Of a DNA stretch of 64,000 nt, positions 1-64,000 are shown in pieces. Within the stretch, counting starts at the first letter, position 1. Each line of letters opens with the position of its first letter. The position numbers were made by a program, and so were the translations under genes. The DNA is from Laccaria trichodermophora (lineage: Eukaryota; Basidiomycota; Agaricomycetes; Agaricales; Hydnangiaceae): contig JACTVC010000004.1 of assembly GCA_018417955.1 (NCBI GenBank), positions 1,364,001-1,428,000 on the forward strand. The letters are read 5' to 3'. The notes under the pieces are model-generated. The model had not been told where the DNA came from. It did no database searches and saw only the letters and a program-made list of their open reading frames with translations.

Positions 1-1
1 C

Positions 2-2363
2 AAAAAGAAGATCTTTTTTTTGGTGCGTATATATGTCTTCTTTGTCTTGACGGGGTTAATTTTCGCTGTAGTCGTCGGAACACTTAGCGCGTCAAATTAC
101 GCCTTGTTCGTTAGCCACGGTCACCCAGACGGACATGTACGTTGTTAATTTTTTCCCCCTCCTCCAGCACTAACTGCCATCCTTCCCCAGGCCCACTTCA
201 GCGTCTACCCAGGCTCGCCTAAAACCGGTGAGCCATGGGGAACATTCACCACAGACGCCGAAGTTACACAAGAAGGCGGTGGTCCATTCCACAACGATGA
301 GACGTGGAATATACCATGCCAGTCTGCAAGCAAAGTGTCACATCAGAAAAATGACCAGTGGGATAGTGTTTTGTTGGCGCGGTTGAGGTTCAAGCCTGAC
401 CATTTGGAACCTACCTCTGATACAATCCAAGAAACATGTTCCTCTCCTCGCGTCACCCACCAAGAAGCCACTGTCTCCCGTCTCGGCCTGACGAGTGGTG
501 AACCAGTAATCTACACGACATCCGCCCAATCTAGTCCTTCCTCCTCCCTCTACCTCACTCCACCCACCGGGTCTTCGGAGACATTTTCATTACCGAACGC
601 CACATACAATCAGAACGCCGTGCACCAGGCTTCTCCATTTTACCAGTCAGCATCACTTCGCACCGACACATCCAAAAATGTCAAATTCGCCTCCAGCTTG
701 GAGCTACACACTCAGGATGAGGCGAAACCACCAGCTGATGAGTCTGTAACTGGCAAGCATTTCGTCATAGGCGCGGAGAGAGCACTCGAGAGTATCCAGG
801 GCAAGGAGATAGCCATTGAAGCAGCCTTTAATGACTTCAATATTTCCAGCTCGGAGTATGCCATCTTAGCTGGCTTCAATGAGGCCCTTATACGGTCGGG
901 AACAGGGTACCTATCAGAGATCCATGTATTCTGTTCCGTGGACATCGCTCAAAGTGCTGAAGCCTTTGTCACCAAACTCGGGGAGATACTATCTCCGCTC
1001 CCTGGGGCACTTTTCACACCCTCCTCCATGTACCAGATACCTGTTTTCAAAGATGACGGAAGCCTTCTGAGCTGGGACGAGCTCGTCTACTCTTACACAG
1101 AGCGATATGCTGGTGTCGGTTCTGTTGCTGCACCGACTTCGATGCAGGTCGTGTCCTATCCGCAAGGTTCTTGGAGTGACGGTGAAACGCCCGCTCCTTC
1201 AGACTTCAACGGGAACGAGTCGAAAGGTAGTGATTCTGATAAGAAAGATACAGATGATGCAGGGAATGACGAAGGCGACGATGAGAAATCTGGGGACCGC
1301 GAGGACGACGATGGCAATCCAGACGATGAAAATCCTGATGATCCGGCAGACGGTAGCCTGACCTCTGAGTTGCCAGTCGTTTACTTTGATGTTCAAGCCC
1401 AGGTCTATGCTGACACTGTAAACACCGTGTCACCGAAGGTCTTCCAGACACTGCAAGTCGACGGGAGGCTTATAATTCAGGTGAGTTGTATACTCTTTTC
1501 CCTGACAGAAGATTGAATCTGATTGATGCCTCGAAAAGTCTCATGCTCCACACTCAAAATCAAAACGACACCCAAAGACATGCATAGAATTCAAGAAGTT
1601 GAAATTTCAAGGCCGCCGAGAAATATCGTCGACCACGGGTTATAAGCAGATCTACGCTAGAGTGCTGATAGATGCCAAGGAGAGTCTCACAAGAGCTGAT
1701 GCGATCAAACCTTCTCGAACTCCCGCAAGAGGTCGTGAGAGCACAGAAGTTACAACTCAACAGAGCAGCTCTGCACTCGGCTTCTTGGGCTCTGTGGGGC
1801 TTGGTTCACCACCCTTCAACACAAATTTTTCAGGACATCTGGGAGCAGAGTCTTCGTCATCACAGGAGATGAGAAACTATGGATCACGAATTACCCAGGG
1901 TGACAGGAACGGTGTCGTTTGGTGGGGGTTCAACATTGATGACCCATACGAACAAGAGGCTGGTAAAGAGCTTCTTGATATCCTCCCAGCCGTGGAGCTT
2001 GAGTTTTTTGGAGAGAATGCATGTCTACCTGCTCGGTTACATGTGGAGGTCGCTTCGGTTTGGTCATTGATCCCAAGCATCAAAAACAAGAAATTCCAGA
2101 AACCAGAATGGATCAGGTTCGGAAGGTCAGCAGGTTTGCCATACTCCAATCTGTGCCAGATTGTCCGGCTAGAGATACCCAGTATGCTGCTGGAGAGTTG
2201 TGAATACAAGTCCCTAACGGAGGTGAAATCGCCTGCCACTGGTGGCAAATATGATACCCAGGTTGAACACTTTAAAGGCCGTCATTTGGTACACGTTACT
2301 CCCTCTGCCGGGTTTTTGGATGACATTCCATCGGGTTCAGAACCTGTAAAGTACAATAGGTAG
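2..2363 (+). CDS. Membrane-anchored acidic hypothetical protein, 5' end outside window
   Basis: I do not recognise this family. From base 2 an open frame reads a short basic stretch (KKK), then about 25 hydrophobic residues (IFFLVRIYVFFVLTGLIFAV), so the product is probably a single-pass signal-anchored membrane protein with its bulk outside the cytosol. A GT-AG intron (about 140-191) joins to a long exon reading to 1481. That exon ends in a strongly Asp/Glu-rich, Ser/Gly-rich linker (about 1201-1360) followed by a beta-rich stretch (LPVVYFDVQAQVYAD). GTGAGT at 1482 is a likely donor. A last open frame reaches a stop at 2363 and includes WWGFNIDDPYEQEAG. The exact junction between 1482 and about 1600 is uncertain because two frames are plausible there. 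It lies outside the tandem units and shows no clear lesion. The coding claim rests on the long open frames and composition only. Confidence 0.6.
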
Positions 2364-2734
2364 TTGTTATTTGTTAGCAGTATTCGTCCCTTTAATATGA
2401 TTAGGACTTCCAGTCATGTAATTGATCACGATCATATTTCACTCTGTGGAGACCATTCCTTTGAGTTGAGGAGGGACAGGACCGACAGGTGATGGAGCGC
2501 TACTACATTAGATGCCTTCTTGGGTTCTAGAAGCATGAATGAGTCGTTAGCGATGCTCACAAGATGAAAAGGGAATTAGAGTGAGGGAAATAAAGAAAGA
2601 TATAAAAGTCGCATTGAAAAAATGATGAAGGGAAAAGAATAAGAGACGCATACATATAGAAAGATGCATACCTTTACGTTCAGCGCATCAGCTCTCAAAC
2701 ATAGCCTCGACCTGACCTGCACAGCTGCACCTGC
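2364..2734. other. Intergenic stretch, nothing recognised
   Basis: A 370-base stretch downstream of the membrane-protein gene. It is moderately AT-rich, and no open frame, repeat or RNA gene could be supported. Confidence 0.5.
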
Positions 2735-3304
2735 CTAATATTCGATGGCACTTCCAATTGCCGAACGAGTTTCGTCCCGGCGACCCAGTCCCTCCCCCTC
2801 CGTTTGAGGCTGCTGCTTCTGCAGCAATAGTAACAACGCTGCCTTCCCCGATGGCAACTTTCCCTGCGATTGCGCCACTGGGATCTTGTTAGCGTCCAAC
2901 GTCAACCCAAACTGAGTACGTCTATGTCGAGATTCATCCGGCCGGTGCGCGGCTAAAAGCCGTCGGTCATCACTGGCACATGCGGCTGTGATGGCAGTGA
3001 TATTCATTTGGGCATCCAGGTCGAGACTGACACATCCTCACACTGACACCTTGTTGACACCCCTAGTTTTGGGACTTAAACTTGCCAAGCCTGAGCAACT
3101 AGGCTCCTAGGGCTGGAAGGTCTTGAAAGAATCGGGTAGAAGTTGCGCATATCTGGAGGCAGAGGTGTCCGCAGAGCTAAGGCATGACTGTGTAGCAGGA
3201 GGTGGAGGTAGCGGCTGGTTTGGGGACGGAGGTATGGTATTGGGAGTGGCTATCCATGGCGTTTGAGTGTCTTGGCGGATTGGCGCAAGCCTGCAATTAC
3301 TCAT
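2735..3304 (-). CDS. Possible small hypothetical gene, two exons
   Basis: On the minus strand two open segments (3304 to 3107 and 3007 to 2735) have protein-like but low-complexity composition. The first is Pro/Ser-rich (NTIPPSPNQPLPPPP). The second is Ala/Leu/Gln/Lys-rich (SGKAALLLLLQKQQPQ). They could be exons of one gene, but no convincing splice pair was fixed between them and no family is recognised. It could equally be chance reading through GC-rich sequence. Confidence 0.25.
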
Positions 3305-3644
3305 AGTGGGGCTGGAGAGAAGGTAAGAGAAACATCGAGCGACCTAGCAATCGGGACAGAGTTGCCTAAGAGTCGATGATAACTTCATAATCTGTTTGGT
3401 AGCGGGTGAATTGACGATTCCATAGGTTCGAGAATGAGCTTACCGGGATGTTTTGGTCCTCCTAGGTTACTTGAGCGATGAAGCTTTGAAGATTGATATT
3501 GAAGCTTGAAGCACTGGCTTTACGCTCATCACGCCAAAACTCGAAAGTTCATTGGTTTCGCACCGATGATGGAATCGACTCGGAAGAAGAATTATTTAAG
3601 ACAGGCACAAATTCACATAAATAAATTCAAATACTCAACGATTA

Positions 3645-4137
3645 CAGCCGTTTGCATAATTCCGTGAACACCGAAATTTCTTTTTTTGGGCGTGACGTGA
3701 CTTACCTGCCCAAAAAAGTCACTTTCCCGCGTTCCGATAACTGTGCCAATGGCTCAAAATGAAGTGAAGAGTTACATTCATGACACCTTCGCTACCTGAC
3801 GATCTGGAGCCACATACTTATGGTAGCTTAGTGCATTGGTGAGGGGTTAAGTAAAGACCTGGCCCACTGTTTTATCAGGCTTGTTTGAAAAGTCATACAC
3901 AAAGGCTGAGAACATGGTAAAATATAACTAATCCTTTGACAAAAGAACCAGTATGCCTTCCATAATTGAGGAGGGATATTTTTAATACATTTCCGCCTGT
4001 CGAGACGCGAAAGAACGAGGCGCAGGACCGTCTGAACTTTTGAAAAGAGCAAGGGAAAGCTGTGCTTAGTCACGTGACTAGTCACGTCACGCCCGGAAAA
4101 AGAATTTTCGGTGTTCACGGAATTATGCAAACGGCTG
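3645..4137. mobile_element. 493-bp hAT-like MITE with about 60-bp TIRs
   Basis: The ends are CAGCCGTTTGCATAATTCCG at 3645 and its reverse complement ending at 4137. The inverted similarity continues for about 60 bases (including GTGAACACCGAAA and GGGCGTGACGTGACT). The direct repeat TACTCAAC lies just outside on the right (4138-4145) and five bases outside on the left (3632-3639). The related locus at about 22900-22960 carries the same flanks (AAATACTCAACG then CATCACCATTTCTG) without the element, so this is an insertion. No transposase is encoded. The 8-bp duplication and CAG ends suggest hAT, by inference. Confidence 0.85.
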
Positions 4138-4139
4138 TA

Positions 4140-4796
4140 CTCAACATCACCATTTCTGATGTTGCCACCCCTCATCTCAACGCCATGGACATCATCAAGG
4201 TTTACGGGCTCCCCATGAATGAGGCCTGGATGGTCCAAGAGTGCGTCAGACTGGGATTCTCCAACCCAGAAGACGATGTCTGTGGGGAAGAGCTCGACGT
4301 TACGCCTGTTTTTTACTCGATCATGGAACGTAGTGGCATCAAAGGGCTCCACATGAATTGCGTTTACGTCGGTGACGAAGTCGACATTCTCTTCTGGGAA
4401 ATTCCATACCAGATTTGGAAGCTACCTCGCACCCCGAAATTGGAGCGTCGTCTGGAAGCGTTCCTTCAGCTGGCAAACCTCCCTCCAATGAAACCCGCCA
4501 TGTATGCTTCCGTGGAAGGAGACTTGCCAAAGATTTTGCGAGGGGTGAAACAAGCGCCGCCCTGGATAGAAAAGTTGAGGGTAGAGAGCTCCCCATTGTA
4601 TTGGCCGCGCAAGCTCAACGTATGTTTTCCTTCTGCTCGTGCTCTTGCCGCTCCTGACTTATCATGTCAAACTAGGATCAGGTTTTTAAAAAGCCAGACA
4701 GACACCCCGCGCGTGCTACTACTGCACACATCCAAAAGTGGTTTTCGGGACCACCCATGTAGTGCCAGCGGACGCAAACTCAAAGCGTTTTCCTGA
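4140..4796 (+). CDS. DIIKVYG-family hypothetical protein, copy 1
   Basis: Unknown family, defined here by three copies in the window (this one, 5535-5893 and 22977-23453). The most likely start is the ATG at 4185 (MDIIKVYGLPMNEAWMVQEC), which is conserved in the 22977 copy. Conserved blocks include SGIKGLHMNCVYVGD, a Trp-rich stretch (LFWEIPYQIWKLPRTP), LERRLEAFLQLANLPPMKPA and a C-terminal QAPPWIEKLRVESSPLYWP. After PLYWPRK the copies diverge, and a donor-like GTA follows PN in the others, so the reading beyond about 4620 is probably intron or UTR. The upstream extension of the open frame to 4062 runs through the right TIR of the MITE and is not original coding sequence. The MITE therefore sits just upstream, in the promoter or leader. 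Confidence 0.5.
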   Translation, partial: LNITISDVATPHLNAMDIIKVYGLPMNEAWMVQECVRLGFSNPEDDVCGEELDVTPVFYSIMERSGIKGLHMNCVYVGDEVDILFWEIPYQIWKLPRTPKLERRLEAFLQLANLPPMKPAMYASVEGDLPKILRGVKQAPPWIEKLRVESSPLYWPRKLNVCFPSARALAAPDLSCQTRIRFLKSQTDTPRVLLLHTSKSGFRDHPCSASGRKLKAFS

Positions 4797-5534
4797 TGCA
4801 AAACCTCTGTCTCCTTATCTTGGGTAGAATGACTGGTCTGTCATTGGGCAAGGCAGAAACATGTCATTACTACGCCACCATCCCTCTCGTATGACATTTA
4901 TTTCCATGTTGGTTGTAAAATATGGCGATAATCAGAATCATCAGATGAAGTGGTTCGCGGCTTCATTGAAAGCCATCCCTCTTTGTACGATTCCTTCTGT
5001 GTTTGCCTCTCTCGTTGTGCCTTATCAATGATATCCTTCGTTTATCTTGCTGCAGATGTCCGAGACTTTCGATCTTTGCCATGTCCAAATGTCCTGTTCT
5101 CAAAGTTTCTTTCTTGTATCTTTCAATATGCCTACTTTGTCGTCCTTACCGCTTCACTCTTTCCAACCTCGCGCTGGTATTTGTCCTGCTCTCCAAGACT
5201 CTGTCATTGTCCGACTGCCAAGCCGCAAATGCGCTCCTGCCCGTCAACATCGTCTAGTCTGCTGAGGCGAGAACGAAGGAAGTGGTGGTCTAGAATAGGA
5301 TGAGATGGATGGGGTTGGGGGAGGGGTAATGGGTTAATGGAGAACAGCACCGACCAGACGGAAACAAATTTATGGACCAGAAGTAGAAACGAACGGACAT
5401 AAAGAACGGCCACAAATATTTGAAGTCTTCGAATCTTCGTGGGTTTGAGGTGCCGCGCAGTGCACAGGAATGGGGAGTGTCTGGTCCTATTATCCTGCTA
5501 CACATCATCGTCATCGGACCCCTCCTTGGCTACT
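4797..5534. other. Unique junction sequence between two DIIKVYG copies
   Basis: This stretch is not found in the related locus at 22.9 kb. It has several short open frames on both strands but no recognisable protein. It supplies the foreign 5' part of the rearranged copy that follows. Confidence 0.4.
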
Positions 5535-5893
5535 TTGATTCGATCAAGCGACGCAGTGGCATCCAAGAGCTCCACATGAACTGCGTTTGGGTCGGTGACG
5601 GACTCAGCATACTTTTCTGGCACCTTCCATTCGAGAGGTGGAAACCACCCCGCACCCCGACATTGGAGCGTCGTCTGGAAGAGTTCCTTCAGCTGGCAAA
5701 CCTCCCTTTAATGAAACCCGCCGTGTATGCTTCAATAGATGGAGACTTGCCGAAGGTTCTGCGAGGGTTGGAACAAGCGCCACCCTGGATAGAAAAGATG
5801 AGATTGGAGAGCTCTCCACTGTATCGGCCGCCCAATGTACGTTCCTTCTGCTCATGCAGCCATGCTTTTTGGGCCGACTCACAATGTCAATAG
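5420..5893 (+). pseudogene. DIIKVYG-family copy 2, 5' part replaced
   Basis: From about 5535 the frame matches the 22977 copy closely (SIKRRSGIQELHMNCVWVGD through MRLESSPLYRPPN). The first 40 or so residues of the family, including the conserved start DIIKVYG and MNEAWMVQEC, are missing. They are replaced by unrelated sequence (a frame beginning near 5420 that reads SSNLRGFEVPRSAQEWG and a hydrophobic ILLHIIVIGPLLG). It is best read as a 5'-truncated or chimeric copy from the unit that preceded unit 1. The downstream sequence to about 6560 also matches 23450-24090, which confirms that a whole segment was duplicated and not the gene alone. Confidence 0.6.
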
Positions 5894-6600
5894 TATCATG
5901 TTTTTACAAAGCCAGACAGACACCCCGCGCGTGCTACTACTACTACAGACGTCCAAAAGTGGTTTTCTGGACCCACAAAGTAGTGCCCTAGCTCGCTACT
6001 ATTGCAGACGCCCTAGCTCGCTACTACTGCAGACACCCATGTCGAGACTTCAGTGCATGCCATCCTCTCATCTATACCCGCTCCATAGCCAGTGTTCATG
6101 TGTAATCGACGCCCCTCTCCATGCAGAGGTCTCATGTAGGCTCAATCTATGTGTCGACGAACTCTTTGTTACTACGAAATACATACATCTTTTGCATCTT
6201 AACAACCACCAGCTGGATGCCGATCTCGTCTGCATACTCTCCAAACTAACACGGAAATTTTATAAACCAAAAACGAGTTGCATACCCTACACATGAGAGG
6301 TCCGAGTCTTCTAATGACATGTTTCCGCACTGCCTAACGGCCGCAACTGAGGACTCGGATGGCAGTGAGCGAGTTCGAAAAGCTCAACCGCATACTTTCC
6401 TGGGCCTAACCCATGCCTAATCATGCTTTTGATTATTATTGTCATCGTACATTCGAATGCTTCAAGTCAGTTTTTTTGGGAGATTCAGACAAGCGTAACA
6501 CTGTTGGCCATGGGCCACCAAATATATATCATCTCGTGAATGTTTATCGAGAATCAGATTTTTAAGAGATTGCGTGGGGGCTGATAACATTGGAGGTAAA
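5535..6600. repeat. Remnant of the preceding tandem unit (matches 23.1-24.1 kb)
   Basis: Sequence from about 5535 to 6560 is a diverged copy of about 23115-24090. It shares CACCCCGCGCGTGCTACTAC, GTGTTCATGTGTAATCGAC and TGGCCATGGGCCACCAAATA. Near 6575-6600 it also shares the GGGGGYTGATAAC motif that precedes the 25.56-kb insertion. The dioxygenase block expected in this position is absent. Confidence 0.75.
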
Positions 6601-6654
6601 AATTTGGTAAAAATCTTTCCAATCTGTGCGGGTCAGTGAAAAGCGGTGCCCTTC

Positions 6655-6766
6655 GGCCAAACATTGAACTTAAACCACCACCTTGCTCACTCCGACGCGA
6701 CATGATTGCCATCTTGACAGACTACTTTAATCGTCTATAGGGACACGGGCGCGTTTCTTGAAACTC
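6655..6766 (+). promoter_or_regulatory. Conserved upstream region of glycosylase copy A
   Basis: About 110 bases directly before the ATG are nearly the same in all three copies (here, about 27075-27189 and about 63845-63942). Shared words include CTTGCTCACTCC, GCGACATGATTG and TCGTCTATAGGGACAC. The dioxygenase-like gene reads away on its far side in units 1 and 2, so this may be a shared divergent promoter. It could also simply be recent duplication; conservation is not independent evidence of function. Confidence 0.4.
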
Positions 6767-8174
6767 ATGGCGCCAAATCACAAACCAAGAGACGAGGAGG
6801 AGGCACTTTCCGGAACCTCCGTAATCACGGAGCAACATGAAGCACCTGAAGTTTCCAAGGTCTCCGAACGTTTCCAAGCCTCATTGGCTCGCTTCGCCTT
6901 TGCCCACTGGCATTCTTCGAATCAAAAATCTAAGGCGCACGGCAAAGCCACAACGACCCAGAGGAGGCCACATAATCAGGATCATGCAAAAGGGCCGGGC
7001 AGCACAATAGCCTCAAGCTCTCGCGTAAAGGATCTGAGGACCAGAAAGCGGTAGATGTCGGCACTTGACGAGGGTCTCAATGAATCGGTCGGTCGTTTAG
7101 AACCTGGCTCTCCCTCCAAGAAACAGAAACGGGGGTATGCCGAGCCGTCTACGTACGCTCACCTGCGGGAACTTCGAAATCACTTGCGGAGTGGGTTAGA
7201 AGGTGAGTCAATCAAAGCATGAACATTCAGAACCAACTCCTCACGCACTTATTCAGTAGTTTTTTGTGGTATTAAGTGAGTTCGTCGGACTGCCACTCTT
7301 GACACGCTAATGATCGTTCTCAGCCCCGGTCAGACGTCCGCTGAGATAGGGCACCACTTTGGTGATCCAACAAACCACTTCTGGAGCTGCCTGTACGAAT
7401 CAGGCCTCACTACACGACTTCTCCGTCCTCAAGAAGACTTCATTCTCCCAGAACAGTTCTCGATCGGGATGGTACGCCTTTTCCCTTTTTATTAAGCGCG
7501 ACAATGGTACTCACATCTCCAATGATAGACGAATCTCGTTGATCGTCCAACTGCTGAGGTATCGGTACTTCCATGCAAGTTCCCAGTCACCGACGATCTC
7601 ATCATCCGTAGCAAAGCGAGCTATCCAAAGCCAAGCAAATTGCAGGGGTTCCTGCTCTCCTCGCCAAGATCGCCACACACCGCCCAAAAATTGTATGCTT
7701 TGTCGGGCTGGGAATCGCGGACATCGTCAAATCCAAAGTGGTGCCGGTAATTGTGAGTTTGTCTTCGTCCTAGCCCCCGTCGTTTGCTCCTCGACAGGCC
7801 GGAAAGGGCCCAAAGACGAAGGCGGTTATTGGTAGTCAGCCTTACAAGCTTCAGTATCAAGGTGAACAAGGCAAGGAAATCCATTTAGTTTGACCATCGA
7901 TGGATGGTAATTGGGCTCCTTGACAGCACGCCCCAAGGAAACCCTCTTCTATGCTGTTGCTGTGTCGAGTACGTCGGGTCACGTGGTTACGTACCAGGCG
8001 AGTTCTCGTTCAGGAGCTCTCCATTTCAGTTTTCTCATTCCAAAGTTGTAGAAAAAGGACAAGGTGAACCAGTTCAAGGCCTTGAAGTCGGTTTTGGAAT
8101 CTCTACGGAACAACAATATTGATACCTCCTCTCTTCACGCTCCCCAAGTGAACGATCTACAATGTGTAATCTAA
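6767..8174 (+). pseudogene. TDG: Thymine/uracil-DNA glycosylase (TDG/Mug family), copy A, nonsense codon
   Basis: Same exon plan as the intact copy at 27190. It keeps the catalytic-domain words GIN (microexon at about 7259), PGQTSAEIGHHFG, NHFWSCLYESG, TNLVDRPTAE, AGVPALLAKIATHRPKI, FVGLGIADIVKS and ETLFYAV. The family removes T or U mispaired with G in nuclear DNA; the Asn of GINP is the expected catalytic residue. The lesion is TAG at 7052-7054, where copy B has TCG, after about 95 residues of the basic N-terminal tail. ATG follows immediately (7055), so reinitiation could in principle still make a protein with the whole catalytic domain. Another difference is a 6-nt in-frame tandem duplication in the FYAV segment near 7952. 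The start is the ATG at 6767; the apparent upstream MKL is a TTG codon. Confidence 0.8.
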
Positions 8175-8478
8175 GTTCATGTCCCACCATGCATATGTAT
8201 GTAGTTTCATCAATGTAATCTTCCAACTGTTGTTCTTCGTACTCTATCACACAACCCTCCACGCTGCGTTGACAAGTGGCCTCGAAAGGAAGTTTCCCAT
8301 GATGGCAGGCTAATGTTGACTATTTTCGTGAAGCAACCTCTATACAATGAATACCGAGAACGGGTGGCGCATTATGAAACGATGACCAGCTCCGTTCTCA
8401 ACGAAAACAACAAGAAATTATTGAGCAACTACAAAAAAAGATACAAACACACAAATCATAATGCATAAGCCCCGAAGT
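8175..8478. other. Convergent 3' intergenic region of glycosylase and BRR2 copies
   Basis: About 300 bases between two genes that converge. It is AT-rich with A-runs near 8430 and is conserved in unit 2 (28586-28876). It probably holds both 3' ends; no other feature was seen. Confidence 0.5.
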
Positions 8479-11110
8479 CTACTCGTCCTCATCGCTATCC
8501 ATGTCCTCATCACTGTCGCTATCCTCTCCTTCAAGCACCTCAATGGGTTCAAGACCAATGTCGTGGTCAGCACCAACGTAAGAATCACAAATGACGTAGA
8601 GCTTCAGTGAGTGAGTGCCCTTCGGCAACGTAAACTCAAGCTTGACGGCAAGGCTCTTCGTCACCGTGACTCGCTTGATGACGAGGAGCTGGCGGGAGGC
8701 AGGATCTCCGACAACGAGCCACCAATTCGCCAACTTCTTGAGGGGATAGAACGGTGCAACAACGTTTTGGTCACCATCATCTTCCTCGTCTGCGTCACGT
8801 GCCAGCGATACTTGGAGGAGGATTGGCGCGCCTGCGGTGTATTCTCCTTTGACGAGCTCGTGAGAGATGTCGAGGGTGGGGTAGGAGTTGACAAAGGTTG
8901 CGACATCTCGCCTGAAATGACGTGAGCTTCGATCGTAGGGAAAAGTTTGTGATTCTTACATTTGGGCGGGCGTCATCTGGAGCAACTCGTTTCTACGGTC
9001 GTCCTCGAGCTCCATAATGTCATAGACGGAGTCGACACCAGCGTCCTTACAACGCTTGATTACCTGAAGCGACGATGACTTGTGAGCGAATGACTCTCTT
9101 ACAGCGTGAGTTTACTTACCTCAGTCTCAAAGTGAGGGATTTGTTTCAGAGGCGAATCCGTCTCCCACATGGCTTGTACACACATCTGAGATAGATCCAT
9201 CGCACCCAGGGCGCTCAGCCAAGCACTAGACGACATCACATCGACGCTGGCCGACAAAAGATTGAGTACTTTCTCCAGGACGGGAACCTGGTCACCGATG
9301 ACGATACAACCTCGAGAAGGCCTTTCAACTTCGTACGCTCCTTGAGAGACAATGTGTACACCTCGACCGTCACGTCTAACAAGCGTATAAGCCACCGGGT
9401 TACTTCCAAGTGATAGGCACTTACATGAGATATTATAGTAGGCAGCGATCATTCCAAGATTGAGCGCCGACACGTCCATTTCGTCCTCTGAAGAAAGGTT
9501 CAGACAGATTAGCAGAAAAAAAGGGAGAAATATACCAATTGCGATACACTTCGAATTTACGAGATCACTCAAAGTGTTCTCAACAAGTTCTGAAAGGTGG
9601 TCGGACAGATGCTGATGGCTGACATTGTGCAGATTGTAATAATTCGGGTTTTGAGTCATTCGGCGGTAGAAGTAAGTCCAAGTAAGAATATCCTGAGGGA
9701 CAGAACGTAAACGCAATGAAGAAACATGATCGGGAGTCGCTTACCATAGCATCTTGCTTGTTCTCGATGGTTTTAACTGAGATCTCCGCGAGGAAGTAGT
9801 CATGAAGCAGATGGGTCGGGAGATGTGACTCGATTGGAAGCCCTTCGGCAAGGAACTTCTTGTAGAAGTCCTTCCGTGTTTGCTGCACATGAGAACACAT
9901 CGACTGCGCTCATCTTCCATTGGCCGACAAGCGCGGCCCACCATTTGGAGAACGTCCATGACTGGGTAGTCGATGTAACGATGCTCCTTGCCCTCATAGA
10001 ACTGGACACCCATGATGATCACCATGTAACTTGCCACCGGCAAACTCCAAGCCGTGTCTTTCGATGCAACAGGCAATTGGATGGCTCCTGACTCGAACAG
10101 GCGCTGAACAATGCGTTTGTTCTGCGTATTGAGAGCCTCGTGGTAGTACCCGATACCGTGTTTGAGTGTTTCAACGAGGCCCTTGTCGCTGATGTGGTCC
10201 AGGTGCGGTTGTAAGTCGTCAAGCTCGACGTTGAGGAATCGATCACGTTTATCGTCCGCTAGGCAGTGAGTCAGAAGGTCGTCAACCGTAAGGCGGCACT
10301 GTCGCCTGGAGGGAACAAAAACGATGACGGGTTTTGAGGGAGAGTACTCCAGAACGGCGAGGTAGGCAGGCTTTGACATGGCGATCATTAGGGAGGGGAA
10401 ATGGGGGATGGTGAAGGACTGAAGATGTATGTCCATATCAAGGGGACGGGCACTAGTAACAGCATTAGTATGCAGCCTTCGAGGAGAAATGGAAGGGGAA
10501 TACCTTGGTGAAAAGTTGAAGGTCGCGTGAGAAGGTGTACCCATCCACTCGCCCAGATCTCGTGCGTTCGCGAGACAGACTCCACAAGCGACTATGCGTG
10601 TCTTGATTTCTGTCTGCGCAGATACATAACGCGTGCGGGAAATGACGACCTCATAGGTGGGTCCCACTTCACCGCCGACCAACTGGACCTCATCAGCAAT
10701 AAGAAGACCGATGTTTTGGATGTTTTTGCGTTGTCGCCACCGTCGTGAAAGGACGTCCCACTGTTAATAAGTGAGAAAAAAAGCGAAAGTAGAATGGAAA
10801 GATGTGACGAACCTGCGTTGGTGTGCAGACAATGACGTCTCCTTTCTCCGAAAGCCTCAGATCAGCACCAACGATCTCCTTCCCGCCTTGTAGCTTTTTG
10901 AACTTGGCTCGACATTCCACGACTCGTTGATCAACCATTCCTTGATATGGCTCGATACAAACCGCTCGGGGTTGCTCTCTCTTACTCCAGAGACGAAGGA
11001 GAGCAAATTCTGCGCAGATTGTCTTGCCGTTACCGGTAGGCGCACCAATGATAACATTTTCGTCAAGTTGGTATGGGTGAGTAAACGACCCCCTGGTGAC
11101 GGTCCTTTGA
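8479..11110 (-). pseudogene. BRR2: BRR2 (U5 snRNP helicase) C-terminal fragment, copy A
   Basis: The minus strand reads, with several short introns, the second helicase cassette and Sec63-like C-terminus of BRR2, the Ski2-like helicase that unwinds U4/U6 in the spliceosome. Visible words in order: GAPTGNGKT (motif I, about 11030-11057), [118 protein letters not shown] and an acidic tail DSDEDMDSDEDE. The first cassette is absent, since homology starts just upstream of motif I. About 178 bases present in copy B (29692-29869) are deleted here near 9295, shifting the frame after KLKGLLEVVSSS. It is a 5'-truncated, frameshifted pseudogene, convergent with the glycosylase. Confidence 0.85.
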
Positions 11111-12300
11111 AGAAAGGAAGCTTCACCCGATCTAGGGCAAACGGCGCAACACGTTCACCGTCGCACGACCAGCCTCTCCTCTACACCATGAAGACCTACG
11201 GTCCATCGATCGTTGTCGTAAACGCGTGATGAGCATTTTGCAAAAAGTTGATGAAAGAGACCGCGTACCGTAACCTTCAGCAACAAGACAGTGACATGCG
11301 TAGCCTAACTCCCTCTCCATTTCTCGTCGATCTCTAATTTCACCGGTGGGAGGGAATTAATTGTGGCGATGGGGTTTCCAAATCATCCGCGGGCGAGGAT
11401 TACGGCGGAGAAGCGTTTGTGAAATGCAAGGGAGCCGACATAGCCTGACTGATGGAGAGATACGAGGGTGTAGCTGGATAAATAGAGATAGATACGTACT
11501 GCTGCTATAGACCCATCCCGTATCGTATATCCCTGGTGCGGTGGACTTTCCAGAGCCTATACCAGCTTAGTAGCTTGTGCGTGAGCGTGATCTCTCACTT
11601 CCTCTGTTAGGTTGACAATCAAGGAGCAATTGCCAATGACAGATTGAGCTCACCTCAGCGAGTGTCGACCACAAATTGAGCTCTAAGTCTCACATGTAAA
11701 GAGAAATTTAAGTGTGAATCCGAGGCGAGCAAAGGGTAAGTAATATGCGAGCTGGAGGTCGAGGTCAAAAACGTTCACGTTGATCAAATTCGTGTTGACC
11801 AACGTTTGTTTTCCTCCTTGTCTCTTTTCACCACCAGCAATGAAGTGCTCAAGCAGCTGCACTATTGACGAGTTTCCTCAGCTCATCAAGCGAGCTAGGT
11901 CATGAAGTAAGTATCTTATTTTTATAGTTCAATGATCACGTCTAACTTATGGTGATCACCATCTTAGCACGCAGTGGATTCGGAGTCGACGACTGCATCA
12001 GGCCTCGAAGATTGTAGGCACCTTGATTTGGAGACGTACAGTTGATACGCTGAAAACGTTGCGAATCGAAAGAAGCGGCCCAGCAATCTTTTTCAGGTGT
12101 TTTATCGCCGTCATTGTCTCTCACAACGTAAACTGAGTCTCGGTACTCACCTTCCATGCGCCAGTAAACACAACGGCTATCGGATATCCTTTGCGATGTT
12201 GTACCCCTGTTCTCAACCAAGGCTGGCGCTTACCCCCTCTCTCCTTCCTTTCCTCACACACGATCTCTTTCCACGTTCTTCCTGGGGTACGGAGGTATGC
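11111..12300. other. Conserved unit segment, no gene recognised
   Basis: The stretch matches 31566-32700. It includes a conserved short frame (ATG at about 11840, MKCSSSCTIDEFPQLIKRAR) followed by GTAAGT, which could be a small exon, but no protein family is recognised. The rest contains no convincing open frame. Confidence 0.4.
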
Positions 12301-13285
12301 CCTGCTTCACCCGCTGTTCAACGGATCAATATGACCTTACTTTCCGCAGGGCTATGTACAATGACAACACGTCCTTTGACAGGCATTGAAGCTACAACGT
12401 TGCGGGTCATCACAATCACATCCCTTTCAAATATCCCTTCACTTCTCAACCCAACAAATGCTTCTGCCCCATGACAACACCAACATGGCCTAAATCGCTT
12501 TGGGCTTATGCATGACCTGTCTCCGCCCCGTTTCGTCCTCTGGTATCTACACAACAACCGACGGCCCAACTCGTCATCATCAGGAGAAGAACGGCCAGAG
12601 CCATACGACCCCGCCATCAACCCCATCCCACCGCGCGTTGACGAGCAGTGTCTCCTAGCGGACTCTTCTGATAATGAACGGGGGGAGACGCATATAATGC
12701 AATCCAATCCCTGCTGGAGGAGGAAGAAAAGGGGGGATGGGAACGAACGGCCCAGTCTATTGAGGGCGGGCGGAATGAGAATCTTCGGGTTTGACGACTA
12801 CCTATCCAATACCCCGCCAATGACGCTGAGGATGCGCCTTTAATTCCATCCTCCTCACCGCAGCAGTAGTGGCAGCACGCCTACAACAACGCCAACTACC
12901 CAAGCTTTGATTTCCATGCCGCTCCATCAGACATATCCACCATCCAAAAAATCAAAGCGACTGAAGCCTTACAATCCATCCTTCCTGTCATTGGGAACAC
13001 CAGGTGCACTGATCCGTCCACCAGCCTCGACTGGCCCTGCTCGACGGTGCTTGGACTAACGATCTGAGCCTCGCTGACGCTGAACGCGGGTGATGAGGTG
13101 ATGCGAGGGAGGAGGATCGTGAGAATGTGTTTGACCTTGATCTTGATTAGGAGGTTGAGGAGCGTTTGAACTTGGGGTTGGGGAAGTAGGTACTCCTTCC
13201 AAGGTTTGCTGCTCTTCTGTCACACCCCATTTCACCATTCCGTCTGACTCTCCTCTCTAACTGTATCCTCGAAAGTATTGCCTAC
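12300..13285 (+). pseudogene. Degenerate unknown gene, unit 1 copy with internal deletion
   Basis: Traces of a protein of unknown function are spread over several frames: Ser/Asp/Glu-rich pieces (LADSSDNERGE), a glutamine- and proline-rich part, ISTIQKIKATEA, and near 13130 FDLDLDQEVEERLN. Compared with 32750-34070, this copy lacks about 400 bases after AAATCAAAGCGACTGAAGC (12981 versus 33376). Frames are broken in both copies. A pseudogene is inferred from the conserved but disrupted reading. Confidence 0.4.
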
Positions 13286-14990
13286 GTCTATATACTGCCC
13301 AATACATGATCACCCCTTTTGACAGAACTGCTTCTCGTAGTTCGGGCTGTTATAGCCCTCCTCCACTTGCTATTTCTGAAATTTACACGGTGACGTTTAT
13401 CCTCTGCGCACTGGGTGTTTTGCTGCCTGTCGCCGCTAAGAGCTTGGTTAGTCTGATGAGAAACCACAACGAACGATCTGCTCACCTCCGGCAGACAACG
13501 GATGGCGTTCTCGTGAGTATGACGTTGATGCGTTGGAGGACAGGCCCGATTGCCATGTCATCAAGCCTATGAAACGCAACCCATTAGCTTGCCATCGAGA
13601 AATCGGAGGCAAAGCAAGAGCATGTGGTTACACAATCAGAATTTTGAATTTCGCAGGGTAAAACCTCATTCACAAGGTGTCGAGGTTGAATAGACGGCTC
13701 GAGAGGTTTGGAAGATCATGAAACAGTTGAATGTGTCGGATGTTGTTGTTCAGTTGGCGGCGCTGTGTCGGGCTACAATGTTTGTTGAACGTGGAACATG
13801 TGGTGATCGATGCGACAGCGTCCATACAGAGCATGGGCGGGCTGGAGATTCAGTGGGCTAGTAAACCGCCCTCGACGTCGGTTCTGGAGGTACAGGTGTC
13901 TTAGTAGAGACATGGTTGTTGAGGAATTAGCACTCGTACCTGAGATACAACACCGTCTTGACCCCTCCTGCACAACTACCTTCTGCTCTGTGCCTCATCA
14001 AAAACTCAATTCACAAGTCGTTCTCAGCCCATTGTCGTAGGGACCTGAACGTATCCCTAATGTGCGTGAATAGAGCCCAAGGGGATGGCATGAGTCGGAG
14101 TCACTGCCGCATGACACTGACGAATGCATTGTCAGAAAACTAGTGCTTAGAAGACGATACGCCATGGACGAACCTTACGAATCCGAAGGATAATCGATAT
14201 CAATCTTTAGGCCTTGTACAAGTAACCTCGAGTCCGTAGACGAGACGCGGTAACTATAGGTAACGAGCTGGAAAAGATGACGCGTAGATGAGGTTGGTGG
14301 TCAAGGACAATGTCAATCAGACACCACAGTATTGAGTTCCCTCCATTTAGACCCCAGTTGAATATGGAGCAGAACAAGTTCGTGGTGGTCGACAATGACG
14401 TTGAACACATCGTTGTTGATCAACGGTTGTCCGATCATAGACTCTTGTGCAGCTTCACCAAAGCTTCACCTCGAAAATCCAGCATCTTACACTTGCTCTG
14501 TGGCCGCTACACGTTCAGGGTGTCATGGTGTAGGAATGGCAGAGCCAGCGGGCTTCGTTTGTATAGGGTGCATTTATTACGCCGTGCTCGTTCCCACCAA
14601 TTTGAACTAATTTCTGTAATCACAGGTGTGTATCGTCCGTCCCTCCATTCTCCTTCCCCCATCATTCACCAAAACGCTGGCGCTGTCCTCGACAACAAAC
14701 GGGTACGCACTGCGCCGGTTTAAAATGGCAAGCTAATTGCATTTTTAGCAGTTCACATAATGGGAAGCCGTCGCCACTTCCGCCCGGGCTGTAACTTCGA
14801 CTTGAATTCCCGTTATCGACAATTACACTTGGACGCCCCGTTGTATCCCTTTCCATCGGGCCGCCCTCTTCCCAACTCGATACTCAAGCTTTGCAGAGTC
14901 GCCCTTTGGAGTCCAACCGTTTTGAAGACGGGCTTTGCCTATCTCATCTTGTCATCATGATCTTTCTCTCGCATCGTGAGTGTCTATCCT
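13286..14990. other. Unit 1-only segment with a diverged copy of the 22.2-kb block
   Basis: This stretch has no counterpart in unit 2, where the transposon-rich insert lies instead. Around 13920-14140 it is a diverged copy of about 22170-22370 (shared ATGCATTGTCAGAAAACTAG and similar words). Small open frames exist (for example 13306-13572, with a hydrophobic YTVTFILCALGVLLPVA), but none is recognised. Function unknown. Confidence 0.4.
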
Positions 14991-16130
14991 CCCGCTTTGA
15001 ACCATTTGTTCCAAAACCATTCTCTAGACGTAAAAACCGACGAGACTGTCCTTTGTCGTCATCGCAGGCCTCAGCTTTTCCCCTCGCTCTTCTTTTCCAG
15101 CGCAGCGCACTGTCCTATATGCGAAAGATTTATACCCATACCAATTCTCTGTGGTTACAGATAGTTCTTCAGAGGTCCGTCCTGCTTCGTTATTTATTGA
15201 AGGGGTCAAGTTGACCTTACGTTTCGCAAAACGTAAGGTGTAGACAATGGTCCCGAGCATTATGCTTCGCTGCTGCCGACAGCTCAATCTTTCACCTTGT
15301 CCATTACCCACAGGAGGGTTCTCCATTTGGGGATTTCACAAGCGGAATGCGTTTACGACAATGTTCGTGTGTTTATGATCGCTCAAGTAAGAAAAGTAAA
15401 TTCACCTCTGAAGTTTGAACATTTAGAATTCCCAGTTCGACTCCAGGCTCCAAGCTGTAAGTCCCTATTCAACCATAGCCCGTTTTTCTTTTTGAATACT
15501 ATTCCAGATATAAATCACTCAAATCGCGAGCATTACTCTACCACTGGCCAGGCCATCACACTGTCCGACCTGCCTGTTGGCTTCATACAGTTCCGGTCTA
15601 TTAGGCCTCCCCTCCATGCAGTGCCAGTACTATGACGACATAACTCCCTCTTCACTGTAAGTGCCATGGAAGGACAAGGGCTGAATTGACGACACGAGGT
15701 AGGAAGATTAACTAAACACAATGGGGGAAGGCAGCTGGAACAGGTTGAGAAGGTTACAACCACTGTTACGAGGTAACTCAATGGTTTGTTGGATTCTAGC
15801 AATGTTTGTCTCCTTTGTCATCTTCGTAAATTTGTTCGCTCTTAAATCAATCTCATTGGTTTGCTTTTAATACTTTACAACTTAATGTTCATGAGAACTT
15901 CCTGCCCTGCAATCCAAATCATTCAGAGGGCCAAACTCAGCTGCATAAGGGTTAAGTCCCAGTGCTTTTGATTTCCATGTTGTTTCCATGTGCAAAAGAC
16001 ATTTAAATTGTTTTTCTACTTGACAAGATGGATGATATTTTAAACAATATGACTTAACAAACAGGAACTGGACTTGTTAATGCCAGGGGATGACCCCAGG
16101 CTCAAGGTAAATTTTTAGTATTTACAATGC
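14990..16130. repeat. Tandem-unit block shared with 51.44-52.5 kb, no clear gene
   Basis: Diverged copy of about 51440-52470. Shared words include GAGACTGTCCTT, ATACCCATACCAA, TTCTCCATTTGGGGATTTCA and ACAGGAACTGGACTTGTTAA. Open frames are short and broken. It lies 3' of the NACHT-WD40 gene and resumes the unit after the insertion in unit 2. Confidence 0.6.
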
Positions 16131-16160
16131 AGGCATTATGTGAAAACATACTGATACTAT

Positions 16161-17285
16161 TCATAGTGCTGCATTCATATCAACAACAACTACACAGCCA
16201 GATTTGTACCCCAAACATATTCGGGAGCCCCAAATTGAGGAACACCAAAAGTTGCGATATTGAGAGGGGATACAGCAGTCACAGTGGTTGGCCATTATCC
16301 AGTGACCATCATCTGATAACTGGGTAGAGAAATTCATGCCAAGCAAAGGTTGCTGCAAAGGATAGATGATGTGGAATTTCCCAGGGGTAGATTTATTCAC
16401 CCTACTGCCATCAGGCAATGTGGTGTCTGAAGTGAGTATTGATTGAGAATTTCCTGCTGTCAGATTCCAAATTCGGACTGTTTTGTCATGTGATCCAGAG
16501 ACAACTCAGCTGCCATCATGCGAGAATGCAACAGATTTCACCCAACCTGTGTGGCCCTTCAGCTCAGCCTCCACCTTGCCTGTGGTCACATTCCAAATTC
16601 GGACTGTTTTGTCATCTGATCCAGAGACAACTCGGCTGCCATCCTGCAAGAATGCAACAGAATTCATGCAATCTGTGTGGCCCTTCAGCTCAGCCTCCAC
16701 CTTGCCTGTGGTCACATTCCAGATTCGGACTGTTTTGTCACATGATCCAGAGACAACTTGGCTGCCATCCTGTGAGAATGCAACAGATTTCACCCAATCT
16801 GTGTGGCCCTTCAGCTCAGCTTCCACCTCGCCTGTGGTCACATTCCAAATTCGGACTGTTTTGTCATGTGATCCAGAAACAACTTGGCTGCCATCCTGCG
16901 AGAATGCAACAGAATTCACCCAATCTGTGTGGCCCTTCAGCTCAGCCTCCACCTTGCCTGTCATCACATTCCAAATTTGGACAGTGCTGTCATTTGATCC
17001 AGAGACAACTCGGCTGCCATCTTGTGAGAATCCAACAGATTGTACCCATGACCCAGTTCGTATAATCAGCTCTGCAGGGTCCCATGAGTCAGATAATCCA
17101 AGAGTCACTTTTGGAACTCTGCTGACATCAGCAGGGTAGGCCTTGCGTATCGATGAATTCTTTGGAATCCACATAAGTGCTGACTCATAGATCTCCATGC
17201 AATGTTTTTGGACAGCTTCAAAGTTCATTTGTAAACACCGGCAGGCATCATGAACAAGTAACTGAAGATCATGGAATTTGAAGGC
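16161..17285 (-). pseudogene. WD40 exon of NACHT-WD40 gene, copy A, nonsense codon
   Basis: This is the second visible exon of the gene continued at 17348-18849. It joins through an intron at 17286-17347 (GTAAGT...CAG on the minus strand). After a linker typical of basidiomycete NLRs (YESALMWIPKNSSIRKAY) come five WD40 repeats of 42 residues. Their consensus is SVAFSQDGSRVVSGS, DKTVRIWNVTTG and EVEAELKGHT. In the fifth repeat TGA (plus-strand 16506-16508) replaces the CGA of DGSRVV. The original frame continues behind it to 16161, ending with the C-terminal module (IPSQYRNFWCSS, ICLGYKSGCVVVVDM). WD40 arrays in such proteins serve as the ligand-sensing part. Confidence 0.85.
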
Positions 17286-17347
17286 CTGTCAATCAGAATA
17301 TTATTAGACTCACAATGCTTTCTCCCTCATTATGGCAAATAACTTAC

Positions 17348-18849
17348 CAATAAAACAGTGATTACACCACCCAGGGATTTCAGTCCAGTCTGCAGCTCAC
17401 CCAGTATGCTGAGACACTCTATCCAGTGCAAAAGATGCTTGTGCAGAAAACACTAAGAGTGTCAACAAGTACAGATTCAAGTTCCTTGACCTCTGCTAAA
17501 TGATCAGCCCAATAGATGCATGAGTATTTGAGTGCTTCAGAAATTTTGCCAGTGTTCTCTGGAGAGTTGGCCCTGTCTCTGTGCGACAATGTCAATTCTA
17601 TGGGGACTTCACATATGTTGTACTTCAGTGACTTGTTCATCAGCATCAAACATTTGAGAGCAATCAGTGTATGACCCTTGGAAGCAACCAGTGAAGGAAA
17701 TGATGGGCAACACTCAGGAGAACACCGGACTGGATTGGTGATGAAGTCAGGAAATGAGGCATGGAATGGAGCAACCACAGCCCCAGGTTGATCAGGAATG
17801 TGAATAACAGAGGTGAGCCATGACAAATATGACTGCACATTGCTTTCCAGTGATAGAGATGTAATGGCTTCCATCGACAATGGATTTCGAAGGAATATGG
17901 TGATCAACAAGACATTTCTCATATCATCAACTTCATGCAACTCCTTGTCTTCGCAGACCTTCTCCATGACATGTACATAGAGAGAATCAATCTCGGTTTC
18001 AAATTTGTTGATTGATTTCCGGCCATGAGCCAGCATTGCGGCGAGACGGGGCTTATAGTTTTCACCACCATTGGTGATATACCGAACAGCAGTCGCTGCA
18101 TAAATGAAGAGGCTGCCAGAACTTGTGACGAGCCCAGACAGTTCATCATCCTTGATGCGGGCCAATGATGTCCTGAGATATATCCGGATATCATTCTGGA
18201 CTATGTCCTTCTCGATGTCATGGAGATAGAAGTACCCTCGAATGCTATCGCTAGTAGACCTGAAGGCAGTGCGAATCCGATTCTCATCTCGGCTGGCTAG
18301 GAATATCTTGAGCGGAATTTTCGACGCCCATTCCAGAACAAGTTTAATGAACAATGCGACGACTTCAAGGTTGGCACATTCATCAATGGCATCAATAACG
18401 ACAACTTTATCCACCATGACCGGGCCGACGGTCGTTCGAACAGGATTATAAATCAGCCGCTTGAACTGCTCCTTAATGTTAGAATAGGTCGGTTCCGCCA
18501 GAGTAGGGTCGTCCTCGATGGCCTTGATGACCTCAACTTTGATAGCAGGTGAAGCTCTGGCCAGAGAATGTGCAATAACAGGAATGATAAGGCGTGCGTT
18601 CCTGGTTTTCTCCGATGCTCGAGAAGCAAAGAAACTGCCGCCAAGAATGTTTTTCGCCTCGAGATGTTCACAGAACGTGTGCGCGATGGTCGATTTTCCG
18701 ATTCCCGCCATACCTACCATCCAGTACACCCTGCTGCTATTGGCGTCCGAGGCCCAAGTGTCCAATTGTTCGAGGACCTTTACGCGGGTCCCTTGCATGC
18801 AGCCAGTGGGGTCGCCGTAAGACGACTGTCGAGTCTTATATGATGTCAT
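17348..18849 (-). pseudogene. NACHT ATPase exon of NACHT-WD40 gene, copy A, frameshifted
   Basis: A STAND/NLR-type NTPase. Walker A is GMAGIGKST (about residues 46-54 from the visible Met), Walker B is VVVIDAIDEC, and the sensor-like stretch is KIFLASRDENRIR. These domains act as nucleotide-controlled switches in fungal non-self recognition. The open frame reads further upstream of the visible Met (SIEKLNHE before MTSYKTRQ), so the true start lies in an unresolved 5' exon. Near 17445 a run of four A replaces five A of copy B, shifting the frame after LVDTL and giving a premature stop. With the WD40 nonsense codon, copy A carries two independent lesions. Confidence 0.85.
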
Positions 18850-19160
18850 TTCGTGATTGAGTTTTTCGATGGAATCTGTGGGTATATAAGCGCCACGAAG
18901 CTTAGAGCTATGTTCTCTTGGGATAATCTATCTCACCTTGACCCCGATGTTCATGAACCTCAATCTTGACAAAAAATTTAATCAATATCTCAAACCATCA
19001 ATGCTGTTCGACACACATTTTTAGCGATATTGACTCTTGCATCCCTTATAACAAAGTCGTGCGCTCCCTGCATTACATTCTGGTATTCCCGAAGACAAAG
19101 GAAATGAGCGAATAAATTTGTTGGCACATTTTAAACACACCAGCGAGGTACCCTCTCCCG
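18850..19160 (-). other. Likely 5' exon and leader region of NACHT copy A
   Basis: Conserved with 55597-55885. The minus strand reads SIEKLNHE in frame into the NACHT exon, and GGTCAAGGTGAGAT near 18935 offers a donor-like site. Exon structure here could not be fixed. Confidence 0.35.
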
Positions 19161-20862
19161 GCCATCAGCAAAACGACATTATTCTTACCAGTCCTTACCT
19201 GACAAGGTAAGGTCCACAAGGTCCACAAGGTTCGTCAGATTCCTAGTCACCATGTATTGCCTGTTAGCTGACAAAATTATGACCAGATTCCACCCAGGTT
19301 GGTGGGATTACCCCATTTTGCAACAACAATGTATGATAGCCCGAGAATCCTTACCATGTACTGTAAGGTCTGAGTAAGAATTCAATGTCATGTAATGAGG
19401 TCCATTACTTTTCTCGTTCTCCAGTGTTCACATCGCAAAAAAACAAAGGAAATAATATATTAAAACTCAGAAATACTACAGAGTAAAAGATGCATTGAGG
19501 GGAACGGATGAATACCAATTCCACCACAATAACCACCCCGAGCGTGTCGGCAAGGAAACAAGCTATATTGTTTTTGAGGAAGGTGTCGTCAAGTAAGAAC
19601 GTCAAATTGGACTCACCGTCGAAACTCGAAGAGATTTTTACACATATATGCGTTCAAACAGCCTGTAATTCAAATTTCAGCCACCAGAATAGACAAAAAA
19701 TAGAGCATCGAATACGTACGGAAGGTGTTCGAGAAATTTCGATCCCATGGATCTGATATTTCTGCATATATGTGCCCGGAATGCCGTAAATTCGTTGATT
19801 GAGCGTTTTGGTGAGCACCGAGCGGAAGGAAACCTACCTCGTACTTTTCCTCAACCAAACCTCTGACCATGATCTTATCATGGTAAAAGATTTCGGCTTG
19901 TGGACGACTGCCAGTCTGTAGGGAAGCCTGTCCTTGCTTGAGTCGCTTCAAGAAACAGTGCCGGCAGAGGTCATACTTACAGTGATGCACCATCCCTGTT
20001 CTCCTCCTCGTGTTCGGCGTGCTCAAGGTTGGCGACATCGCGACTGTCTCGTTGTCTCCATCCTCGTCGTCCTGCTGTTGGCGTGGAAGCGATGAGGAGC
20101 GAACGGCAGGATGAAGTGAGGCGGCAATGGGATAGTGGAGGGAGGAGAGGAATAGAGTTGGTGGGGGTGGGGTGGTGGGGCGGAAAGAAAGCGAATTTGA
20201 TGCAGCGTCGGTGTGCGTTGGTACTTATGCGGTTTCGGATACGTCGTCGATTGTGAGTCGAGACTCGAGAGGCGCTGTTGCTATTTTTGGGCTATCAGCT
20301 CATGTGACCTTCGGCAATATCCGATTAGCTTAACGCCTCAGCCAAACTCCCTTGCAACTCCCTCGCCTTTTTCTGCTGAGTTCAAATATCACAAGGATAT
20401 GTACGGGATAATATATCTATCTTACCTCAGTTTGATGCTCATTATTGTGTCACAAGCTTAATTCCTCACAGCACTGTCCCCGGTCGGCGTGCTCAATAAA
20501 ATTTCCCCCGCCAACTTATCAACCGAGCATCCACGCCCTGCAGCCTGCACTGTGCAGCCTTCGGAAAACTCTATTTTTTTTTGGCAGGCTAGATGTCCTA
20601 AGAAAAATCTCTTCACTTCCTGAACAAACATTTTGACACCCTTACCCTACCTTACAATGTCTATCATAACTTCCTTGAGAATACCTGAATCCAATCAACT
20701 TAAATTTACTATACCAGGATATGGACAAGATTCTTTTAGAGTAGAAGGTCCAGCCAAGATTACTTTACATTATATGGTGAATTCAAGCTCGACATTTATT
20801 TTCGGACTTTACCGGGACCACAAGTCATTACGTAATACCAGGGTAATGTTGTTTTGCTGATG
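19161..20862. mobile_element. 1.7-kb TIR insertion with empty site in unit 2
   Basis: It starts with CATCAGCAAAACGACATTA (19163) and ends with the inverted TAATGTTGTTTTGCTGATG (to 20862). The flanks CCCTCTCCCG and CGTAACTTCCGG are joined directly in unit 2 (CTCTCCCGTAACTTCAGG, about 55892), so this is an insertion with a short duplication at most. Inside, a minus-strand frame (20038-19670) includes HHCKYDLCRHCFLKRL, and a plus frame at about 20657 reads MSIITSLRIPESNQLKF. Neither is a recognised transposase; captured host fragments are possible. It appears non-autonomous. Confidence 0.75.
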
Positions 20863-22880
20863 CGTAACTTCCGGCCCCCTTGTAGATGTCAAGCTAGATC
20901 TCATTGGCAGGACGCCATCTGCGGGCGTGGGCGTAATGAACTCCAACCTCGAACCGCCAGGGCATTCTTCATGTGGGTGATTTGTGCCTGTGAGGTGATC
21001 AAGCAATCGCTTGAAGTTTCCTTTCAAACGAACAGACATCGTGGTTCAGAAGAGAGCGTCGATGCAGTGCGGCGTCAGTTTGCACGATGGCCATGGGTAG
21101 CGGGCCGCCTCGCGGGGTCACCTGACATTCCTGAGGTCCCAGCGCCAAAGAGGTGAAGGCGCAGTGTCATGGTTCGGCATCAAGTCAGCGAGGACGCACG
21201 GAAGTGCCAGAAAAAACGGTGGTCAACGGAGAAGTGCGAAGGGAAAACAACGCCTTTCAGCAGACTCGAGGGGACGAAGAGACAATATTTCATTCTAGAT
21301 ATTCACAAGGGACAAGCTAAAACGAACCTTAAAAGACGAGCACACATAGATGGCTCGTTCACCATCATTAAGTAGGACCTAGCGACCCTATCACGGCTAG
21401 ATGTCATTCTGGCTCTACCTCTTGCCATCCATCGTCGCTCACATTCCTTCTTGCCCCTCTCGCTACCATCCTCCTCACTAATCCGCAGGAGTGGGGGTTG
21501 TGTTTCATATGTTGGGAGGACAAGCACCCACTGAGGCGGACGACGAATGATGGGGGTCGCAAGGATGATCTTGGTCTCCTTCAGCACAGGCCCTTCCGTC
21601 GGCGGTCGTAAGATGTGATGTTTTTGGCCGGGCTTGGAAGCACTGTATCCCACCACCGCTAGATAGCTGACGTTAGGGAGAGCCGTTGGTCACGGAGCTG
21701 CGGAGTGCTGAGATCTAGGTGGGGAGGACCCAAGGAAAGCATCGGCACGAATCACGGAACACCAGGCGGCCGCAGGAGTCGGCACGGGCAAGCACATCAT
21801 CCCCCGCACTGACATTCCAAGCAGGCATTAGTTCATCACCTACGGGAAGGTGTGCTCGTTTGTGTAAACTCGACGCCTCAGGGTTGCCACGTCATTGATC
21901 CTGCAAAACGATAGGGTGATAAGCTCGTCGTCGAAAGCCAGAAATGTTCAAGTTGGAGCCATACCCAAAGCAAGAGGGCTTACAAAAAGATTCCCAGCGG
22001 TCTCAATACTGGAGGTGGCCCAAGGCGATTTGAAGCGCCGTACTGAGTCGAGTACGTCGGGCGTTGAACGTGTCTGGGTCGATCTTAGGCTTGACCAAAA
22101 GGAAATGGCCTAAAACGGCAGAGATATTAGCAGGAATTGACCCCCGGAAGAATTGACGCCCATACCTGCGGTAGATCACTGGCCTTGACCCTGTTCCTGC
22201 ACAAATACCCTCTTCTCTGTGCGCACCTCATCAAAATCTCATTTCTGCCACACGTCGTCCTGAGCACATCGTCTTAGGGACCGGAACTTATCCCTGGTGT
22301 GCATGAGTCGAGCCCGAGGGAATGGTACGGTACTAATGAATGCAATGTCAGAAAAACTAGAGCTTAGAAAGGGTAGAGCGTGGACGTACGGTACGTGACA
22401 CAATCTTCCGGACTCGTCCGCCAGTCGTCAACGTTTCAACCTATGATCGTAACGTTGACGGGCAGTGTATATGCTGTTTGAGTGTGCGTCGCAGACGTAG
22501 AATCTGAACTGGATGACGGGCGAGACAAGTTGTCAGAGAGAAGAGGACTGGATGAATCTGAGAGACACGTACTTTATTACTCATTGGCTCAACCTCTCAT
22601 GTATCCGAGGCCAACTTCATTTGCAATGAACACACACGTGGTTCAACGAGCTGAGAGAGAGAGACTGCCTCAGCGCGGTTTTCTTCCTTGGCCAAAGGTG
22701 CTGGTAGGCCGCGGCGTCGGACGGTGGTGGAAAAAAGAAGTATCTGAAAGTCCTACCCTCCGAGTCCTAGTACTCACTGGCGTTGCTCACAGCCAGGTAA
22801 GTAACGGAAAACGGCCAGGTGCCAGGTGCAGTGAATATGGGAGGCAATCGATGCTTTTCGCACACAAGCGACGATTCTGA
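20863..22880. repeat. Unit block 3, copy 1 (matches 55.9-57.9 kb)
   Basis: About 2 kb conserved with 55900-57930, and again in split form at 58040-58480 plus 60640-61450. Shared words include GAAGTGCGA, CGCCTTTCAGC, GACAAGCTAAAAC and GATGACGGGCGAGACAAGTT. A minus-strand reading near 21400-21660 and a plus frame at 22482-22880 (DDGRDKLSERRGLDESERH) recur among copies but shift frame. No family is recognised, and coding status is doubtful. Confidence 0.6.
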
Positions 22881-22976
22881 GAAATTAGAATCGTCACAAA
22901 TTCACATAAATAAATTCAAATACTCAACGTTTATTCACTGACTTCATCACCATTTCTGGCCTCTCATCTCAACGCC

Positions 22977-23453
22977 ATGGACATCATCAAGGTTTACGGG
23001 TTCCCCATGAATGAGGCCTGGATGGTCCAAGAGTGCGTCAGACCGGGATTCTCCAAACCAGAAGACGACATCTACGGGAGAAGCTTGGACGTTGGGCCTG
23101 TCTTTGATGCGATCAAGCGACGCAGTGGCATCCAAGAGCTCCACATGAACTGCGTTTGGCTCGGTGACGGACTCAGCATACTTTTCTGGCACCTTCCATT
23201 CGAGAGGTGGAAGCCACCCCGCACCTCGTCATTGGAGCGTCGTCTGGAAGAGTTCCTTCAGCTGGCAAACCTCCCTTCAATGAAACCCGCCATGTATGCT
23301 TCGTCGGATGGAGACTTGCCGAAGGTTCTGCGAGGGTTGGAACAAGCGCCACTCTGGATAGAAAAGATGAGATTAGAGAGCTCTCCACTGTATCGGCCGC
23401 CCAATGTACGTTCCTTCTGCTCATGCTTTTGCTGCTCCCACTTACCATGTTAA
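22977..23453 (+). CDS. DIIKVYG-family hypothetical protein, copy 3, full length
   Basis: The best-preserved member of the unknown family. The ATG at 22977 opens MDIIKVYGFPMNEAWMVQEC and the frame runs without interruption through KRRSGIQELHMNCVW, LFWHLPFERWKPPRT, LERRLEEFLQLANLPSMKPA, GDLPKVLRGLEQAP and IEKMRLESSPLYRPPN. GTACGT at about 23406, right after PPN, is a strong donor, so the Cys/Ser-rich tail to 23453 is probably intron and a further exon may follow. No transmembrane segment is visible; the many Trp, Leu and charged residues suggest a soluble protein. The sequence before the ATG is the empty site of the 3.6-kb MITE. Unit 2 lacks this gene. Confidence 0.55.
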   Translation: MDIIKVYGFPMNEAWMVQECVRPGFSKPEDDIYGRSLDVGPVFDAIKRRSGIQELHMNCVWLGDGLSILFWHLPFERWKPPRTSSLERRLEEFLQLANLPSMKPAMYASSDGDLPKVLRGLEQAPLWIEKMRLESSPLYRPPNVRSFCSCFCCSHLPC

Positions 23454-24290
23454 TATATTACAAAGCTAGAAAGACACCCCGCGCGTGCTACTACTGCAGA
23501 CGTCCAAAAATGGTTTCAAGTTCCTAGACCCACAAAGTAGTGTCGTAGCTCGCTACTACCCATGCTAAAGTGTCTTTCGAGACTTCAGTGCATGCCATCC
23601 TCCCATCTATACCCGCTCCACAGCCAGTGTTCATGTGTAATCGACACGCCTCTCCATGCAGAGGTCTCATGTAGGCTCGATCTTTCTTTTGTATACTATG
23701 TGTCGACGAATTCCTTGTTACTACGCACCTTAGCTGGATGCTGACCTCGTCTACATACTACTCTCCAAACTAACACGGAAATTTGTCAAACCAAAAAACG
23801 ACTTTTATACTTTAAAAAACGACAGGTCTTCCAATGACATGCATTTTCCGCACTGCCTAATGGCCGCGACCCGGGCCAGTCATTGTTTAAGGTCCAATTG
23901 ATACCTGAAGCCCGAAAAGCTCAACCGCATACTTTCCTGGGCCTAATAAAACAGGCCTAACCGTACTTTTGATTACCATCATCGAGGTAAGTACATTCGA
24001 ATGCTTTAGTTTTTTGGGAGATCCAGACAGACGTAACACTGCTGGCCATGGGCCACCAAATATATATGATTTCGTGAACATTTATCCCTAGGCATTGGAA
24101 TGTACGCCGTATAAATATTCCTTGAATTTCTTTATCCCTGAAAGAATTTCTGCATCGCAATAATATGCAAATTGGTTGTAACATCCATTCATCCCGAACC
24201 TTCTAATATATCATGACGGAAGCGGCAACAGAGTCTGAACAGAGTCCCCTTCGTTTGGTCCCTCACACCCTTCAAAAATTTAACAAGGTC
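23454..24290. repeat. Unit block downstream of DIIKVYG copy 3
   Basis: Matches about 5895-6560 of the preceding unit. Short broken frames only. It probably holds the 3' part of the DIIKVYG gene and an intergenic region. Confidence 0.45.
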
Positions 24291-24296
24291 TATGTA

Positions 24297-25482
24297 TCAT
24301 GGCCTTCCACAGCCTCGCCAGGGCCGCCGGCTCCCGCAGCCCTCTTCACAGGCCCCACAATATAAAGTGCAACAATGATCATAATGCAAATCCTTAAACT
24401 TCTTCAAAGCCTCCATCAACCCGGGGTGTTCATCCAGAGAAAGGATCAGATTGTGAAGAGGACGCAGGTTGTTGGAGGGGTGAGTTCGGCATGTACAGTT
24501 GCATGCGTTGTAGAAAGTTGATGTCTGCGTTGATTCCGAATACCGATCCACACCAAGGAACGCGTTAATGGCGAGCGGGCTCTGTCCTGCGCTTGGACCA
24601 TAATTCCGTAGGCTCCCGGAGCATCTCGTCCATTTCTATCCCTTCAAACGCCCACTTTCCCCTGGAGTCTTCGCCGCGGGACCCAAGGCCTCACGCGCAC
24701 GTCCCGATAAACCACATCTGGGTCACACCCCCTCTTTTCAACACGCTTGACAATATCTTAGCGTCCCGCCATGTCTGTTAGGTACTTATGTGGTGATGCG
24801 GCGCGCGGCGATAAGTATCGTCCCCGACGAACGCCTCATCAGCGCATCGACGCCCCCTAGCCGATACGAGGTACAATCCCGGTTCGTCCTGCGTAGACGT
24901 GAATAGCGTCTGACATCTCAAGGGCGAGGTGTCCGTGGGTATCGTCTCATCCGAGTTGTTCGGGGTGTACCAATTTGTAGAGGACGTCGTCGGAAATAGG
25001 TGAGCACGAGGGTTAAGGCCCAAGGGTGCATGGATACGGATGGGGGTTGCGTGGTTAGTAATGCATTATTATCCACCCGAGGACGTAGTGCTCTGCGTAG
25101 GAGGACTTCTGACTTTTTTTTAGTTCTGTAATCGGTAAAACAGGGAGCTTTACAAAAATCAGTCTTTTGCAAAAAGAAAAAAAGAAGCACTTCGTACCTC
25201 CCTCGCCACACCCCCGAATTTATCTTTTCCCCCTCATACAAATCAAGTCTATCTCCAAGTTGCAGTTTCCTCTCAACGGCATCATCCACCCAAGTCTTCC
25301 AATTTACCGGTAAACGACGTGGTGGCCCGGGTGCTTGCGTGGGCATGAACCCCGTAGCGCGTGTCGACATCAAAGTCGTGTGCCGCAAGGGTAGTGGTGT
25401 CAACGACGCCTGGGGGTGGTCCGGTGAGGACGTCTGGAAGGGAGAGGGAGAGGAAGTGGGTTGAGCCGATGTTAATGGACAT
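24297..25482 (-). pseudogene. Indoleamine 2,3-dioxygenase-like pseudogene, copy A
   Basis: The minus strand carries broken pieces of fungal indoleamine 2,3-dioxygenase, the haem enzyme that opens tryptophan or other indoles to N-formylkynurenine-type products. Visible in order: GVVDTTTLAAHDFDVDTR, GFMPTQAPG, RRLPVNWKTWVDDAVERKLQ, a shortened LLRRA stretch, SPLRCQTLFTSTQDE, FVGDD, AINAFLGVD, an altered CTCRTHPSNNLRPLHNLILS and HPGLMEALKKFKDLHYD. Frames change at least four times. The LYMPRxHR region that holds the proximal haem histidine is reduced to LYMPNSPL, so no enzyme can be made. It is divergent from the glycosylase of the next unit. Confidence 0.8.
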
Positions 25483-26039
25483 TCCGAGTGGTCGTGGACG
25501 ATTACAAAGATTTAGTAGATATTGGGTAGAGCTTGCGAGGGGGTTGATAACGTTGGACGCTCAGTAAAAACGATTCGTCAGGTCTTGGTCATATGGTAGT
25601 CACGCTACTACACGAAAATGCACGACATGACTAAAAGCAGTCTTTTTTACAAAATTTTGACTTCGAGTTGACTTCGCCAAGTCATGTTAAGTCGTGTGGT
25701 CTTGTCTGTTAATTCCCACCATCTGTAGGTTACAGTCATTTGGTAGTCATGTAGTTATCTTTTCATAGTCCTTTCATAGTCAAATAAAAGTCAGAACATA
25801 GTTATGCTACAGTCATATAATAGTCTCACTCCCGTCATGCTCAGGTCATTTGAATGACATACATTAGTTGTGTATTTCTCTTCACAACCTCAGGTAGCAG
25901 TATTCTCAGCACCACATCAGAGTCATGTTAATGTAATATCATTGATTCTGGAAGCATACTGAGTCCTGACTATGCTATATGTAGGCTCCTTCTAGCGTGA
26001 ATCAACCACTTAGAGTCCAAACTCTCATCTCCTAATGGT

Positions 26040-26690
26040 GAACCTCGAGTGTCGGAGAAGAGGCCATTTGTCAAAGGAGGGAGGAAACCGTGAAGTCGGG
26101 GGAGGCCAAGCAGACCGTTCATCAAGGTAGAGGGAAGGCCGAGAGCCCTTTCATCAAGGGCATCAGCAAGATCACGATTTACTTATCAACTTTTTCCCAC
26201 TTTTTGACTTGCCACAAGTCAAAAAGCTGGAAAGTTGGAAATCTATCTATCGAAATAAAACCCATGTCGACCTGAATGCATTCAAAAATAGTTGCTTTCC
26301 AGGGTACTGAGCCTGGCTTTTTGTATTTGCGGCTTTTCTGCTTTTTCCAACTTTTTGTCGGCTTTTTCCGGCTTTTTCCGGCTTCTACAAGTAGAAAAAG
26401 TAAAACGTGAAAGTACCGATGGGAGGGGCAGTTCATCAAGGAAAGAGACAGTTCGTCAAGGGACCATTCAGCGAGGGAAGACGGTTCATTGAGGACAGCG
26501 AGGAAAGACGGTTAATCAAGCAGATACCATTCATCGAGGGAGAAGACGTTGATGGAGGAGACCATGCGAAGACCGTTCGTCATCGAGAAAGGAGGCCGTG
26601 CGTCGAGAAAGGAGGCCATTGGTAAGGCCATCCGTTAGGAGAGGAGGCCACTCATCGTAGATGGGAGGAGGCTGTTCATCGCAGAAGGAA
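26040..26690 (+). repeat. Degenerate GTTCATCAAGGGA minisatellite
   Basis: Many imperfect copies of words such as CCGTTCATCAAGG, GTTCATCGAGGGA and GGAGGCC(A/G)TTCAT follow one another, with the 265-bp repeat inserted in the middle. It lies wholly inside the 1,498-bp element. Confidence 0.75.
26160..26420 (+). repeat. Dispersed 265-bp repeat, copy 1
   Basis: Runs from GCATCAGCAAGATCAC to AAAGTACCGATG and matches 52478-52733 across its length. It contains GACTTGCCACAAGTCAAAAA (a small hairpin) and repeated GGCTTTTTCC. It has no open frame. Class unknown (SINE- or MITE-like). Confidence 0.8.
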
Positions 26691-27189
26691 GGAGGGCGCC
26701 CATCGACTTGTGAATTAGACCTCTCGACGTCGATATGGGGGGAGAAGAACTTGGGAAGAACAGGATTTTCACGCTGTCATGATCAGCTGATGTCGGAGTT
26801 TCAATGGACTTGAACAAATTGTCTTGTACTTCCAAGTTCCAAGAAGACAAAGGCAATATGTGATTCAGTTGACAAGGACTAGACTACAACGCAGCATGTA
26901 GTTGACTATTCCTTGACTTCAGTCAGACTGTGAACCCATAGCAAATACATCCCTGAGCAATCCCCGAGCGCCACATGACTTTGAATGACCTAACATGACT
27001 TCACATGACCTTCTTGCGAGAGGTCCATGACTTGACTTGACTTTCGTTTTTACTGAGTTGGACGGGTCACCCGATTTGGCCAAACATTGAACTCAAACCA
27101 CAACCTTGCTCACTCCAACGCGACATGATTGCCACCTTGACAGACAACTTTAATCGTCTATAGGGACACAGGCGCGTTTCTTGAAACTC

Positions 27190-28585
27190 ATGGCCCCAAA
27201 AGACAAATCAAGAGACGAGGAAGAGGCACTTTCCGAAATCTCTGGAATCACGGAGCAACATGAAGCACCTGAAGTTTCCAAGGTCTCCAAACGTTTCCAA
27301 GCCTCATTGGCTCGGTTCGCCTTTTCCCACTGGCATTCGTCGAATCAAAAATTCAAGGCGCAGCGTAAAGCCACAACGAGGCCACGAAATCAGGATCATG
27401 CAAAAGAGTCGGACAGCCCAGTACCCTCAAGCCCTCGCGTAAAGGATCTGAGGACCAGAAAGCGGTCGCTGACAGCACTTGAAGAAGGTCTCAATGAATC
27501 GGTCGGTCGTTTAGAACCTGGCTCTCCTTCCAAGAAACAGAAACGGGGGTATGCCGAGCCGTCTACGTACGCTCACCTGCGGGAACTTCAGCATTACTTG
27601 CGGAGTGGGTTAGAAGGTGAGTCAATCAAAGCATGAACATTCCGAACCAACTCCTCACGCACTCTTTCAGTAGTTTTTTGTGGTATTAAGTGAGTTCGTC
27701 GGACTGCCACTCTTGACACGCTAATGATCGTTCTCAGCCCCGGTCAGACGTCTGCTGAGATAGGGCACCACTTTGGTGGTCCAACAAACCATTTCTGGAG
27801 CTGCCTGTACGAATCAGGCTTCACTACACGACTTCTCCGTCCTCAAGAAGACTTCATTCTCCCAGAACAGTTCTCGATCGGGATGGTACGCCTTTTCCCC
27901 TTTTATTAAGCGCGGCACGGGAACTCACATCTTTCATGATAGACGAATCTGGTTGATCGTCCAACTGCTGAGGTATCAGTACCTCTCATGCAAAGTTCCC
28001 AGTCACCGACGATCTCATCATCCGTAGCAAAGCGAGCTATCCAAAGCCGAGCAAATAGCGGGAGTCCCTGCCCTCCTCGCCAAGACCGCCACACACCGCC
28101 CCAAGATTGTCTGCTTTGTCGGGTTGGGAATCGCGGACATCGTCAAATCCAAAGTGATGCCGGTAATTGTGAGATTGTCTTCGTCCTAACCCTCGTTACT
28201 TACTCGTCAACAGGCTGGAAAGGGCCGAAAGATGAAAGCGGCTATCGGAATCCAGCCTTACAAGCTTCAGTACCAAGGTGAACAAGGCAAAGAAATCCGT
28301 TCAGTCTTGACGATTGATGGATGGTAATTGGGTTCCTTGACAGCACGCCCCAAGGAAACCCTCTTCTACGCTGTGTCGAGTACGTCAGGTCGTGTGGTTA
28401 CGTACCAGGCGAGTTCTCGTTCAGGAGCTCTCCATTTCAGTTTTCTCATTCCAAATTTATAGAAAAAGGACAAGGTGAACCAGTTCAAGGCCTTGAAGTC
28501 GGTTTTGGAATCTTTGCGTAACAACAATGTTGATACCTCCTCTCTTCACGCTCTCCAATTGAATGATCTACAATGTGTAATCTAA
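27190..28585 (+). CDS. TDG: Thymine/uracil-DNA glycosylase (TDG/Mug family), copy B, intact
   Basis: Eight exons close exactly: 27190-27616, 27671-27689, 27738-27885, 27943-27972, 28028-28162, 28214-28277, 28344-28408 and 28463-28585, giving 336 codons plus TAA. A basic N-terminal tail of about 140 residues (RKRSLTALEEG, SPSKKQKRG) precedes the glycosylase fold: VVFCGINPGQTSAEIGHHFG with the expected catalytic Asn, NHFWSCLYESG, TNLVDRPTAEQSELSKAEQ, HRPKIVCFVGLGIADIVKS, ETLFYAVSSTSGRVV and a Lys-rich helix at the end. The family excises T and U from G mispairs in the nucleus and starts base-excision repair. The start is the ATG at 27190, since the codon nine bases upstream is TTG. Exon 2 is a 19-nt microexon. 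The last intron (28409-28462) begins GC. Confidence 0.92.
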
Positions 28586-28876
28586 TTTCATGTCCCACCA
28601 CGTAAATGTATGTAGTCTTATCAATGTAATCTTTCAACTGTTCTTCGTACTCTATCACATAACCCTCCACGCTGCGTTGACAAGTGGCCTCGAAGGGGAA
28701 GTTTCCCATGATGGGAGGCCAACGTCGACTATTTTTGTGATACAATGAATACCGAGAACGGGTGGCGTATTATGAAACGATGACCAGCTCCGTTCTCAAC
28801 GAAAACAACAAGAAATTATTGAGCAACGACAAAAAAAGATACAAATACACAAATCATAATGCATAAGCCCCGAAGT
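28586..28876. other. Convergent 3' region, unit 2
   Basis: Counterpart of 8175-8478. AT-rich, between the ends of the glycosylase and BRR2 copies. Nothing else seen. Confidence 0.5.
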
Positions 28877-31565
28877 CTACTCGTCCTCATCACTATCCAT
28901 ATCCTCATCACTATCGCTATCCTCTCCTTCAAGCACCTCAATGGGTTCGAGACCAATGTCGTGGTCAGCACCAACGTAAGAATCGCAAATGACGTAGAGC
29001 TTCAGTGAGTGAGTGCCCTTCGGCAGCGTGAACTCAAGCTTGACGGCAAGGCTCTTCGTCACCGTGACTCGCCTGATGACGAGGAGCTGGCGAGAGGCAG
29101 GGTCTCCGACAACGAGCCACCAATTCGCCAACTTCTTGAGGGGATAGAACGGTGCAACAACGTTTTGGTCACCATCATCTTCCTCGTCTGCATCACGTGC
29201 CAGCGATACTTGAAGGATGATTGGCGCGCCTGCGGTGTATTCTCCTTTGACGAGCTCGTGAGAGATGTCGAGGGTGGGGTAGGAGTTGACAAAGGTTGCG
29301 ACATCTCGCCTGAAATGACGTGAGTTTCGATCGTAGGGAAAAGTTTGTGATTCTTACATTTGGGCGGGCGTCATCTGGAGCAACTCGTTTCTACGGTCGT
29401 CCTCGAGCTCCATAATGTCATAAACGGAATCGACACCAGCGTCCTTACAACGCTTGATTACCTGAAGCGACGATGACTTGTGAGCGAATGACTCTCTTAA
29501 AGCGTGAGTTTACTTACCTCAGTCTCAAAGTGAGGGATCTGTTTCAGAGGCGAATCCGTCTCCCACATGGCTTGTACACACATCTGGGATAGATCCATCG
29601 CACCCAGGGCGCTCAGCCAAGCACTAGACGACATCACATCGACGCTGGCCGACAAAAGATTGAGTACTTTCTCCAGGACAAGAATCTGGTCAGCCGCCAG
29701 ATCAGGCGGCAATTGCAACCGTGAGAAGTGAGCTTGAAGGAGCAGGAACGTTTTGAAGTGGGGGGCCTCGAAGTCGGCTCGCTCTAGTTTAACTGGGACG
29801 CGGTCGTAAATACGACGAAGAAGAGCATCTTCGTGTCTCCGAATCGGGATAGTTTCAAATTCGGCCGATGACGATACAACCTCGAGAAGGCCTTTCAACT
29901 TCGTACGCTCCTTGAGGGACAATGTGTACACCTCGACCGTCACATCTAACAAGCGTATAAACCACTGGGTGACTTCCAAGTGATGGGCACTTACATGAGA
30001 TATTGTAGTAGGCAGCGATCATTCCAAGATTGAGCGCCGACACGTCCATTTCGTCCTCTGAAGAAAGGTTCAGACAGATTAGCAGGAAAAAAGGGAAGAA
30101 ACCTACCAATTGCGATACACTTTGAATTCACGAGATCACTCGAAGTGTTCTCAACAAGTTCTGAAAGGTGGTCGGACAGATGCTGATGGCTGACATTGTG
30201 CAGATTATAATAGTTTGGGTTTTGAGTCATTCGGCGGTAGAAGTAAGTCCAAGTGAGAATATCCTGAGGGACAGAACGTAAACGCAATGAAGAGACATGA
30301 TCCGGAGTCGCTTACCATGGCATCTTGCTTGTTCTCAATGGTTTTGACTGCGATCTCCGCGAGGAAGTAGTCATGAAGCAGATGGGTCGGGAGATGTGAC
30401 TCGATTGGAAGCCCTTCGGCAAGGAACTTCTTGTAGAAGTCCTTCCGTGTTTGCTGGCACATGAGAACACATCGACTGCGCTCATCTTCCATTGGCCGAC
30501 AAGCGCGGCCCATCATTTGGAGAACGTCCATGACTGGGTAGTCGATGTAACGATGCTCCCTGCCCTCATAGAACTGGACACCCATGGTGATCGCCATGTA
30601 ACTCGCCACTGGTAAGCTCCAAGCCGTTGTTTGAGTGTTTCAACGAGGCCCTTGTCGCTGATGTGGTCCAGGTGCGGTCGTAAGTCGTCAAGCTCAATGT
30701 TGAGGAATCGGTCAGCTAGGCAGTGAGTCAAAAGGTCGTCGACCGTAAGGCGGCACTGTCGCCTGGAGGGAACAAAAACGATGACGGGTTTTGAGGGAGA
30801 GTGCTCCAGAACGGCGAGGTAGGCAGGCTTTGACATGGCGATGATTAGGGAGGGGAAATGGGGGATGGTCGATATCAAGGGGACGGGCACTAGTAACAGC
30901 ATTAGTATGCAGCCTTCGAGGAGAAATGGAAGGGGAATACCTTGGTGAAAAGTTGAACATCGCGTAAGAAGGTGCACCCATCCACTCGCCCAGATCTCGG
31001 GCGTTCGCAAGAGAGACTCCACAAGCGACTATGCGTGTCTTGATTTCTGTCTGCGCAGATACATAACGCGTGCGGGAAATGACGACCTCGTAAGTGGGTC
31101 CCACTTCACCGCCGACCAACTGGACCTCATCAGCAATAAGAAGACCGATGTTTTGGATGTTTTTGCGTTGTCGCCACCGTCGTGAAAGGACGTCCCACTG
31201 TTGATAAGTGAGAAAAAAAGCGAAAGTAGAATGAAAAGATGTGACGAACCTGCGTTGGTGTGCAGACAATGACGTCTCCTTTCTCCGAAAGCCTCAGATC
31301 AGCACTTGTCTCCCCTGTGAGACCAACGATCTCCTTCCCGCCTTGTAGCTTTTTGAACTTGGACCGCCATTCCACGACTCGTTGATCAACCATTTCTTGA
31401 TATGGCTCGATACAAACCGCTCGGGGTTGCTCTCTCTTACTTCAGAGACGAAGGAGAGCAAATTCTGCGCAGATTGTCTTGCCGTTACCGGTAGGCGCAC
31501 CAATGATAACATTTTCGTCAAGTTGGTATGGGTGAGTAAACGACCCCCTGGTGACGGTCCCTTGA
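28877..31565 (-). pseudogene. BRR2: BRR2 C-terminal fragment, copy B
   Basis: Same content as copy A: motif [10 protein letters not shown] near 31490-31515, [47 protein letters not shown], an acidic tail. Copy B retains the block missing from A (AEFETIPIRRHEDALLRRIY through LPPDLAADQ, 29692-29869). It lacks about 104 bases corresponding to 10052-10156 of copy A (junction near 30627), which removes GYYHEALN through SKDTAWSL and shifts the frame. A CCGTGT repeat in copy A brackets the lost segment, fitting microhomology-mediated deletion. An in-frame loss in CLADDKRDRF is also seen. It is 5'-truncated like copy A, so truncation preceded the duplication. Confidence 0.85.
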
Positions 31566-32750
31566 AGAAAGGAAGCTTCACCCGATCTAGGGCAAACGGC
31601 GCAGCACGTTCACCGTCGCACGACCAGCCTCTCCTCTACACCATGAAGACCTACGGTCCATCGATCGTTGTCCTAAACGCGTGATGAGCATTTTGCAAAA
31701 AGTTGATGAAAGAGAGCGCGTACCGTAACCTTCAGCAACAAGACATAGCCTAACTCCGTCTCCATTTCTCGTCGATCTCTAATTTCACCGGTGGGAGGGG
31801 ATTAATTGTGGCGATGGGGTTTCCAAAACATCCGCGGACGAGGATTACGGCGGAGAAGCGTTCGTGAAAAGCAAGGGAGCCGACATAGCCTCACTGATGG
31901 AGAGATACGAGGGTTATAAGCGAAGTAGCTGGATAAATAGAGATAGATACGTACTGCTGCTATAGACCCATCCCGTATCGTATATCCCTGGTGTGGTGGA
32001 CTTTCCAGGGCCTTGACCAGCTTAGTAGCTGGTGCGTGAGCGTGATCTCTCACTTCCTCTGTTAGGTTGACAATCAAGGAGCAATTGCCAATGACAGATT
32101 GAGCTCACCTCAGCGAGTGTCGACCACAAATTGAGCTCTAAGTCTCACATGTAAAGAGAAATTTAAGTGTGAATCCGAGGCGAGCAAAGGGTAAGTAATA
32201 TGCGAGCTGGAGGTCGAGGTCAAAAACGTTCACGTTGATCAAATTCGTGTTGACCAACGTTTGTTTTCCTCCTTGTCTCTTTTCACCACCAGCAATGAAG
32301 TGCTCAAGCACCTGCACTATCGACGAGTTTCCTCAGCTCATCAAGCGAGCTAGGTCATGAAGTAAGTATCTTATTTTTATAGTTCAATGATCACGTCTAA
32401 CTTATGGTGATCACCATCTCAGCGCGTGGATTCGGAGTCGGTGACTGCAACTGGCTTCGAAGATTGGCGGCACTTTCCCTTGGAGAGGTACGGTTGACAC
32501 ATTCAAGACATTGAGAATTGGAAGAACTGTCCCCAGCAACCTTTTCAAGGTGTGTATCGCCGTTTCGTCTCTCCCAACGTGAACTAAGTCTCGGTACTCA
32601 GACCTTCAATGCATTTGCAACATTGTATACGTTTTCTTCAACCCAGGCCGGAGCTTACCCACTCTCTCCTTCGTTACCTCATACCTGATCTCTTTCCACG
32701 TTCTTCCTGGCGTACGGAGGTATGCCCTGCTTCACCCGCTGTTCAACGGA
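31566..32750. repeat. Unit segment matching 11.1-12.3 kb
   Basis: Counterpart of the unit 1 segment with the same short MKCSSTCTIDEFPQLIKRAR-type frame near 32296. No recognised gene. Confidence 0.45.
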
Positions 32751-34072
32751 TCAATCTGCAGGGCTATGTACAATGACAACACGTCCTTTGAGGGGCATTG
32801 AAGCTACGACGTTGTGGGTCATCACAATCACATCCCCTTCAAATAATCCTCCACTTCTCAACCCAACAAACGCTCCTGCCACATGACAACAACAACATGG
32901 CCTAAATCGCTTTGGGCTTATGCATGACCTGTCTCCGCCCCGTTTCGTCCTCTGGTATCTACACACCAACCGACGGCCCAACTCGTCATCATCAGGAGAA
33001 GAACGGCCAGAGCCATACGACCCCGCCATCAACCCCATCCCAATGCGCGATGACGAGCAGTGTCTCCTAGCGGACTCTTCTGATAATGAACGGGGGGAGA
33101 CCCATATACTGCAATCCAATCCCTGCTGGAGGAGGAAGAAAAGGGGGATGGGAACGAACGGCACGGCGGGCGGAATGAGAAGTTTCGGGTTTGACGTCTT
33201 TTGACGACTACCTATCCAATACCCCGCCAATGACGCTGAGGATGCGCCTTTTATTCCATCCTCCTCACCGCAGCAGTAGTGGCAGCACGCTTACAACAAC
33301 GCCAACTACCCACACTTTAATTTCGACGCCGCTCCATCAGACATATCCACCATCCAAAAAATCAAAGCGACTGAAGCAGCCGAGGCGGAGGCGAGGGACG
33401 GCGAGGAAGGAGATAAAGAGGCTTGTGGAGGCTGGTGTGGTTGGCGATGGAGACGGGTTGCAGAGGAGTTATGGGTTGGCGCTGCTTAGGCGTGTCAGTG
33501 GGGTGGGACTACGGCTATCTTTCTGTCGGGGTCTCCCTCTCACTCTCACTCTCAATCCCAGCACTCAAGAGGAGGATTTGGCGCTTTGTTTCCGCCGAGC
33601 AAGACAACGAATATGCCGATCTCGACAGAGGTGTCTGCGTGCGCAAAAACTCAAAGAGCCGCACTCATTCGAACTCGAATGGAGGAACCTCGAATTCGCG
33701 TCATAATAACTCTTCGTTGAGCCGTACCTCCGCGTTTGCCTCTGACCAAGCTCAACAACACGACTGACAATCCACCCTTCTTGTCATTGGGAACACCAGG
33801 TGCACTGATCCGTCCACCAGCCTCGACTGGCCCTGCTCGGCGGTGCTTGGACTAACGATCTAAGCCTCACTGACGCTGAACGCGGATGAGGAAGGTGATG
33901 CGAGGGAGGGTGATTGTGAGGATGTTTGACCTTGATCTTGATTGGGAGGTTGAAGAGCGTTTGAACTTGTGGTTGGGGAGACGTTGGGGAAGTAGGTACC
34001 CCTTCAAAAGTTCAGCTCTCCTTTCTAACTGTATCCTCGTCGTTAGTTTACGAAAAGTATTGCCTACGTCTA
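32750..34072 (+). pseudogene. Degenerate unknown gene, unit 2 copy, longer form
   Basis: Retains about 400 bases (33376-33770) missing from the unit 1 copy. One frame there reads ATEAAEAEARDGEEGDKEA, another FGALFPPSKTTNMPISTEV. Stops and frame changes interrupt it. It ends with FDLDLDWEVEERLN as in unit 1. The family is unknown. The unit homology stops at about 34072, where the transposon-rich insert begins. Confidence 0.4.
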
Positions 34073-34098
34073 CACTAACTGATCAAAAGTAATGTCAC

Positions 34099-35563
34099 AA
34101 AAGATTTTTCTCACCACCGCGTTTTTTTTTGTTTTTTGCATTTTTCTCCATGAAAACATCACCAAACAACATGATTTCAACACATTTAGAAAACCAATAG
34201 ATGGGGCTACAATAGTTGTATTGTGGGAAAATTGACCCCAAAAGGAAGGCATATACCCTAAATGGAAAATTGACTCTGACTGACTACAAAATGTACTAAT
34301 GGACTAGAAAACATAACAAAAGACTACAAAAGTCAGACATAGACTACAAAATTTACTGATGTCTGCCTTTTTCACTACAAAAGTGTGTAGTGTCTGCTTT
34401 TTTCACTACAAAAGTGTGTAATATCCAGTTTTTGAGACTAGAAAAGTTTGTAATGTCTGCTTTTTGAGACTACAAAAGTTTGTAGTGTCTGCTTTTTTCA
34501 CTGCAAAAGTTTGTAGTCCACTTTTCTGACATTGAGTTTGTTTGAAGTGTTCTTAACTATGTAAAGGATCATGGGCACATGGTTGAAGGACTGAGTTCAG
34601 TTGACTGTTTGCCATTGTTGCATGTACACATTTGCTATCATGTACTGTCTTTTCACATCAGTGGCTACTGTTCTCTTCACATGTTGTTCTTTGAAGTGTA
34701 TTCACCAAATGGTAGATTGTGTTGTATCTGAATCCTCAATGAATATCATAGACAGCCTTTGATCATTCACTGGTGGTACTGTCAAGACAATTTGCAGGCA
34801 AGACTGGCTAGGGTGAATGACTGAACAGTCATACTAGCTCATGATTTGGAATACTGAAAAAACACTAATGACACTTATTGAACCTAGGCAGATGTAAGGC
34901 AGTGGCTCAAAGTCTGAAGGTAAAAGATAGGATAGCCACTTCCTATCTGAAGAGAAATTACAGTCTCCACTAATGTCACAGACATGATTTGACAGCAAAT
35001 GTGTACATGCAACAATGGCAAAAAGTCAACTGAACTCAGTCCTTCAACCATGTGCCCATGATTCTTTACATAGTTAAGAACACTTCAAACAAACTCAATG
35101 TCAGAAAAGTGGACTACAAACTTTTGTAGTCTCAAAAAGCAGACATTACAAACTTTTGTAGTGAAAAAACTGGACACTACAAACTTTTGTAGTCTCAAAA
35201 AGCAGACATTACAAACTTTTCTAGTCTCAAAAACTGGATATTACACACTTTTGTAGTGAAAAAAGCGGACACTACACACTTTTGTAGTGAAAAAGGCAGA
35301 CATCAGTAAATTTTGTAGTCTATGTCTGACTTTTGTAGTCTTTTGTTATGTTTTCTAGTCCATTAGTACATTTTGTAGTCAGTCAGAGTCAATTTTCCAT
35401 TTAGGGTATATGCCTTCCTTTTGGGGTCAATTTTCCCACAATACAACTATTGTAGCCCCATCTATTGGTTTTCTAAATGTGTTGAAATCATGTTGTTTGG
35501 TGATGTTTTCATGGAGAAAAATGCAAAAAACAAAAAAAAACGTGGTGGTGAGAAAAATCTTTT
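34099..35563. mobile_element. 1.46-kb palindromic foldback element
   Basis: Left arm 34099 to about 34650 and right arm about 34990 to 35563 are inverted copies over roughly 550 bases, ending in AAAAGATTTTTCTCACCAC and its complement. Encoded dummy frames on opposite strands (MPSFWGQFSHNTTIVAPSIG) are nearly identical, showing high arm identity. Each arm holds tandem CTACAAAAGTTTGTAGTGTC words of about 30 bases. There is no transposase. It lies at the left edge of the insert in unit 2. Confidence 0.9.
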
Positions 35564-35870
35564 ACCTCATATCTCCACAACAGGTAAACTTTAGAACATA
35601 ATTCAAACAGATTCTGGAAGCTACAAAGCAGGGCTACAACTTTGGACTTTGACCATTTTAGGAAATTGGTCATGTGACCACTCCACCAGAAACCCATTGC
35701 ATGGACCCCTAGTTGTATTGTCATTCTTATCTTGATTTCTCCACTTTTTGGTCATATCCAATCATATTTCCTCTTTTATATATATACTGTAGACCCTGAA
35801 AGCAGTACCTGACATCCTATACACCATTCCTATTTTTAGCTCTCATTTCCTGGCTATTTTTAGAACAGTG
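35564..35870. other. AT-rich spacer, nothing recognised
   Basis: About 300 bases between the palindromic element and the minisatellite. It includes a TATATATAT tract near 35778. Confidence 0.4.
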
Positions 35871-35871
35871 A

Positions 35872-36300
35872 AATACCCAGAGCTACATTTGAAAAATCAC
35901 AATGAAATATCCAGGGTTACATTTGAAAAATCACAATAAAATATCCAAGGATAGATTTGAAAAATCACAATGAAATGCCCAAGGATAGATTTGAAAAATT
36001 GCAATGAAATATCAAGGGATACATTAAAAAAACCACAATGAAATGCTCAAGGATAGATTTGAAAAATAGCAATGAAATGCCCAGGGATACATTTGAAAAA
36101 TAGCAGTGAAATATCCAGGGATACATTTAAAAAATTGCAATGAAATATCAAGGGATACATTTAGAAAATCACAATGAAATGCCCAGGGATACATTTGAAA
36201 AATTGTAATGAAATGCCCAGGAATACATTTGAAAAATCGCAATGAAATATTCTAAGGTATCAATGAAAAATTCCAATGAAAGGTACAAGGTATCTATTGA
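35872..36300. repeat. 34-bp minisatellite, about 12 copies
   Basis: Imperfect tandem copies of a 34-base unit containing GAAATGCCCAGGGATACATT and TGAAAAATCACAAT. The minus-strand frame at 36242-36024 is only the repeat read as protein (CIPGHF, MYPWAFHC). Confidence 0.9.
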
Positions 36301-37750
36301 AAAACCACCATTGAGATGGCTTGACAGACTTATGAAATGCCCATAGAGAATTTCTCATATTTTATCAGAAATCCCAGGCAATTCAATGATTGAAAGGCTT
36401 AGGCTCATGTATTGAAATGCCTTTCATAAATATCTCAGTGTTATAGATTGTCGTCTGTAGGCTTAAGTCTAGGTTATATGATAAAAAGTGGTAGCCACTA
36501 GTGTGGTGACGATGAAATTTATGGCCCCATTCATGCTGCAGTTCAGTAGTTCAGTACTCGTCAATTCAGTAGCTTCATTGAGGACTTGTTTTTTGTTTTA
36601 TTCATTGACCCAGTAGTATCCTTGAGCCCCGTATCTTGTTATCTATGTTGCAATGCATGTATTTGCCATTTGGTCATTCTACCTTGTCAATTTCGAGATT
36701 TGTCATCTAATCATTCTGCTTCATCAATTTAGAGAAGAGAAATGAACTTATCTGAGATTGGGGTCAACTTTGGGCATGAAGAGTTATCATTCTGTCATAA
36801 GTAGTGGATATTCTGAGTGAAAAGACAAGTTGTAGTCAACACAGTGCACACTGGTCACTCATTCACGGCTGAATCTTGAAGACCTTGTTCATCTTAGATT
36901 GGGATTGACTCTGGGCATGAAGAATTATCATTCTGTCATAACTATCCTGCATAACCAGTGTTCTCCATAGCAACTTACATAGATAAGTTGAATACTCTGA
37001 GTGAGAAAGATATGTAGTCTTTCGACATGCACACTCGTCACATTCACAGTTAAATCTTGAAGACCTTGTTCAGCCTTGGTTATTCATACTCCAACATAAC
37101 TCCTTAACAGAGCTAAGTTGACGATGTCCTTGTTCACAAATACAAACTCGAGTTAGGACTCAGCTTACAGTAATGTAATTGAAGGTTTCCGAATGGGGAC
37201 CGTCGATCAATAATAGAGCTAAGTTGACGAAGTCCTAGTTCATTCATACAAAATTGACTCGGAGCATAATATAGCTCAAGTATGGGCGTATTTAGCTGGA
37301 GCCGCTTGATACGCCCTGACACTGTCTTTTGAGCTGACTTATATAATGTTTCTTCAGCATAAGTTTAGCAGTCAGGTTCTATATATCTCGACGTGACTGC
37401 ACTGCTATCTGTTCATCTTGCCTTCGGAATTCCAAGGTAGTTCTAGCCTGCCATGCAACCTTAGTTCTAGTTTTCGTAACTTGGAATCATGATAGACATC
37501 TTATACAGCTTTGGAAAAACAGAAATGACACGCAGAACCTTACTGACAATGAGACGGCCTAACATATACTAGTAAATACTTTGCACCCGTCCGATGTCAT
37601 TCATCCCTTGAATCCATATCATTCATTCCCGTCTTTCTTTCTTCAATTTACCCCCATATCAAAACGGTCTAATCTGTCGAATGATATCCTTCCAGCTAAA
37701 CGTCCTTGAAAGCCGACTGGATTTTGCCTTACCTGACCTCGACCTACTTC
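36301..37750. other. 5' flank of KDZ gene with a 150-bp direct repeat
   Basis: Two related segments (about 36760-36900 and 36898-37075) share GGGCATGAAGA, TTATCATTCTGTCATAA and TCTTGAAGACCTTGTTCA. No gene was recognised. It probably contains the promoter side of the transposase gene. Confidence 0.45.
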
Positions 37751-37751
37751 C

Positions 37752-40700
37752 TTGCAGTCCAGTACTTTGCCATCATTGAACACATCGCTCTTCGTCACAG
37801 TAAGCCAAGTGGACGAGGAACATGGCACCTTGCAATCCCAAAATCGGTTGCTTGCTTCAATGCAGAGCCAATCCACCACTCCTGAGCCCACAACCTTTTC
37901 ATCATCTGCCTCCCAATCCGACACTCCACCAGATGGTGAAATTCACGAAGAACCGGTCCCTCAAACAGATCAGCCAACCAATAAACCAAAGCAGAAGAGA
38001 AATACCACGAATGCGCATCGACTCGCTGAGTGGATTAGATTCAGATCAGCATTTCTAGATGAATCCTTGCAACATGATGGTCTCGGTGACTTCTTGGGGC
38101 AAAGCATGTGTTCAAATTGTGGAAATATGGCTGGCATTATCAAGTGCAGGGATTGCGCCAGTGGGGGATTGTTGAAATGCCCAGAATGTAGCATTGCGCT
38201 ACATCAGAGTCTTCCACTCCATTGTGTTGAGGTGAGTGGTCATGTCTTTCAGTCACCTGACAAGAATTGATCAACTCGATGCACAGCGATGGAATGGCAG
38301 ATGTTTCGACAAGGAGTCTCTTCAAAACCTTGTATATCGTTATCAACTTGGCCATTCCGGCACCCAGTGCCCTCTTCCTCACCCCGGGCCCAAGAACTTC
38401 ATCATTTTCGATGTAAACGGTCCTCATTTTGTGACCATCAACTATTGCCATTGCCACGACAAACCTTTGTCAACATGGAACCAATTGTTGCACGAGAAGT
38501 GGTTTCCAGCTATGCTTACATGTCCTCAAACCGCCTTCACATTCAACTGCCTCAAAACATTCCACGAGCTGACTCTGCAAGGCAAGACCAACCTTTATGA
38601 CTATTACCACACTCTCCTCTGGCGATCGGATAATGCCAATCTATCGAATCCAATTGTAAGTTCCAGATTTTTTCTCTCATTTCACTCATTCTGATTTCTA
38701 CAGTATCAATATCTGGAATTTCATCGTGTTTTTAGAATGTGGCAGAATCTGATGGTGCTCAAACGAGGAGAGCGAGGTCACAATCCGGGGGGTATTGATG
38801 CCACAGCGATTGGAGAACTGATGGTTGAATGTCCTGCATGCCCCCATCCAACGCGAAATCTTCCTGATAACTGGGATAAGGCCGGCCCCCTTTTGTAGGT
38901 TGTTTCTAACTGTTGTAAATTTTACAATATACCCATGTTTGAAACAGGTTCCTCTATGCCCTTTATATTGCAATTGACAGCAATTTCAAACTTAAAGGAA
39001 AGCAATGTTACCTCAAGGACATAGAGCTTATGCCCAGGTGGGGGGCTTTTGTTCCAGAACAAGAGTACCAAAGTCATATCGCAAAACATGTAAATGAAGT
39101 CGAGGTACGTGTTTGCCACAGCAAGCGAAGCATTAATGAAATATCTGCTTAATGAAAACCTGAACAGATTAATACATGTGAATCACAGCATGACGCTCTC
39201 GTTCGCGCAGGTACCCGTTTGTCGCCTGGTTATGCCGTCTCAGGTACTGCTTTGGTGATTTGTTCGAGGCATTGCATGATACGGAAAAATGGGGCTGGTG
39301 ACCTTCAGCTGGGAGAAAAGTATGTATTCAATGTTCTACTATTTATTTTCTGCTCAGACCAACATTTGTCTAGGCATTGTAACATGGACTTCATCATCTT
39401 TGCAGCCCTCATGGGCATAACCCTCCTTTGAGTTATTATCACCTACGATGTTACATGCTCATGGTCGATACACTTTTGAAAGTGCATGGCAGAATTCCCT
39501 GAATCAATGTGAATCCTGGACACCACCAAAGTCGACATGGCCATCCCAGGATGGCATATCAATGGCCACGGCGTGAAGTGCCGAAATAACTTTAATCTGA
39601 GCTACATGGAAGGAGCAGGGCAAACACTTGGAGAAGACATTGAAATGACTTGGGCAGGTACAAATCCGTTAGCCCCAAGCATTCGTGAAATGGGTCTGGC
39701 GGCGTGACATGACACCCTCAATGATCATTGGAACGGATGGAACTTCCATAAGATCGTAGGATTTCGTGCACATTTTTTATTGTTCTCTGTTCCTCGCTGC
39801 TCACCGCAAATTCTGACAGGAACATTGTTTTTAAGATGCTTTAACGATGCGTACAAGATGAGCACAAAGCAGACAGATGTGTTCAACCAACTCTCGGCAA
39901 TGTTTCCCCCTGCGACCATTAAGAAATGGGAAATAAAAATCACTGCTTGGGAAATAAAAATCACTGCTTGGGAAGCAAACCCAAAGGCTTGGAATCCTTA
40001 CACAGAGCCGGAAGGTGGTAAGTCCTACTGTGGTTATTTTTCATGTCATCACTAAGATCTCTTGAAGGTACAACTCTCCAGGATGTTTGACTTGCATTGG
40101 CGAGGGAGGAGGCAGCTCAGGTTGCTCTCGGAAACTGTCCATGGCACAAAATGAGCTTATCACCATTCTTAATTGCGGGGTTCGAGCTTGAAGATACTCA
40201 GTATGTTGCTGACTAAAAAAATGTAATCTTCTTATCAACTGATTATGGATTCTTTCAGGTATCTTATTCGTCATGAAGTAAACCAGACAAAAGGGCTAAA
40301 GACCAGCAAACAGCTGGCAGACCTCCAAGATAAATGCAATGTGTTGCTTTGCCTACTTCAAAATTGGCATGAGGCCCAGCTCGTTTATACTCCCCAAGTG
40401 GCTTTGTTGGTCTCATGTGTGCAACCTCTCGAAATGAGTACATCTGCAACATCATCTTCCTTACTTCCTGAAACCCTCCCTGAGAATCTTCCATTATTTC
40501 TTCCATCCTCGTTACCACCCCACATCCGTGCGCTCCCTGAACTCAAGGAAATATGTCAACTTGAGCAGTGTCTCTGTGAACCTCAAGCAGACAATGCTCT
40601 TGCTGAAGTCCAGCAGCAGTAACACGTGATTCAAGGATTGTGGCTATTTAAATGTCTAAACATATCGGGGACAGGAAACAGGCCAAACACACGAATGCTC

Positions 40701-40764
40701 AGCCTGTATAAACATTTCAGTAATAAGACCGATCGGGCACAAGTATACATAGATGTCGCTATAG
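37752..40764 (+). pseudogene. KDZ transposase with CxC2 cysteine cluster, N-terminal and middle part
   Basis: The first exon has a Cys/His cluster (MCSNCGNM, KCRDC, LKCPECSIALH, LPLHCVE) of the CxC2 type found with Kyakuja-Dileera-Zisupton transposases. It is spliced (38232-38287) to RWNGRCFDK, YQLGHSGTQC, FDVNGPHFVTINYC and EKWFPAMLTCPQTAFTF. Further on are GELMVECPACPHP, GYAVSGTALVICSRHC, ITYDVTCSW (likely first catalytic Asp), the equivalent of the TDGEGIE block (GEDIEMTWAGTNPLA) and HDTLNDHW. It is dead: TGA replaces an Arg codon at 39705 and other stops and shifts lie around 39490-39520. At 40764 the frame is interrupted by a 6.3-kb element and resumes at 47055. Confidence 0.88.
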
Positions 40765-41029
40765 TACCATAACAATAGAAATTGACAATTGTCCCAATAA
40801 GTCATAGGGCTACCCCAATGGGCCCAATACACATGGACACTATGGATCCATACCTGGGACCAATGGATGTTTACAGCATATGGTATTAATGTGTGGCCCA
40901 ATGCATATTCTGCAGATGTGGTTATTGCCATAATCAATGGTACCATAGGTACCCAAAGTATAATCTACAGAATGGCCAAATGTTGGGCCACATGCGTTCA
41001 AGAGATCACCCGAAGCATTGACATGCTGA

Positions 41030-43525
41030 CTGCAATTGCTCCGAAAATGCAACTGAAAAAATGTCCGGATTTGTGGTTGCCATGTTGGATGTCACTGCCC
41101 CAAATATGCAGCTGAAGAAAGGTCCGGATTTGTCACTAGTATGCAGAATACCAGTGCTCCAAAAATGCGGCCGAAAAAATGTCCGGATTTGTGATTAACT
41201 TAGTTAATGTCACTGCTCCGAAAATGCCGCCGAAAAAAACATCCGGATTTGTATTGAAGATGCTGAATGTCATTGCCCCAAAAATGCGACCGAAAAAATG
41301 TCCAGAGTTGTAGTTGACTGGGTAAATGTCACTGCTCCAAAAATGCGGCCGAAAAAACATCCAGATTTGTATTTAAGATGCTGAATGTCATTACCCCGAA
41401 AATGCGGCCGAAAAATTGTCCGGAGTTGTAGTTGGCTGGGTAAATGTCACTGCTCCAAAAATGCGGCCGAAAAAACATCCGGATTTGTATTAGTACAACA
41501 CTGTCCGAAATTTCAGATGTAATTTTGACAGGCGCCAGACAACCCCCATGGAATGCTTCAATGCTTGAAATTTAGAACTTCAAGCACCCGAAAATGCGGC
41601 CGAAAAAACATCCAGATCCGTATTTAACATGCTGAATGTCATTGCACCAAAAATGCGGCCGAAAAAAATGTCCGGATTTGTGATTAACTTGGTGAACATC
41701 ACTGCTCCGAAAATGTGGCCAGAAAGACATCCAGATTTGTATTAGTGCACCAATGTCCGAAGTTTCGGATGTAATTTTGACACAGACCAGACAGCCCCCC
41801 CATGGATTGCTCTGAAGTCCGAAATTTTTTAAGTTATTTCCATCCAGATATAATGATCCCCATAGACTGCACCAATGTCTGAAATTTTGGATGTAATTTT
41901 GACAGGGGCCAGACAACCCTCATGGAATGCTCCAATGTCTGAAATTTATACTTCAAGTACCCAAAAATGCAGTCAAAAAAACATGCGGATTTGTATTTGA
42001 CATGCTGAATGTCATTACCCTGTAAATGTGGTTGAAAAAATGTCCGGAGTTGTAGTTGACTTGGTCAATGTCACTGCTCCAAAAATGCGGCCAAAAAAAC
42101 ATCCGGATTTGTATTAGTGCGATTTGTATTAGTGCAGCAATGTCCGAGGTTTTGGATGTAATTTTGACATGGACCAGGTAAGCCCCATGCGGAATGCTCT
42201 CAATTCCGAAATTTTGTGGGTCATTTCCATTCAGATGTATTAATCTCTGTAGAGTGCACAAATGTCCGAAATTTCAGATGTAATTTTGACAGAGGCCAGA
42301 CAACCCCCATAGAATGCTCCAACATCCGAAATTTAGTACTTCAAGTACCCGAAAATGCGGCTGAAAAATGTCCGGATTTGTGATTAACTTGGTGAACATC
42401 ACTGATCCAAAAATGCAGCCAACAAAACATCCGGATTTGTATTAGTGCACCAATGTCTGAAGTTTCAGATGTGATTTTTACATGGACCAGACAACCCCCC
42501 GCGGAATGCTCTGAAGTCCGAAATTTTTTAAGTTACTTCCATCCGGATATAATAATCCCCATAGATTGCACCAATGTCCGAAATTTTGGATGTAATTTTG
42601 ACAGGGGCCAGACAACCCCCATGGAATGCTCCAATGTCTGAAATTTATACTTCAAGTACCCGAAAATGCAGTCACAAAAACATCCGGATTTGTATTTAAC
42701 ATGCTGAATGTCATTGCCCCGAAAATACAGCCGAAAAAATGTCCAGATTTGTGATTAACTTGGTGAATGTCACTGATCCGAAAATGCGAGTCATTGCCCC
42801 AAAAATGCGGCCGAAAAAACATCCGGATTTGTATTTAAGGTGCTGAATGTCATTACCCTGAAAATGTGGCTGAAAAAATGTCCGGAGTTGTAGTTGACTT
42901 GGTCAATGTCACTGCTCCGAAAATGCGGCCGAAAAAACATCCGGATTTGTATTTAACATGCTGAATGTCATTGCCCTGAAAATACAGCCGAAAAAATGTC
43001 TGGATTTGTGATTAACTTGGTGAACGTCACTGATCCGAAAATGCGGCCGAAAAAACATCCGGATTTGTATTAGTGCAACAATGTTAGAAGTTTCGGACAT
43101 AATTTTTACATGGACCAGACAACCCCCCGCGGAATGCTCTGAAGTCTGAAATTTTTTAAGCTACTTCCATCCAGATATAATGATCCAGATAGACTGCACC
43201 AATGTCTGAAATTTCGGATGTAATGTTGACAAGGCCAGACAACCCCCATAGAATGCTCCAATGTCCGAAATTTAGTACTTCAAGTACCCGAAAATGCGGC
43301 CAAAAAAACATCCGGATCTGTATTTAACATGCTGAATGTCATTGCCCCGAAAATACGGCCGAAAAAATGTCCGGATTTGTGATTAACTTGGTGAACGTCA
43401 CTGATCCGAAAATGCGGCCGAAAAAACATCCGGATTTGTATTAGTGCAACAATGGCCAAAATTTCGGATGTAATTTTGACATGGACCAGACAACCCCCCA
43501 CGGAATACATTGATGTCCGAAATTC
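41030..43525. repeat. 59-bp satellite array, left block
   Basis: Tandem 59-base units around AAAATGCGGCCGAAAAAACA and TCCGGATTTGTATT alternate with TGCTGAATGTCATTGCCCC or TTGGTGAACATCACTGATCC. Every few units there is a longer insert with CCAGACAACCCCC and TCCGAAATTT. The higher-order organisation is visible. All open frames in it are repeat translations. Confidence 0.9.
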
Positions 43526-45430
43526 TAGACTACAAAACTTTGTAGTGTCTGCTTTTTAGACTACACAATTTTGTAATGACCAGTTGAACTCAGGCAGAAC
43601 TCTCTCAATTCTTAACCAATTTGGATGTTCTTGGGCTCGTTTTGACAGGTAAACCCGTGGGGTGGTGGGTATGGGTACTCTACAGGTCATGTATGGGCCA
43701 CTTGTCCGATATTTATAGGTTTTTTAGTGTCCTTGATCATGAATGAGTATATGGGTTCATGGGTCTATGGTTGAAGGAGTGAGAAGGGTGGACATTTGCC
43801 ATTTCTGTATCATTGGTTTATTATGAATAAGTACATAGATTCAGGGTGCTATAGTTGAAGGAGTGATAACGGTGGGCATTTTGCTATTGCTTTCACTGTC
43901 TGTGTCACCTCTTCAACCATACATCCCCATGAACATATGTACTTATTCATTGATGTCTGGTCTCCCAAACTTGAAAGTTTGTAGTCCACTTTTCTGACAT
44001 ATAATTTGTAGTGTCCTTCACTATGAATAAGTACATAGGTTCATGGGACTATCATTGAAGGAGTGAAAAGGATGGACAATTTGACATTCCGGTATTTCAC
44101 TTAGTTTTAAGATTGAACTATGTCATTCTCACTCCTTGAACCATATCTCCATGAACATATATATACTTATACATAGTAAACTAATGATCCAGCAATTGCA
44201 AAATGTCCACCCTTCTCACTCCTTCAACCATAGACCCATGAACCCATATACTCATTCATGATCAAGGACACTAAAAAACCTATAAATATCGGACAAGTGG
44301 CCCATACATGACCTGTAGAGTACCCATACCCACCACCCACGGGTTTACCTGTCAAAACGAGCCCAAGAACATCCAAATTGGTTAAGAATTGAGAGAGTTC
44401 TGCCTGAGTTCAACTGGTCATTACAAAATTGTGTAGTCTAAAAAGCAGACACTACAAAGTTTTGTAGTCTAGAATTTCGGACATCAATGTATTCCGTGGG
44501 GGGTTGTCTGGTCCATGTCAAAATTACATCCGAAATTTTGGCCATTGTTGCACTAATACAAATCCGGATGTTTTTTCGGCCGCATTTTCGGATCAGTGAC
44601 GTTCACCAAGTTAATCACAAATCCGGACATTTTTTCGGCCGTATTTTCGGGGCAATGACATTCAGCATGTTAAATACAGATCCGGATGTTTTTTTGGCCG
44701 CATTTTCGGGTACTTGAAGTACTAAATTTCGGACATTGGAGCATTCTATGGGGGTTGTCTGGCCTTGTCAACATTACATCCGAAATTTCAGACATTGGTG
44801 CAGTCTATCTGGATCATTATATCTGGATGGAAGTAGCTTAAAAAATTTCGGACTTCAGAGCATTCCACAGGGGGTTGTCTGGTCCATGTAAAAATTACAT
44901 CTGAAACTTCGGACATTGTTGCACTAATACAAATCCAGATGTTTTTTCGGCTGCATTTTCGGATCAGTGATGTTCACCAAGTTAATCACAAATCCGGACA
45001 TTCTTTTGGCTGCATTTTCAGGGCAATGACATTCAGCATGTTAAATACAGATCCGGATGTTTTTGTGACTGCATTTTCGGGTACTTGAAGTATAAATTTC
45101 AGACATTGGAGCATTCCATGGGGGTTGTCTGGCCCCTGTCAAAATTACATCCAAAATTTCGGACATTGGTGCAGTCTATGGGGATTATTATATCTGGATG
45201 GAAGTAACTTAAAAGATTTCGGACTTCAGAGCATTCTGCGGGGGGTTGTCTGGTCCATGTAAAAATTACATCCGAAACTTCGGACATTGTTGCACTAATA
45301 CAAATCCGGATGTTTTTTTGGCCGCATTTTCAGATCAGTGATGTTCACCAAGTTAATCACAAATCCGGACATTCTTTTGGCCGCATTTTCGGGGCAATGA
45401 CATTCAGCATGTTAAATACAAATCCAGATG
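42450..45430. repeat. Long palindrome, axis near 44000
   Basis: The satellite left of 43525 is mirrored right of 44473. The frames at 43280-43510 (minus) and 44487-44717 (plus) give the same 76-residue translation, so the inner arms are identical over this stretch. The outer similarity reaches about 42450 and 45290-45430 with indels. The core 43526-44473 is itself a palindromic element with CTACAAAACTTTGTAGTGTC at its ends, related to the 34.1-kb foldback element. Confidence 0.9.
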
Positions 45431-46680
45431 TTCACCTCCGTGGAGCTCTAGCTGGTGGCCCACGGATGTAACGGACCAATGGGCTTAACAAATGGTGTGG
45501 CCCATGGGTGCCACAGAAGACCTGTTGGCCCATGGGTCCAACAGCAACAATGGGTGTCCGCAGAAACAGAGTGGTAGGTAATCCGTTGGGTCCGCAGATA
45601 AAAGAATTGCTGGTCCGCGGGGGTAACAGAACAAGAGCAGGTCCGCGGATGAGAGCGCAGCCCATGGGTGTAATGGAACAAGTGCTCATCCATGGATGAA
45701 ACAGCACAATTGCTGGTCCACAGGTGTAACGGAATAATGGTCTCTGAATGTAAAGGCACAATTGTTGGTCCATTTTGCAGGCCAGCTGCAAATGTGGCCC
45801 ATGGGTGGGGGGCTGATGGAAGAGTGCCTATTGTTTAAGGACCAGCAGGTGGTCTGTGGGTGTCTGCAGATGTAATGGCACGGTAGGTAATCCATCGGTC
45901 AGCGGATAAAAGAATTGTTGGTCTGTGGGGGTAACAGAACAAGAGCAGGTCTGCGGATGAGAGTGCAGCCTGTGGGTGTAATGGAACAAGAGCTCATCCG
46001 CGGATGTAATGGCACTATTGCTGGTCCACGGGTGTAACGGAATAATGGTCTGTGAATGTAAAGGCACAATTGTTGGTCCATTTTGCAGGCCAGCTGCAAA
46101 TGTGGCCCACGGGTGGGGGGCTGATGGAAGAGGGCCAATTGGTCAAGGAGCAGCAGGTGGTCTGTGGGTGGCCACAGGTGTAACAGAGCAGCAGGTAATC
46201 CGTGGGTGTAATTGGAGACCTGCGGGGAGCCACAAATGGTCCGTGGTTGTAATTGGAAACCTGCGGGCCAAATGGAAGAAGGTTCCGCAGGTCTAAGGGA
46301 ACAAGAGCTGGACATTGTGGGTGTAACAGAATAAGATACCACGGGTGTAATGGACCTATTGTTGACCCGTGGGGTAACAGAACATAATCTTGCCTGTGTG
46401 GCGACCCACGGGGCTAACAGAACAAGAGCTGCCCCATGGGGGTAATGAACAACAGCCAGCCCAAGGGTGTAATGGATCAATTATTGATCTGCGGGGGTAA
46501 CGGAACATGATCTGGCCCGCATGGCAACCTGCGGGGGTAACGGAACACGAGCTACCCCGTGGGGGTAACTGCACAATAGCCAACCTGCAGGTGTAATTGC
46601 ACAATTGTGCGGCCGTGGGTCCAATGGAACAGGAGCGGACCCGCAGGTTTACCGGACCAAAGCCCACACCCGCAAAATTC
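45431..46680. repeat. GGTGTAACGGAACAAGAGC repeat array with 302-bp duplication
   Basis: Short imperfect units (GGTCCGCGGGTGTAACGGAA and variants) fill the stretch. A segment of about 302 bases starting near 45641 is repeated from about 45943. Frames on either strand (for example 45899-46480 minus) are repeat translations, not genes. Confidence 0.85.
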
Positions 46681-46988
46681 AAATAATCATTGGGCTAACC
46701 TATGAACTATAGCTTATATCATGGCATGGGCCCAACTTACAAGCCATAGCATTGAAATTTTACCATTGGGCCCAACCTGTTCCCTTAACGATTTCCCTTC
46801 ATTGGGCCCAACTATCAATAGTACCTTAATACCGTCATATATCAACGGCCAAAATTACCCCCATTTAAGCCATGTGGCCAATCTATAAACCCTTAGCTTG
46901 GACTGTGGCACTGTCATTGGGCCCAACAATCAAATATACATATTGTCATGTTGTTGGGCCAATGTATAGTATCATAATGTCTTTTGTA
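46681..46988. repeat. TTGGGCCCAA-rich subterminal region
   Basis: Several ATTGGGCCCAAC words at irregular spacing precede the right TIR. Similar words follow the left TIR at 40822-41000. They are possible transposase-binding sites, by analogy with other TIR elements. Confidence 0.6.
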
Positions 46989-47054
46989 ATTGGGCCCATT
47001 GGGGTAGCCCTATGACTTATTGGGACAATTGTCAATTTCTATTGTTATGGTTCC

Positions 47055-47816
47055 ATAGCGTATCTACTGAATGCCCTGGATCGGGCAGCTGAAAAGTACA
47101 GATCGGCGTGGCGTGCTTTGTCAGTCCTTGATCCTGGCAGCTCATGGTCAACACGGTTTCAGGAGTTGAAGAGGGAACACATGAGTGGTCCTGGAAGGGA
47201 TCCTGAAGATGCCTTGACAACCAACAGTCAATATGAACCATCGTGGATCTGGCTTGTGCCATGTGTCAGTGATTCTAGCAATGCTGAGATGACAATCGCT
47301 GAGGATGAGTTTAACAAGACTATGAGAGTTGAATGGTCAAAGGTCAGGGCTCGTATGCGGAGATGGAATGAAGAGTTGTTGATTGTTCAAGAGGAGATGC
47401 AACGAGTCATTGTTTACCAACAGTGGAAAGTGGCTTGGTGGCGGGAACAGAGTGCTCTGCATGACCATCCTGACATGACCATTTTAAGTGGGATTTCCGG
47501 TTATGCCTATAAGCAAGCTGCCATTTCTCTTTGCTTAGCAGAGAGGTGTGCAGTATATTGGCTACTGCACCTGAAGGGTAAGGGGATAACGCCATGTTGG
47601 GCATCAGATTTTGAGCACTTGGTAAATCAAGTCTCAGTGGATGTTGATGTTACTGGTGATGATGAGGGAGGGGGGGATATACATTTGGGTGGCAGTAGTG
47701 AAAATTTTGAGGGGGATATTGAACATGAAGGTATTGAAGAGGATGCGAGTGATGGAGGTCTTGACGAGGATGGAGGTCTTGATGAGCATGCTGATGACTT
47801 TGATTTTGATGATTAG
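47055..47816 (+). pseudogene. KDZ transposase, C-terminal part
   Basis: Continues the split KDZ gene. Removing the 6.3-kb insert and one ATAG joins AQVYIDVAIA to YLLNALDRAAEKYRSAWRAL in one frame. Following are the family's C-terminal words: SVLDPGSSW, PSWIWLVPCV, RVEWSKVRARMRRWNEELL, EEMQRVIVYQQWK and GYAYKQAAISLCLAERCAVY. It ends with an Asp/Glu/Gly-rich tail and TAG at 47816. This half is open, unlike the middle part, so the damage upstream and the insertion together silence the gene. Confidence 0.9.
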
Positions 47817-47859
47817 TATCCAATAGTAAGATCGGACTGACTGCATATTTGAACTTAAT

Positions 47860-48870
47860 ATATTGATGGATAGACTAAGTGGAAAAATAAACTGATTAAA
47901 ACATGGGTCATGGGAGGCAAAGAAATGGGTAAATTGATGGAAAGGAACAGCAGGCAGGCAAAGAAATATGGGTGTGGGGAAATGAAATGGTTAAAACACA
48001 GACCTGGGTAAATGAAGAATGTAGGCCTGGGAATGAAAGAAATGGCTAAAACATAACCTAGGGAGGCAAAGAAATAGGTGGATGGGAGAAAAGAAATAGA
48101 TAAACATGGGCCCAGGTAGGGAAAGACATAGCTAAAACATCGGCAAAGGCAGGCAAAAGAAATATAGGTGTGGGGCAATGAAATGGATAATAGATAAACA
48201 TCGGCACAGGGAAGGAAAGAAATAGATAAAGATTGGCACAGGGAGGGAAAGAAATAGCTAAAACATAGGCACAGGGAAGTAAAGAAATAGATAAATATAC
48301 AGAAGGCAGGCAAAGAAATGGATAAAACATACAGAAGGCAGGCAGTGAAATGGAAAAAACAGGCAAAGAAATAGATGGGTGGCAGGAAAGAAATAGATAA
48401 ACATTGGCACAGGGAGGGAAAGAAATAGCTAAAACATCGGCACAGGGAAGTAAAGAAATAGATAAATATACAGAAGGCAGGCAAAGAAATGGCTAAAACA
48501 TACAGAAGGCAGGCAGTGAAATGGAAAAAACAGGCAAAGAAATAGGTGGGTGGCAGTAAAAAAATAGATAAACATTGGCACAGGGAAGGAAAGAAATAGC
48601 TAAAACATTGGCACAGGGAAGTAAAGAAATAGATAAAATATACAGAAGGCAGGCAAAGAAATGGATAAAACATACAGAAGGCAGGCAATAAAATGGAAAA
48701 AACAGACAAAGAAATAGGTGGGTGGGAGGAAAGAAATAGATAAACATTGGCACAGGTAGGGAAAGAAATAGCTAAAACATCAGCATAGGGAAGAAATGAA
48801 ATGAATAAGGCAGGCAAAGAAATATAGAGCTGGCAGGGGAAAGAAATAGATGACTGGAAATGAATGAAAT
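47860..48870. repeat. Higher-order repeat, about 170-bp period
   Basis: Short GGCAAAGAAATAGATAAACA-type units are arranged in a larger repeat. ATAAATATACAGAAGGCAGG recurs near 48291, 48462 and 48634. The 320-residue minus-strand frame is the array read through (Phe/Leu/Cys/Pro repeats such as PAFCMFYPF) and not a gene. Confidence 0.9.
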
Positions 48871-49560
48871 GGCAAAGACATCAGACCAATGACATTAATT
48901 GGCCATTCAAATGACATGAATTTCATATCATTTGCCACACCATTTCATATCATAGAATTTATTGGCTTCAATGAAATCTCTGTGCTGGCATTTGCCTTGT
49001 GTATATTATATAAGTGGTAGCTACCACTCCTTCGTTTTTCATGGGCACTTGTTCATTGTCGTCGTGTGTGTGTCATTGTTGTCATATGTGCATCGTTGTT
49101 GTCATGTGTGCATTGTCCGTTGTGGTCATTGTCCGTTGTGGTTGTCTCAGTGGTGTACCATTGGCCCATGACGTGGCAACGTCATGGGCCCTCTTCCTTG
49201 TCCTTGGGCCATCATTTCACATTGGCGTGAGTGTCGTTGGAGTGGGTGTCATGGGCGTGGACGTGGAGATTGGTGCCGTGGGTGGCGTTGGCGTTGAAAG
49301 GGCAGTGAGGGGCATCAAGAGGGAATGGGTGGTGGTGGTGGAAGGGAAAGCGATGGTCATGGAGGTGTGATGATGCCAAACAGGAGATGTGACGATATGG
49401 CATGCCCTCAAGTAAGTCACGTGATCTCACCCCACAGACTGAACAAAATTATGAATCCTTATTCCAGCTATCACTGACCTACACTATATGTAAATTATAA
49501 CCCTTCCATTCATTGATCATCAAAATTGTAAGTTTATTGTGTAGTCTATTTTCGCTTTTT
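48871..49560. other. GT-rich spacer, nothing recognised
   Basis: Contains GTCATTGTTGTCATATGTG-like low-complexity sequence around 49060-49150 and GGCGTGGGTGTC-like sequence around 49220-49300. Both strands are open by composition. No gene is supported. Confidence 0.45.
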
Positions 49561-49589
49561 TAGTAGTATTCATATATAATAATAATAAT

Positions 49590-49800
49590 AATATACTGGA
49601 ATGACTGGAATCCACTGGACTCCACTGGACTCTGACTGGACTCATAGTCCACTGGACTGGGACTGGACTCAGGAAAGTGGCTGGCAGTCCAGTGGGAGTC
49701 CACTGGACTGGACTGGACTAGACTGGACTGGACTGGACTAGACTGGACTGGACTGGACTGGACTGGACTGGACTGGACTCCAGTGGACTGGGCATTCTGC
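49590..49800. repeat. ACTGG pentanucleotide microsatellite
   Basis: Runs of ACTGG/GGACT, nearly pure at about 49705-49782 and mixed with TGGACTCCAC on the left. It lies at the left end of the CxC6-like element, and its TGGACTCC words are the inverse of GGAGTCCA at the right end. Confidence 0.9.
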
Positions 49801-49866
49801 CAGCCAATCTGGCCTGGTAAGAGGGCCACTGGAGTCCATATGGATTAGGTGGGGGAGGGTAAAGAC

Positions 49867-51166
49867 CTCGCAGATTTTATGGCCAATGAAGATCCTGCAG
49901 CAGTGATAGGAGCAGATGAAAATTCTACTGTACCTGTTTTAACTGGAGAATATGCAAATTTATCTGCACAAGATACTACAAGAGAGGGACAAGCAGCCCA
50001 ATTAAGAGCAAACAATCTCAATAATGCTGATCCCAATGCTATGGATGTCAGTGATGATGATGCTGATTGTTCAATAATTATTTTGGATGGTGTTGTGATG
50101 GGCCCTCAGGTAATTAAACTTACTTGGCCTTCCAGAAACTGGATGCTGACTTCTTTTTAGCACTGTGCAGCAGAAGGATGTATTAAAGACTTACAAAATA
50201 CAAGAGGAGGGGCATTTTGTGAGGAACATGAAAGAGAATATAGGAATAGATGCTGTATCCATGACTGTGCTCGAGATAGAGTTGAAAATACACTGGCATG
50301 CCTCTCTCACCAAGCAGAATGGAAGAAATACAAACTTGACCACAGTCACTCAAGCTTGCTTGGAGTAAAAAGAATGTTACAAAGACCAGAAGAAAGAAAT
50401 GCTTGGGAGCCTGGTCTCTGCTGAACTGTTCAGCCCCATGATGCTGATGATGATGTTATAATTCCACAACACAATTATTTTGGAGCAGCCAGATTTTATT
50501 GTGTTGAAACAATTACAGCACCATGTGGTGTTGTAATTGCATGGGTTAAATTTGACAGAGCTGAGTCTCCAACCAACATTCTTAATTGGTTAGAGAAAAT
50601 ATATCCTACTGAGGAGTCTCAACCACACTACATTTGCATTGATAAAACTTGTCGAGTACTTAGAACAGCTATTGCAAATGGAAGCTGGGATAGATGGAAG
50701 AAAACCACATGTTTCATTGTTGACTCTTATCATTATATCAATCATCACACATTGGATTATTTGTGCCACAAATGGTGTAACCCTGGTCCATTAAATGGTT
50801 CTGCTCCAAATCTTGTCAAAGTTGCTCATGATAAGAATGGTCGACCACATCTTCAACAGGCATTTAATACACAGGTATGCATTATGCATTTCTATTAATT
50901 TTAATTTGATTTGACTGACTCAATTTTAGGCATGTGAACAATTGAATTCTTGGCTTGGAGGATTTGAGTCCATTCTCAAACGAATGAAAACTGGAAATTT
51001 TGATTGGTTTTTGCATACCATGCTTTTCTATCACACTCAGCATGTTATTCAAAAGCAAGGACAGCAGGAAGAGCCTCACCAAATCATTCAAATTAATGAT
51101 GAGGAGGATGATGACAGTGAAGAAACTATTATAGAGAGACATTGGGATGTGGAAGATGATGACTAA
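49867..51166 (+). pseudogene. KDZ-associated CxC6-like gene, single nonsense codon
   Basis: Exon 1 (acidic, MDVSDDDADCSIIILDGVV) is spliced at 50109-50160 to a Cys/His cluster (HCAAEGCIKDL, GGAFCEEHEREY, RCCIHDCARD, LACLSHQAEWKKY) of the CxC6 type that accompanies KDZ transposases. It then reads NYFGAARFYCVETITAPCG, VIAWVKFDRAESPTNILNWL, HYICIDKTCRVLRTAIANG and FIVDSYHYINHHTLDYLCHK. A second intron (50876-50929) leads to ACEQLNSWLGGFESILKRM and an acidic C-terminus. The only break seen is TGA at 50422-50424 between two otherwise continuous halves of one frame. The start could be the frame's first ATG near 49879 (MANEDPAAV), since the upstream start is not ATG in this frame as far as I can tell. 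Confidence 0.75.
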
Positions 51167-51439
51167 AGTGGTGTATTATGTAGTATTGGATGTATTATAT
51201 AGCATTGGAGTCAATGTTTTTTTTTGAAACTGCACTCAAACAGTAAATCCCTTAAGACAGTCTAAAATGAGTGTAGTCCATCTGAAGTCAGGTGGAGTCC
51301 AGACAGAGTCTATGTGGACTCCAGATGGACTCCAGCTCCATGATCCTGAAATACATGTATTGTAGGCGGAGTCCATCTGGAGTCCAGATACCCATCTGGA
51401 GTCCATCTGGAGTCCAACCGGAATGTGTGGGGGAGTGTA

Positions 51440-52470
51440 AAGTACACATAAAAACCATTGAGACTGTCCTTCATCATTATCACAGACTTAGCTTTTCCCT
51501 TCCACTCCTTTTCTTGTATTCTCTATGCCAAAGCTTCATACCCATACCAAGTCTCTGTGACTACAGATATTTCTCTGGAGGTATGTCCTGCCTCATCTTT
51601 AACTGATGGGATGAAGTTGACCTTACATTTTGCAAAAGGTAAGGTATAAACAATGGCCCTGAGCATTACCCTTTGCAAAAGCTCAATCTTCCACTCTGTC
51701 TATCACCTGTACAAGCCAACATTCTCCATTTGGGGATTTCACAAGTGGGATCTCTTTATGACAAGGTTCATACATTCATAATCATTCAATGAAGGGAAGT
51801 AAAACTCACCTCTAAACTTTTCCAAGTTAGTCCTTGCCAGGTCGACTCTTCCTCTGAGCTCTAAGTCTTTATTCCACCATACCCAGTTTTTATTTCCAAA
51901 TACTATGCCAGATATGAGCCACTCAAATTGCGAGCATTACTCTACTACAGGCCAGGCCATCATACAATCTCATATGTCTGACCTGCCTGTTTTTCTTCAT
52001 CAAGCTCATGTCTATTGGGTTTCACCTGCCTGCAGTGCCTGTACTGTGACCACAGAACATCCTCTGCACCATAAGTGCCATGGAAGGACAAGGGCCAGAT
52101 TGAAGACACAAGGTAGGAGGATTAGATGAACACAGTGGGGGCAGCTGGAATAGGTTGAGAAGGTTACAACTGCTGTTATGAGGTAACTCAGATGGCTTGT
52201 TGGATTCTAGCTGTGCTTGCCTCCTTTTGAATTTTGTAAAATTGTGTGCTCTTCATTAATTTGTTTTTCATACTTTACAATGTTCATGAGAACCACCACG
52301 CAATTCAAATCATACAAGTCCCAGTACCCTTATTTTATGTGCATACAAGACATTGGAATTATTTTTCTGCTTAACAAGTTGGAGGCTGACATTGGGCTGA
52401 TGATACCTTCAACAAGACAATGACTTAATAAACAGGAACTGGACTTGTTAATGCAAGGCAATGGCCCTTA
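51440..52470. repeat. Unit block resumed (matches 15.0-16.1 kb)
   Basis: Counterpart of 14990-16095. It marks the right side of the insertion. Frames are short, and no gene is recognised. Confidence 0.6.
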
Positions 52471-52477
52471 GCATCAG

Positions 52478-52733
52478 CAAGATCACAATTTACTTATCTA
52501 CTTTCTCCCACTTTTTGACTTGCCACAGGTCAAAAAGCTGGAAAGTTGGAAATACAGCTATCAAAATAAAACCCATGCCAACCTGAATGCATTCAAAATT
52601 AGTTGCTTTTCAGGGTACTGAGCCTGGCTTTTTGCATTTGTGGCTTTTCTGCTTTTTTCAACTTTTTATTGGCTTTTGCCAGCTTTTTCTGGCTTCTACA
52701 AGTAGAATAAGTAAAATGCAAAAGTACCAATGA
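52478..52733 (+). repeat. Dispersed 265-bp repeat, copy 2, with empty site in unit 1
   Basis: Matches 26160-26420. In unit 1 the flanks ACTTGTTAATGCCAGGGGAT and AAGGTAAATTTTTAGTATTT (about 16073-16120) are adjacent without it, so it inserted after the unit duplicated, or was lost from unit 1. Confidence 0.8.
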
Positions 52734-52780
52734 GGTAAGTTTTTACAATGCAGGCATGATGTGAAAACATCTGATACTAT

Positions 52781-54031
52781 TCATAATGCCATGGTCATAT
52801 CAAGAATAACTACACAGCCAGTTCGGTACCCCAAACATATTCGGCTGCCCCAAATTGAGGAACACCAAAAGTTGCGATATTGGGAGGGGATATAGCAGTC
52901 ATGGTGGTTGGTCATTATCCAGTCATTGTCATCTGATAAATGGGTAGAGAAATTCATGCCAAGTGTAGGTTGCTGTGAGGGATAGATGATGTGGAATTCC
53001 CCAGAGGTAGATTTATTCACCATACTTCCATCAGGCAATGTGGTGTCTGAAGTAAGTATTGAGTGAGAATTACCTGTTGTCAGATTCCAAATTCGGACTG
53101 TTTTGTCATGTGATCCAGAGACAACTTGGCTGCCATCCTGTGAGAATGTGACAGACATCACCCAATCTGTGTGGCCCTTCAGCTCAGCCTCCACCTCACC
53201 TGTCATCACATTCCAAATTCGGACCGTTTTATCAGATGATCCAGAGACAACTTGGCTGCCATCCTGTGAGAATGCGACAGAGTTCACCCAACTTGTGTGG
53301 CCCTTCAGCTCAGCTTCCACCTCCCCCATCATCACATTCCAAATTCGGACCATGTTGTCATCTGATCCAGAGACAACTCGGCTGCCATCCTGTGAGAATG
53401 CAACGGACTTCACCTGACCTGTGTGGCCCTTCAGCTCAGCCTCCACCTCACCTGTGGTCACATTCCAAATTCGGACCGTTTTATCAGATGATCCAGAGAC
53501 AACTCGGCTGCCATCCTGCAAGAATGCGACAGAGTTCACCCAACTTGTGTGGCCCTTCAGCTCAGCCTCCACCTCACCTGTGGTCACATTCCAAATTCGG
53601 ATTGTTTTGTCACATGATCCAGAGACAACTCGGCTGCCATCCTGTGAGAATGCAACAGACCTCACACAATCTGTGTGGCCCTTCAGCTCAGCCTCCACCT
53701 CGCCTGTGGTCACATTCCAAATTCGGACCATTTTGTCATCTGATCCAGAGACAACTCGGCTGCCATCCTGTGAGAATGCAACAGATATCACTATTGACCC
53801 ATTTTGCATAATCAGCTCTGCAGGGCCCCATGAGTCAGATAATCCAAGGGTCACTTTTGGAACTCTGCTGACATCTGCAATGTAGGTCTTGCGAATCAAT
53901 GAATTCTTTGGGATCCAAACAAGTGCAGACTGATAGATCTCCATGCAATGTTTCTGGACACCTTTAAAGTTCATTTGTAAACACCGCTGGGTGTCATAAA
54001 CAAGTGACTGAAGGTCATGGAATTTTGGGTC
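52781..54031 (-). CDS. WD40 exon of NACHT-WD40 gene, copy B
   Basis: Joined to the NACHT exon by an intron at 54032-54093, in frame (SVLL then DPKFHDLQSLVYD). After SALVWIPKNSLIRKTY come six 42-residue WD40 repeats with few differences (SVAFSQDGSRVVSGS, DKTVRIWNVTTGEVEAELKG), one more than copy A. The end is the C-terminal module (MTNHHDCYIPSQYRNFWCSS, ICLGYRTGCVVILDM). A complete WD40 propeller usually has seven blades, so six plus the end module may be short or may vary between copies. The exon has no stop. In this family the WD40 array is the sensing part. Confidence 0.88.
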   Translation of the reverse strand, partial: DPKFHDLQSLVYDTQRCLQMNFKGVQKHCMEIYQSALVWIPKNSLIRKTYIADVSRVPKVTLGLSDSWGPAELIMQNGSIVISVAFSQDGSRVVSGSDDKMVRIWNVTTGEVEAELKGHTDCVRSVAFSQDGSRVVSGSCDKTIRIWNVTTGEVEAELKGHTSWVNSVAFLQDGSRVVSGSSDKTVRIWNVTTGEVEAELKGHTGQVKSVAFSQDGSRVVSGSDDNMVRIWNVMMGEVEAELKGHTSWVNSVAFSQDGSQVVSGSSDKTVRIWNVMTGEVEAELKGHTDWVMSVTFSQDGSQVVSGSHDKTVRIWNLTTGNSHSILTSDTTLPDGSMVNKSTSGEFHIIYPSQQPTLGMNFSTHLSDDNDWIMTNHHDCYIPSQYRNFWCSSIWGSRICLGYRTGCVVILDMTMAL

Positions 54032-54093
54032 CTGTCAATCACAAAATTATTAGACTTGCAATGTTTTCTCCTTCATTATGGCAAATAACTTAC

Positions 54094-55596
54094 CAATAAA
54101 ACAGATATTACACCACCCAGGGATTTCAGTCCTGTTTGTAGCTTGCCCAGTATACTGAGACACTCTATCCAGTGCAAAAGATGCTTGTGCAGAAAAACAC
54201 AAAGAGTGTCAACAAGTACAGGGTCAAATTTCTTGACCTCTGCTAAATGATCAGCCCAATAGATGCATGAGTATTTGAGTGCTTCAGAAATTTTGCCAGC
54301 ATTCTCTAGAGAGTTGGCCCTGTCTCTGCATGACAATGTCAATTCTTTGGGGATTTCACATATGTTGTGCTTCAGTGACTTGTTCATCAGCATTAAACAT
54401 TTGAGAGCAATCAGTGTATGACCCTTGGAAGCAACCAGTGAAGGAAATGATGGGCAACGCTCAGGAGAACACCAGACTGGATTGGTGATAAAGTCAGGAA
54501 ATGAGGCATGGAATGGAGCAACCACAGCTCCAGGTTGATCAGGAATGTGAATAACAGAGGTGAGCCATGACAAATATGACTGCACATTGCTTTCCGGTAA
54601 TAGAGATGAAATGGCTTCCATCGACAATGGATTTCGAAGGAATATGGTGATCAACAAGACATTTCTCATACCATCAACTTCATGCAACTCCTTGTCTTCA
54701 CAGACCTTTTCCATGACATGTACATAGAGAGAATTGATCTCGGTTTCGAACTTGTTGATTGATTTCTGGCCATGGGCCAACATTGCGGCGATACGGGGCT
54801 TATAGTTTTCACCACCATTGGTGATGTACCGAACAGCAGTTGCTGCATAAATGAAGAGCCTGCCAGAACTTGTGACAAGACTGGACAGTTCGTCATCCTT
54901 GATGTGGGCCAATGATCTCCTGAGATATATCCGGATATCGTTCTGGACTACATCCTTCTCGATGTCATGGAGATAGAAGTACTCTTGAATGCTATCACCA
55001 GTAGACCTGAAGGCAGTGCGAATCCGATTCTCATCTCGACTGGCTAGGAATATCTTGAGCGGAATTTTCGACGCCCATTCAAGAACAAGTTTAATGAACA
55101 ACACGACAACTTCAAGGTTGGCACATTCATCAGCGGCATCAATAACGACAACTTTATCCACCACGACCGGGCCGATGGTCGTTCGAACAGGATTATAAAC
55201 CAGCCGCTTGAACTGCTCCTTCATGTTAGAATATGTTGGTTCCGCCAGAGTAGGGTCATCCTCGATGGCCTTGATGACCTCAACTTTGATAGCGGGTGAA
55301 GCCCTCGCCAGCGAGTGTGCAATAACAGGAATAATGAGGCGTGCGTTCCTAGTTTTCTCCGATGCTCGAGAAGCAAAGAAACTGCCGCCAAGAATGTTTT
55401 TCGCCTCGAGATGCTCACAGAACGTGTGCGCGATGGTCGATTTTCCGATTCCCGCCATACCTACCATCCAGTACACCCTGCTGCTATTGACATCCGAGGC
55501 CCAAGTGTCCAATTGTTCGAGGACCTTTACGCGGGTCCCTTGCATGCAGCCGGTGGGGTCGCCGTAAGACGACTGTCGAGTTTTATATGATGTCAT
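54094..55596 (-). CDS. NACHT ATPase exon of NACHT-WD40 gene, copy B
   Basis: Open from the visible Met (MTSYKTRQSSYGDPTGCMQG) to the intron donor at 54093. It carries Walker A GMAGIGKST, Walker B VVVIDAADEC (copy A has AIDEC), ASRDENRIRTAF and a helical arm (HDIEKDVVQNDIRIYLRRS, AATAVRYITNGGENYKP, FHASFPDFITNPVW). With the WD40 exon, about 900 residues of an NLR-type receptor are readable. The frame stays open upstream (SIEKLNHE), so an N-terminal effector or linker exon beyond about 55620 is likely but was not found; the gene may be N-terminally truncated. The GMAGIGKST motif in a fungal NACHT protein suggests a role in non-self recognition or programmed cell death, by family knowledge only. 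Confidence 0.88.
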
Positions 55597-57930
55597 TTCG
55601 TGATTGAGCTTTTCGATGGAATCTGTGGGTCCACGAAGCTTAGCGCTATGTTCTGTTGAGCTAGTTCATCTCACCTTGACCCCGATGTTCATGAATCTCC
55701 ATCTTAAATTCCAATCAATATTTAAAACTATTCATGCTGGGTTACCGGACACACCTTTTGAGCATCATAGAAATTGGAATCCCTTATAACAAAGTCGTGC
55801 GCTCCCTGCATTACATTCTGGGATTCCCGAAGACAAAGGAAATGAGCGAATGAATTTGTTTGCACATTTTGAACACACCAGAGAGGTACCCTCTCCCGTA
55901 ACTTCAGGCGCCCTAGTAGCCGTCGAGCTAGATTTCGTTGGCAGGACGCCATCTGCGGGCGTGGGGGTCATGAACTCCCACCTCAAACCGCCAGGGCGTT
56001 CATCATGTGGGTGAATTGCGTCCATGAGGCGATCAGGTAATTTCTTGGACTCTCCTTGCAAATGATTTTCGCGGGGGCGATTAAGATCAGACATCGTGGT
56101 CCAGAAGAGAGCGTCGATGCTGTGCAGCGTCAATTTGCACAATGGGTAGCGGGCCGGTCCTGGGGTCAGCTGACATTTAACGCGCAGTGGCGTGGTTCGG
56201 CGTCAAGTCAGCGAGGAAGCACCTGGAAGCGCAAGAAAAAACGGTGGTCAATGGAGAAGTGCGAGACAGGGAAAACAACGCCTTTCAGCGGACTGAAGGG
56301 GATGAAGAGACAACATTTCATTCTAGATATTTACAAGGGACAAGCTAAAACAAACCTTAAAAGACGAGCACACATAGATGCCTCGTTCACCACCATTAAG
56401 TAGGATCTAGCACCCGTTATTCTGGCTCTATCTCCTGTCATCCATCGTCCCTCACATTCCTTCTAGCCCCTCTCGCTACCATCCTCCTCACTAATCCGCA
56501 GGAGTGGGTGTGTGTGTTTCAAACGTTGTGAGAGGACAAGAACCCACCGAGACAGACGACGAATGATGGGGGTCGCAGGGATGATCTTGGTTTCCTTCAG
56601 CACGGGCCCATTCCGTCGGCGATCGTAAGTTGTGACCAGGCTTGGCAGCACTGTATTTCACTACCGCTGGATAGCTGTCATTAGAGAGAAGCCGTTGGTC
56701 ACGGAGCTGCGGAGTGCTGAGATCTAGGTGGGGAATCCCCAGGGAAAGCATCGGTACGAATCACGGAACGCCAGACAGTTGCAGGGGTCGGCACGGGCAA
56801 GCACATCATCCTTCGCGCTGACATTCGAAGCAGGCGTTGGCTCATCACCTACGGGACGGTGTGCTCGTTTGTGTAAACTCGACGCTCCAGAGTTGCCACG
56901 TCATCGACCTTTCAGAACGATAGTGTGATCAGCCCGTCGTCGAAAGCCGGAGGTGTTGGAGCCGTACCCAAAGCAAGAGGACGTACGTGATGTCTCCCAG
57001 CGCCCTACGTATAGGACGTGGTCCAAGGCGATTTGATGCACCGTAGAGAGTCGAGTGTGTCGGACGTTGAACGTTTCCCGGTTAATCGTAAGCCTGACCA
57101 AAGGAAACCAGGGCCACAACATAGCCAAGAGCAGAAGAGCTGATACCGGGGTTTCCATGAAACAGCAAACTGCCCTCTAGAAATGAAGACACTTGGCATG
57201 ACTTGATCTGTCAAAGGATTGGCGTTCGTACCTGCGATAGAACACTGGCGTCGACCCTTCTCCTCCACAACTACCCAACTCGTGTACAACCCATTTCTGC
57301 CACAAGTCATCCTCAGCACATCGACGAATGGACCGGAACTTATCGATTATCCCTGGTATGCGTGAATCGAGTCCGAGGGAATGGTACGCTACTAGTGAAT
57401 GCAATGTCAGAAAACTAGTACTTAGAAAGGGTAGAGCGTGGACGTACGGTACGTGACGCAATCTTCCGGACTCGTCCTCCAGTCGTCAACCTATGATCGA
57501 AACGCTGACGGGCAGTGTATATGCTTGTTTGAGTTTGCGTCGCAGAGGTGGAAATTATGGGCGGTGACCGGTATGCATCAGTAAGAGACATGGCGGAACT
57601 GGATGACGGGCGAGACAAGTTGTCAGAGAGAAGAGGACTGGATGAATCTGAGAGACACGTACTTTATTACTCATTGGCTCCACCTCTCATGTATCCGAGG
57701 CCAACTTCATTCAATGCAATGAACACACACGTGGTTCAACGATCCGAGAGAGAGCGCGGAACTGGCTGAGCGCGGTTTTCTTCCTCGGCCAAAGGAGCTG
57801 GTGGGCAGCGTCGGACGGTGGGCACACAGTGGATGGTCCTACCCTCCGAGTCCTAGTACTCACTAGCGTTGCTCACGGTAAGTAAAGGAAAACGGCCAGG
57901 TGCCGGATGCAGTGAATATGGGAGGGAATC
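55597..57930. repeat. Unit block 3, copy 2
   Basis: Upstream leader of the NACHT gene to about 55890 (the empty site of the 1.7-kb insertion), then the block shared with 20863-22880. Short frames recur, but no gene family is recognised. Minus-strand frames near 57005-57461 have weak protein-like similarity to 60839-61226. Confidence 0.6.
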
Positions 57931-58480
57931 ACACACAATTATAAACAAGACGACGTCATTGATCCAAGTCTTCTCGTCGTCCACTTTGAGAAATATATAT
58001 GCCCGGCCAAATCATAACTCGGGCACTTTTATACTAACTCCAAGCCAAGTTGATTGGGCGATTCTTCCAACTTGCGTTTCAAATGATTTTCGCCAGGGCC
58101 ACCAGGATCAGTCATGGTGGTTCAGAAGAGAGGGTGTGCGTCGTGCGGCGGCCCTTCAGGTCAGCTGACATTCATCGGTCCGATGAAAAAGGTGGACGCA
58201 CGGTAGCTGGGCGTCAAGTCAGCGAGGAGGTGCCAAAGAAAACGGCGGTCAACGGAGAAATCAAACAAGCGGACTCAGGATGACGTGCTATTTCATTTCA
58301 AAAGCAGCGGATTCTCCATACCATCAGAAACCAAAGACTAACGTGTAATTACAAAAGACGAGTTGGCTCTTTCACCTATCTCGCTAGACGCCATTCTGGC
58401 TGTCATACATCCTTGGCTTGCTTCACATCCCAACTCTCCTTGTTGCCCTCCCCACTAACCTCGTTATTGCAGATAAGTAC

Positions 58481-59219
58481 CCGTTTTGCCATAACGTTCA
58501 GTACTTCGACAGGTACTTCGGCCACATATTCTCCGCCGTTGATCATAAGTAATAAGGTGTTTAGCTGGGTTCAAGATCCGAAACGGTCTTGGAAGCGCAT
58601 GAAGTGTCAGCTTGGCTGTAGATTGTTGTCGTTAGGCGACCTGTTGGTGGAGCTGCAGTCCGAAGCACAGAGGAAGGCCTCAAAGGAGAACCAGATGATA
58701 GGATCGTCACTGAGCACGGGCCAGACGACCGACACAGGAGTTTGTACATGCAGGCCAACCGCCCTTTGCATCGCTCCTGGCAGTTGAGGTGCCTTAGACG
58801 GAGATCGTCATTCGAGCCATGGATGCCCAAGCTTCAACCGCGCACCTTTTAAACGGCACAAAAAATCAACCGCAGGACGACTAGCCTATCCTCCACCATC
58901 CATGAGCACCCATGTTGCATCGTTCATCGGCCCAAACACATTAATAGAGGAGGTCTCCAGCAATTCCAGAGGCGCGTGGGTCGAAATTAGGGGAGTACAG
59001 CATGCCAGGCGAACTGTAGGCTCCACAGTCAGACGTCATGCGCTTCGAATGTGGCAAACATAGGGGGTACATACCGTAGACCAACCACAAAAACTCCCCC
59101 TCAGTTCGTTGTCGATCTCATAAGGAGTGATTGACGGCAGCGCATAGACTGCTCGTGTTTAGGTCACCAATCCGTTTGACGGCAAAATCAGGGCGGCCAA
59201 CGGTTAATTTCCGCGAGAT
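58481..59219. other. Insert sequence left of eL14 pseudogene
   Basis: Not matched elsewhere in the window. Short frames only; nothing recognised. Confidence 0.35.
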
Positions 59220-59668
59220 GTGAGGAAGCACGCCGACATGACGCTAAAGCAAGCGAAATTGGCTCTTCTGCACCGCGATACGCTTCTGTGCCCAACTTGA
59301 CGTGTCCCATTTGTCATCAATGGCCTCTTTCTCAACCTATTTGCGGACTTTTTCGTACCAGCTCCTCGGGGCAGAACTGAGAGTTTGAGGGGAGTAATGG
59401 TGAGGTGTTTGTTGGGATAGGATTAGCGGGGAACACCCGTTGTTGGGCCGTTGATGATGACCTGCGTGAAGGTTAGTTGGTGAGCTTCTGGGAACACATT
59501 AAAAAGGCATACGTGCTTGTGGTCGATGATCTCCGCGATGACGGCGATCTTTCTGGAGAAGGGGCCAGATCTGAGGAGGACGACTACTCAACAGAATCAG
59601 TAATTGTTTCTAGAGAATCTATTTCCACAATGACGTACCTCGCCCAACCTCGACGAAGCACTTGAAGT
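59220..59668 (-). pseudogene. RPL14: 60S ribosomal protein eL14 (RPL14) pseudogene with introns
   Basis: The minus strand reads FKCFVEVGR, then an intron, VLLRSGPFSRKIAVIAEIID, then an intron with GTATGC...CAG, VIINGPTTGVPR, stop, SYPNKHLTITPLKLSVLPRG, a frameshift, VRK, stop, VEKEAIDDKWDTSSWAQKR. This is the SH3-like core and C-terminus of eL14, a large-subunit ribosomal protein. The stops are TAA (plus 59423-59425) and TAG (59337-59339); one base is lost between them. Introns are retained, so it arose from DNA duplication or capture and not from a retrotransposed mRNA. The first exon and start are not seen. Confidence 0.85.
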
Positions 59669-60640
59669 TTGATTCCTAAGGCAAAAGCAGCGTCAGCCCA
59701 ACGAGCTTCTGACCACATTTTAACACAATGGTCTCCAACAAGGCCAACCTCATCCAACCCATCCAGCCCAATCCACCCCTTCCACCACAATTCTTCCGTT
59801 CTTTCGTGGGATAGAAACCTTTCAATGGTTCCTTGTACACTTTAGCGGAGAAACGACACTCACTGTGCTCATATTTTACTAGAGGGGGGTCGCTGGGTCT
59901 TGAATGCGTGGCTGTGGCTGTGCAAAAACCGACTGCTTCTCCCCCATGAAGACATTGTTTATATTGTCCAAATATTGTCGTGCTAAAATGCGTGAGTTAA
60001 GGTATTCCATGCAAGGTGAACTGTAAGATGCATGATCAGGAGCTCCGAAGAAAGTCGATGATAGAGGGAACATACCTTGAACCTCAGCGACAAGACGGTC
60101 GCTTATGAAAGCTAAAACATGGCCACCAGAACCGCGTCTAACATTGCGTTCGATCCGCATCACTTGACTGTAGTTGACTCGTAGAAAGGTGTTGCACGAG
60201 TATGGTGGGCTTCTGACCCGACTCAAGGCAAGAGCAACGATAACCTTTCGAAACACATAAAAACCGACATCGTTTGACTAACCAGACGACAGAAGATTAT
60301 CAGCAAACAAGGTTGAATGAACCTAAGGGACACGTACTGCTTAAATGTCATGTGTTCCCGATGCCATAAACTATCACGCCCCGAAATCAAAGCTCAGAAA
60401 TCAGCGTCCTTTCAACCGCTGTGTTAGCTTTCTCCTTCATGAAAGGTTGCACACACACACCAAGTTTCGAGCGCAGGAGCCAAGTGAAAGATTCAAGTCC
60501 CTGGAAACGAAGAGCGAAGATTTGAGCTTGTAGAGGAGGCGCGCGAATGGTAGCTAGATTATAGGCGTAGAGTTGGCAGAATCGATGGTAGATGAGGACG
60601 CCGTTGCTTCGAATTTGAATAGCTCCCGTGTCGGCGTCAC
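59669..60640. other. Insert sequence right of eL14 pseudogene
   Basis: A 125-residue minus-strand frame (60256-59879, including VNYSQVMRIERNVRRG and GGHVLAFISDRLVAEV) looks protein-like but is not recognised. It could be an exon of a captured gene. The rest holds nothing I can support. Confidence 0.3.
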
Positions 60641-61450
60641 GGTTGGTTCATCACCTACGGGACGGTGCGCTCGTTTGTGTAAACTCGACGCTTCAGAGTT
60701 GCCACGTCATTGACCCTGCAAAACGATAGTGTGATTAGCTCATCGTCGAAAGTCAGAGGTGTTGGAGCCGTACCCAAAGCAAGAGAACGTATGCGACGTC
60801 TCCCAGCGCTATACGTATAGGACGTGGTCCAAAGAGATTTAATGCACCGTAGAGAGTTGAGTGCGTCGGAAGTTGAACGTGTCTTGGTAGATCTTGAGCC
60901 TGACGAAAAGAAACTGTGGCCACAACGTAGCTAAGAACGGCAGATGGGTATTGAACTGCCCTTTATTAATGAAGACGCTTAGCGTGAATTGATCGGTCAA
61001 AAAATCAACGTTCATACCTGCGATGAACCACTGGTTTTGGTTCTGCTCCTCCACAACTACCCCCTCCTCTGCACCTCATCAAAATCTCATTTCTGCTGCG
61101 AGTCGTCCGATTCCGAGGAAATGGTACGGTACTGGTGAATGCATCGTCAAAGCTGAAACTTGGAGACGGATAGAGCGTGGACGTACCGTACAAATCCGTG
61201 ACGCAATATTCTGGACTCGTCCTCAAATCCTCACATTGACGGGCAGGGCATATGCTTCTTGAGAAAGCGTCATGGACGGTGACCGGTATGCGCTAGTAGG
61301 AGACTTGAGTGGCACTGGATGACTCGTCAGCGAGAAGAGGGCTGGATGAATCTGAGAGACACGTACTCGATTACCCTGAAGGGACACACACAAGAGGGCG
61401 ACCGTTGAGCACAGTTTTCATCCTCAACCAAAGGTGCTGGTGGGCAACTG

Positions 61451-61915
61451 GTGGGTAGAGCCTAAAGCAACCTTGTGTTTGTCGTCAGAGGGTGGTGGTC
61501 AGGGGCAACGTCAAAGAGACACTCACCTTAACGAGAGGGTTTGTGTCCGAGATGATGGTTGAGGGCACCGTTGACGTCAAATTGTTGTTGGAGATCATTT
61601 TGGAACTACACGGTGTACGGGCCCACTCAACAACGTTTGAAAAGTAAGCGAGTCATATCAGCGGTATCTAAAGCCAATCTCAGCTCCTGTGGCCGTTGGG
61701 TAACAGTTAAATTGAGTGTAGAATGCGCGCCTGGAACGAGGTGTGTGGATATTTAAGGAATATAGATGTAACGTCCAGTGAGTTAGATATTAGATTTGAA
61801 GTGTGGTCCAATGTGCATGTTTTAATTAGCCCTGTCCTCGCCCAGGGTTTCCTGGTTGTCGCTCCGAGCGCGCGATCCTTCCAGTTTACAGGCAAAGGTC
61901 TTAGGCCTTTATCAT
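61451..61915. other. Spacer before dioxygenase copy B
   Basis: Words such as GGTGGTGGTCAGGGGCAACGTC resemble 14290-14310 of unit 1. No gene recognised. Confidence 0.3.
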
Positions 61916-61959
61916 GGCCTCCTCCCCTCTTCCACAGCCTCCCCCAGCGCCGCCGGCTC

Positions 61960-63156
61960 CCTCTCCCTAGTAGCCCTCTTCGCAGGTCCTACAATATAAA
62001 GTGCAACAATGATCATAATGCAAATCCTTGAACTCCTTCAAAGCCTCCATCAACCCGGGGTGTTCACCCAGAGAAAGGATCAGATTGTGAAGAGGACGCG
62101 GGTTGTTGGAGAGGTGAGTTAGAAAGGCGCGGCATGTACAGCTGCATGCGTTGTAGAAAGGTAGACTGTGTTGGATCCGAATACCGATCCACACCAAGGA
62201 ACGCGTCCATGGCGAGCGGGCTCTGTCCTGCGCTTGGACCAGATAATTCCGTAGGCTCCCGGAGCGTCTCGTCCATCTCCATCTCTTTAAACACCTACCT
62301 TCCCCTGGAGTCTTCGCCGCGGAACCAAGGCCTCACGTCCCGATAAAACACATCTGGGTCACACCCCTCTTTTCAACACGCTTGACAATATCTTAGCGTC
62401 CCCCGCCAGGTCTGTTAGGTATGTGGTGATGCGGCGCGCGGCGATGTCGTCCCCGACGAACGCCTCATCCATCGCCATCTACATGAGCTCCAGCGCATCG
62501 ACGCCTCCTAGCCGATACGAGGTACAATCCCGCTTCGTCCTGCGTAGACGTGAATAGCGTCTGACATCTCAAGGGCGAAGTGTCCGTGGGTATCGTCTCA
62601 TCCCCAGTTTGTAGAGGACGTCGTCGGAAATAGGTGAGCACGAGCGGGAGCCGTAGTTGCGCGGAGACTTAGAGGAGGGGGGAGGGTTCAGGATGCAGGG
62701 ATAAGGATGGGATTTGCGTGGGTAGAAATGCATTATCCACCCGAGGACGTGGTGTGCTCTGCGTAGGAGGACTTCTGACTTTTTTTTACTAGTTCTGTAA
62801 TCGGTAAAACAGGGAGCTTTACAAAAATCAGTCTTTTGCAAAAAGAAAAAAGAAGAACAAGAAATCACTTCGTACCTCCCTCGCCACACCTCCGAATTTA
62901 TCTTTTCCCCCTTATCCAAAGAGTCAAGTCTATCCCCAAGCTGCAGTTTCCTCTCAACGGCATCATCCACCCACGTCTCCCAATTTACTGGTAAACGACG
63001 TGGTGGTGCTTGCGTGGGCATGAACCCCGTGCGCGTGTCGACATCAAAGTCGTGTGCTGCGAGGGTAGTGGTGTCGACGACGCCTAGGGGTGGTCCGGTG
63101 AGGACGTCTGGACGGGGGAGGGAGAGGAAGCGGGTTGAGCCGATGTTAATGGACAT
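61960..63156 (-). pseudogene. Indoleamine 2,3-dioxygenase-like pseudogene, copy B
   Basis: Better preserved than copy A. A long first exon reads VDTTTLAAHDFDVDTRTGFM, RRLPVNWETWVDDAVERKLQ, LGDRLDSLDKGEKIN and WRGRYEV to a donor near 62870; then LLRRAHHVLGWIMHFY in a shifted frame, an RCQTLFTSTQDE block, GDDIAARRITTYLTDLAG, EPTELSGPSAGQSPLA and THLSNNPRPLHNLILSLGEH. In the family the proximal haem His lies in a YMPxxHRxF motif. Here the sequence passes from LYMPR directly into a shifted FLTHLSNNPR, so about ten bases with the His are gone. A nonfunctional copy is inferred. Confidence 0.82.
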
Positions 63157-63165
63157 GGTGTACAT

Positions 63166-63834
63166 GTCCTAGTCGTGTTTCATGGATATTAGGATTGAAT
63201 ATTGAGGCTCGAGTTGGAGAGCGAGCTTGCGAGCTCGAAACAACTCAAGCAGGGGCTTTGTAAGCGCGATGCGGTGATGCCCGCTTCACCACGTTCCGTG
63301 GTGTTGACAGCCTTCTGAGGTCTGTGCGCTCCGAGGATAAAGTCCTCGTGAAGCAATAAAAAATTCCTGCCTTCTTCGCTTTCATTCCCATTTCCCCCGC
63401 GAACTTTAGCCTTCGCAGAATTTTTTCGACCCTCCCACCTCCCATTCTCTCTCTTTTTCATCACTAGTGTGCCTGTGGTTGGTATGGTCTTGTTGTCTTC
63501 TCAGACCCTTCACATGGGGCTGGGAAACCAGGATCCACACCGGCACGCTCAAAGCTTTCGGAATTCTCGACTCAATTCATTTTTTCAAATATACTTGTTT
63601 TCTTATCACACCTGAGATGTCATTTGCATCCCTTGAACAAGTATCAGATTTGAATTGTGCCAATTTCTTGAGATCAGCGCGACGCTTTTTGGCACGAGAA
63701 TTTTCCAAAGCTTTCCCCCAACCCACGGAAATTCGGATTTTCAATTGACTCAAGATTTTAAATCGAATTTTCGTGTTATATCACATCTTAGCATCAGCGC
63801 GCTACATACAAAGCAGTAAAAATGACGATAAATA
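63166..63834. other. Spacer between dioxygenase copy B and unit 3
   Basis: Differs from the corresponding interval of unit 1 (which holds the 1,498-bp element). A plus frame at 63467-63748 (SLEQVSDLNCANFLRSARRF) and a minus frame at 63464-63189 are open but unrecognised. Confidence 0.35.
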
Positions 63835-63942
63835 AGATTTAAATACCCAAACCACGACCTTGCTCACTCCGACGCGACATGATTGACACCTTGACGGACT
63901 CGTTCAATCGTCTATAGGGACACGGGCGCGTTTCTTGAGTTC

Positions 63943-64000
63943 ATGGCGCCAAAACACGAATCAAGAGACGAGGAGGAGGCACCTTCCGAAACCTCTGGAA
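63943..64000 (+). CDS. TDG: Thymine/uracil-DNA glycosylase, copy C, start only
   Basis: The ATG at 63943 opens MAPKHESRDEEEAPSETSG, the same N-terminus as copies A and B, with the same upstream region. The gene leaves the window after 19 codons. In this copy the nine bases before the ATG differ, which supports this ATG as the true start in all copies. Confidence 0.75.
   Translation, partial: MAPKHESRDEEEAPSETSG

Follow-up and report, generated by a model that had tools for sequence, protein, structure and literature searches.

Plant NLR clusters evolve by birth, death and conversion in tandem, and the soybean defence locus rhg1 is a multigene tandem repeat that is not known to contain an NLR gene. 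For fungal NLRs whose repeats are near-identical, most of what is understood about their evolution comes from Podospora. The HNWD/NWD genes of Podospora anserina (het-d, het-e, het-r family), which are NLRs with high internal conservation (HIC), combine a NACHT domain with near-identical WD40 repeats of variable number, vary at paired repeat positions spaced 2-16-2, and exchange sequence between paralogues, according to PMC1805685 and PMC12222747. The former describes selection on WD40 codons 7, 9, 25 and 27. PMC4986451 defines HIC repeats by an identity of at least 85% over a minimum of 100 aa, and describes fungal NLRs with near-identical repeats as especially abundant in Laccaria bicolor, where they account for up to 58% of repeat domains.

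The locus described here belongs to Laccaria trichodermophora (59.0 Mb, 77 contigs). The window, the whole stretch of 64,000 nucleotides that was analysed, is the left end of a tandem array on contig C34. Its receptor genes share with HNWD/NWD the domain combination, the variable repeat number and the exchange between paralogues, and may also share the variation at paired positions spaced 2-16-2. Unlike HNWD, they are organised as a tandem multigene array, and their conversion includes the NACHT exon. HNWD proteins carry an N-terminal HET domain, whereas the Laccaria genes showed no Pfam HET match, either in 55765-56202 (-), which holds the N-terminal exon of the second unit (no family with E up to 1), or in any frame of 55897-61928. 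The array resembles the 31-kb repeat of rhg1 in being a tandem unit of several unrelated genes, although kingdom and genes differ. It is also similar to plant NLR clusters with passenger genes, but its passengers include the sole full-length BRR2 found. The closest named relatives are L. bicolor S238N-H82 proteins, namely P0001 for the receptor (90%) and P0121, P0122 and P0124-P0126 for the glycosylase (73-92%), a comparison made at the protein level with a different strain or species. We consider it probable that the locus is a local NLR array, which arose by tandem duplication of a neighbourhood with a TDG-type glycosylase gene, BRR2 and a NACHT-WD40 receptor gene.

Extent and layout of the array

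The tandem repeat is confirmed as real, and it is larger than first described. Twelve units (U1 to U12), all in one orientation, occupy 282 kb of C34. The run of repeated blocks measures about 300 kb in total, and a second, mostly inverted and apparently older arm extends to 2.67 Mb. The units contain a TDG-type glycosylase, a truncated BRR2 and a dispersed 2.55-kb element, joined in 10 of 12 by a NACHT-WD40 (NLR) gene and in three by an IDO-like fragment. As measured by the 12 full glycosylase copies in the whole genome, the units are spaced 14.4-55.0 kb apart (median 21.4 kb). The landmark order recurs along the 200 kb that were fetched, which hold the window exactly and contain zero N.

Collinear off-diagonals are present in the self-comparison of the window: 6652-13184 matches 27075-33979 (90-96% identity, offset 20.4-20.8 kb), 15115-22849 matches 51521-57930 (77-91%, offset 35.0-36.7 kb), 24304-25482 matches 61929-63156 (85%), and 27091-27247 matches 63845-64000 (88%), the start of a third unit. 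Together with the 12 glycosylase copies, these matches support the tandem array, the unit order and the third start described in the earlier note, and alignment and gene model place glycosylase ATGs at 6767, 27190 and 63943, as it had proposed. Its remnants of an earlier unit at 3.6-6.6 kb are copies of the 22.96-24.09 kb piece, and the glycosylase relic of that older unit lies at C34:1355390-1356274. By its Pfam matches (PF18758, 9.1e-50; PF18803, 1.9e-36; PF18721, 1.7e-9), the extra length of the second unit is a Kyakuja-Dileera-Zisupton (KDZ) transposon. The insert noted at 34.07-51.43 kb is real, but the excess of 16.3 kb falls slightly short of its 17.4 kb.

The proposed dioxygenase is retained as an IDO-like match in three units, but this match is weak (E 0.0024, under the Pfam cut-off). 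Part of the spacer next to the receptor gene (13185-13903) is found again in compact right-arm units (40 of 54 candidates scored), and the similarity search with block 3 gives a lower bound, with 40 of 110 candidates scored. No Pfam family was found on the plus strand of 22.85-27.07 kb, and neither Rfam matches nor tRNA genes were found.

Table 1. Predicted features of the window (positions from its first letter). One set of models, for non-receptor segments, has low scores and serves as hints only; several of these and of the other models are imprecise at their 5' ends.
Feature	Position	Strand	Remarks
Two copies of 22.96-24.09 kb piece	3600..6651	+	remnant of older unit; glycosylase relic left of window
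TDG/Mug-type glycosylase, U1	6767..8171	+	in-frame stop in exon 1 (broken copy)
5'-truncated BRR2, U1	8479..11064	-	second helicase cassette and C-terminal Sec63; exon indels
Dispersed 2.55-kb element copy, U1 ('unknown gene')	11066..13221	-	starts beside BRR2 truncation
Spacer between element and WD40 gene, U1	13185..16116	-	without Pfam match
NACHT-WD40 gene, U1	16161..18927	-	open NACHT exon (502 aa); 5 WD40 repeats, stop in fifth
'Block 3', U1	20863..22849	.	starts with N-terminal exon region of NACHT-WD40 gene (similarity to L. bicolor P0001)
Piece repeated at 3.6-6.6 kb	22850..24100	+	ORF 22914-23453, without Pfam family
IDO-like (indoleamine dioxygenase) fragment, U1	24304..25482	-	weak match
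TDG/Mug-type glycosylase, U2	27190..28585	+	intact model, 336 aa, 8 exons, GINPG motif
5'-truncated BRR2, U2	28877..31519	-	exon deletions, one in-frame stop
Dispersed 2.55-kb element, U2	31521..34072	-	recurring ends
Inserted KDZ transposon region, U2	34073..51430	+	CxC2, transposase, CxC6
CxC2	38320-38637	+	part of KDZ insert
KDZ transposase	38955-39743	+	part of KDZ insert
CxC6	50158-50328	+	part of KDZ insert
NACHT-WD40 gene, U2	52784..56094	-	open NACHT exon (529 aa); 6 WD40 repeats, stop-free
N-terminal exon region of U2 NACHT-WD40	55849-56094	-	similarity to L. bicolor P0001
Block 3 and middle segment, U2	55897..61928	.	weak eL14 ribosomal protein match
IDO-like fragment, U2	61929..63156	-	self-comparison and IDO-like match
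Glycosylase start, U3	63943..64000	+	full model beyond window intact, 336 aa

The NACHT-WD40 receptor genes

Domain searches bear out the immune-type receptor seen earlier in the window. The NACHT-type NTPase domain is matched above cut-off by NPHP3_N (1.6e-23 and 1.1e-22) and under its cut-off by NACHT PF05729 (1e-4 and 2e-4), and WD40 PF00400 matches 5 and 6 stretches in the two genes. By analogy with the family, a role in immune or self/non-self recognition may be inferred. Of 15 NACHT copies in the genome, 10 lie on the minus strand between 1.381 and 1.650 Mb; the five relatives outside the array, one of them on C7, point to some dispersal. No same-strand NACHT match was found in U5 and U12.

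Repeat number ranges from 3 to 13 per gene (9 units; U10 cut short), counted with a pattern allowing 5 substitutions, which more diverged repeats would escape. The repeats are near-identical and 42 aa long, with a mean inner-repeat identity of 0.82-0.88 that reaches at least 0.85 in 3 of 8 genes (U9 has too few repeats). Across 72 repeats, positions 5, 7, 23 and 25 rank 3rd, 4th, 1st and 7th of 42 by entropy (1.95, 1.66, 3.33 and 1.41 bits), and positions 4, 36 and 40 are more variable than position 25. Simple per-site counts, from which the first repeat of each gene is excluded (9 of 81), give pN > pS at 5, 23 and 25 and the reverse at position 7 (pS 0.456 vs pN 0.321). The pairs 5/7 and 23/25 each flank a conserved residue and have the spacing 2-16-2; their register relative to the Podospora codons was set by this spacing and the flanking conserved residues, not by alignment.

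Over 1500 bp no difference separates the NACHT genes of U4 and U8, which lie 130 kb from each other: 100-base windows contain no mismatch in fifteen consecutive cases, and then 1, 9, 3, 5, 17, 20 and 39. As the same units differ by 8.9% in the glycosylase and 4.3% in BRR2, this shows gene conversion of the NACHT exon.

It could be argued that the array grew by drift, with no unit gene under selection, in view of the many broken copies: 6 of the 9 glycosylases read, every one of the 7 truncated BRR2 copies that were compared, and 3 of 9 WD40 regions (in-frame stops in U1, U4 and U7). The stops in these WD40 regions and the broken NACHT exon of U10 do show that several receptor genes are dead, whereas the NACHT-WD40 exons read in U2, U3, U6, U8 and U9 are free of stops. 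However, the NACHT exons, open in 8 of the 9 copies read (502-533 aa), show the codon-level signature of purifying selection, with dN/dS of 0.20-0.46 over 36 pairs from 9 of the 10 copies, and thus below 0.5 in every pair. Moreover, the intact glycosylases of U2-U4 differ mostly at codon position 3, and WD40 variation clusters near the positions selected in Podospora. We therefore regard purely neutral growth as improbable.

BRR2 and its truncated copies

The copies in the window comprise the second-cassette part only. In contrast, the last unit, U12, holds the full gene, with a complete 15-exon model of 2192 aa and two helicase cassettes, of which residues 12-2183 align in one stretch to 11-2136 of human BRR2 (SNRNP200). 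Its 5' 2.3 kb have a single full match genome-wide. The presence of the full gene in U12 ruled out a captured foreign sequence as the source of the BRR2 piece. No C-terminal BRR2 DNA was found outside the array (40 of 70 candidates scored). A protein search with the C-terminal half, whose length limits barred full-length BRR2, gave 948 matches, and none of the best 120 carries a Laccaria label.

An 81-base stretch that spans the truncation is identical in U1, U2 and U5, which have the junction in common. Yet their differences are biased to the third codon position (39:39:167 at positions 1:2:3, three non-independent pairs), and the truncated copies therefore probably continued to exchange sequence with functional BRR2 after truncation. 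Alternatively, the truncated copies could themselves be functional as C-terminal fragments, in which case the excess at the third position would need no gene conversion. Differences at position 3 are indeed 2.4 to 4.7 times denser than at positions 1 and 2 in pairs of truncated copies, and some excess is present even in singletons. This alternative is nevertheless improbable, because all 7 truncated copies compared have exon indels (up to 172 bases) and 3 of 7 have in-frame stops. In addition, among the 8 of 12 copies compared, the bias is much stronger in shared variants (52:9, position 3 against 1+2) than in singletons (86:85; Fisher p 9e-7), and of the 2346 informative site pairs 1169 do not fit a single tree, which indicates mosaicism. 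The singleton ratio itself exceeds the 1:2 expected without constraint, so that recent truncation, or selection acting on the fragments, may play a part.

Origin of the unit

The U2 glycosylase matches human TDG over residues 133-321 (2.1e-28), with the GINPG motif aligned. A first look at the reading frames had suggested a protein without the catalytic Asn (VLSPGQ), but the splice sites give GINPG. The 9 of 12 copies that were compared include intact models in U2, U3 and U4. All 12 full copies lie on the plus strand of C34:1370652-1654183, and the DNA-similarity search of the genome found no glycosylase DNA elsewhere (13 of 13 candidates scored). The statement is based on DNA similarity because a PF03167 search recovered just three array copies, none of them intact, probably owing to introns.

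The 2.55-kb element, without a Pfam family, is the 'unknown gene' of the earlier note; it does recur with the units, but is a dispersed element, with at least about 21 outer loci on C34:1.67-2.67 Mb (40 of 83 candidates scored). Capture of host genes as cargo by a mobile element, of the Helitron or Starship kind for instance, would account for several unrelated gene pieces travelling together, and for the recurring element ends next to the BRR2 truncation. This is very improbable, since all full glycosylase matches lie on one strand of a single 282-kb stretch, and the C-terminal BRR2 copies found (40 of 70 candidates scored) are likewise confined to that stretch. The scanned parts of the unit, which include one ORF of 19.2-20.8 kb, showed no transposase, and the KDZ gene belongs to an insert of one unit. 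About 20 of the 21 outer element loci are on the plus strand, unlike random insertion (hand grouping; two-sided about 2e-5, calculated by hand). Glycosylase and C-terminal BRR2 DNA found only in the array, the full-length BRR2 in the last unit and the lack of a transposase in the parts scanned are best read as signs of native neighbours multiplied by local duplication, and do not uphold the earlier suggestion that the genes were 'moving as one block'.

Basidiomycetes are often dikaryotic, and uncollapsed haplotypes or a duplicated contig end could mimic an array, but such an artefact is hardly credible given that the copies are 4-23% apart, depending on segment, differ in insertions, WD40 counts and breakpoints, and are gap-free where fetched, and that L. 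bicolor S238N-H82 shows signs of this array at the protein level: five glycosylase proteins are listed for it, with two of them (P0122, P0126) on a contig of the same size (225551) as that of P0001, which is closest to U3 (96.9% vs 86.7-93.3% for the other 8 units read).

Implications

In the local duplication model, tandem duplication of the neighbourhood, with unequal crossing-over as the most likely mechanism, would have produced the 12 glycosylase-led units, of which 10 carry a receptor gene. The receptor gene appears to be the part best kept by selection, judged by its mostly open NACHT exons and low dN/dS. Its diversity may arise by loss, gain and change of near-identical WD40 repeats, as the repeat pattern suggests, and by conversion of NACHT exons between units, as in U4/U8. 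BRR2 and the glycosylase would be passengers; most copies read have decayed, while the full BRR2 and some glycosylases are intact. Codon-position patterns suggest that exchange with functional BRR2 probably kept rewriting the truncated copies.

A bolder reading, which we consider unlikely, sees the array as a receptor nursery that renews itself, with the essential BRR2 as its anchor. Unequal exchange could not trim the terminal unit without cell death, and ectopic conversion would run continuously among BRR2, its truncated satellites and the receptor genes. If so, immune-array dynamics would influence which synonymous codons a core spliceosome gene carries, and the sole TDG-type glycosylases found would persist only within the array, where they might even aid repair-driven WD40 shuffling.

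Caution is due with several TDG entries in the annotation of L. bicolor and with BRR2-like pieces of the L. trichodermophora genome, which are array copies. This single locus displays growth in tandem, shuffling of repeats, a conversion tract in NACHT and passenger decay, and it allows a test of whether an essential gene can serve as donor and anchor of an immune-gene array.

Extent and layout of the array

The earlier note had read the window as a tandem array of multigene units, and self-BLAST confirms the collinear off-diagonals that it claimed (identity 77-96%), with two units and, at 63.85 kb, the beginning of a third glycosylase copy. As the note had also proposed, the surplus of unit U2 over U1 is an insert, of 17.4 kb, which carries KDZ transposase and CxC domains. 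Within it, window positions 41017-46613 contain dense tandem and inverted repeats with periods of 59, 123, 308 and 371 bp.

Array units, their position in the window and the number of WD40 repeats
Unit	Window (kb)	Landmarks in order	Basis	WD40 repeats
U1	6.65-26.4	glycosylase, BRR2, element, NACHT-WD40, block 3, IDO-like	self-BLAST	5
U2	27.07-63.8	glycosylase, BRR2, element, NACHT-WD40, block 3, IDO-like	self-BLAST	6
U3				12
U4				12
U6				13
U7				12
U8				9
U9				3
U10				at least 9 (cut short)

The host genome assembly comprises 59,027,671 bases in 77 contigs, with the window at C34:1364001-1428000. DNA beyond the window was read at C34:1330001-1530000, 1567501-1577500, 1652501-1662500 and in four more 10-kb stretches; the first, of 200 kb, has zero N and contains the window sequence exactly. 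A genome DNA search for the glycosylase (13 of 13 candidates scored) returned 12 full copies, all on the + strand at C34:1370652-1654183, and a relic at C34:1355.4-1356.3 kb, with none elsewhere in the genome. The corresponding units, U1-U12, span 282 kb, with starts spaced 14.4-55.0 kb apart (median 21.4 kb). C-terminal BRR2 DNA is present in these 12 units and nowhere else among the matches listed (40 of 70 candidates scored). NACHT DNA occurs at 15 genome places, ten of them in the array on the - strand, where U5 and U12 are without a match. IDO-like DNA is found in three units, and on contig C15 at 71%. The landmark order recurs across the fetched 200 kb with insertions and losses, U3 being without the IDO-like piece and U5 without NACHT.

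A weak match to ribosomal protein eL14 (PF01929, E 0.0028, under the cut-off) lies in the middle segment (window 55897-61928, - strand, at about 59.3 kb), and is perhaps another duplicated neighbour gene. By eye, without a search, models in the left flank (C34:1330-1355 kb) resemble SEC31, a short-chain dehydrogenase, a CoA-transferase and, with an SGGDLDGDEF motif, an RNA-dependent RNA polymerase; a NACHT-like gene lies near C34:1344 kb. Long open frames at window 149-2363 have no significant Pfam match, and an overlapping model, from C34:1358.9 kb on, appears kinase-like by eye.

NACHT-WD40 receptors

Nine of the ten array NACHT exons were read, of which eight are open (502-533 aa) and that of U10 is broken; the exon of U11, outside these nine, has an open frame of 532 aa in the genome-wide NPHP3_N listing. 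By a simple Nei-Gojobori count over 36 pairs (U10 partial), dN/dS is 0.20-0.46 and dS 0.05-0.26, except for U4/U8 with a dS of 0.008. The latter two copies, 130 kb apart, have zero mismatches over fifteen consecutive 100-base windows, followed by windows with 1, 9, 3, 5, 17, 20 and 39, and the two units differ by 8.9% in the glycosylase and 4.3% in BRR2. The identical NACHT stretch is a conversion tract.

The WD40 repeats have a mean identity of 0.82-0.88, and the WD40 regions of U1, U4 and U7 contain in-frame stops. According to an excerpt of PMC4986451, highly conserved repeats make up from 0 to 58% of repeat domains, with the maximum in L. bicolor. Among 72 repeats, variability is highest at positions 23, 4, 5, 7, 36, 40 and 25, in this order, and residues 6 and 24, between the variable 5/7 and 23/25, are conserved. 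In a simple count, pN is well above pS at positions 5, 23 and 25, though not at position 7, and the overall values are 0.128 for pN and 0.100 for pS. HNWD genes are described in excerpts of PMC12222747 and PMC1805685; positions 5, 7, 23 and 25 have the same 2-16-2 spacing as the Podospora codons 7, 9, 25 and 27 in the latter.

At least 150 NPHP3_N/NACHT matches exist genome-wide (150 of 260 candidates scored), many on C1, C5, C16, C34, C56 and C76, and the array is therefore one cluster within a rich repertoire. In the NACHT protein search, the top relative (90%) comes from Laccaria bicolor S238N-H82, where it is annotated as a WD-40 repeat protein; it is 96.9% identical to U3 and 86.7-93.3% to the other eight units read. 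Its being closest to U3 suggests that the array, at least in part, is older than the split from L. bicolor. Among the best 120 of 258 glycosylase matches, L. bicolor contributes five high-ranking proteins (73-92%), of which two lie on a contig of equal size (225551) to that of the L. bicolor receptor; other named fungi have mostly one, some two or three. No L. bicolor protein among these relatives is identical, and the genome therefore belongs to a Laccaria, or a near relative, distinct from the annotated S238N-H82 strain.

Glycosylase and BRR2 copies

The glycosylase gene has eight exons. In the nine copies read (U1-U8 and U12), intact genes of 336-338 aa with GINPG are those of U2, U3 and U4, which differ pairwise at 17-21, 8-11 and 33-35 sites in codon positions 1, 2 and 3. 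Compared with human TDG, the intact protein gives a match of 2.1e-28. The other six are broken or altered, by stops (U1, U7, U12), frameshifts (U6, U8) or, in U5, replacement of the catalytic Asn and an altered end.

The BRR2 model of U12 has 15 exons and 2192 aa, of which 12-2183 align to human BRR2 11-2136 in a single stretch. Its 5' 2.3 kb has one full genome match and seven others of at most 182 bases, and Sec63-domain matches outside the array occur only on C12 and C13 (three of 39 rows). All others in the comparison are without the 5' part; U8 is the longest of them and extends to 1659407 in U12 coordinates. The truncations in U1, U2 and U5 share the end base, the adjoining element and 81 identical bases across the junction.

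In the common C-terminal part, seven truncated copies (U1-U5, U7, U8) differ from U12 by 4.2-4.8%, mainly at third positions, and the third-position excess among themselves is 2.4 to 4.7 times. For U1, U2 and U5 (three non-independent pairs), differences at positions 1:2:3 are 39:39:167. Shared variants fall 52:9 on position 3 versus 1+2, and singletons 86:85 (Fisher p 9e-7), which is still above the 1:2 expected without constraint. Of the informative site pairs, 1169 of 2346 conflict with a single tree, 43% being incompatible at less than 200 columns and 52% at more than 1000 (2 of 500 permutations as low). Such patterns are not expected of dead copies that merely share an ancestor, and the simplest reading is that patches of the truncated copies were repeatedly overwritten by functional BRR2 alleles. 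It is less likely that the truncated fragments, which all carry exon indels (seven of seven) and in three cases in-frame stops, are themselves under selection. BRR2 would be both conversion donor and anchor of the array.

The 2.55-kb element and the right arm

The "unknown gene" of the earlier note (window 31521-34072) is a 2.55-kb element, with ends that recur between copies. Its copies in the array are on the - strand. Further loci, counted as lower bounds (40 of 83 candidates scored), are one at C34:1.269 Mb, one on C25 and at least about 21, grouped by hand, in the right arm beyond U12 (C34:1669000-2671500), where the best match is on the + strand in 20. In at least 14 outer loci the element adjoins the middle segment and the spacer with no NACHT match between, and the gap between segment and spacer is an identical 14 bp in eight of 14 compact loci. 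These 14 loci resemble compact, NACHT-less units. The arm also has three NACHT copies, all +, at 1.673, 1.773 and 2.015 Mb. From these DNA matches, with the sequence itself read at 1662.5-1672.5 kb, we read the right arm as a probably older, mostly inverted arm that shares the same array history. Spacer, NACHT and middle segment also occur together as another unit-like set, in - orientation, at C34:2937275-2965371, and a NACHT relative (82%) lies at C7:200316-201793.

Implications

Among the titles and abstract starts listed on Laccaria NACHT-WD40 genes and segmental duplication, mushroom NLR arrays and fungal BRR2 duplication, we recognised no published account of this array, though one may exist elsewhere. 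The arrangement appears new, and its component parts and processes are of known kinds. The data directly establish the copies with their order and orientation, which genes are intact or broken, the conversion tract and the codon-position patterns; growth would have been by unequal crossing-over. An excerpt of PMC8708209 mentions that NACHT and WD40 genes respond in the mycorrhiza of L. bicolor, not linked to this locus, and a symbiotic role is therefore a possible alternative to self/non-self recognition. The NLR array at this locus is real and large; it grew in place and carries native passengers. Its receptors would have an immune function.
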